A DNA stretch of 33,825 nucleotides from Phycisphaerae bacterium. Lineage in GTDB: Bacteria > Planctomycetota > Phycisphaerae > Sedimentisphaerales > Anaerobacaceae. Shown in pieces: positions 1-33,825 of the stretch. Position 1 is the first letter of the stretch. Every line of letters starts with the position of its first letter. The notes beneath the pieces are model-generated. The model made no database searches, had not been told where the DNA came from, and saw nothing but the letters and a program-made list of their open reading frames with translations. A program made the position numbers and the translations under genes. Location of the stretch: positions 1-33,825 of the forward strand of contig JAUXAL010000047.1 in the NCBI GenBank assembly GCA_030619925.1. Direction: 5' to 3'.

Positions 1-172
1 CCTAACTATCTTAGGTATTCTTACTACGCCAACAGATGTTTGGACGATTCATTAGCCAGCCGAATTAAAAGCTGTGTGCAAGCTTATAATCTATACCTAA
101 GTATCTTAGGTATTATTGCTACGTTTTTACCTCTTTCGCAGTTTCATTAGTCAGATATGGATTTGCCTATGG
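1..172 (-). repeat. 172-bp palindrome-bearing 3' element, copy A
   Basis: Read on the minus strand, this segment begins at the last codons of the LamG gene (its stop codon is inside) and runs to the window edge. It aligns without gaps to 31319-31490 on the plus strand, with 4 mismatches by my count. It carries a palindrome at 93-113 (arms ATACCTAAG / CTTAGGTAT) and a second at the window start that is cut off by the edge. No open reading frame of note lies in it. It may be a 3' regulatory structure or the end of a non-autonomous mobile element. Confidence 0.85.
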
Positions 173-1852
173 TATTACGGCTCGGTTATAGATACGAACG
201 TCATCAATCAGGCCGGAGAAGAAACTGGCTGCGTCAAGGGTGGCTCCAGCGCCTAAATGCAGGCCACCATTCGCAGATTCCAAATGGTCTTGCGCCTGGG
301 TGTCTTTGGCAACTTCAGTGCCATCAACGTAAAGGGTTCTATAGGAACCATCCCACACAAGACCTATGCGATGCCACTCGCCGTCTGTGACCACTGTTTG
401 TGACAGGAGCGTACCTCCAGTGCGGCCGGAGCCTTTCAACTGGGTCATCAGTGCTCCGGCTTGTGGATCGGTCAGAAGCCAGTTTCCACCGCCTGCCTGA
501 GATATAACCACTTGTCCCGAGGCACCGCCCTTAACCCAGGCAACCACGCTGAACGCTCCATCTGCTGGGTCCAAGATACGGTCGGTGCTGACATAATCAT
601 CGGTCCCATCGAACGCCAGCGCTCCATCTACCTTACCGCCGGTAGGCTGCCAGAGCGGATTACCATTGAGGGTGCCATCGTAGTTGCCGGCGCTGTCGTA
701 GACGATGCTGCCTTCTGCCTCGTCCAGTGCCCAGTATGCTATTAGCGTCGGGTCATACACTTCCTCAAAGAAATGCTCAGCAAGGACAATCAGGTCCTGG
801 ACATCTACTATTCCATCACCCCAAGGCATCGGGCCAATATCGCACAATGGCTCGTCCGTGCCCCAGTGGTCAACCATTATGCACATGTCTGCGGAGTCGA
901 CAATTCCGTCGCCGTTGAAGTCAACGACAGGAAGGATTGACACCTGCCACATGTCCCAACTACCAACCCCGCCAGGTCGGTTGGACATAAAGGAGAGGGT
1001 AGAGCCGTCACCCGAGAGGCTCGGGGAAAATTCGTAAGCCGAACTGTTGACAGTTGGTCCAAGATTCACAGGCGTGCCCCAATCGTCGTCTGTGGTTGCC
1101 CGCGTCGTCACCCATAGGTCGAAACTACCTGACCCTCCGGGCCGCCTGGAGTCAAAAAAGAGCGTCAGGCCGTCGGCCGAGATGCTGGGCCAATGGTCCT
1201 GAGTCGAGCTGTTGACAGTTGGCCCAAGATTCACCGGCGTGCCCCAGTCATCCTCTGTCGTTGCCCGCCTCGTCACCCATATGTCGTCATTGCCGTACCC
1301 GCCGGACCGGTCAGAGGCAAAGAAGAGCGTCCGGCCGTTGGCCGAGATGCTCGGCCCACCGTCGATAGACGAACTGTTGACCTGAGACCCAAGATTCACC
1401 GGCGTGCCCCAAGGGTCGGAGACCGTAGGCCGCGTTGTTAGCCATATGTCGAGAGCACCATACCCACCGGGCCGATCGGAGCCAAAGTAGAGCGTAAGGC
1501 CGTCAGCCGAGATGCTCGGCCCACCGTCTGAAGACGAAGTGTTGATGGACGGTCCAAGATTCACGGGTTCTCCCCAGGGGTCGTTTGTCGTTGCTCGCGT
1601 CGTCACCCATATGTCCCCATAATACCCACCGAACCCACCGGAGCGCTTGGATTGGAAGTAGAGAGTCAAGCCGTCGGCCGAGATACTCGAGCTAACTTCG
1701 TTAGCCGAGCTGTTGACTGTTGGCCCAAGATTAGTGGGAGTGCCGAAGGTGAAATCTGCATTCGCGACGTCCGCAGGCAGACTTACCACCAATGCCAAAA
1801 GCAGAATTGTCAGCATTCCGCCACAGCGGATCTTCGATTTTGCCGTTTTCAT
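167..1852 (-). CDS. Secreted PD40-repeat / dockerin-like / LamG protein
   Basis: 561 aa. Residues 1-32 form a signal peptide (basic start, hydrophobic LTILLLALVVSLP, then ANA). Residues about 36-307 hold five repeats of about 54 residues with the WD40-like/PD40 pattern (SISADGLTLYF, SDRPGG, DIWVTTR, WGTPVNLGP), expected to form a beta-propeller-like fold. Residues about 312-370 contain two DxNxDGxVD-type calcium loops (DFNGDGIVDSADM and WGDGIVDVQDL), as in type I dockerins or EF-hand-like pairs. Residues about 372-561 are a LamG/concanavalin-like domain (YWALDEAEGS, WHRIGLVWDG, GLIDDVRIYNRA). Family knowledge suggests extracellular glycan or surface binding. No catalytic residues are evident. 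The start is an ATG just after the purine-rich AGGAGAAAAAG. A LamG after a terminal-type dockerin is unusual and suggests the module was appended. The substrate is unknown. Confidence 0.85.
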   Translation of the reverse strand: MKTAKSKIRCGGMLTILLLALVVSLPADVANADFTFGTPTNLGPTVNSSANEVSSSISADGLTLYFQSKRSGGFGGYYGDIWVTTRATTNDPWGEPVNLGPSINTSSSDGGPSISADGLTLYFGSDRPGGYGALDIWLTTRPTVSDPWGTPVNLGSQVNSSSIDGGPSISANGRTLFFASDRSGGYGNDDIWVTRRATTEDDWGTPVNLGPTVNSSTQDHWPSISADGLTLFFDSRRPGGSGSFDLWVTTRATTDDDWGTPVNLGPTVNSSAYEFSPSLSGDGSTLSFMSNRPGGVGSWDMWQVSILPVVDFNGDGIVDSADMCIMVDHWGTDEPLCDIGPMPWGDGIVDVQDLIVLAEHFFEEVYDPTLIAYWALDEAEGSIVYDSAGNYDGTLNGNPLWQPTGGKVDGALAFDGTDDYVSTDRILDPADGAFSVVAWVKGGASGQVVISQAGGGNWLLTDPQAGALMTQLKGSGRTGGTLLSQTVVTDGEWHRIGLVWDGSYRTLYVDGTEVAKDTQAQDHLESANGGLHLGAGATLDAASFFSGLIDDVRIYNRAVIP

Positions 1853-1872
1853 CTTTTTCTCCTTTTAAAGCT

Positions 1873-1938
1873 TCATACTGTGCGCACATTTACCGCCTTA
1901 GCCTTGTCTTTACGAAAATCTCTTTGATTGAACGCCAT
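1873..1938 (-). CDS. Possible 21-aa leader peptide
   Basis: Between the promoter at 1977-2004 and the LamG gene lies a short frame that starts with ATG 11 nt after a strong AGGAGG and reads MAFNQRDFRKDKAKAVNVRTV. It stops 21 bp before the next gene. It is rich in Lys and Arg and has no recognisable family. It may be a translated leader or the residue of an older gene start. The similar promoter region at 28199 leads directly into a long gene instead. Confidence 0.3.
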   Translation of the reverse strand: MAFNQRDFRKDKAKAVNVRTV

Positions 1939-1976
1939 TTAGATTATCTCCTCCTAAGCGTTTATTGTACGCAGGC

Positions 1977-2004
1977 ATTATAACATCAAACCAGTCCTTG
2001 TCAA
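1977..2004 (-). promoter_or_regulatory. Sigma70-type promoter for the PD40/LamG gene
   Basis: Minus strand: TTGACA (2004-1999), 16 bp, TATAAT (1982-1977), both consensus. The leader extends about 115 nt to the ATG at 1852. The segment from the -35 box through the AGGAGG site resembles the promoter of the LamG gene at 28262 (shared AAGGACTG, ATGTTATAATGCC and CAATAA words), so the two LamG genes seem to have related 5' regions. Confidence 0.75.
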
Positions 2005-2009
2005 TTAAA

Positions 2010-2210
2010 AAACCGGTGAAATCGTATGGAATATTCATCTCATCCGGCTGGGATTTTGTGGCCGAGACCGAAAACGGCACCGAGGACATCTGGTGGATTC
2101 TCGCTCGTGCTACGTAGCGCGCTACTTCGCAGAGTAGCAAAGGCCAGGATTATCCCCGGCTGTGGTGGGAACTGATCGAAGAGGGCTCGACGGCGTTGGC
2201 TGAGAACTAG
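2010..2210 (+). pseudogene. C-terminal remnant of a GLUG-type secreted protein
   Basis: A plus-strand frame reads SSGWDFVAETENGTEDIWW, followed after an interruption by DYPRLWWELIEEG and a stop at 2208-2210. This GWDF...DIWWI...GQDYPRLWW pattern is what I recall from the ends of GLUG-motif or similar long secreted proteins of planctomycetes. The two parts are in the same frame, but a 36-bp palindromic insert (2106-2141) brings in an in-frame TAG. No start codon or upstream coding sequence remains. The family assignment is from memory of the motif. Confidence 0.5.
2106..2141. repeat. 36-bp hairpin repeat inserted in a gene remnant
   Basis: The segment contains GCTACT-TCGCAG-AGTAGC and the palindrome CTACGTAG. 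A near-identical copy lies at 33636-33674, with one difference in the shared part (GCGCG versus GCGAG). Here it interrupts an otherwise continuous reading frame, which marks it as an insertion. Confidence 0.7.
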
Positions 2211-2220
2211 CTGGTAGGGG

Positions 2221-2273
2221 TTGAGAATTGACTATTGACTATTTTCTATTGACTATTGTCCGCGCCTGCGCGG
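2221..2273. repeat. Short-word repeat followed by a GC hairpin
   Basis: TTGACTATT-type words are repeated three to four times at 2221-2259. They are followed by a 6-bp stem (CCGCGC-CT-GCGCGG, 2260-2273). The hairpin lies downstream of the mlaA stop on the minus strand and might help end transcription, but it lacks a clear T-tract. Confidence 0.4.
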
Positions 2274-2307
2274 GGATGACAGCCATCGATTGAAACGTAA
2301 AGGAGCA

Positions 2308-3261
2308 TTACTCTTTTATTTGTTTGTTTCGGTGTTGAATATAGACTTCGCGCATCGCCACGTAGGGTTCCAGGGACGCGGCCTTGAAGTCTTCGTAATC
2401 TCCGATGCGAAATGAGTTTTCGTTCGTCATCTTCCCTGCCGTTATTGCAGCCGAAGTCTCCCATGGTTCCACGTAGGCCACCGGATTAAGAAATAAATCG
2501 CCCACCAGGCCGACCGCATCCCGCGAGGTGGACGGGCCTAACAACGGCAAGACGATATAGAAGCCGTTGTCTATGCCGTGCACCGCCAGTGTCTGGCCCA
2601 GGTCTTCCTCAACAGGTTCCAGGCCCAACCTGTCTCTCGCCGGGTCACCGAAGCCCAGAACACCTTCGGTGGTGTTGACCACAAACCGGCGCAGCTCAAT
2701 GTTAGCGGAATCTTTTTTCCCCTGCAGCAGGCAGTTTGCGAAACGAATGGGCGTGGTGAGATTGTTAAAGAAATTGCGGATTCCGAACCGGGCCGGCTCT
2801 GGTGTCACATCCCTGTACACCTGGCCGATGGGCTTGACCACCCAGAAGTAGAGTTTGTCATTGATATTGAACATCATCCGGTTCAGGGGCTCCAGCGGGT
2901 CGGCCACCTCAACCGCCTGCTCGGCAAGCTCGGCTTCCAGCAAGTCAAACTCCTCATCCAGCAAGTCAAAATCCTCATCTCGATTCTCGATTCTTGATTC
3001 TTGATTCTCGTCGAGTATCGAGCATCGAGTATCGAGATTCGAGTTCTCGGAGACCGCGCAGCCCGCAGTCATGACAGCCAATACGACGATAGTCAGAGAA
3101 CAGAGGACAGAGGACAGAGGAAAGATTTCTGTCTTTGCCGTAAGGCATCCTGTGGACTGTCTTCGGTCTTCTGACTTTTGTCTTCTGACTTCTGTCTTCT
3201 GTCTTCTGTCTTCTGTCATCTGTCTTCTGTCTTCTGTCATCTGTCTTCTGTCTTCTGTCAT
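2308..3261 (-). CDS. mlaA: MlaA/VacJ-family outer-membrane lipoprotein
   Basis: The MlaA domain covers residues about 121-310 (DPLEPLNRMMFNIND, GIRNFFNNLTTP, LLQGK, PLLGPSTSRD, GLVGD). MlaA forms a ring-like channel in the inner leaflet of the outer membrane and removes phospholipids from the outer leaflet. A lipobox (VMTAGC, Cys68) marks export and lipidation. The N-terminus is odd: residues 1-35 are three copies of MTEDRRQ plus degenerate copies, the hydrophobic stretch is itself encoded partly by CTCTGTC repeats, and residues about 74-98 come from ATCGAG/AATCAAG words. The first three possible ATGs (3261, 3240, 3219) each lie in one 21-bp repeat unit, so the true start is uncertain. The gene lies 37 bp after the RND gene in the same direction, so the two are probably co-transcribed. 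Confidence 0.85.
   Translation of the reverse strand: MTEDRRQMTEDRRQMTEDRRQKTEVRRQKSEDRRQSTGCLTAKTEIFPLSSVLCSLTIVVLAVMTAGCAVSENSNLDTRCSILDENQESRIENRDEDFDLLDEEFDLLEAELAEQAVEVADPLEPLNRMMFNINDKLYFWVVKPIGQVYRDVTPEPARFGIRNFFNNLTTPIRFANCLLQGKKDSANIELRRFVVNTTEGVLGFGDPARDRLGLEPVEEDLGQTLAVHGIDNGFYIVLPLLGPSTSRDAVGLVGDLFLNPVAYVEPWETSAAITAGKMTNENSFRIGDYEDFKAASLEPYVAMREVYIQHRNKQIKE
2977..3049. repeat. Degenerate ATCGAG / AATCAAGA word repeat inside mlaA
   Basis: Words such as GATTCTCGATTCTTGATTC and GAGTATCGAGCATCGAG recur here. They encode the linker just after the lipidated cysteine of the MlaA protein. The same words appear in intergenic DNA near 6684, 14500-14660 and 32540-32570. Confidence 0.65.
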
Positions 3262-3268
3262 CTGTCTT
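3150..3268. repeat. Heptamer repeat (CTGTCTT type) with exact 21-bp tandem units
   Basis: Three identical 21-bp units occupy 3199-3219, 3220-3240 and 3241-3261, each built of three heptamers (CTGTCTT, CTGTCTT, CTGTCAT). Less regular copies continue leftward to about 3150. Read on the minus strand, the exact units encode MTEDRRQ three times at the start of mlaA. The same type of array is at 33085-33138. Confidence 0.9.
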
Positions 3269-3298
3269 GCACCATCTTATCGCACTGGTTTCGAATTT

Positions 3299-5800
3299 TC
3301 AAGTCTCTTTTCCAAAAGGTTTCACTATAATCAGCATTTGCGGCAGGAGGGTAAGGGCGGCAAGAAGTGCAATGAACATGGCTAATGCAGTCAGCAGGCC
3401 GAAATAAACAGTGGGAACGAAATTGGACAGGGCCAGGATGGAAAATCCAATGATAATAGTAATCGACGTATAATACATAGCATGGCCAATGCTTCGGTGG
3501 CATCGATGCATCGTAGGTAGGTACTTACGGTCTTTCTGAAACTCATTTCTGAATCGGTGGATATAGTGAATCGTGTCATCGACGGCAATTCCTATGCTAA
3601 TGGCCGCTATGGTTATGGTCATCATGTCGAGAGGGACTTTCAGCCAGCCCATCACACCGAGCACGACTGCGACGGAAAGCACGTTGGGGAGCATGGCGAT
3701 AAGAGCTATTCTCAACGACCTAAACACCACCAGAAACATCCCGGTCAGCACCAGCACAGTGATGCCCAATGTCAGTATCTGGGAGCCGAAGAGGCTTTGC
3801 AGCATGTTATTGTACAGGACCAGCATGCCGGCAAGATGAACATGGTCGGCGTCAAGCCCCAGTATGCCGGGCAGGTATGCCTTGATCTTCTTGAGTAGCT
3901 CGTTACGTCTCAGAGTCTTCTCCGAATCCCTGACCCGGACCCAGAAGCGGACCTGATTATGCTCCACCGAAACATAGGGCTTGGTCAGCATGGTCTTGAA
4001 TTCGTCCGGGGTTTCACTATAGAGCAAAGCGAGTTCAAAACTGTCCAGAGGCCTGCCACTGTTCAACCTCTCGGTAATTGCCAGCATGGTGCCCAACGAC
4101 AACACCTTGCCGGTTTCCGGTAGGCTGTCAAGATAGTAGTGCACCGCCTTGACGCGGGCCATCTTTTCGGAGTTAAACCAGTATTTCTCGTCCGTTGCAG
4201 CCTCGTCGTACTCATCGAATTCGTCGAATATGTCGTCATTTTCTGTCACGGCCGGCTCAGTGGATGCTAACAGGGCGTCGGGCTCCTCAAACTCTATGAT
4301 GACATCCAGCGGAGTAGTACCGCCCAGGTGTTGGTCGATTACTTTCATGCCCTGGTAAATCTCGGTGGTTTCGTTAAAGTAATCGATAAAACAGTTTTCC
4401 ACATCCAATCTCGATATGCCAATGAAGGCGCAAACGAGGACCAGGCCGCTAATACCCACAATCAGCACGCCGTGGGCCTCGGTAAACCTCGCGAGGACGG
4501 ATGTTACGGAAAAACGCCGCTGGCGTTTGCCTGACGGCGACTGTTTGGGCACCAGTATCAGCACGGCAGGAAAAAGCAGAAAGGTCACAATAAGGGACAC
4601 AATCAAGCCGACTATCATCATCCAGCCGAAGTTGATGACCGGCCGGATGTCACAAAGCACCAGAGACCCAAAACCGGCAATCGTGGTCAGTACCGCATAA
4701 ACACAGGGCCTCAGCTTCAGGAGAACGGCATCAAGAATCAGCTCGCGATTAGGCCCTTGCGGATTCTGGATTAGCAGTTCCCGGTACCGCACAATCAGAT
4801 GAATCACAATAGCTAAAGTGATGATTAGCTGCAAAGAGATGAAATTGGAGGATATGACCGTCACCTCCCAGCCAAACCATCCCAACAGACCAATCATGCA
4901 GACCGCCGAGACCACGCAGCAGAGCATCGGCAGCAATATCCAGCGTATCGCCCTGAAGATTATAAACAGCATAAGAATCAGAAAGAGCAGGACCCCGAGA
5001 CCAAAGACCTTCAAGTCGTTCTTAATGAAGGTGACCATGTCATCTGCGATCATACTGACGCCCCCAAGAAACAGGTCAGCATCCCGGCGATAGTCATCCA
5101 TAATGGTCCGTATATCCTTGATATCCTGATGGCGCCGCCGCCTCATTTCGTCCCTGTGCTGTCGGAATTGCTCAACCACGCGCCTCAATTCGACACGCTC
5201 TGGGCCGGTCAGCGAACCGGAGACCTTCTTCCGACGCAGCTCGTTGCGGCGCTGCAGCAATTCGTGGTAGACATCATCGTCCGCGAAATTGACCAGCAGA
5301 GCCGTAGTCCGCGAATCTGAGCTTAGCAGCAGGTCTCGATAAAGAGGACTCTGGCGAAGCTCGACCCTGGCCATATCCATATCAACCGTCGGCGACTCGA
5401 GGGTGGGCATATCGGCGGTAAGGTCCTTGAGTGGGACCGGCGGACTTTCCAGCAGAGGGACGTCCAGAATGCAAAGCACCGATTCGACACCTTTTAGAGA
5501 CCTTAAATCATCTCGCAGCCGCCCCAAGGTGGTCAGCGTGTCCGGCGAGAACAGGTCGTCTCCGGGAGTATATGTCAGGACCAAAAAGTCGCGTTGCCCG
5601 TATCGCGAGCTGATCAGGCGCGCGTAGCGCAGGTCCTCGTCGTTTTCCAGAACCAGTGTCTCCGCGGAGGCGTCCAGCCTGAAACCTCCGACGCCGAAGG
5701 CGAAGAAGCCAACGGCTGCCAGCACGCATAGAATGACTGTCTTAGGATGTCCCAGGACGACTCGGTCGAAAAAAAAAGCTGCTGGGTGATGTTTCGTCAT
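3299..5800 (-). CDS. RND/MMPL-family exporter, HpnN-like
   Basis: About 833 aa with the RND duplication. There is one N-terminal membrane helix (VILCVLAAVGFFAFGVGGF), a periplasmic loop of about 220 residues, a five-to-six-helix bundle with a sterol-sensing-domain-like character (residues about 260-410), a second N-type helix (VLIVGISGLVLVCAFIGI), a second large loop, and a final helix bundle ending near residue 825. GIAVDDTIHYIHRFR in the last bundle is a hallmark of the MMPL/HpnN branch. Such proteins use proton flow to move lipids or other hydrophobic compounds. I chose ATG 5800 because AGGA lies 8 nt upstream; ATG 5821 and TTG 5833 (overlapping the mlaC stop) are alternatives. It lies between mlaC-like and mlaA genes, so a lipid substrate is likely. 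The exact substrate cannot be read from the sequence. Confidence 0.88.
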   Translation of the reverse strand: MTKHHPAAFFFDRVVLGHPKTVILCVLAAVGFFAFGVGGFRLDASAETLVLENDEDLRYARLISSRYGQRDFLVLTYTPGDDLFSPDTLTTLGRLRDDLRSLKGVESVLCILDVPLLESPPVPLKDLTADMPTLESPTVDMDMARVELRQSPLYRDLLLSSDSRTTALLVNFADDDVYHELLQRRNELRRKKVSGSLTGPERVELRRVVEQFRQHRDEMRRRRHQDIKDIRTIMDDYRRDADLFLGGVSMIADDMVTFIKNDLKVFGLGVLLFLILMLFIIFRAIRWILLPMLCCVVSAVCMIGLLGWFGWEVTVISSNFISLQLIITLAIVIHLIVRYRELLIQNPQGPNRELILDAVLLKLRPCVYAVLTTIAGFGSLVLCDIRPVINFGWMMIVGLIVSLIVTFLLFPAVLILVPKQSPSGKRQRRFSVTSVLARFTEAHGVLIVGISGLVLVCAFIGISRLDVENCFIDYFNETTEIYQGMKVIDQHLGGTTPLDVIIEFEEPDALLASTEPAVTENDDIFDEFDEYDEAATDEKYWFNSEKMARVKAVHYYLDSLPETGKVLSLGTMLAITERLNSGRPLDSFELALLYSETPDEFKTMLTKPYVSVEHNQVRFWVRVRDSEKTLRRNELLKKIKAYLPGILGLDADHVHLAGMLVLYNNMLQSLFGSQILTLGITVLVLTGMFLVVFRSLRIALIAMLPNVLSVAVVLGVMGWLKVPLDMMTITIAAISIGIAVDDTIHYIHRFRNEFQKDRKYLPTMHRCHRSIGHAMYYTSITIIIGFSILALSNFVPTVYFGLLTALAMFIALLAALTLLPQMLIIVKPFGKET

Positions 5801-5829
5801 AGTACGGATCCTACTCAGCATATCGCAGA

Positions 5830-6465
5830 TCAATCACCTGGTGGTTTCTCCAGCCGAGAAAGAAGGTCCTCAACAGTGCCGCGGTGAAGGATTTCATTGA
5901 ACTGTGACCGGTAGGTCAGGAGGATGCTGACACCTTGTATTTCCACATCATAGACCTTCCAGCGTTTGTCTACCTTGCGAAGCTTGTATAGTATGGCCAC
6001 CTTTCTTTTCTTGTGTACCAGCTCCGTCGGGATGTAGACACTCTTTTTCTTTTGCACTCCGGGTTTGAACAAGACTGTCTCATCCTTGTAGAGCTCGATT
6101 TTCGCCAGATACGACGTCTTGAGCAGTTCGGTAAAAAGCCGGGTGAATTTCTCGCTTTGTGGCTGGGTCAATTTCGGCCAGTGTGTTCTGCCCAATGAAA
6201 GCCTGGCCATCAGTGGGAAATCAAAGACCGGAGTTATGATTTTACCGATTTTCCTCTTTTTGGCCTTCTGGTCGATGTCCTTGTTCTGCAGGATCGAAAT
6301 AATGGCATCCCACTTGGCCCGCACCAATTCGTTTGGGTCGTTCGGGTCCTCAACAACGGCATCGGCTCGCGACAGTCCGTTCGGGTCGTTCGGGTCCTTG
6401 TCATCGGCATCGACGCTCTGACACGCAACCAGCAAAATAAGAAAGGCACACCAAAGATTTCTCAC
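5830..6465 (-). CDS. mlaC: MlaC/HpnM-family periplasmic lipid-binding protein
   Basis: 211 aa from GTG 6465, chosen because AAGGAG lies 6 nt upstream and the frame then opens with a signal sequence (RNLWCAFLILLVACQSVDA). LVAC may be a lipobox, or cleavage may follow VDA. A DPNDPN-rich linker comes next, typical of Phycisphaerae. The rest matches the MlaC/Ttg2D/HpnM fold (ITPVFDFPLMARLSLGR, FTRLFTELLKTSYLAKI, KVYDVEIQGVSILLTYRSQF). The family shuttles phospholipids or hopanoids between membranes. The stop lies directly upstream of the RND start, which points to translational coupling. An in-frame ATG at 6567 would add a poor N-terminus. Confidence 0.85.
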   Translation of the reverse strand: MRNLWCAFLILLVACQSVDADDKDPNDPNGLSRADAVVEDPNDPNELVRAKWDAIISILQNKDIDQKAKKRKIGKIITPVFDFPLMARLSLGRTHWPKLTQPQSEKFTRLFTELLKTSYLAKIELYKDETVLFKPGVQKKKSVYIPTELVHKKRKVAILYKLRKVDKRWKVYDVEIQGVSILLTYRSQFNEILHRGTVEDLLSRLEKPPGD

Positions 6466-6618
6466 GGTCCACTCCTTATATCGTTTGTATTTCTTCGCCG
6501 ACCATTTATACTCAACCGTATAGCAAATAACGCTGCAAGCCCGAATGCGTATTCCCGGAGAGAGCAAAGCCTGCTTTAATTGCTGCTCAATACCTTCACA
6601 TTTTCTTGGCTTATCTTA

Positions 6619-6647
6619 ATTATAGAATCAACTGATTGGCTTAACAA
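6619..6647 (-). promoter_or_regulatory. Promoter of the mlaC-RND-mlaA operon
   Basis: Minus strand: TTGTTA (6647-6642), 17 bp, TATAAT (6624-6619). The inferred leader before GTG 6465 is about 145 nt long. Confidence 0.55.
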
Positions 6648-6698
6648 CTGTTAAGACCGGTGTTTCTCGATTTTTCTTCCACGAGCATCGAGTATTCG

Positions 6699-8171
6699 TC
6701 AATCTTCAAAAGGTACAGTTGCCGAATAGTTTGGTGCCTCTTTGGTAATCTGTATGTCGTGTGGGTGTGATTCGGCAACAGACGCGACGCTTATGCAAAC
6801 GAATCGGCCGTTTTTTCTGAGCTCTTCGATATTTCGCGCCCCACAGTAGCCCATACCTGCTCGCAGTCCGCCGACCAGCTGATAGACAAAATCACCCAGC
6901 GTTCCACGGTACGGCACCCGCCCTTCTACGCCTTCGGGCACGAGTTTGCTTGCCTCGGTCGAGCTTTTTTGCCCGTATCTTTCGGCCGAACCTTTTATCA
7001 TCGCCCCCAAAGAGCCCATACCCCTGTATTCTTTGAACTGCCTGCCCTTGTAGATAACCAATTGGCCCGGACTTTCTTTCAGGCCGGCAAACAATGACCC
7101 TATCATCACACTCGAAGCCCCAGCCGCGACCGCCTTGGTTATATCGCCCGATTGTCTTATTCCACCGTCGGCAATAACAGGGATATTATGCTTGCCAGCC
7201 ACCCTGGCGCAGTTGATTATCGCAGATACCTGCGGCACTCCCACGCCGGAAATCACCCTGGTGGTGCAGATTGCGCCGGGCCCGATGCCGACCTTTACGG
7301 CGTTGGCGCCGGCTGCAATCAAATCCTCGGCCGCTTCAGCCGTCGCGATATTGCCCGCAATGACTTCTATATCATAGGCGGCTTTTATCTTCTTTACGGT
7401 ATCGATAACATTTTGCGAATGGCCGTGGGCGGTATCGACCACAATAATATCCACATCCGCCGCTATTAAGGCCTCGATTCGCTCATAATCGTGAACGCTT
7501 ACCGCAGCACCGACACGCAGCCTGCCTCGCCGGTCCCTGGCCGCTATCGGATATTGCTGAACGCGGTCGATGTCCCTCATAGTAATCAAACCGGCCAGCT
7601 CACCGGCTCCATTAACCAGCAGCAGCTTCTCAACCTTGTGTTCCTGCAGAATTTCCTTGGCCTGTTCGAGTGTCGTTCCAGCCGGGCCTGTAACAAGATT
7701 GCTCTTTACCATTTCAGAGCTTATCTCGACATCATAGTCTTTTAGAAACTTCAAGTCCCTTCGTGTCAGGATACCCACCAGCTTTTTACCGTCGACGATT
7801 GGGATGCCCGAGACATTCTGCTCGTTCATCAGCTCCTGTGCTTTTCTGACAGGCTGGCCCGGCGACAACGTTACCGGGTCGAGAATCACACCGTGCTCAG
7901 AGCGTTTGACCTTGGCGACCTCTCGCTTTTGCGCCTCGACCGAGAGGTTCTTGTGGATTATGCCGATTCCACCTTCCTGGGCCAGTGCAATCGCCAGTGC
8001 CGCCTCAGTAACGGTATCCATAGCGGCCGAGACAATCGGTATATTTATCGTGATATTGTCGGTCAATTGCGTGCGGGCGTCCGCCTGGCTCGGCACAAAA
8101 TCACTCTGGGCCGGTATCAGCAGCACATCGTCGAAGGTTATACCTTCAGCAACAATTTTGCTCTTATTCAT
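6699..8171 (-). CDS. guaB: IMP dehydrogenase
   Basis: 490 aa, the normal bacterial length. It oxidises IMP to XMP with NAD+, the committed step of guanine nucleotide synthesis in the cytoplasm. The N-terminal barrel part opens with [16 protein letters not shown]. Two CBS domains lie at about 95-205. The catalytic loop is [10 protein letters not shown], with the active Cys near residue 302 (Ala replaces the more usual Ser before Ile). The NAD/IMP-binding GGIRQSGDI, the flap region near [12 protein letters not shown] and the C-terminal [12 protein letters not shown] are all present. Nothing is missing. ATG 8171 follows GGAGCGAAAA. It has its own promoter and appears monocistronic. Confidence 0.98.
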
Positions 8172-8218
8172 TTTTCGCTCCAGAATTAATCGCTGCTTCG
8201 CTTCATATTAAGCAAAAC

Positions 8219-8247
8219 AGTATAATATGGCTATGCAGGGCCGTCAA
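8219..8247 (-). promoter_or_regulatory. guaB promoter
   Basis: Minus strand: TTGACG (8247-8242), 17 bp, TATACT (8224-8219), with a start point expected near 8212 and a leader of about 40 nt. No operator is evident. Confidence 0.7.
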
Positions 8248-8473
8248 CCGTATTTTCGACCGGTCGATTTTTGCCTGCCGAGCCATTCTTTATATGCAAG
8301 GCTCAAGGACTAAGGCCCATCTGGAGAAGAATAACGTGAAAATTCGGATAAAATATAAGTTTTTATGAACACTACTCTAACGAAAACGGTATAATATAGC
8401 CCAAGATTGTCTATTACGATATTCGTGGTAGAGTCCGAAAACTAAATGTTAGTCTTCCAGTAGGAGAACTGTA

Positions 8474-8812
8474 ATGAGTCTCAAAAACCCAAAAAATCTG
8501 TTAATTATTGGCGCTGTTGTAGCTGCTCTGCTGGCAGGAACGATTCTGCTTGGCAGCTATGCGAACATTTTGTCTGCCGACTCGGACACCGGCTCACAGG
8601 CCGAAGCTGCCCCGGCGACAGGCCAGACATCGTGCTGCCCGGCAGAGTGCTGTCCGGATGAATGCTGTAAAGACTGTTGTCCGGATGAATGCTGTGAAGA
8701 CTGCTGTCCGGATAAATGCTGTGAAGCCTGTTGTCCTGAAAAAGCTGAGGGTTGCTGCCCTAAAGAAGCTGAGGGTTGCTGCCCTGCAGAAGCCAAGCCC
8801 TGCTGCCCGTGA
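8474..8812 (+). CDS. Membrane-anchored cysteine-repeat protein
   Basis: 112 aa. An N-terminal hydrophobic segment (LLIIGAVVAALLAGTILLGSY, residues about 9-28) acts as signal or anchor, and a short Gln/Ala linker follows. The rest is a run of CC pairs spaced by charged residues: three 9-residue units of the type CCPDECCED, then 8-residue units of the type CCPxEAEG. Roughly a quarter of the exported part is cysteine. The pattern suggests metal or metal-cluster binding, or a disulfide-rich surface, but I do not recognise a family. AGTAGGAGAACTGTA gives a good ribosome site. The frame continues past the TGA with more cysteines (see findings), so the C-terminus may be a recent truncation or a recoded site. 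A TATAAT box lies at 8390. Confidence 0.7.
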   Translation: MSLKNPKNLLIIGAVVAALLAGTILLGSYANILSADSDTGSQAEAAPATGQTSCCPAECCPDECCKDCCPDECCEDCCPDKCCEACCPEKAEGCCPKEAEGCCPAEAKPCCP

Positions 8813-8924
8813 AAAACCTGTCCGTCTCAGACTACCGAGCCTTGTTGTGGCAGGAAATCGGGCATTGGGACCAAATGGACTGCTGTACTGCAGGCGACAA
8901 TAAGTTGCCTGCAAAGCGGGATTT

Positions 8925-9006
8925 ACCCCGTTAGAGACCCTTGTGCCCTTAGAGGCATAAACGACACACTCTCCAACGCGGCAAAGAAAAATGTCTCTAA
9001 CGGGGT
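8925..9006. mobile_element. MITE-like element A (CCCCGTTAGAGA inverted repeats)
   Basis: The ends ACCCCGTTAGAGAC (8925-8938) and GTCTCTAACGGGGT (8993-9006) are exact inverted repeats. The right half resembles element B at 9504-9567 (AGG..AA.TGACGCA..., GCAAAGAAAAA). It has no coding capacity. Confidence 0.8.
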
Positions 9007-9112
9007 TTACGAAATAAAGACCGACAGGCATTGAATTTTTTTATTCGATAGTGCAAACGGTTTATCTCAAATCAATGCCGGTCCTCTATGGCCGGCTCTT
9101 TTTGTGCGCTTC

Positions 9113-9245
9113 TAAGCTACCGCTACAAAGTTTTTAGAAAATCGTCCCTCCTGTCATTCCCGCGAAAGCGGGAATCCAGGAATAAAACAGTCTGAGGCGA
9201 AGCCTCAATCAAATTATTGTCTAAAAACTTATTCAAGGTAGCTTA
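9113..9245. mobile_element. 133-bp inverted-repeat element with REP cores
   Basis: The outer ends TAAGCTACC (9113) and GGTAGCTTA (9237) are inverted, as are the sub-ends AGTTTTTAGAAAAT and ATTGTCTAAAAACT. Inside are two hairpins: ATTCCCGC-GAAA-GCGGGAAT (9156-9175) and TGAGGC-GAA-GCCTCA. The former is a REP type widespread in many genomes. Confidence 0.65.
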
Positions 9246-9503
9246 GCATTGCGACTTGCCGGGATTCGATATTTCTTCGCTCGCGCGGTTTTAGTTTGAC
9301 GCAGCAAGGGATTTGAGTTAACCTGCGATGGACAATGGGATAATTTTTCTGCTTTATCCAAGAATTGCCTGACTTTGGTCGGGGCAATGTATGGTAAGGA
9401 AACCTTTTTTGGAGGGCAATAGCTCATGAAATGTCCGGAGCCTTTTAGTCCTCTCAGACAATGTTCACGCAACCGAATGCTGCCTAATCGCTCGCCACAG
9501 TTT

Positions 9504-9567
9504 ACCCCGTTAGAGAGGTAAGTGACGCATTCTTTAGTGGGGCAGTGAAAAAAGTCTCTAACGGGGT
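9504..9567. mobile_element. MITE-like element B (CCCCGTTAGAGA inverted repeats)
   Basis: A 64-bp element bounded by ACCCCGTTAGAGA (9504-9516) and TCTCTAACGGGGT (9555-9567). It ends about 80 bp before pckG. Its internal sequence is related to element A. Confidence 0.8.
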
Positions 9568-9635
9568 TGACAGCAACCCGCCCCCCAGTTACAATTCCTC
9601 GGCTTTTTCGAACTTGGCCAAACAATAGGGAGACA

Positions 9636-9653
9636 ATGCTCAAAAATGCATAA
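9636..9653 (+). CDS. Possible 5-codon upstream ORF overlapping pckG
   Basis: ATG CTC AAA AAT GCA TAA follows a good GGGAG site by 3 nt and overlaps the pckG start codon at 9646 out of frame. The pckG ATG itself is 13 nt from the same GGGAG. Ribosomes could stop on this mini-ORF and restart on pckG, or GGGAG may simply serve pckG at long spacing. Confidence 0.3.
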   Translation: MLKNA

Positions 9654-11550
9654 TGTAAACGAATTACTGAAAGAAAAGCTGACAACTGAAAACTACAACA
9701 GGCTCATCGCTCTGGACAACCCGAAGATGCACGAGTTCGTCGCCGATGCAATTGAGCTTACGCAGCCGGCCTCGGTCTTCGTCTGCACCGATTCAGAGCA
9801 AGACAGAGCTTACATTCGCGAGCTGGCAATAAAAAACGGCGAGGAAACAGCGCTAAATATCCCCGGCCATACCTGTCACTTCGATGGATACCACGACCAG
9901 GCCCGCGACAAAGCCAAAACAAAATACCTGCTGCCGCCCGGCTCCGACCTCGGCGCAAGTCTCAATTCCGTCGAAAAAGAAACCGGCGTCGAGGAAGTCC
10001 GCTCTTTCTTAAAAGACTCAATGACCGGCCGAGAAATGCTTGTTTTGTTTTTCTGTCTTGGGCCGGTCGATTCGGATTTCTCGATTCCCTGCATTCAAAT
10101 AACGGATTCTCCCTATGTTGCCCACAGCGAGACCATTCTCTATCGGCCCGGCTACGAGCAATTCAAGAAAATCGGCTCCTCACCTGATTTGGGTTCCCGC
10201 AAGGCGGGGTCCCTCTTTAGGTTCATCCATTCCGAGGGCGAGCTTGAAAACGCTGTAAGCAAAAATATCGACAAACGCCGCGTCTACATCGACCTCGAAG
10301 AAGACCTTGTTTACAGCGTTAATACCCAGTATGGCGGCAACACCATAGGCCTGAAAAAACTGGCCCTGCGCCTGGCCATACAAAAGGCTTCAAGGGAAGG
10401 CTGGCTTGCCGAGCATATGTTCGTCCTCGGTGCCCACGGGCCAGGCGGCCGGGTAACTTACTTCGCCGGGGCATTTCCGTCCGCCTGTGGAAAAACCTCT
10501 ACGTCGATGCTACCCGGACAAACCATCATCGGCGATGACATCGCTTACTTACGCAAAAAGGACAATCAGGTCCGCTGCGTAAACGTTGAAAAGGGAATTT
10601 TCGGCATCATTCGCGATGTCAACGCAAAAGACGACCCTATTATTTACGAGGCCCTCATGGGCCCCTGCGAAGTTATTTTCTCAAATGTCTTGATTGACGA
10701 TGGCTTAGCGCCCCACTGGCTCGGTATGGGCAAAGAGCTGCCGACCGAAGGAACCAACCATTCAGGAAAATGGCACAAGGGCAAAACCGACGCTGACGGC
10801 AACGAAATCACTCCATCGCACAAGAACGCCCGCTACTGCCTCAACATCCCCGACCTCAGCAACTGCGACCCGTTGCTCGATGACCCTCAAGGCGTGCCGG
10901 TCGGAGGCATCGTTTACGGCGGACGCGACAGCGACACCTGGGTCCCCGTCGAGCAGGCCTTTAGCTGGGCAGAGGGTATTATCATAAAAGGCGCTGCCCT
11001 CGAATCTGAAACCACCGCCGCAACGCTCGGCAAAGAGGGCGTCAGAACGTTTAATCTGATGTCAAATCTCGATTTTCTCTCAATACCGCTCGGCCGATAT
11101 ATCCGGAACAATATAGACTTCGTTACGGGTGTTAAGAATCCGCCCTTTGTTTTCTCAGTCAATTATTTCCTCAAGGACAAAGACGGAAAATACTTAAACG
11201 GTATGGCCGATAAGAAGGTCTGGATTCTGTGGGCTGAGCTTCGCGTAAACGGTGACGTCGATGGCATTGAAACGCCAACCGGCTTGATACCAAAATACGA
11301 CGATTTACAAAAACTATTCAAAGAACATCTCGACACGCAATATACCGAGGCCGACTATGTCCGGCAATTTACGATTCGCATACCGGAAAATCTTGCCAAG
11401 CTCGACCGGGTCGAGAAAATTTACAAAGAAAAGGTTTCCGACACGCCACAGATAGTGTTTGACACATTTGCCGAAGTCCGCAAACGTCTCAAAGCAGCCG
11501 GCGACAAACACGGCGATTATATCTCACCGTTTGATTTAGCAGCCGGGTAG
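9646..11550 (+). CDS. pckG: Phosphoenolpyruvate carboxykinase (GTP)
   Basis: 634 aa. It interconverts oxaloacetate + GTP and PEP + CO2 + GDP, and serves gluconeogenesis or, in many anaerobes, PEP carboxylation. The GTP-type family is clear from the kinase P-loop FPSACGKTS (about residue 277, with the reactive Cys), GDDIAYLR for metal binding, the substrate region QYGGNTIG, PVGGIVYGGRDSDT, and MSNLDFLSIPLG near the guanine site. The length slightly exceeds the usual 590-620, partly because of an in-frame REP-derived insertion at residues about 182-190 (LGSRKAGSL), placed where relatives read SPDFFRF. The start is ATG 9646; no better in-frame start lies upstream. The hydrolase gene follows 40 bp later in the same direction. 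Confidence 0.97.
   Translation: MHNVNELLKEKLTTENYNRLIALDNPKMHEFVADAIELTQPASVFVCTDSEQDRAYIRELAIKNGEETALNIPGHTCHFDGYHDQARDKAKTKYLLPPGSDLGASLNSVEKETGVEEVRSFLKDSMTGREMLVLFFCLGPVDSDFSIPCIQITDSPYVAHSETILYRPGYEQFKKIGSSPDLGSRKAGSLFRFIHSEGELENAVSKNIDKRRVYIDLEEDLVYSVNTQYGGNTIGLKKLALRLAIQKASREGWLAEHMFVLGAHGPGGRVTYFAGAFPSACGKTSTSMLPGQTIIGDDIAYLRKKDNQVRCVNVEKGIFGIIRDVNAKDDPIIYEALMGPCEVIFSNVLIDDGLAPHWLGMGKELPTEGTNHSGKWHKGKTDADGNEITPSHKNARYCLNIPDLSNCDPLLDDPQGVPVGGIVYGGRDSDTWVPVEQAFSWAEGIIIKGAALESETTAATLGKEGVRTFNLMSNLDFLSIPLGRYIRNNIDFVTGVKNPPFVFSVNYFLKDKDGKYLNGMADKKVWILWAELRVNGDVDGIETPTGLIPKYDDLQKLFKEHLDTQYTEADYVRQFTIRIPENLAKLDRVEKIYKEKVSDTPQIVFDTFAEVRKRLKAAGDKHGDYISPFDLAAG
10188..10215 (+). repeat. REP palindrome inside the pckG coding region
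   Basis: The 28-bp segment contains TTCCCGC-AAG-GCGGGG and is the exact reverse complement of the intergenic REP copy at 27961-27988. It is in frame and adds about nine residues to the enzyme. Confidence 0.8.
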
Positions 11551-11590
11551 CCCCTACTTTTTGCTGAAACCTAAAAGGAAAGGCAGATTG

Positions 11591-13153
11591 ATGCGAAAAA
11601 CGCGCTTAAATCGAGTCCGCCTTTGGCGGATTTATCCGCCACGCGAATGGCGGATTAAATTATTGCTTCTGGTATTTTCGGCTCTGCTTGCAGCGACGAC
11701 AACTGCAGAAGGAAAATCCAATTCCAACATCATCGAACGCTGGGATATTTTCGAGCTGGCGCTAAAGGGGCCCGAAGGCGGAAACCCATTTGTTGATGTA
11801 AAATTGAGTGCTGAGTTTAAGCAGCGCGGCCGAATTTTTAAACCGGAAGGCTTCTACGACGGGAACGGTGTGTACCGCATCCGTTTTATGCCGGATAGGC
11901 TGGGCCGGTGGACATACATCACAAGGAGTAATCGCAGGGAGCTTGATGGTAAGAAAGGCAGGTTCACTTGCATAAAACCGTCGCCGGGCAATCACGGGCC
12001 CGTTCGTGTGCACAAGACCTGGCACTTTGCATACGCCGACGGCGGGCCTTATTTTCAAGTCGGCACAACCTGCTATGCCTGGATCCATCAGGGCAGCGCG
12101 ATGGAAGAACAGACGCTGGCCACGCTCAAAGATGCACCCTTCAATAAGATGCGAATGTGTGTCTTTCCCAAGAGTTATTCCTACAACAAGAATGAGCCCA
12201 AGTTCTATCCGTTCGAAGGCAAACCGCTGAAAGACTGGGATTTTAAGAGGTTTAATCCCGAATTCTTTCGGCACTTCGAGCAGAGAGTGACGGACCTGCA
12301 AAAGCTCGGTATCGAAGCGGACATCATCATCTTCCATCCTTACGACCGGTGGGGATTCAAGAGCATGGGGCATGAGAACAATAAGTTCTTCCTGAGGTAT
12401 ATGGTGGCGAGGCTGGCAGCTTACCGCAATATTTGGTGGTCGTTTGCCAATGAGTATGACCTGTTGCGATGGCCGATGGAGCATTGGGACGAGTATATGA
12501 AGCTGGTACAGGAGATCGACCCTTACAACCGGCTTCGCGGTATCCACAACTGCCGCGGCTTCTACGACCACAACAAGCCCTGGGTCACCCACGCCAGCAT
12601 CCAGAGCTCGGACCTTGCAAGAGGCAGAGAATGGCGGGACAAATACAAAAAACCGATTGTATTCGATGAATGCAAATACGAAGGCAACATCCCGAAGGGC
12701 TGGGGGAAAATCACCGCCTGGGAACTCGTCCACAGATTCTGGCTGGGGACCATCGGCGGCTGTTACGTCGGACACGGTGAGACCTATAAGCACCCCAAAG
12801 ACCTGCTCTGGTGGTCAAAGGGCGGCGTGCTGCGGGGGCAAAGTCCGGCACGAATAGCTTTCCTGAAGGAAATCATGGAGCCGACGCCGTTTGACGAAAT
12901 GGTGCCTTCCGAACTTCCATCCGGGAACTATTTGCTTTCGAAAGAAAAAGAGCTTTATTTTGTCTACTTCACCAAGCCGACAGAGATAAGTTTGAAGCTG
13001 TCAGGTTCAAGGCCATACAAGGCCGATGGTATCGACACGTGGAATATGACTGTTAATTCACTGGGAAGTGCATCGCCCGGTAAGTTCAGCTTTACCCCGC
13101 CGAAGGCCAACTACGTTCTTCGCCTATCTGTCTACGCCCCCGGCGAGCCTTGA
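11591..13153 (+). CDS. DUF5060/DUF5605-type glycoside hydrolase, secreted
   Basis: About 520 aa from ATG 11591, preceded by AAAGGAAAGG; a TTG at 11561 would only add a basic extension. A signal peptide (IKLLLLVFSALLAATTTAEGK) directs export. An N-terminal beta-sandwich of the DUF5060 type follows (FELALKGP, GFYDGNGVYRIRFMPDRLGRW), then a clan-A-like TIM barrel. Candidate catalytic pair: Glu288 in SFANEYD as acid/base and Glu360 in VFDECKYEG as nucleophile, followed by the family-typical HRFWLGTIGGCYVGHGET. The C-terminal part (about 430-520) is a small beta domain as in DUF5605. The preferred glycan is not deducible. The signal-peptide n-region contains two adjacent palindromes (11616-11655). 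The neighbouring oxidoreductase and symporter suggest use of the released sugar. Confidence 0.85.
   Translation: MRKTRLNRVRLWRIYPPREWRIKLLLLVFSALLAATTTAEGKSNSNIIERWDIFELALKGPEGGNPFVDVKLSAEFKQRGRIFKPEGFYDGNGVYRIRFMPDRLGRWTYITRSNRRELDGKKGRFTCIKPSPGNHGPVRVHKTWHFAYADGGPYFQVGTTCYAWIHQGSAMEEQTLATLKDAPFNKMRMCVFPKSYSYNKNEPKFYPFEGKPLKDWDFKRFNPEFFRHFEQRVTDLQKLGIEADIIIFHPYDRWGFKSMGHENNKFFLRYMVARLAAYRNIWWSFANEYDLLRWPMEHWDEYMKLVQEIDPYNRLRGIHNCRGFYDHNKPWVTHASIQSSDLARGREWRDKYKKPIVFDECKYEGNIPKGWGKITAWELVHRFWLGTIGGCYVGHGETYKHPKDLLWWSKGGVLRGQSPARIAFLKEIMEPTPFDEMVPSELPSGNYLLSKEKELYFVYFTKPTEISLKLSGSRPYKADGIDTWNMTVNSLGSASPGKFSFTPPKANYVLRLSVYAPGEP
11616..11655. repeat. Double REP hairpin in the signal-peptide region
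   Basis: TCCGCC-TTT-GGCGGA (11616-11630) is followed by ATCCGCC and GGCGGAT arms (11634-11655). The reading frame stays open through both and yields the Arg/Trp/Pro-rich stretch LWRIYPPREWRI before the hydrophobic core. Confidence 0.7.
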
Positions 13154-13201
13154 GTTTTGCCCCGCCCAGTGCTGGGCTGCGTTCGAGAAAGGAAATCTTA
13201 T

Positions 13202-14386
13202 ATGAAAAAGAAAACCGTTCGGGCCGGCATCGTCGGGGCGGGCTTTGCAGCGACATTTCACTTTGAATGTCTGAAGAAAGTCCACAGCACCAATGTCGAA
13301 ATCGCCGGCGTATTCGCAACCGACGCCGAGCAGGCTGCCATCTTTGCGAAGGAGCGAGGGATTCGCGCTTACGATAGTCTGGAAGAGCTTATCGATAAAG
13401 CCGACGTCATCCACGTCTGCACACCGCCGGTGGTCCACGAACCGATTGCGATTGCGGCCCTGGAGCAGGACAAATTCGCCATCGTGGAAAAGCCGCTCAC
13501 TGGCTATTTCGGCGATGGCTCGGAAGATTTCAACGGAGACAGCTTCCCGAAGGCCGATGCCCTTGACCACGCTTTGGCAAGTATCGAGCGGATGCTTGAG
13601 GCAGAAAAGAAAAGCAAGGGCCAAATACTTTACGCCGAGAACTGGGTCTATGCGCCCTCGATTCAGAAGGAGCGCCAGATTATCGAAAAGACCGGCGCCC
13701 AGATACTCTGGATGCACGGCGAAGAGGCACACTCGGGCTCGCACGCATATACGTACGCCTTCTGGAAGTTCTCCGGCGGCGGGGTAATGATAGGCAAAGG
13801 CTGTCACCCGCTGACGGCGGCGCTTTATCTAAAGCGCGTCGAGGGAACCGCCCGCAACGGCAAGCCGATATGCGCCAAGGCGGTCTCGGCCCGCACACAC
13901 GCGCTGACACGGCTGGAGAACTTCGAGGACAAAGGGCATATCCGGTGTGATTACCACGATATCGATGACTTTTCTCTGATGCACATCGTCTTCGAAGACG
14001 GCACCATCGCGGACATCTTCGCTTCCGACATTATTTTGGGCGGCACCCACAACTGGCTCGAGGTCGCAGCGAACAACCACAGAACTATCTGCAATATCAA
14101 CCCTAACACGGCAATGAAAACATACAATCCGGTGGATGCATATTTTGCCGACATTTATGTAGTGGAAAAGACCGGCACGAAACAGGGCTGGTCGAATCCA
14201 TCGCCGGATGAGGACTGGTTCACCGGTTACCCGCAGGAAACCGAGGCGTTCTACCGGACCATTGCGTATGGCGACCCGCTGGAAAGTAACAGCAGCCTGG
14301 CGGCGGATGCTATCTCGACTATTTACAGTGCGTACGTCTCGGCTGAAAAAGCGGGAGCCGAGGTGCCTATACGTAGTGAATGGTGA
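13202..14386 (+). CDS. Gfo/Idh/MocA-family NAD(P)-dependent oxidoreductase
   Basis: 394 aa from ATG 13202 (AAAGGA 6 nt upstream). A Rossmann fold (residues about 1-125) has the dinucleotide motif GIVGAGFAATFH and the VHVCTPP and IVEKPLTG elements; the Lys of EKP near residue 97 is the usual catalytic lysine. The C-terminal alpha/beta domain has GKGCHPLTAAL, with a His in the usual catalytic position. The family oxidises or epimerises sugars, inositols and related compounds. It lies 48 bp after the glycosidase gene and upstream of a symporter, consistent with handling its products. The substrate is unknown. Confidence 0.93.
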   Translation: MKKKTVRAGIVGAGFAATFHFECLKKVHSTNVEIAGVFATDAEQAAIFAKERGIRAYDSLEELIDKADVIHVCTPPVVHEPIAIAALEQDKFAIVEKPLTGYFGDGSEDFNGDSFPKADALDHALASIERMLEAEKKSKGQILYAENWVYAPSIQKERQIIEKTGAQILWMHGEEAHSGSHAYTYAFWKFSGGGVMIGKGCHPLTAALYLKRVEGTARNGKPICAKAVSARTHALTRLENFEDKGHIRCDYHDIDDFSLMHIVFEDGTIADIFASDIILGGTHNWLEVAANNHRTICNINPNTAMKTYNPVDAYFADIYVVEKTGTKQGWSNPSPDEDWFTGYPQETEAFYRTIAYGDPLESNSSLAADAISTIYSAYVSAEKAGAEVPIRSEW

Positions 14387-14660
14387 GTAGTGAGTAGGAT
14401 AAGTGAACTAAAGTGACTAAAGTGAGCTAAAGTGAACTAAAGTGAAAGTGTAGAAGCACGTTTGTCGTTCTCGAAACTCGTATCGAAGCTCGAAGCTGGA
14501 GGCTGGATGCTAAAAAAAACGAGTTTCGAGCTTCTATAGCGAGCATCGATACAAGCATCGAAAACCTTAAACGATGGTCATGAACATTTTAGGCACTTTA
14601 CACTTTAGGCACTTTCCTGATAACCAATTAACCACTTACTATCTTGCGAGCATCGAGCAT
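14387..14660. repeat. Intergenic short-word repeats
   Basis: No gene seen. The stretch has AACTAAAGTG-type words repeated four times (14403-14450), then imperfect CGAAACTCG, GAGCATCGA and CACTTTAGG repeats. CACTTTAG near 14595 and the CTAAAGTG run are complementary, so long-range pairing is possible. The same word families recur at 32470-32620. Confidence 0.55.
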
Positions 14661-14671
14661 AAGGAGTGACA

Positions 14672-16327
14672 ATGGAGTTCCTCGGGTTACACTACGCGAT
14701 TTGGATTATACTGGTATTGTACTTTGTCGGAATGCTCCTGATGGGCTGGTGGAGCAAACGTGGCATTGCCAGCCAGGAGGGCTACCTGCTGGGCAATCGC
14801 CAGTTCGGCTGGCCCATGATGGTCATGCACGCCTTCGGGGCCGGCACCCATCCGGGCAACGTAGCGGGCGTAATGAGCCAGACCGTTGTAAGCGGAGCAG
14901 CCGGCATCTGGGTCTCGTGGATGTGGCTATTCGGTACGCCCTTCTACTGGATTATCGCGCCGATAGTCCGGCGGATGCGGTGCCTGACGTTGGCCGATTT
15001 CTTCCAGGAACGCTATGGCAAGTCCGCCGGCATACTATACATAATCGTGGCGACGGTGGGGATGATTGTTTTCTTAGCAGGTGTTCTGCTTGCTACAACC
15101 CGCACCGTACAGGGCATGATGGGCAAGGCCCTGACGGACGAAAGCGAGATTTGGTTCTTTGGAATCCTGTTTGTTACTACGGCGGTATTTATAATCTACA
15201 GCTACTGGGGCGGGATAATTGCGGCGATACGTACCGATATGATTCAGGGCCTGATGATTATCGCCCTGTCGTTCATTGCTATTCCGGCGGCACTTGGCCT
15301 CGAGGAGGTCGGCGGCTTGGCCGGTATGCGTGCCACACTGGGAGCACAGGAAGCGGATTACTTGAGTTTGTTCGACCCAAAGGGCTTTAGTCTGCTGACG
15401 GTGCTTCTATTGTGCATTAACGCGCCATTAACGATGCTGGCTTTTCCGCACCTGATGAGCGTTTGTGCAGCAGGCCGGACCGAATGGGAAGGGCGGGTCG
15501 GCTTTACCTACGGCAACATTCTCAAGCGCCTCTGCACGATAGGCTGGTGCGTGCTTGGATTATGCTGGCTGGCGTATCTGCTCAATACAGGCTTGGATAT
15601 CCATAAGGACGCCGCCTTTGGCGATTCAATTCGTGTGCTGTTGTCGCCCGCGCTTCAGGGCGTGATGCTTGCGTGCGTGATGGCGGCGGCGATGTCCTCC
15701 GGCGACGCCGTACAGGTCACGGTGGCGGGACTTTTCTCCCAAAATATCTATCGCGTTTACCTCAATCCCAAGGCCGACGAGAAACAGTTGGTGCGTGTAA
15801 CCCGAATCATTGGGATTGTCATCGCTTTTTTGGCGTTTGGGGTCGCGATTTTGATGCGCAAGGACCTTGTCAAGGCAATCCTCGACTATTTCAATATCCT
15901 GAGCGTTGTGGGTATTTCCACGGCCATGGGCATCCTCTGGTGGCGAATGAACACAACGGGAATGTTCAGCAGCACGATTCTTGCCGGGGCCGGTTATATA
16001 TTGACTCGCCATGTTCTCGCATACGGCCGGGACATCACTATCGCGGTCCCGATTGTTGTCGGCGTGCTCGCCGGCGTAATCGGCAGTCTGCTTACAAAGC
16101 CACCGAAGCCTGAGACGGTCGAAAAATTCTTCAAGAAAATTTATGTCCTTATCGGTCAGGAGCAGAAACTCGACTTGCCTCTCGATGAGGCCGTGCCACA
16201 ATCGGCGCGTTGGCTCACCACCGGCGGGCTTTTCATCGTCAAGCCGTCCCGCCAGTCCTGGGTGGGCTTTGTTGTCACGTTGGCAATCTGCCTGGCCTGC
16301 ATTCTGGTGATGCTTGCGATACTTTAA
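14672..16327 (+). CDS. Sodium:solute symporter (SSS family)
   Basis: 551 aa, with about 13 predicted membrane helices, beginning with YAIWIILVLYFVGMLLMGWW. SSS features include YLLGNRQFGWPMM after helix 1, ADFFQERYGKSAGI, YSYWGGIIAAIRTDMIQG, and the Na2-site helix MAAAMSSGDAVQVTVAGLFSQNIYR. ATG 14672 lies 5 nt after AAGGAG. Family members import sugars, sialic acids, carboxylates or amino acids with Na+. The gene context favours a sugar or sugar acid. A hairpin starts directly after its stop codon. Confidence 0.92.
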   Translation: MEFLGLHYAIWIILVLYFVGMLLMGWWSKRGIASQEGYLLGNRQFGWPMMVMHAFGAGTHPGNVAGVMSQTVVSGAAGIWVSWMWLFGTPFYWIIAPIVRRMRCLTLADFFQERYGKSAGILYIIVATVGMIVFLAGVLLATTRTVQGMMGKALTDESEIWFFGILFVTTAVFIIYSYWGGIIAAIRTDMIQGLMIIALSFIAIPAALGLEEVGGLAGMRATLGAQEADYLSLFDPKGFSLLTVLLLCINAPLTMLAFPHLMSVCAAGRTEWEGRVGFTYGNILKRLCTIGWCVLGLCWLAYLLNTGLDIHKDAAFGDSIRVLLSPALQGVMLACVMAAAMSSGDAVQVTVAGLFSQNIYRVYLNPKADEKQLVRVTRIIGIVIAFLAFGVAILMRKDLVKAILDYFNILSVVGISTAMGILWWRMNTTGMFSSTILAGAGYILTRHVLAYGRDITIAVPIVVGVLAGVIGSLLTKPPKPETVEKFFKKIYVLIGQEQKLDLPLDEAVPQSARWLTTGGLFIVKPSRQSWVGFVVTLAICLACILVMLAIL

Positions 16328-16347
16328 CCCCACACATAAGTGTGGGG
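16328..16347 (+). other. Perfect hairpin between symporter and dehydrogenase genes
   Basis: CCCCACAC-ATAA-GTGTGGGG begins at the base after the symporter stop. There is no T-run, so it is not a classic terminator. In the middle of a co-directional gene set it could act as an mRNA processing or stability element. Confidence 0.6.
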
Positions 16348-16368
16348 AATATGAGAAAGGGCGGCAGA

Positions 16369-17247
16369 ATGACAGGAGAAATCGGCCTTGTTGGTCTTGG
16401 CCTTGTCGGGGCGGCGATAGCTGAGCGGCTGCTTGCCGGCGAGTTTGACGTTGTCGGCTTCGATATCGACGCGGCAAAGCACGACAACCTCAAAGAGCTG
16501 GGTGGAAAAGCCCGCAGCAGGCCGGCAGAGGTCGCCCAGGAAGTCGATTGCGTTGTCCTTTCCCTTCCGGACACTGAGGTCGTCCGGCAGGTTGTCGAAG
16601 GCCCCGGCGGTATTCTGCAGGCAAAAACGCCCCCGACATATATCATCGATACTACCACGGGCGACCCGGAAGAGACAATGGCGCTGGCACAACGACTGGT
16701 AGAACGCGGCATCTATTTCCTGGACGCGACCATCTCCGGTTCCAGCCAGCAGGTCAGGGACAAAAAGGCGGTCTTTATGGTCGGCGGTGACAAAGCAGCT
16801 TTCGAGACGTGCATGGATGTTTTCGAGACGCTTGCCGAGAAGGTATTTTATCTGGGGCCGTCTGGAAACGGCTCCAAGGCCAAGCTCGCCAGCAATCTTA
16901 TTCTCGGATTGAACCGCCTTGCTCTGGCCGAGGGACTTGTCTTCGCCGGCAAACTGGGCCTCGAGCCGGGGGCCTTCCTTGAACTGCTCAAAGTTACACC
17001 TGCTTATTCAGCCATCATGGACACCAAAGGCAAAAAGATGCTGAACGGCGACTTCACACCCCAGGCCAGGCTTCGCCAGCATCATAAGGACGTTTCGATT
17101 ATCCTGAAATACGCAGAAAAAACCGGGCAGAAACTGCCGTTGTCGATGGTGCACCTGGACGTGCTGGAAAAGGCGATCGCAGCAGGCGAAGGAGATTTGG
17201 ACAACTCGGCGGTTATTCGCGAGATTAAACGCAGAAAAATTCTCTAA
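16369..17247 (+). CDS. Beta-hydroxyacid dehydrogenase (HIBADH / 6-PGDH-like)
   Basis: 292 aa from ATG 16369 (AAAGG 9 nt upstream; an earlier in-frame ATG at 16351 lacks a site). The Rossmann motif is IGLVGLGLVGAAIA. IDTTTGDPEETM, LDATISGSSQQV (the substrate-binding SGS element) and SGNGSKAKLASN, with the catalytic Lys near residue 170, identify the family. Members reduce or oxidise 3-hydroxyisobutyrate, tartronate semialdehyde, sulfolactaldehyde-type or succinic semialdehyde substrates. The cluster suggests a sugar-acid branch, but this is inference. The last codons (IL stop) use the TCTCTAACGGGG end of a MITE-like repeat as the stop. Confidence 0.92.
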   Translation: MTGEIGLVGLGLVGAAIAERLLAGEFDVVGFDIDAAKHDNLKELGGKARSRPAEVAQEVDCVVLSLPDTEVVRQVVEGPGGILQAKTPPTYIIDTTTGDPEETMALAQRLVERGIYFLDATISGSSQQVRDKKAVFMVGGDKAAFETCMDVFETLAEKVFYLGPSGNGSKAKLASNLILGLNRLALAEGLVFAGKLGLEPGAFLELLKVTPAYSAIMDTKGKKMLNGDFTPQARLRQHHKDVSIILKYAEKTGQKLPLSMVHLDVLEKAIAAGEGDLDNSAVIREIKRRKIL

Positions 17248-17255
17248 CGGGGTTG
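17236..17255 (+). repeat. Single end of the CCCCGTTAGAGA element family
   Basis: TTCTCTAACGGGGTTGACA matches the right end of element B. No partner end is seen nearby. The TAA stop of the upstream dehydrogenase lies inside this repeat. Confidence 0.7.
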
Positions 17256-17311
17256 ACACAGCCCCGGAACTGGGCAACAATATGGCCGATTTGCCTCGTT
17301 TCACAATTTCG

Positions 17312-17390
17312 CGTAGGGGCAACCCTTCGTGGTTGCCCTGAGGGCAGTCCACAGGACGCCTTACGGCGGCACATGGGCCTGCCTCTACGG
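17312..17390. repeat. GTAGGGGCAAC-type intergenic palindrome element
   Basis: The ends CGTAGGGGCA and TGCCTCTACG are nearly inverted. The core has the hairpin GGCAACC-CTTCGT-GGTTGCC and a GGCAGTCC/GGACGCC region. It is noncoding and occupies most of the gap before the transporter gene. Confidence 0.55.
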
Positions 17391-17448
17391 GTATTCGCCT
17401 TCGGCGGGCGAGGATTTTCAGTTCGAACGGACATAGGAGAACAAGATT

Positions 17449-19260
17449 ATGGCGCCAAACGAAACAGAACAAGGCTCGATGGCCCCTCCGGCAGGCCAGG
17501 AGCAACAAGTGATGCACATGAACCCGCACATCGAAAAGGACCGTCAATTGATAATAAGTTCCAGGGAAAAGGGGCGGGGGGCTCTTCTTAAGGCATTTGT
17601 GAAGTTATCGGGACCCGGTTGGCTTCAAAGCGGCATTACCTTGGGCGGCGGCTCGCTGTCTTCGAGCCTTTACCTGGGCGTGTTAGTGGGCTTTAGCTTT
17701 ATGTGGCTCCAGCCGTTGGCGATGATATTAGGTATTATTATGATGAGCGCCATCGCATACGTGACACTCTCCACCGGTGAGAGGCCGTTGCATGCGATTA
17801 ACACACATGTTAATCCTGTGCTCGGCTGGGGCTGGCTGATTGCCTCGATGATGGCTAATCTCGTCTGGTCACTGCCTCAGTTCGCCCTCGGTACCGCCGC
17901 ACTGCGACAGAACATCCTGCCCGAAATCCTCGGGCCGTTAGCCATGCCGGAAATACCCAGTAAAATGATCGCCGGTACCGTCTTTCTGGCAATCTGCTTG
18001 ACTTTTACCATGACCTACAGCGCCGGCGGCAGAGGCGTCAAGCTCTTCGAAATACTGGTTAAATCAATCGTCAGTATGATAGTACTTTGCTTCCTCGGCG
18101 TTGTCATCAAGCTCAGCATCGAAGGAAAGATTCTCTGGAGCCAGATCCTCAGCGGCATGATCCCCGACCTGAGTCTGTTCGTCAAACCGACCGACATAAT
18201 AATGCCTCACATACAAAAGGTGGCGGAACAGTTCCAGTCTTTCTGGACCAACATGATTGTGGGCCAGCAGCGTGATGTTATGATAAGCGCCGCGGCAACG
18301 GCTGTTGGTATCAATATGACTTTTCTGCTTCCGTACTCGATGCTCCGTAAAGGCTGGGACAAATACTTCCGCGGTCTTGCCATCTTTGATTTGTCAACCG
18401 GATTGTTCATTCCCTTTATCCTGGCGACCGGCTGCGTCGTCATCGCTTCGAGCAGCCAGTTCCATGGTCAGCCGGCAGTGGGTTTCGTCGGCGAGACACC
18501 CGAAGCCCAGATTACAGAGGCGGCACCGAAGAATCTTATCAAGCCCTGGAATGGTCTGATGGAAAAGCGACTGAAAGCTGAGGTTGGGGAAGCCGAATTT
18601 AACAGGCGGTTGGTCGCGGCGGTTCCGGTCGAGGGATTGACAGAGAAGGAAATCGAACAGAAGAAAATGCGGTGGTTTCAGAGTACCATGGACTACGCCG
18701 ACAAAAAGATGGGGGCGATGCTGGTCAAACGCGACGCCTTCAACCTGGCTGATACACTGGCGCCGCTGACAGGTCCTGTTATTGCCCAGTACGTATTCGG
18801 CTTAGGCGTTATTGGGATGGCGATGAGCGCCGCGACAATGCTTATGACAATCAACGGTCTGTGTCTCTGTGAGTTATTGGGCAGGCCGCCGAGGGGCTGG
18901 ACCCAGAAAATCGGAAGCCTGATGGTCTCGGTCGGAGCGCTCGGACCGTTCTTCTGGAAAGATGCCGCACCATATCTGGCGATACCGACGTCCGTCTTTG
19001 CAATGGTGCTGCTGCCCATCGCATACTTCGCATTCTTCCTGCTCATGAACCAGAAGAGTTTCCTTGGCGAGAATATGCCTATCGGGGCCAAACGCATCCT
19101 CTGGAATGTCCTTATGGCACTGGCGGCCGGTGCCGCATCATTCGGAAGCGTCTGGAGCCTCTGGTCGAAGCTGCAGTGGAAAGGAATCGGGATACTCGTC
19201 GGCTTTATCGTTCTTTGCATTGTCGTGCATTTCGTCCGCCAAAAGCCCAAGACAGCATGA
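17449..19260 (+). CDS. Nramp-fold membrane transporter without the DPGN metal motif
   Basis: 603 aa, about 11-12 membrane helices. The opening KLSGPGWLQSGITLGGGSLSSSLYLG aligns in style with helix 1 of Nramp proteins (GPGFLVA...DPGN), but GGGS takes the place of DPGN near residues 66-69. Helix 6, usually MPH-containing, reads GINMTFLLPYSML. The metal-binding pair is therefore absent and a divalent-metal role is doubtful, although annotation pipelines may use that name. A long soluble insertion (about 345-430) lies between helices. AGGAG precedes the ATG by 9 nt. Its stop overlaps the next start (ATGA), which implies co-translation with the URO-D-fold protein. A small organic substrate is an inference. 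Confidence 0.78.
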   Translation: MAPNETEQGSMAPPAGQEQQVMHMNPHIEKDRQLIISSREKGRGALLKAFVKLSGPGWLQSGITLGGGSLSSSLYLGVLVGFSFMWLQPLAMILGIIMMSAIAYVTLSTGERPLHAINTHVNPVLGWGWLIASMMANLVWSLPQFALGTAALRQNILPEILGPLAMPEIPSKMIAGTVFLAICLTFTMTYSAGGRGVKLFEILVKSIVSMIVLCFLGVVIKLSIEGKILWSQILSGMIPDLSLFVKPTDIIMPHIQKVAEQFQSFWTNMIVGQQRDVMISAAATAVGINMTFLLPYSMLRKGWDKYFRGLAIFDLSTGLFIPFILATGCVVIASSSQFHGQPAVGFVGETPEAQITEAAPKNLIKPWNGLMEKRLKAEVGEAEFNRRLVAAVPVEGLTEKEIEQKKMRWFQSTMDYADKKMGAMLVKRDAFNLADTLAPLTGPVIAQYVFGLGVIGMAMSAATMLMTINGLCLCELLGRPPRGWTQKIGSLMVSVGALGPFFWKDAAPYLAIPTSVFAMVLLPIAYFAFFLLMNQKSFLGENMPIGAKRILWNVLMALAAGAASFGSVWSLWSKLQWKGIGILVGFIVLCIVVHFVRQKPKTA

Positions 19261-20309
19261 GACACGAGCAATGGGACAAGCTGTTGGCTGTAATCAACGG
19301 CGAAGTGGTTGAGCCGCTGCCGGTGGGATTCATCATCGACAGCCCCTGGCTTCCGGGCTGGGCGGGAATGTCAACCCTCGATTATTTTTCCAGCGAGCAG
19401 ATGTGGTTCGAGGCCAACCTAAAGGCCGTCAGACGGTTCCCCGAAATCATGTTCCTGCCCGGCTTCTGGGCCGAATTTGGTATGTGCACGGAGCCGTCCG
19501 CTTTCGGCGCCAAATGCCGCTGGCACGAAAACGAATTGCCCTACGCAGAGAAGAACATCACAGATATTGAGGACGTTGATTCGGTCTCCAAGCCAAATCC
19601 AAAAACGGACGGCTTACTGCCGTTTGTCCTCAATCGGCTAAAGCATTACCAGGGCCAAATCGAGCAGGCAGGCCACGTTATTAAGTTCGCAGTGTCCCGC
19701 GGGCCGTTGAATGTGGCTTCGTTTCTTATGGGCAGCACGGAGTTCCTTATGGCCATCCGGACCAACGCCGACCAAATACGCAAGCTGCTCGGAATTGTGA
19801 CGGATTTCATTATCGACTGGCTCGACCTTCAGGCCCGGACCTTTCCTTCTATCGATGGTATATTCATTCTCGATGACATTGTAGGCTTCTTAGGTGAGGA
19901 AGATTTCAAAGAAGCAGCACTGCCATATCTGGCGCGCATTTTCCAATCGCTCCAGACGAGCGTGAAATTCTTCCACAACGATGCCGCCGGTCTGGTATGC
20001 GCGCCGTATCTTGCTCAAATCGGCGTGAATCTGTTCAACTTCAGTTATCAGCACATGCTCTCGGAGATGAAGGAGCTGACGGGAAACACCGTTACTTTGC
20101 TCGGCAACATCCCCACACGGGACGTCCTTGCAGCCGGGACGCCTGAAGATGTGCGCAACAGTGTAAAAGCGGCACTCGATTCAGTGGCGGACAAGAGCCG
20201 GATTATTCTGTCCTGCGGCGGGGGCATGCCTCCCGACGTTCCCACAGAGAACATCGAAGCCTTTCTGTCAGCGAGAAAAACCATCCCCAATCCACCTGCG
20301 GTGGATTGA
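19257..20309 (+). CDS. Uroporphyrinogen decarboxylase (URO-D) family protein
   Basis: 350 aa from ATG 19257, overlapping the transporter stop by 4 bp. The URO-D/MtaA TIM-barrel pattern is seen in MRHEQWDKLLAVINGE, DIEDVDSVSKPNP, FIIDWLDLQ, DDIVGFLGEEDF, FFHNDAAG (about residue 238) and SCGGGMPPDVPTENI (about residue 320). In methylcobamide:CoM methyltransferases zinc is held by HxC and a distal Cys; here the first motif is HND (no Cys) while the distal Cys remains. True HemE catalytic motifs are absent, so it is not a heme enzyme. A methyl- or cobamide-linked role is possible but unproven. The last residues (TIPNPPAVD) and the stop are encoded by a REP-like element. Confidence 0.85.
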   Translation: MRHEQWDKLLAVINGEVVEPLPVGFIIDSPWLPGWAGMSTLDYFSSEQMWFEANLKAVRRFPEIMFLPGFWAEFGMCTEPSAFGAKCRWHENELPYAEKNITDIEDVDSVSKPNPKTDGLLPFVLNRLKHYQGQIEQAGHVIKFAVSRGPLNVASFLMGSTEFLMAIRTNADQIRKLLGIVTDFIIDWLDLQARTFPSIDGIFILDDIVGFLGEEDFKEAALPYLARIFQSLQTSVKFFHNDAAGLVCAPYLAQIGVNLFNFSYQHMLSEMKELTGNTVTLLGNIPTRDVLAAGTPEDVRNSVKAALDSVADKSRIILSCGGGMPPDVPTENIEAFLSARKTIPNPPAVD

Positions 20310-20322
20310 GGCTGCCACCCAA
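20282..20322 (+). repeat. CATCCCCAA...TTGAGGCTGCCACC element, copy 1
   Basis: It starts with CCATCCCCAA, has the core TCCACC-TGC-GGTGGA, and ends TTGAGGCTGCCACCC. It overlaps the 3' end of the URO-D gene and supplies its stop codon. Confidence 0.75.
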
Positions 20323-20371
20323 AAGTGCAAAACTAAAAACTCAAAACTAAAAACTAAACGCTGGCAGCCTC

Positions 20372-20417
20372 AAGCGCAGGACTGCCGCGAAGCGGAGTCC
20401 AAGCTTGGGGATGGCCA
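20372..20417 (-). repeat. CATCCCCAA...TTGAGGCTGCCACC element, copy 2
   Basis: An inverted copy relative to 20282-20322 (GGCAGCCTCAAG ... CTTGGGGATGG), separated from it by about 50 bp of AAAACTAAAAACTC words. Its internal palindrome is GACT-GCC-GCGAAGCG-type and differs from copy 1. Confidence 0.7.
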
Positions 20418-20522
20418 TGCCGCGTTTTACGCAGGGTCTTTACTTCAAGCTCTTACGACCAAACAACCGATAAAAATATTAGTACCACAATGTAAATTTA
20501 CAAGATTATAAGGATTTTCGGC

Positions 20523-20594
20523 TTGACTATTTCGCTCAGTTAACAGTAAAATAAAGGTAAGAGATTGACTTAAGCAAATTTCGGATTTCATACT
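20523..20594 (+). promoter_or_regulatory. Two tandem promoter candidates for the glycine-zipper gene
   Basis: First: TTGACT (20523-20528), 18 bp, TAAAAT (20547-20552). Second: TTGACT (20565-20570), 18 bp, CATACT (20589-20594). The second would start transcription near 20601, just ahead of the ribosome site. Confidence 0.5.
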
Positions 20595-20625
20595 TTGTAG
20601 AGAGAAAAGATGATGGAGGTGTAAA

Positions 20626-20853
20626 ATGGTCAAAAGATTGGTAATAATTTTGATAGTAGTTGCAGTGGGCCTGGGTTTGCTGTGTGCCGCCGGCTGTGAG
20701 AGCGACGCTCAAACCGGTGCTCTTGTTGGCACAGCGATTGGCGCCGGTGCCGGTCAGGCGATAGGCGGTGATACGGAATCAACCTTGATTGGAGCCGGGA
20801 TAGGCGCCGTCGGCGGCTATATAATAGGCAACGAACAAGACAAGAAGAAATAA
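20626..20853 (+). CDS. Small glycine-zipper lipoprotein
   Basis: 75 aa. The signal sequence (IILIVVAVGLGLLCAAGC) ends in a lipobox with Cys at about residue 23. The mature part is almost only glycine-zipper: TGALVGTAIGAGAGQAIGG and TLIGAGIGAVGGYIIGN, then a charged tail (EQDKKK). This is the glycine-zipper 2TM / YMGG-like type of small envelope lipoprotein, often linked to outer-membrane integrity or oligomer insertion. The ribosome site GGAGGTGTAAA is strong. It stands alone between a promoter and a terminator. Confidence 0.85.
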   Translation: MVKRLVIILIVVAVGLGLLCAAGCESDAQTGALVGTAIGAGAGQAIGGDTESTLIGAGIGAVGGYIIGNEQDKKK

Positions 20854-20889
20854 CGGGCCCGAACACACAATTAGCCAGACTCACGAAAT

Positions 20890-20931
20890 AAATAAAGGGC
20901 AAGCGCTTTTTTGCACTCACCCTTTATAAGA
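20890..20931 (+). terminator. Rho-independent terminator after the glycine-zipper gene
   Basis: The arms AAAGGGCAAGCGC and GCACTCACCCTTT, with a TTTTTT loop, form an imperfect stem with two to three mismatches. It lies about 40 bp after the stop and faces the end of the leftward operon. Confidence 0.5.
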
Positions 20932-21110
20932 AGCCTAATTTCTGCCCGACCGTACAAATTCAGCAAGCTTGGCTATTGTCTGGTAAATCTACTCGGCACG
21001 CTCTCGCATATCTTCTGTTTACGCAATTTCCGCCGCTCCAGCCCACTTACTGCAACAAAAGCCTTGAATAGGCACGGCTTTATAACAAGCAAACTGTCCA
21101 AAAACAATCG

Positions 21111-22508
21111 CTATTTATCGAACGGCAGCTTCACTCCTCCTTCCTTAGTTCTAATAACATCCGGCTTCATTCCCACGTCATAAGCTTTTTTCCCCTTTTT
21201 GACACGACAAACGAGTCCTTTGGAAACTTTTGACAAATCGCCTGTAAGTACTTTGGCAAATGACATCGTTTCTGTCACCTTTTGAACTTCTATGGTGGCA
21301 ACACGACTTTCAACCCTTCCGAGTAACTCTTTGGTATCAGCATCAAAGACTTCCTTGCCCTTGGTGAAGACGTCGAGTAGCATGCCCTTTTTCATTCTCT
21401 TGCCGCCCTGATTCAGGATTATCTGGCCGTCCTGCTGCACTGCGGCGATCGTGATAGCATACACACGGTCAATAATTGCTTCGATCACGTCGTTCACAAC
21501 GACCGAGATGAAAGCGTCTCGTACCTGTGCCGGGTCCCATTCGGCAGGGTCCCACTCGTCAGCAAGCTCTCTGACTTTTTCATTCTCAAGGTATTTTTGA
21601 GTAGCTGACGCCAAGACGATCTGCTTTGTGGAGCTGTCAACAAGCCGATAATTGAAGTGTAATCTTGCCTTGAATTCGGTTGTGGTGTAATCGGCGACCT
21701 TCAGGTACTTATCAATTCTCTCGATTTTAGCCTGGGATATGGTCCCTATGAGCAAATAATCAGCTCCAAGAGTTTCAGCGAGCTTGGCTTGTTCTCCAAG
21801 AGGAGCATCAAAGGAAAGGAGCATTTTCTCTTCTGCGGCAAAGCTGCTGATGCTTTCTCGGTCGAGGACAGCGAATTTGTTAGTCTCAGTCAGTCCCACA
21901 GCAAGTCGCTGAGAGAACAGTGCGGAAAGCGCGTCACCAGATATTGTGAGGTTCAAGAAGCGGTAATTTTTCTCCGATGTTTTTACAGGCATTAAGGCGA
22001 CCTTGACTCTTTTAGTCTGGCCTCGTTCAGGATAATCGTAAACGGCCACTTGGAGTCTCACCTGATAGGTGTCTTGGTCAATCTGCTTTTCCTCGAGAAC
22101 ATCGTAGGTTTTTACGAGGCCGCCGATTTCGGTCGTGTATGCAGTGCCTTCTGTGGCAACACCCACAGAATCGAATTCGATTCTCCTTTGGCCAGGCTCT
22201 CCGGCACTTATTCCAGCGCCTGCACCGCGGAAGACAAAATCGTAGGTGCCGGAATCGACTTTGACCCCTCTTACCTGCTCGACTGCTCTATAGAGAGCGT
22301 TTTTTATGGCTTCGCCTCTGTCACGGCCATATCCGATGACTTCTCGGATAACAACGTTGTTTCTTTTAGTCCGCAAAAGGCCGCTGGGGGGGTCATGTTC
22401 GCTGCTCGCATTGCCGACGGGATTACGCGCTGCTGGCGGCGGAACTTCAGCTGCTACAACTGCGGTGGCCAGCAGGCACATCATGAATATGCTCGTTGTT
22501 CTTTTCAT
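21111..22508 (-). CDS. CsgG/FlgT-like envelope assembly protein
   Basis: 465 aa. A signal peptide (MKRTTSIFMMCLLATAVVAAE) has no lipobox Cys. The first domain (about 50-165) has REVIGYGRDRGEAIKNALYRAVEQVRG, the AEGxGxxxxxAxxxAxxxAVxQVxG pattern of FlgT N-domains. The middle (about 170-330) is CsgG/LpoB-like (VKVALMPVKTSE, SQRLAVGLTETNKFAVLDRE, LAETLGADYLLIGTI, RLVDSSTKQIV). The C-terminal part (about 365-440) resembles the FlgT C-domain (IILNQGGKRMKKGMLLDVFTKGKEVFDADTKELLG). A role in outer-membrane secretion or a periplasmic ring is inferred. AAAGGG lies 7 nt before the ATG. It is the last gene of the four-gene operon. Confidence 0.75.
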   Translation of the reverse strand: MKRTTSIFMMCLLATAVVAAEVPPPAARNPVGNASSEHDPPSGLLRTKRNNVVIREVIGYGRDRGEAIKNALYRAVEQVRGVKVDSGTYDFVFRGAGAGISAGEPGQRRIEFDSVGVATEGTAYTTEIGGLVKTYDVLEEKQIDQDTYQVRLQVAVYDYPERGQTKRVKVALMPVKTSEKNYRFLNLTISGDALSALFSQRLAVGLTETNKFAVLDRESISSFAAEEKMLLSFDAPLGEQAKLAETLGADYLLIGTISQAKIERIDKYLKVADYTTTEFKARLHFNYRLVDSSTKQIVLASATQKYLENEKVRELADEWDPAEWDPAQVRDAFISVVVNDVIEAIIDRVYAITIAAVQQDGQIILNQGGKRMKKGMLLDVFTKGKEVFDADTKELLGRVESRVATIEVQKVTETMSFAKVLTGDLSKVSKGLVCRVKKGKKAYDVGMKPDVIRTKEGGVKLPFDK

Positions 22509-22545
22509 CTTTGTACCCTTTGAAAAAGCTAACTGTTAAATTCTT

Positions 22546-23148
22546 TTACCACGCAACAGATCTATTGCTGCCTCTTTTGCCGACAATCACCTCATCCTGC
22601 CAATATCTTAGTCCGCTTTTAACATCGGACAGTTTCAGCTGGAAGTAGTACTCAACCTGCTGGCGGTTTCGACCATATCGGACATTCTTCTGAAAAATTT
22701 TACCGGAGATGCTCAGCTCTGGTGCAATGAGGGTTCGCCTTTCAGGCACCGTGTTTGGGTCAAACTCTTCAGCGTCTCTGAGCTCCCTAGACTCATGGAC
22801 CAGCTTGTCGGCACCAGCACCGACTGCCGATGTCATAACTGCTTGTCCGCTGTTTAACAGCCCCGTCTCGATCTTTGCCATTAGCTGGTCGGTGTCGATT
22901 CTCTGCATTGTATCGTTTACGATTCGGCCGGTGGCCACTACATATCTGCCGCCACCTTGTTTTTTGAGGGCACCTGAACCAAGCATTGACTGGATCAGTT
23001 CACTTGCGGCGCGATCGAAGTCCCTGTAATCCAGACCCATAACAGGCTTTCCCTCATCGTGCACAATATCGATGTTCTCTGTTTCCGGCACACAACCCGC
23101 TGCTAAAAAACTGCTTACCATTATAAGATGTAACATTGTTCGCTTCAT
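22546..23148 (-). CDS. LpoB-like lipoprotein
   Basis: 200 aa with a lipoprotein signal (MLHLIMVSSFLAAGC, Cys about 19). The fold signature is that of penicillin-binding-protein activator LpoB: GLDYRDFDRAASELIQSML, RYVVATGRIVNDTMQRIDTDQLMAKIETGLLNSG, PELSISGKIFQKNVRYGRNRQQVEYYFQLKLSDVKSGLRYW. In enterobacteria LpoB activates PBP1b from the outer membrane; here the partner is unknown. Its start lies 3 bp after the YcfL-like stop, and the ribosome site GGGAG overlaps that gene's end, so the pair is translationally linked. Confidence 0.88.
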   Translation of the reverse strand: MKRTMLHLIMVSSFLAAGCVPETENIDIVHDEGKPVMGLDYRDFDRAASELIQSMLGSGALKKQGGGRYVVATGRIVNDTMQRIDTDQLMAKIETGLLNSGQAVMTSAVGAGADKLVHESRELRDAEEFDPNTVPERRTLIAPELSISGKIFQKNVRYGRNRQQVEYYFQLKLSDVKSGLRYWQDEVIVGKRGSNRSVAW

Positions 23149-23151
23149 AAT

Positions 23152-23586
23152 TTACTCCCACTTTCTTGTATCCATTCTGAAATTTACAGCTTTCGGTGTC
23201 GGCGCAACAACCTTAAGACTAAACGGAGATTTACCCATCGCTGACGCCGGCAGCCAGACACTTGTTTTGCTTTCAATCAATAACCCATCTTCATCAAGCC
23301 ACTCCACTCTGTATCTGAATCGCTTGGTTTGGTATGAACGGTTGTATCCGTTAACATGAAGCTCAAGAAATCCAGCATCGTTTCTTCTCGTAAGGGCCTG
23401 CGTGATTTCAATACCTTCCCCGATCAATGCACTAAAGGCATGGACTACCGGCCGAATTACGATATTGTCGACAAGAGAGTCGCTTCTTACCTCTTCCCTC
23501 AGGTGAATTCTTGAATCATGCTGTTCAAAACACCCTGTAATCACAACCGCCATAATAAAAAGCAATATGTTGGTAATCGTTTTCAT
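23152..23586 (-). CDS. YcfL-like (DUF1425) lipoprotein
   Basis: 144 aa with a lipoprotein signal (LLFIMAVVITGC, Cys about 19). The C-terminal half is an Ig-like beta fold with the YcfL/DUF1425 pattern (FLELHVNGYNRSYQTKRFRYRVEWLDEDGLLI, FSLKVVAPTPKAVNFRM). In E. coli ycfL lies next to lpoB, and the order is kept here. Its molecular role is unknown. GAGGG lies 7 nt upstream of the ATG. Confidence 0.85.
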   Translation of the reverse strand: MKTITNILLFIMAVVITGCFEQHDSRIHLREEVRSDSLVDNIVIRPVVHAFSALIGEGIEITQALTRRNDAGFLELHVNGYNRSYQTKRFRYRVEWLDEDGLLIESKTSVWLPASAMGKSPFSLKVVAPTPKAVNFRMDTRKWE

Positions 23587-23617
23587 TTTATTACCCTCTT
23601 TAACAAAAAATATTGAC

Positions 23618-25018
23618 TTAAAAACTCATAACGTCACACACCGGGGTGGCCTGATTACTTGTTATTCTAACATACACTATTGCATTATTGCACGCGGGAA
23701 TATCAATGTTAAGCGGAATAGACCCTTCAGGAGTAATTTTTAATTTGCCGTTTTTTGGCTTTCTGAACCTCGCAACCTGAAAATCTTTCGGCAAAGTTGT
23801 CCATATCCTGACATCAGCAGCAGTGGATGCAAAACTATATACTGCCATTCCGATAGATGCAATCAAAGCACCAGAAGAGCCCTCTCCCTCAAGAGCATAC
23901 TGAGCGAGAGCTTTTGCTGTTGCCGATATAATGGCTCTTGTTAAAATACCTGGAAAATCTTTGCTGAACTCTGTCTGGACAACCCTGTCCATGTCTGAAA
24001 CCAAACAAGTCTCATAACGCTTACCATCAACCTCTGCGACCAAATATGGATATGCTCTATCTCTGAACTCCAATCTTGGCAGGGCAATTCCTACATATTT
24101 AACTTTATTTGTTGCAAGGAATAATGGAATATCCAGTCTAAGTTCTTTTCTTACAGGCCCCAATCCATTTTCAAATATCAACCATACTGTATCTTCAAGC
24201 TGACCTTCTCCGTCAAGTATCATCTCAGTAATACTCAGGTCTTCAGCTATATAGGCATTGTCTCCAACCATTCCATAGGATTCTTTGTGCAAATCCACTG
24301 CCCTGGAGTGGTCACCAACCACATTGAAGTATATACCTGCCAAGTAGGTCGCAAAGGGATTAACAAAGTCGGGATAAGCTTCAAAATTGTAAAGATTGGG
24401 ATATTTCTCATCTAACAGTTCACGCGTTTTTGGATTTTCAACATTGGATTTTGCAAATTCGTCTTGTTGCTGTCTCTGTTCGAGATCAGCTTTGAGTTTG
24501 TTTATTTCTTTGCTGAATTTTTCTTTGGCTCGTCTCTGTCTGTCAAGGGCTCGATTAAACTCTACTCTAGCCATATCCATTCTGCCTTCAACCATAAAAT
24601 TGAGTGCCTTGTATACATTAATCATCACACCGTCATACTCTTCGCCCCTGTAAGGAATTACGTTGTCACTTGCAATTGTAGAACCGATAGCATCCCCAAC
24701 TTTGGACTGCTCATCATAATACTTAAGCATATCCTCAGCTTTATCGAACCACTCTGCACTTTCCTGGTAATTTTTGCGGATTCTTTCAACGGTCCCAAGC
24801 TGTAATGCCCAGAGTAAATCCTCGCCCTTCGGGTTTTTCCGTCTGCCTATCTTTTTCTCAGCGAAAAGGGCCGAATTCTCATAGTCTAGTCCTTCAAAAT
24901 GCTTGTTAAAAGCAGTTAAGTGGTCCTTGGGAACATTACAGCCAGCAAAAAAGGGCAGATTTAAGAGCGTTAAAACTGCAAGTGAAACAAGATACCAACG
25001 TCTAACCGCGTTCATCAT
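23618..25018 (-). CDS. COG3014-like TPR-type envelope lipoprotein
   Basis: 466 aa. The signal ends in a lipobox (LLNLPFFAGC, Cys about 27). The N-terminal half is helical and TPR-like (ALFAEKKIG, YQESAEWFDKAEDML, GRMDMARVEFNRALDRQRRAKEKF), then a charged coiled-coil region near residues 160-190. The C-terminal half (about 270-460) is mostly beta (VWLIFENGLGPVRKELRLDIPLF, RIWTTLPKDFQVARF). This matches my memory of COG3014, which is often found beside YcfL and LpoB. It is the first gene of the operon. GGAG serves either of two adjacent ATGs (25018 or 25015). Confidence 0.78.
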   Translation of the reverse strand: MMNAVRRWYLVSLAVLTLLNLPFFAGCNVPKDHLTAFNKHFEGLDYENSALFAEKKIGRRKNPKGEDLLWALQLGTVERIRKNYQESAEWFDKAEDMLKYYDEQSKVGDAIGSTIASDNVIPYRGEEYDGVMINVYKALNFMVEGRMDMARVEFNRALDRQRRAKEKFSKEINKLKADLEQRQQQDEFAKSNVENPKTRELLDEKYPNLYNFEAYPDFVNPFATYLAGIYFNVVGDHSRAVDLHKESYGMVGDNAYIAEDLSITEMILDGEGQLEDTVWLIFENGLGPVRKELRLDIPLFLATNKVKYVGIALPRLEFRDRAYPYLVAEVDGKRYETCLVSDMDRVVQTEFSKDFPGILTRAIISATAKALAQYALEGEGSSGALIASIGMAVYSFASTAADVRIWTTLPKDFQVARFRKPKNGKLKITPEGSIPLNIDIPACNNAIVYVRITSNQATPVCDVMSF

Positions 25019-25075
25019 TGTCTCCAGATCAGACTAGCACCTTTTGATTCCAAACATTTAAGAGAATCAGCCGTC

Positions 25076-25103
25076 ATTATACTGTCACGAAAAGTATAGT
25101 CAA
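25076..25103 (-). promoter_or_regulatory. Promoter of the four-gene envelope operon
   Basis: Minus strand: TTGACT (25103-25098), 16 bp, TATAAT (25081-25076), with a leader of about 50 nt. It serves the four genes down to 21111, which are spaced by 31, 3 and 37 bp. Confidence 0.75.
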
Positions 25104-25191
25104 CAAGAATTTTGCCCTTTTTGACCGCTTTTTTAGTCTTTCATAGTGCTCTGTAACACGATAAATGCGTAGTGGTTACTGGTAGTTATTT

Positions 25192-25268
25192 GGCGCCATC
25201 CCCAAGCTCGTCCCGCTCGGCGCCTCCTCGGGGACAAGTTTTTCTCCGACTCGCTTGAGGCTGCCACC
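25192..25268 (+). repeat. CATCCCCAA...TTGAGGCTGCCACC element, copy 3
   Basis: It begins CCATCCCCAAGC and ends GCTTGAGGCTGCCACC. The core holds imperfect GC palindromes (CGGCGCCTCCTCGGGG region). It is intergenic. Confidence 0.7.
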
Positions 25269-25320
25269 GGTCAAATTAGATGTTACAGAATACCGGTATC
25301 TAATCGATTCGAACAGAATT

Positions 25321-25460
25321 GTCAACCCCGTTAGAAATTTCTTTTTTTCAGGTAACATTGCCGGCCCCGTTAGATGCCGCCATGTTGGAGATAAACCCCA
25401 ACAGCCGGGTGAAGCATCGAACGGGGATTACCTTGTGCTACAATTTCCAACGGGGTCAAC
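25321..25460. mobile_element. Nested MITE-like elements (CCCCGTTAGA ends)
   Basis: Outer ends: GTCAACCCCGTTAGAAATT (25321) and AATTTCCAACGGGGTCAAC (25442-25460), inverted with two differences. A second pair, CCCCGTTAGATGC (25365-25377) and GCATCGAACGGGG (25414-25426), lies inside with one difference. This looks like one family member inserted into another. Confidence 0.75.
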
Positions 25461-25498
25461 GTTTTTTTACGTCCTTGCAACGGCGGGTTAATGAAATG

Positions 25499-25535
25499 AA
25501 AAAAGGCCAAGGGGTTTTTGCCCTTAGCCTTCATA
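25499..25535 (-). terminator. Terminator of the CsgG-fold lipoprotein gene
   Basis: The stem AAGGC-C-AAGGG with CCCTT-A-GCCTT encloses a GTTTTTG loop and is flanked by A and T runs, about 45 bp past the stop on the minus strand. Confidence 0.6.
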
Positions 25536-25577
25536 TGCTTGTTAGACTCTGCCCAGCCCATCCTGGATGGGCGTGGT

Positions 25578-26285
25578 TTACCGTTTGGCGACCGGTCTCT
25601 TCGGCAAGCTTTTACACATCGTCTCTATTATCTCTTGCATTTTTTTAGCCTCTTGAGGAGATAAGACCCCACCTACCGGCCCGCCGAAGGCGGGTCTGAT
25701 CCTGGCCGGCGCTGCCGGCCCGCCCAATATGTCACCGGAGACCCCGCCTAATACTTCGTCCTCTTGGCTACCGATGCCGGTGCCGGCATCGACCTCCCCC
25801 GACTTGAAAAATCCAGAAAAGGTCTTCAGGACTCCCTTGGTTTTAGCCGAACCTCTGCCCATCCATAAAATGCTGCCGTCCTCGACATTTATCATCTTTG
25901 CCGTCATTGATGTTTCCTTACCAAAGTGGGGTATGTCAACGACAAGAACCGCCGGGACATCTAAAATCAGCCCGGTCTCAGTGGCCGCTTCGATAGTAGT
26001 CAAGTCCGCTGATTCGAGTTCCCGTTCCTTAAGCAACGCTTTAACCTGGGCCCGCCCCACAGGCGCATAACCCTTCCTTAATAATTCCATCGCGAAGATA
26101 TCAGCTATCTGATCCCTGGCCAGTTCACTTTTCACACTACCTTCAACGGCTACGATAGCAATCTTATCCAGCGCGCCAAAGTCATAACTGACTCTAAAGG
26201 AGCTTTCCCCCCCTCCCGAGGAACAGCCGATAATAATAACAAGCAGAACAGTTGTTACCAACGCATACACAGAAATGGTTTTCAT
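25578..26285 (-). CDS. CsgG-fold lipoprotein
   Basis: 235 aa. A lipoprotein signal (ALVTTVLLVIIIGC, Cys about 21) is followed by Ser/Gly. Residues about 35-150 match the CsgG/GNA1162 style of fold (LDKIAIVAVEGSVKSELARDQIADIFAMELLRKGYAPVGR, ETGLILDVPAVLVVDI, AKMINVEDGSILWMGRGSAKT). The C-terminal third is low-complexity and rich in Gly/Pro, and includes a REP-like palindrome (CCCGCC-GAA-GGCGGG, 25680-25694) read as PAFGG. A short helical end follows. It probably works at the outer membrane with the operon next door, but it has its own promoter and terminator. AGGAGG lies 8 nt before the ATG. Confidence 0.72.
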   Translation of the reverse strand: MKTISVYALVTTVLLVIIIGCSSGGGESSFRVSYDFGALDKIAIVAVEGSVKSELARDQIADIFAMELLRKGYAPVGRAQVKALLKERELESADLTTIEAATETGLILDVPAVLVVDIPHFGKETSMTAKMINVEDGSILWMGRGSAKTKGVLKTFSGFFKSGEVDAGTGIGSQEDEVLGGVSGDILGGPAAPARIRPAFGGPVGGVLSPQEAKKMQEIIETMCKSLPKRPVAKR

Positions 26286-26336
26286 GACCCATACCTCCTA
26301 CAAAACAGTAAAAATGGTAAACGAAGACCAGAGTTT

Positions 26337-26365
26337 AGTATACGAAATTCGTACCATCTTGTCAA
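26337..26365 (-). promoter_or_regulatory. Promoter of the CsgG-fold lipoprotein gene
   Basis: Minus strand: TTGACA (26365-26360), 17 bp, TATACT (26342-26337), leader about 45 nt. Both boxes are near consensus. Confidence 0.78.
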
Positions 26366-26428
26366 CCTTTTTTTTCCTCTTTCGTGCCCTATCACATATC
26401 ACAAAGAGAACCTGGCGGATTAACAAAA

Positions 26429-26467
26429 TAAAAAAGGCCAAGGTTTTTTTAACCTCAGCCTTTCTAT
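26429..26467 (-). terminator. Terminator after the sugar isomerase gene
   Basis: The stem AAAGGC-C-AAGGTT with AACCTCAGCCTTT is flanked by A and T runs and has the same design as the one at 25499. It lies about 95 bp past the isomerase stop. A hairpin CCTCAC-AA-GTGAGG (26518-26531) and a CCATC...GATGG REP-like palindrome near 26478-26500 lie between. Confidence 0.55.
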
Positions 26468-26559
26468 AGGGACCCCATCCCGAAGTATCGAGATGGGTAC
26501 CCTATATATTTATCTACCTCACAAGTGAGGAGGCAGCTCTACTGTGACCGCAGCTTGTG

Positions 26560-27360
26560 CTATATCGGACTATAGATAGGGTCCGCGTAGCTGGGATGTT
26601 TTTGAGGCCGATTCGGCCACTTTAGCAGATCAAACAAAAACTCGCTGGCCTGTCGTATCATCACACCCGGCATACAGGGACACATTTCAAACGAACCAAC
26701 TACGTCATTGTCGTATTTGCTTAAAACCTTTAACAGGTAATCCCAATCTTGACGGGATATACCGCCCTGCAGACCAGGCGGCTCGTGGTCGTCCGTTTGG
26801 CCGTAATTGTCAGTCAGATGCAGATGGGCCGCTCTCGGGGCCAAATCATCCACATACTGCTTGAAGGAATATGTGCTGTCCAGATTGGCATAGCCGGTGT
26901 CGAGGCAATACCAAACAGACTCGAATTCTTCACTGGTCTTCTTGAGCATCGCCAATTGGCCGGTTTCGAGGCATAATTTGACATCGTTCTGCTCGGCCAT
27001 TTTGACTACCTCGGCAGCAAAGCCGTTGCCATCAGGCGCCGGGCCGTCAGAAATACCCAAATTTTGCAAATCGGTCACAATACTTGCATTAAGCAGCTTG
27101 GCGCCTTCGATTTGTTCACTCCATTGCTCCAATGTTGGACGGTCGCTGCGGGAGCGCATCGCCACCACCATATCCCTGGTAGCGGCGGCGAGCCTGGTCC
27201 AATTGCGCCTCTGGTAACGGCACTCGCTCTGGCCGTTTAGATTGGGCCATAACTCTATGCCGAAGCCCAGAGACCTTAAGTATTGGCACTCCTGCTCAAA
27301 TGAAAGAGGGTGCTCATGCCCCCAAAATACCATTGTAGAAACAACGTAGCTAATTTGCAT
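26560..27360 (-). CDS. Sugar-phosphate isomerase/epimerase-like TIM-barrel protein
   Basis: 266 aa from ATG 27360 (GGAG 8 nt upstream; an in-frame ATG at 27414 lacks a site). This is the AP-endonuclease-2 / xylose-isomerase-like barrel: SYVVSTMVFWGHEHPLSFEQECQYLRSLGFGIELWPN at the start, metal-ligand candidates in LCLETGQL (Glu), VWYCLDTGYANL (Asp), AAHLHLTDNYG (His, Asp) and GSFEMCP (Glu). These positions fit the usual Glu-Asp-His-Glu metal set. Members epimerise sugars or act on inositol-type compounds. It stands alone, away from the carbohydrate cluster at 11-20 kb, though it could serve the same pathway. Confidence 0.85.
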   Translation of the reverse strand: MQISYVVSTMVFWGHEHPLSFEQECQYLRSLGFGIELWPNLNGQSECRYQRRNWTRLAAATRDMVVAMRSRSDRPTLEQWSEQIEGAKLLNASIVTDLQNLGISDGPAPDGNGFAAEVVKMAEQNDVKLCLETGQLAMLKKTSEEFESVWYCLDTGYANLDSTYSFKQYVDDLAPRAAHLHLTDNYGQTDDHEPPGLQGGISRQDWDYLLKVLSKYDNDVVGSFEMCPCMPGVMIRQASEFLFDLLKWPNRPQKHPSYADPIYSPI

Positions 27361-27509
27361 TATGCCATCTCCGTACCCAGCTGATAAATGTGCCCTTCTG
27401 CACAGCGCAGGCATTATTATTATCGATTAAAAACACAGGCATATTCAAAGTTTCTCAAAAATTTCGGCATTTTTTGGGCTGGCAACTTCGATTTGAGAGC
27501 TGATTTTTC

Positions 27510-27552
27510 CGGGGGTTCCCATTTCCCGGCTTTTTGGAAAATGGGGCCCCCG
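27510..27552. other. Long stable hairpin in the isomerase upstream region
   Basis: The arms 27510-27526 and 27536-27552 pair over 17 positions with 2 mismatches and two G-T pairs around the loop CGGCTTTTT. It lies 150 bp upstream of the isomerase start. It could be part of an mRNA leader or of a small RNA. No T-run follows on either strand. Confidence 0.5.
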
Positions 27553-27724
27553 GGACAAGGCTGGCAGCCGAACGACACAGTTTCCGAAAAGACGTCGGTA
27601 CTGCCCCCTGACGGGAGGCCACAGGCCCAGGGGAATGAGACGGCACGCCCGTAAGACGGTCCTTTCTGTACCGGTTTGTCCGTAATCAATGCACAGGTAA
27701 TTTAACATACAAGCCCAGCACGCA

Positions 27725-27769
27725 AAAGAAAAAAGCCTGCGAGTCCTCATTACATCGGCACTGGCAGGC
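27725..27769 (-). terminator. Minus-strand terminator-like hairpin
   Basis: The arms GCCTGC (27764-27769 side, read on minus) and GCAGGC enclose about 23 nt and are followed on the minus strand by TTTTTTCTTTT. It would end a transcript coming from the 27.8-28.1 kb region. Confidence 0.5.
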
Positions 27770-27782
27770 CATTTAATTGAAA

Positions 27783-27866
27783 TTATTGAGCTTTGCCCCT
27801 CTTCTGTACCAAACCTTGGATAAATGTTCGAATAACGGCGGTCTTTCTGCCAGTGTTTTCGTACAT
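27783..27866 (-). pseudogene. 27-codon ORF remnant before a terminator
   Basis: The frame MYENTGRKTAVIRTFIQGL ends in TAA 14 bp before the terminator-like hairpin. The frame is open for 15 more codons upstream, to a TAG next to the repeat block. No ribosome site is clear and the family is not recognised. It may be the last part of a gene lost to repeat insertion. Confidence 0.3.
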
Positions 27867-27954
27867 TGAGCCCCGAAAAAATCCGCACAATTCTTGGGAC
27901 AGTTGTGAGAGCTAAGTAGTATCTGTTGCGGAAAACAAAAACTGACGATGTCAC

Positions 27955-28045
27955 CCCTGCGAGGGACCCCGCCTTGCGGGAACCCAAAGCAGGGGTCCAG
28001 AGCGAAAAAGCTGGATTCCCGTCCCTGCTTTCGCAGGGATGACAA
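27955..28045. repeat. Compound REP block
   Basis: It contains GGACCCCGCC-TTG-CGGGAACCC and ACCCCTGC...GCAGGGGTCC arms, followed by GGATTCCCGTCCCTGC/GCAGGGAT parts. The first part, 27961-27988, is the copy that also sits inside pckG. Confidence 0.75.
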
Positions 28046-28085
28046 CCTTGCGCGGGAATGACAAATACTGTTTCCGCAACAGATA

Positions 28086-28123
28086 CTAAGTAGCAATGCA
28101 AGGTACCTTGCATTGCTACTTAG
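28086..28123. repeat. 38-bp perfect palindrome, copy 1
   Basis: The left arm is CTAAGTAGCAATGCAAGG and the centre is GGTACC; both arms match fully. The same sequence at 32311-32352 extends to 42 bp. On one strand it would form a 17-18-bp hairpin with almost no loop. Confidence 0.9.
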
Positions 28124-28198
28124 CTCATTTTATAGATGACAGACTTTTTCATAATGAGACTAACCTGGATATTTCACGGGATTTTGCCCGTTTTTCTC

Positions 28199-28226
28199 TT
28201 GAAAAGGACTGAGGACATGTTATAAT
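28199..28226 (+). promoter_or_regulatory. Promoter of the PKD/LamG/hydrolase gene
   Basis: TTGAAA (28199-28204), 16 bp, TATAAT (28221-28226), leader about 30 nt to ATG 28262, with GGAGG in between. It resembles the promoter at 1977-2004. Confidence 0.78.
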
Positions 28227-28261
28227 GCCGGTGTCCAATAAGTTTGTTGGAGGACGTTCAA

Positions 28262-31200
28262 ATGACAAAGGAAAGATATTCCATTCTGATTGCGCTGTTT
28301 GCGCTATTCGTCTTATATCCTGGCAAAAGCACGGCCCAAAATATGCCACCTATAGCGGATGCGGGATTACCTCGATATGCAGCCTACGATCCGGTTGTTC
28401 TTGATGGAACCGGTTCCTATGACCCAGATAGCTCAGGTTCTTTGAGTTATGCGTGGCGGCAAATAGGCGGACCACCAGTTGTCATTATAGATGCAAACAC
28501 TGCCACACCTACCATCGGTGGGTCTGCCCAGACAGGAATGGGAAGACGTGGGTTGATAGCGCACTGGGCACTGGACGAGACAGAAGGCAGCGTCGCCTAC
28601 GACAGCGCCGGCGGCAAAGATGGCACCCTCAATGGAGACCCGGCCTGGCAGTCTACCGCCGGTCAGATAGATGGCGCACTTGCGTTCGACGGGACCGATG
28701 ATTATGTCAATACCGACTTTGTCTTGAATCCAGCTGTTGGGGCGTTCAGCGTCTTTGCCTGGGTTAAGGGCGGTATGCCTGGCCAAGTAATCTTTTCACA
28801 AGCAGGCCTTTCAGATTGGCTCGGCGCAGATACGACCAGCGGCAGCTTGATGACAGAACTGAAGTTTATCGGAAAGGCCAGCCGCCCGTTGCAGTCTCAG
28901 ACAGTTATCACCGATGGCAACTGGCACCGCATAGGCCTTGTGTGGGACGGTTCCAACGGAATCCTATTCCTATACGTTGATGGTGTGGAAGTCGCGGCTG
29001 ACGCATATGATAAGGGCTACCTAGTTGGGGACCTGCAAATTGGAGCGGGCAAGAATCTCGATCCAGGCACCTTTTGGTCCGGCCTGATTGACGACGTACG
29101 CATCTACAACCGCGCGTTGGCTAAGATGGGCGACTTTATCCAAACAGACGCAATTCAAGAATGCGAGTTTGAGCTGGTGGTCAGCGATGGCGAGCTGACA
29201 AGTCTGCCTGATACCGTTAAAGTCATTGTTGTACCGGCTTTCGGTAACAGGTTGCCGGAATTAAAAAATGACTCATTTGACCCCGACAAACCAACATTCA
29301 TTTTCTTCGGGGGAGGGGATTGCGTAACGGGACCGCCAAAATATGCTCAGTCTTCTTTCCGAGATCCGCCTTGGTTCATGCGAGCAAACATAATTGAATT
29401 TCCTAAAGGATATTGGCCTGACAATAGCACAGGTCCGCCCACCTACTACCAATGCGGCGATATGATTATCGTATATCTATCTGCCGTTGCACCAGACTAC
29501 AAGCAACTGATCCAGAGTGTGGGTCACAGCACAGGCGGAATGCCCGCTATAGATGTGGGCATACATTTGAACCTGACTTATGCAGACCGCCGATATGCAG
29601 TCAACCGAGTTACTCTCCTGGATTGCGGGTGCCGTACAGCGTCTGGTTATTCTTCTTGTATTGACCAATTCCTGGTCAATTCTGTTGATGGTGAACAGTG
29701 TTGGGTCGACAACTACGAGTCGGGCGCTGGTGAATGGCTTTCCCTCAATGGATTGAGCGTTTATGCTACGTTCGGTCATGTGGATTTTTGGTCCTGGTAC
29801 GGTGGCTCTCTTACGAATGCTGACACAAATACGTTCAATAATGGCGTCGTTGCCGGTGCATACTGGTCTGTTGCAGGGCCGGGTAAGAACCTCCAGCTTG
29901 GGCCAGAACCGGGCCGAACCTACACATTCCAGTGGCATGGTTCGCGGTCTTCCGGCCACATGGATTTTTACGACGAGCCCAACCACCCCGGCAGGCTGCC
30001 AGAGCCGGTTACCCTTGTCGGCCCGTCAGACGGTGCTATCGTTGACGCAACTGGAGCAGTATTAAGCTGCGAGGTCAGTGAGAACACCGTGGGGTATCAG
30101 CTTCTATTCGGGCGCGATCCCTACCACATGGTTTATCTGTTCTCGGATACGCCTTCGGCGCCCGGCGAATCAGTAACCGCCTTTCCGTTCGAGCAGTGCT
30201 GGTGGACTGTGAGAGCCTACGACGAATATGGCTCTACGATCCATGCCGACCCCATGCACATCAAGGCCGAGAGCGTGATAGCCCAGACGATTGAAAATGC
30301 CACAACTGGGCAAATCTATGCTTCTATTCAGCAAGCCATCAATGATGCCCTTGCTGGGGATGCGATAGTAGTCAGCCCGGGGGCTTACCAATATCTGGAG
30401 AATATCAATTTCAAAGGCAAAAACATTACACTCAGGTCAACAGACCCAAATGATTCAGCTGTTGTGGCAGCCACTGTGATTAACGGGGGTCATCGGGGCC
30501 CGGTGGTGACTTTTTCTGGTGGTGAAGAGGCAAGCTGTGTGCTTGCCGGTTTTACGATTACCGGCGGTATAGTAGGTATCTCCTGCCGTGATGCGTCTCC
30601 GACAATCAGAAACTGTACGATTGAAAGCAGCGGACCTAACGCGATTGAGTTTTGGGAAGGCTACGAGCCAACAATCATTGATTGTACTATTCTGGGACAA
30701 GTAGTAGAAGTAAACGACCCTACGCTCGTAGCACACTGGAAGCTGGACGAGACAGAAGGCGACATAGCCTACGACAGCGCCGGTGAAAACGACGGGACGC
30801 TTTACGGAGACCCGGTCTGGGAGCCTACCACCGGTCAGATAGATGGGGCGCTGGCGTTCGATGGGACCGATGATTATGTTAGCACCGATTTTGTGTTGAA
30901 TCCTGCCGATGGTGCGTTCAGCGTCTTTGCCTGGATTAAAGAAGGTGCCCCAGGGCAGGTGATTATATCTCAGGCGGATCGTACTGTTTTCAGTGCCACT
31001 CTCCCGGGAAGCACATGGCTTAGCACGGATCCAGCAGAGGGCAAATTTATGACCGAATTACAGGGTCTTGACCGAGCTGGCTGCCCACTGGTATCACAGA
31101 CTCTGATCACCGATGGCAACTGGCACCGCGTGGGACTGACGTGGGACGGCTCCAATAGAGTCCTGTACGTCGATGGTGTCGAGGTTGCCAAAGACACCCA

Positions 31201-31324
31201 GCCGCAGTTCGGCAGCTCACGAGGGGGCTTGTATATTGGCGCCGGAAACAATCTTGAACCCGGTAGCTTCTTCTCCGGCCTGATCGATGACGTTCGCATC
31301 TATAACCGAACGGTGACACCATAG
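28262..31324 (+). CDS. Secreted PKD / LamG / alpha-beta hydrolase / beta-helix / LamG protein
   Basis: 1020 aa from ATG 28262 (GGAGG 9 nt upstream). A signal peptide (ILIALFALFVLYPGKSTAQ) is followed by a PKD-like domain (VVLDGTGSYDPD, LSYAWRQIGGPPV) that is split at about residue 88 by a LamG domain (about 97-285) and resumes as FELVVSDGELTSLPDTVKV. Residues about 335-560 look like an alpha/beta hydrolase: PTFIFFGGGD, then GHSTGG with nucleophile candidate Ser423; FGHVDFW and SSGHMDFYD may give the His. Next come a short beta-sandwich (about 580-675), a right-handed beta-helix (about 682-815; IYASIQQAINDALAGDAIVVSPGAY, PTIRNCTIESS) and a C-terminal LamG (about 819-1020). A secreted esterase with binding modules is plausible. 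The substrate is unknown. Confidence 0.85.
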   Translation: MTKERYSILIALFALFVLYPGKSTAQNMPPIADAGLPRYAAYDPVVLDGTGSYDPDSSGSLSYAWRQIGGPPVVIIDANTATPTIGGSAQTGMGRRGLIAHWALDETEGSVAYDSAGGKDGTLNGDPAWQSTAGQIDGALAFDGTDDYVNTDFVLNPAVGAFSVFAWVKGGMPGQVIFSQAGLSDWLGADTTSGSLMTELKFIGKASRPLQSQTVITDGNWHRIGLVWDGSNGILFLYVDGVEVAADAYDKGYLVGDLQIGAGKNLDPGTFWSGLIDDVRIYNRALAKMGDFIQTDAIQECEFELVVSDGELTSLPDTVKVIVVPAFGNRLPELKNDSFDPDKPTFIFFGGGDCVTGPPKYAQSSFRDPPWFMRANIIEFPKGYWPDNSTGPPTYYQCGDMIIVYLSAVAPDYKQLIQSVGHSTGGMPAIDVGIHLNLTYADRRYAVNRVTLLDCGCRTASGYSSCIDQFLVNSVDGEQCWVDNYESGAGEWLSLNGLSVYATFGHVDFWSWYGGSLTNADTNTFNNGVVAGAYWSVAGPGKNLQLGPEPGRTYTFQWHGSRSSGHMDFYDEPNHPGRLPEPVTLVGPSDGAIVDATGAVLSCEVSENTVGYQLLFGRDPYHMVYLFSDTPSAPGESVTAFPFEQCWWTVRAYDEYGSTIHADPMHIKAESVIAQTIENATTGQIYASIQQAINDALAGDAIVVSPGAYQYLENINFKGKNITLRSTDPNDSAVVAATVINGGHRGPVVTFSGGEEASCVLAGFTITGGIVGISCRDASPTIRNCTIESSGPNAIEFWEGYEPTIIDCTILGQVVEVNDPTLVAHWKLDETEGDIAYDSAGENDGTLYGDPVWEPTTGQIDGALAFDGTDDYVSTDFVLNPADGAFSVFAWIKEGAPGQVIISQADRTVFSATLPGSTWLSTDPAEGKFMTELQGLDRAGCPLVSQTLITDGNWHRVGLTWDGSNRVLYVDGVEVAKDTQPQFGSSRGGLYIGAGNNLEPGSFFSGLIDDVRIYNRTVTP

Positions 31325-31490
31325 GCAAATCCATATCTGACTAACGAACCTGCGAAAGAGGTAAAAACGTAGCAATAATACCTAAGATACTTAGGTATAG
31401 ATTATAAGCTTGCAAACAGCTTTTGATTCGGCTGGCTAATGAATCGTCCAAACATCTGTTGGCGTAGTAAGAATACCTAAGATAGTTAGG
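31319..31490 (+). repeat. 172-bp palindrome-bearing 3' element, copy B
   Basis: It begins at the last codons of the LamG gene and is the inverted counterpart of 1-172. Palindrome 1 is at 31378-31398 (arms ATACCTAAG/CTTAGGTAT, spacer ATA). Palindrome 2 is at 31472-31494 (arms AATACCTAA/TTAGGTATT, spacer GATAG). Their centres are about 95 bp apart. Confidence 0.88.
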
Positions 31491-31504
31491 TATTATAAAT
31501 AACT

Positions 31505-31540
31505 GACGTTCACATCTACAGCCGGGCACTGAACCAATAG
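31505..31540 (+). pseudogene. LamG C-terminal remnant 1
   Basis: DVHIYSRALNQ followed by a stop matches the usual LamG end (DVRIYNRAL). Only 12 codons remain, directly after palindrome 2 of the 172-bp element. Confidence 0.55.
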
Positions 31541-31595
31541 ACTATCGCAGGGATGATGTGTTAGTGCGTTTCAACGTCCGGATGAAGATTAAGGC

Positions 31596-31616
31596 ATACC
31601 TCGCAGTGCGAGGTAT
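31596..31616. repeat. ACCTCGCA-type palindrome, copy 1
   Basis: The arms ATACCTCGCA and TGCGAGGTAT surround a single G. A related palindrome with one arm mismatch lies at 32267-32293. Confidence 0.8.
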
Positions 31617-31633
31617 AGTCTGGTTAAAACCGT

Positions 31634-31764
31634 AATGGCGGTCTGCACATTGGTGCTGGAAACAATCTTGAATCCGCCAGTTTCTTCTCCGGCCTGATTG
31701 ACGACGTTCGCATCCGTTCGGCTCCGCTCAGGACAGGTTCTACGACCGGGCGATAACTCCATAG
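31634..31764 (+). pseudogene. LamG C-terminal remnant 2, broken by a 26-bp insertion
   Basis: NGGLHIGAGNNLESASFF and SGLIDDVRI match the LamG ends of this window. A 26-bp GC-rich insert (TTCGGCTCCGCTCAGGACAG) then shifts the frame before YDRAITP and a TAG. The upstream part of the domain is missing. Confidence 0.75.
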
Positions 31765-31947
31765 TCAATTACGAACGCCTTCCAGCCAGTCGTCAACAAA
31801 GATAGCGAGGTCAAGAGAGTCCACTAAGCCGGAGTGATTGAGGTCTGTGCCATCGCAATAATTATTTGATGGGTTGCAATGTCTCTGGTGCAAGTGCTCT
31901 GCGAAAAAGGCAAAATCGATGAAATCAACGCCATCCGGACAGCGAAA
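31765..31947 (-). pseudogene. Dockerin-like C-terminal remnant
   Basis: The minus-strand frame reads RCPDGVDFIDFAFFAEH, then CDGTDLNHSGLVDSLDLAIF and VDDWLEGVRN plus a stop: two calcium-loop repeats, as at the ends of secreted Phycisphaerae proteins. Its stop abuts the stop of LamG remnant 2 (TAG|TCA). The upstream part is replaced by the transposase remnant. Confidence 0.75.
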
Positions 31948-32184
31948 ATCAGCATGGATGGCAAAGGCCGAGTTTTCGATAATATTTTTTCAGAGCGTTT
32001 ATGACGAACGGTGAAAGTAGAGGAGGTTTATCTGCGGGACTATCAGACGGTGGCTGAGGCAAGGTATAACCTTAGCCGGTATTTTGAACTTTATAATAAT
32101 CAGCGATTACACCAGGCTTTGGGCTACCGCACCCCAGCCGAGGTGTACGGCGTAGCAGTTGGCACTCCGGTCCAACTGCTCTAA
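31948..32184 (+). pseudogene. IS3-family transposase C-terminal remnant
   Basis: It reads ISMDGKGRVFDNIFSERL, an in-frame TGA at 32002-32004, then RTVKVEEVYLRDYQTV, YFELYNNQRLHQALGYRTPAEVYG and a TAA stop. This is the end of the IS3-type integrase core. Relatives have Trp at the TGA position (ERLWRTVK). The first two thirds of the protein and the left IS end are missing. The DNA after it (32185-32266) may be the old right end. Confidence 0.85.
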
Positions 32185-32266
32185 CACATGGTGATGAGTC
32201 CACCTTAAAAACCCCAAGTTTCTGTCTTGACAATGGGTAGCGAGATCCACCTCTGGCCAGGATCAA

Positions 32267-32293
32267 GCTACACCTCGCACTGCGAGGTATAGC
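32267..32293. repeat. ACCTCGCA-type palindrome, copy 2
   Basis: The arms GCTACACCTCGCA and TGCGAGGTATAGC surround a single C with one mismatch. Together with copy 1 it brackets the LamG/dockerin/transposase remnants. Confidence 0.75.
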
Positions 32294-32310
32294 ACGTTGT
32301 ATTATATAAT

Positions 32311-32352
32311 CACTAAGTAGCAATGCAAGGTACCTTGCATTGCTACTTAGTG
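32311..32352. repeat. 42-bp perfect palindrome, copy 2
   Basis: It has the same 38-bp core as 28086-28123, extended by CA/TG at the two ends. Confidence 0.9.
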
Positions 32353-33600
32353 CCCAAACTGTCCCAACAATTGTAGGACCTTTTCAATAGCCCAATTTCC
32401 CGTGCGTCGTCGTTAGATATGGCTATGATACGTTGTGGCCAAAATTATCATCCACAAGTTGCCGATTCGTTAATTTGGTAATTGGTTAAGTGGTTAATTG
32501 GGTTTACTCTACCAACTACTCACCAATAACCACTCACGAGTATCCAGAATCCAGAATCGAGCATCGGGCATCCAACTTTAGTCCACTTTAGCTCACCAAT
32601 TAACTACTCACTCATCTACTCATCGGCCTTGCGTCTTCTGTTCTTTTGCCTGATACCCTGCTGTCCTGATAACTCCACAGGACACCTTGCGGCGCTGCAC
32701 CCTTATTTTCTGATAACCAGATAACCGTTTACCATCTTACGAGCATCCAACATCCGCCGCAAGGCGTCCTGCGGAGAGCATCAGGCTGCGAGTCATGAGC
32801 CACCAGTCACCACCCACTCCTCATCTGTCCCAACCATCCTGACCACACACCCCACACCTCACCATATATAGCCATTCCCACCCTGCATATCGCAACATCC
32901 GATAATATTTTGGCATCTCACCATCCACCATGAGATCCGCTTCACGAGACCTTTCCTGAGCCCATTCGGCTACCCCTTCGGCTGCGCTCAGGGCTTCGGC
33001 TAATTCAGGATAAACTCTGCCGAAGGATCCGCTTCACGAGATACGAACTAAAACCACAATTTTCGTCAATTCCAATTTATCCGTCTGTCTTCTGTCCTCT
33101 GTCGTCTGTCTTCTGTCCTCTGTCGTATGTCTTCTGTCTCCCCACCCCACCATATATAGTCACTCCACACGCCGAAACGTCCGATAATATATTTGGATTC
33201 TCTATACTGCCTAAACTAACAAAATGTTAATTTTAAAAAAGTGCTAATTTTTACTCATTTTTGGTAAAAAAACGCGCATTTTTGCCAATTTATACCCAAT
33301 TCATACCCAATTCATGCTCATTTTTTGACGTTTTTTTCTTACCCACCTTGCCTAGGCACCGCATGTTGACATATCAACCCCCATTATTAGCCCAAGAACG
33401 AGGATTCCTTTCAAAAAAAGCAAAAAAATCAGCCAAAATCCCAATTTTTTAAAAAATTCTCTCAAGAATTAATGCCCACAAAATGCCCAATTTGCCAGCA
33501 TTCTTACCCTGCTATACGGCTGCCGATCCGATAGATACCGGAGTCTCCGCCTCTGGAGCGGGTGTGGAACTATTAGTCTGTCAAGATTGAATCTGTAAGT
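32353..33600. repeat. Repeat-rich intergenic stretch without genes
   Basis: No coding sequence supported. It contains TTAATTGG/ACTACTCACC-type words (32470-32620), AGAATCGAGCATC words, GC palindromes with CCGCAAGGCG (32690-32780), a direct repeat pair (32858-32913 and 33146-33195, ACCATATATAG ... CCGATAATAT) and a heptamer array. 33220-33460 is A/T-rich with many T runs. Confidence 0.6.
33085..33138. repeat. CTGTCNT heptamer array, second locus
   Basis: Heptamers CTGTCTT, CTGTCCT, CTGTCGT occur in that order twice (a 21-bp super-unit), then ATGTCTT and CTGTC. It has the same unit family and super-period as the array in mlaA, but is intergenic. Confidence 0.85.
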
Positions 33601-33616
33601 TGTCATTCCCATGGTT

Positions 33617-33690
33617 GGGTGGCAGCCTCAAAGCCGCTCGTGCTACGTAGCGAGCTACTTCGCAGAGTAGCAAAGGCTTTGGGGATGGTG
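33617..33690 (-). repeat. CATCCCCAA...TTGAGGCTGCCACC element, copy 4, with hairpin insert
   Basis: It opens GGTGGCAGCCTCAAAGCC and closes GGCTTTGGGGATGG. The centre (33636-33674) is the same hairpin repeat that interrupts the remnant at 2106-2141. Confidence 0.75.
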
Positions 33691-33703
33691 AATACAGGAG
33701 AAG

Positions 33704-33780
33704 CCGTCCCCAAGCTTGTGCCCGCGAAAGCGGGTACGCCGTAAGGCGTCCCTTTGGGACTGCGCTTGAGGCTGCCACCC
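33704..33780 (+). repeat. CATCCCCAA...TTGAGGCTGCCACC element, copy 5
   Basis: It begins CCGTCCCCAAGCTTG, has inner hairpins CCCGC-GAAA-GCGGG and ACGCCGTAAGGCGT, and ends GCGCTTGAGGCTGCCACCC. It is inverted relative to copy 4, 13 bp away. Confidence 0.75.
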
Positions 33781-33825
33781 TTCCAAACTATCAAATCAAA
33801 TTTGACAGAGTAGTAGCTTACTTCG

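Follow-up and report, generated by a model that had tools for sequence, protein, structure and literature searches.

A non-coding unit carrying two palindromes follows two LamG genes at opposite ends of a 33,825-nucleotide stretch of DNA from a Phycisphaerae bacterium (the window), and is better conserved than the genes that precede it. On balance, we think it somewhat probable that two processes together account for this: the palindrome doublet spread among LamG genes by recombination in their coding tails, and the palindromes themselves came from a mobile cassette that encodes a PadR protein.

The window is the whole of contig C128, and its position 1 is a contig end. Positions 1–172 (minus strand) and 31319–31490 (plus strand) align without gaps at 168 of 172 bases, with exactly four differences (element positions 27, 31, 97 and 107), whereas the adjoining coding DNA agrees at 74 of 96 bases; an earlier note on this DNA had put that coding identity at about three quarters and called the non-coding part the better conserved, and both statements are borne out. 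Further upstream, 411 LamG bases can be aligned, at 71% identity (pS 0.55). The left copy (stop codon 167–169) follows a 561-amino-acid gene with PD40 repeats and a Laminin_G_3 domain (167–1852, minus), and the right copy starts three bases before the stop codon (31322–31324) of a 1026-amino-acid gene with a PKD-like domain and two Laminin_G_3 stretches (28244–31324, plus). As previously described, each copy has two palindromes about 95 bp apart: in the right copy, palindrome 1 (ATACCTAAGATACTTAGGTAT, 31378–31398) and palindrome 2 (ATACCTAAGATAGTTAGGTAT, 31473–31493) have a spacing of 95 bp and enclose a 74-bp spacer (31399–31472), and in the left copy (minus), palindrome 1 lies at 93–113 and palindrome 2 is present as its first 18 bases (1–18).

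Although the similarity of the 172-bp stretches is real, their length is not natural, because it is set by the contig end at position 1. Position 31 is the last base that the left copy alone has, and 31 + 141 = 172; the overlap of contigs C87 and C95 is exactly 141 bases, which we read as the assembly k-mer. The ends are better defined by a 13-bp core in the LamG tail, and we therefore give the unit as 216 bp, from one core to the next. In the right copy (W_right), core spacing and the comparison of empty and filled sites place it at 31290–31505 (plus), from the left core ACGTTCGCATCTA within the LamG coding tail (31290–31302) up to, but excluding, the right core (31506–31518, one mismatch). 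At 13 bp, the right-hand core homology is short for homologous recombination. In the left copy, the corresponding left core is ACGTTCGTATCTA, with one mismatch, at 189–201 (minus; position 400 once the first 600 bases are reversed).

The right core of W_right belongs to a LamG-tail remnant read from the sequence as DVHIYSRALNQ* (31505–31540, plus). Downstream are a palindrome of a second type (ATACCTCGCAGTGCGAGGTAT, 31596–31616), a second LamG-tail remnant interrupted by CGTTCGGCTCCGCTCAGGACAGGTT (31637–31764, plus) and a convergent gene with GLUG repeats, represented by its 3′ end (31765–31954, minus); this gene is truncated in the window and whole in C95 (L049:510-1808).

The earlier note had considered that only two copies might exist, but a search of the genome bin gives four LamG-linked copies and one right-hand half. 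The pieces outside the window (C141:1-172, C87:48-219 and C95:1-94) all lie at a contig end or at most 47 bases from one, and the other matches, four of 24–25 bases, cover palindromes only. Among 90 family genomes, one besides the source genome carries the element: G073, of a related genus, has a single copy that includes the 74-bp spacer. Core spacing is 216 bp in W_right, C87 and G073, a measurement that leaves aside C141 and the left copy, whose right flanks are lost at contig ends. The region had no match among plasmid or phage records.

The genes are far more diverged than the element. Among the four copy-bearing LamG genes, upstream coding identity is 62–71% and pS is 0.51–0.73 (six pairs), whereas the element is identical at 168–171 of 172 bases. 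Gene and element thus differ in age, and the non-coding part spread later than the LamG domains diverged. One recent segmental duplication of a gene plus its 3′ end, with which the right flank common to W_right and C95 as far as position 31954 would agree, can on these divergences be given almost no credence.

The joints themselves fall in conserved LamG coding DNA. The length of the tail common to the copies before the stop codon differs, being shortest for W_right and longest between C141 and C87. The last 60 coding bases of W_right are nearest to those of C104, which has no element (90% identity, against 61% upstream), which places the W_right joint at the stop codon. When the filled site of G073 is compared with the empty C104, the 13-bp core is doubled, 216 bp apart; a second case of this kind is the counterpart of 31637–31764 in C95, where, relative to W_right, a 141-bp insertion lies between 30-bp LamG-tail repeats. 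Joints so placed fit recombination between LamG paralogues better than transposition of the IS200/IS605 type. The idea of a mobile or converted unit is accordingly upheld by the four copies behind LamG domains only 62–71% identical and by the recurrence, in another genus, of the 216-bp distance between cores, but the proposed IS200/IS605 style is not.

Integrative elements that occupy the 3′ end of a gene, such as a tRNA gene, have a direct-repeat core, restore the gene end and displace the old tail downstream. The LamG unit is similar: in W_right, C87 and G073 the direct-repeat core accompanies an intact gene end, neither the four copies of the source genome nor the one in G073 disrupt the end of the gene, a displaced tail lies downstream, and the core-to-core length is identical in two genera despite different displaced tails. 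Site-specific integration of a small element, which would enter LamG 3′ ends at the 13-bp core and restore the last codons, nevertheless seems unlikely. The unit is only 216 bp long and has no integrase gene of its own, the codons 3′ of the core differ from copy to copy, and the joint in the second case is 30 bp rather than 13. Moreover, W_right and C95 have the same right flank, shared by C87 for 47 bp, while their left LamG genes differ, which makes independent insertions an unlikely source; the right flank in G073 differs from that in the source genome, and contig ends truncate two of the copies.

Ectopic gene conversion leaves homogenized blocks between paralogues. The LamG copies likewise show a homogenized block beside divergent paralogues with variable left boundaries, but here the homogenized part is mostly non-coding flank. 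We propose that one LamG gene first acquired, in its 3′ end, a doublet made of a palindrome, the 74-bp spacer and a second palindrome, and that this doublet was later copied onto the 3′ ends of other paralogues by homologous recombination, probably seeded in the conserved C-terminal DNA (FSGLIDDVRIY..). Such late copying would give the non-coding part its more recent appearance relative to the genes.

The earlier note had offered a functional 3′ RNA as another explanation. A conserved terminator or stabilizing hairpin would be in keeping with the ability of the two palindromes to pair as one long hairpin, with a weak terminator-like T tail (T in 68–77% of 65 aligned sites at the base after the palindrome and at positions 23–25) and with one terminator-like site at the second-type palindrome (31617–31595, minus). 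We regard it as very unlikely: no Rfam match in the window exceeds the gathering score, the RNA fold is unexceptional (z = −1.29; 23 of 200 shuffles equally stable), the terminator scan is negative at both ATACCTAAG palindromes of the right copy, and only one other carrier occurs among the 90 family genomes.

The palindromes belong to a dispersed family with the 21-bp pattern ATACCTAAG-N3-CTTAGGTAT, found in one taxonomic family only within the order searched. In the source genome (G000) they occur at 13 places. None of 21 isolated loci lies inside an open reading frame of at least 140 amino acids, and only one, that of G073, has a LamG neighbour. No viral contig has the exact palindrome or encodes the associated PadR.

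In five genomes, two palindromes bound a cassette of about 405 bp whose sole gene encodes a PadR protein, 108 amino acids long in all five; its neighbourhood is different in each, and the fetched stretches hold no common neighbour gene save one weak 30% match. Among the 90 family genomes, 5 have a close padR homologue (E < 1e-47, the next hit being at 2e-22), and the palindrome is present in all five of these against 7 of the 85 others (P = 1.8e-5 by genome and 1.3e-3 by genus, uncorrected for phylogeny); G011 and G073 have five and two palindromes, respectively, without a close padR gene. The G000 protein matches Pfam PadR (73.6 bits, cut-off 27; 1.3e-20) and solved PadR chains over nearly its full length (5dym, 3.3e-18), and the order of elements in its AlphaFold model (pLDDT 75.7) is read as a winged helix. 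Low pN/pS in all ten pairs (0.18–0.28) indicates purifying selection. The protein also matches Pfam RTP just under the cut-off (26.2 bits against 26.7; 1.2e-5); for a Ter/RTP reading, G011, whose genome is a single contig, has five sites, too few for judging orientation.

Truncated ends of padR lie 3–4 bp from palindromes (three in G100, one in G014), and in G014 and G000 the spacer beside padR recurs at doublets unlinked to it. Only for G000 and G100 does the palindrome form a sharp cassette border; when G067 is compared with G068, and in comparisons with G014, similarity of the padR loci continues 30–50 bp beyond the upstream palindrome. Neither a target duplication nor a donor joint was seen for the cassette. 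The idea that the LamG spacer is left over from padR is unsupported, 82 of 200 shuffles scoring as high against the cassette. With no detectable derivation of this spacer from the cassette, the link between the two rests on the 21-bp palindromes. The cassette is the likely parent of the dispersed REP-like palindromes: its PadR-2 winged-helix protein may bind the palindrome, regulating its own gene through the upstream copy and occupying sites elsewhere, while an enzyme that is unlinked or of host origin would move or duplicate the cassette.

The palindromes could instead be ordinary operators of a PadR regulon, the LamG copies carrying a conserved regulatory region. PMC6457526 describes LftR of Listeria, a PadR-2 protein of 108 residues, as binding an operator with partial palindromic symmetry that precedes its own gene, and the cassette protein has the same length, the Pfam match and a palindrome 41–44 bp upstream of padR in five of five genomes. 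Unlike such regulators, however, the cassette padR stands alone, in a new neighbourhood in each of the five genomes and with a palindrome at both ends. The isolated loci also speak against operators: the 16 that could be classed of 21 comprise 7 convergent, 6 codirectional and 3 divergent intervals, and at the nine where a gene start faces the site, no start is closer than 203 bp. Several loci are truncated cassette copies, and the palindrome beside rpoN in G068 was not seen at the corresponding place in its congeners G067 and G015, where the intergenic DNA is unalignable. We therefore rate a regulon as an improbable explanation, though no more so than integration.

For the dispersed bacterial palindromes that are best known, the explanation lies in HUH transposases. 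Movement by such a (Y1) enzyme, as a REP/REPIN or IS200/IS605-type element, would suit the extragenic palindromes in doublets and arrays and the stable fold of the unit's single-stranded DNA (z = −2.36, a stability reached by 4 of 200 shuffles). The HUH gene for which the earlier note advised a search does exist, as four Y1_Tnp genes in G000, but the four stretches fetched around them hold no ATACCTAAG palindrome (up to three mismatches), so that no cognate tnpA with the same end hairpins was found. The gene flanked by palindromes is padR, the doublets are direct tandem units, and the column consensus of the 65 aligned sites lacks a GTAG or CGTC tag. We consider such an origin highly improbable.

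By analogy, the padR–palindrome system resembles REP/RAYT without the transposase. Dispersed extragenic palindromes of 20–40 bp typify REP/RAYT. In PMC3116915, PMC3733652 and PMC8266576, REP/REPIN and RAYT (REPtrons) comprise short extragenic palindromes, in doublets and arrays, and a gene flanked by the same palindromes; here, too, the palindromes are short (21 bp) and extragenic, with doublets, tandem arrays, one flanked gene and scattered derivatives. The flanked gene, however, encodes a PadR winged-helix protein in which no nuclease domain was found, the GTAG tag is missing, copies number about 13 or fewer per genome and doublets are in direct orientation. We tentatively suggest, at rather less than an even chance, a transposase-less counterpart of RAYT/REPIN: a palindrome-bounded PadR-2 cassette with dispersed cognate palindromes, specific PadR/palindrome pairs and hitch-hiking onto LamG ends spread by recombination. 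If so, a repeat family would have, as its only linked gene, a palindrome-bounded one for a transcription-factor-type protein under purifying selection, and it could be tested whether a nuclease-less DNA-binding protein can partner a mobile repeat. On the LamG side, short conserved coding tails may allow a large surface-protein family to swap the ends and 3′ flanks of its genes.

No link between PadR and a dispersed palindromic repeat appeared among the matches listed for titles and abstract openings of open-licence PMC articles; in PMC6624303, palindrome-like letters match in a primer only. Around divergent PadR genes (L185, L190 and L192–L195), perfect ATACCTAAG-type palindromes (arms of at least 8) were absent, but other palindromes are present in L192 and L195. 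A second candidate pair comes from pattern searches, in which imperfect palindromes, ATACCTCGAAGTGCGAGGTAT, surround a divergent padR in G004.

A search of the source bin (G000; 4.02 Mb in 141 contigs, the window being the whole of contig C128) set aside the possibility, raised in the earlier note, that the element exists in just two copies. Four full copies were found, at the left and right of C128 (window 1–172, minus strand, and 31319–31490, plus strand) and on C141 and C87, together with a right-hand half on C95. The two window copies are indeed nearly identical, with differences at 4 positions, and the four copies agree pairwise at 168–171 of 172 bases. All but one of the four full copies, like the half on C95, reach a contig end or come to within 47 bases of one. 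The overlap between C87 and C95 is exactly 141 bases, and the left window copy has a private difference at position 31 (31 + 141 = 172), so that the 172-base length is probably an assembly artefact.

A better-defined unit of 216 bp emerges from comparison with G073, a genome of another genus, where the element likewise lies behind a LamG gene and 173 of 209 bases are identical; among 90 genomes of the family, matches longer than 39 bases occur in G000 and G073 only. On C104, another contig of the source bin, a LamG tail passes directly into the flank found beyond the element in G073, and the alignment of C104 to G073 falls into two pieces whose overlap is a 13-bp core, duplicated 216 bp apart. 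The same spacing of cores occurs in the right window copy and on C87. Past the right core, G073 and G000 are dissimilar; the right window copy and C95 have a common right flank up to window position 31954. In a second case, C95 has 141 bp beyond the right window copy, bounded by 30-bp LamG-tail repeats, and the flank following the LamG gene on C33 is similar. Together, the 216-bp and 141-bp cases indicate that LamG tails have been used as joints more than once.

A LamG stop codon precedes the element in all four copies. The left window gene carries PD40 repeats and LamG, the genes at the right window copy and on C141 carry a PKD-like domain and LamG, and the C87 gene matches the left window gene over ~940 bases at 77%, the PD40 part lying outside the match. 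The genome has 77 Laminin_G_3 matches; our comparison took in ten LamG ends, of which four carry the element and six lack it. The weaker agreement described for the adjoining coding DNA holds (74 of 96 bases match in the window), and upstream of the ends the four element-bearing genes are 62–71% identical with a synonymous divergence (pS) of 0.51–0.73, more diverged, as proposed, than an element with 168–171 of 172 identical bases. The last 60 coding bases are 78–93% identical among these four genes and 72–93% identical across all 45 pairs of the ten ends, so the conserved LamG tail is not peculiar to the copy group; the tail closest to that of the right window gene (90%) belongs to the element-free C104. 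The stretch shared before the stop codon is short in the right window gene (~6 bases), reaches ~15 bases in the left and is longest for C141 versus C87.

Several LamG ends have other features. A repeat with TGTAGGGTGGGC..GCCCCACCCTACA arms, which forms much of the 141-bp insertion, lies behind LamG tails twice, on C95 (L049:289–459) and C33 (L050, near 1278). LamG genes on C137, C126, C113 and C59 (L052, L054, L053 and L055) have a different 3′ flank in common (..CCATAGACGATCCGGTCACTGGCG.., with close variants), which by eye resembles the usual LamG ending in which a stop codon comes early. In family genomes from other genera (for example, G017, G026, G027 and G036), LamG gene ends match those of the window at ~77–98% over 26–72 bases of DNA, with as many as about ten such places listed for a single genome.

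The palindrome of the element, ATACCTAANNNNNTTAGGTAT, is dispersed. With up to two mismatches it occurs at 13 places in G000, and its reversed control at none. Of the order's 162 genomes, 10 have exact matches; these 10 are among the 90 of the family, and the other 72 have none. With one mismatch allowed, 12 of the 90 have it. The sole search outside the order, in viral contigs, gave no match. At 21 isolated loci (excluding padR loci and the LamG contigs of the source bin), with open reading frames of at least 140 aa called mechanically, 16 could be classed by neighbouring genes, as convergent (7), codirectional (6) or divergent (3), and the nearest facing gene start is at least 203 bp away at the nine loci that have one. 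Only one of 102 open reading frames there, the G073 gene, is a LamG relative.

In five genomes, G000 (C107), G100, G068, G014 and G067, palindromes with 0–2 mismatches to the pattern lie on both sides of a gene for a 108-aa PadR protein, one 41–44 bp ahead of the start and the other overlapping the stop codon. PadR relatives of some kind occur in 76 of the 90 family genomes, whereas close homologues (70–100% identity, E < 1e-47) are confined to the five, the best of the others being 37% identical. The named matches to the protein are three planctomycete MAGs, one labelled Sedimentisphaerales, which suggests that the source organism is a planctomycete. The palindrome is present in 5 of 5 genomes with close padR versus 7 of 85 others (one-sided P = 1.8e-5 when genomes are counted and 1.3e-3 when genera are, uncorrected for phylogeny). 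G015 (98% completeness), from the same genus as G067 and G068, has neither; G011 and G073 have palindromes and lack close padR, which counts against strict pairing. Across the 4.4–16 kb fetched around the five loci, no neighbouring gene is common except for one weak match, at 30%, that G014 and G000 share. In G000 and G100, the 412 bp running from one palindrome to the other are 89.6% alike, with more matches in their palindrome arrays; between G067, G068 and G014 similarity extends 30–50 bp beyond the upstream palindrome.

Besides the five cassettes, a palindrome-free cassette profile detected truncated ends, a 5′ one in G014 and three 3′ ones in G100, each of them 3–4 bp from a palindrome; the remaining matches, with E up to 0.01, lie in loci with divergent PadR genes. 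The spacer of padR-side doublets (palindrome, spacer, palindrome) in G014 recurs in those of C60, C182 and C177, with partial matches on C178 and at another place on C115, and that of G000 recurs on C129. The ratio of nonsynonymous to synonymous divergence (pN/pS) for padR is 0.18–0.28 in all ten pairs. No nuclease domain was found in the PadR protein; in its AlphaFold model (5 sequences; mean pLDDT 75.7), the helices and two strands follow an order that, in our reading, would fit the expected winged helix. The palindrome family resembles REP/RAYT systems in behaviour, but the linked gene here encodes this DNA-binding protein. The LamG element is a doublet of this family, probably caught in a LamG 3′ end and spread by recombination through LamG tails. 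Because the LamG spacer has no sign of a padR origin, the link between element and cassette rests on the 21-bp palindromes.

Palindromes of a second type, ATACCTCG-N5-CGAGGTAT, were found in 9 of the 90 genomes when one mismatch was allowed; the window has ATACCTCG..CGAGGTAT at 31596–31616 and 32270–32290. All six copies in G004 lie on one 3.9-kb contig (C224; L185) around a divergent padR (33% identical), and the DNA ahead of this gene contains ..ACAGTGCAAGGTAT, which by eye resembles one half of the palindromes. Another divergent padR, in G026, has a related site, ATACCT-N9-AGGTAT (C82; L150:451–471), 170 bp upstream. These loci are a lead towards, rather than a demonstration of, possible co-evolving PadR–palindrome pairs; against pairing, G075 has eight scattered second-type copies and G000 has three, and, with no targeted search, no padR was noticed alongside the former and no close relative of the G004 padR in the latter.

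The window has further repeats: a 39-base perfect palindrome, ACTAAGTAGCAATGCAAGGTACCTTGCATTGCTACTTAG, in two identical copies (28085–28123 and 32312–32350), and a 43-base repeat, CGCTCGTGCTACGTAGCG.., near each contig end (2102–2144 and 33635–33677; 98% identical). By eye, window ~32003–32183 holds a fragment that looks like the C terminus of an integrase of IS3 type.
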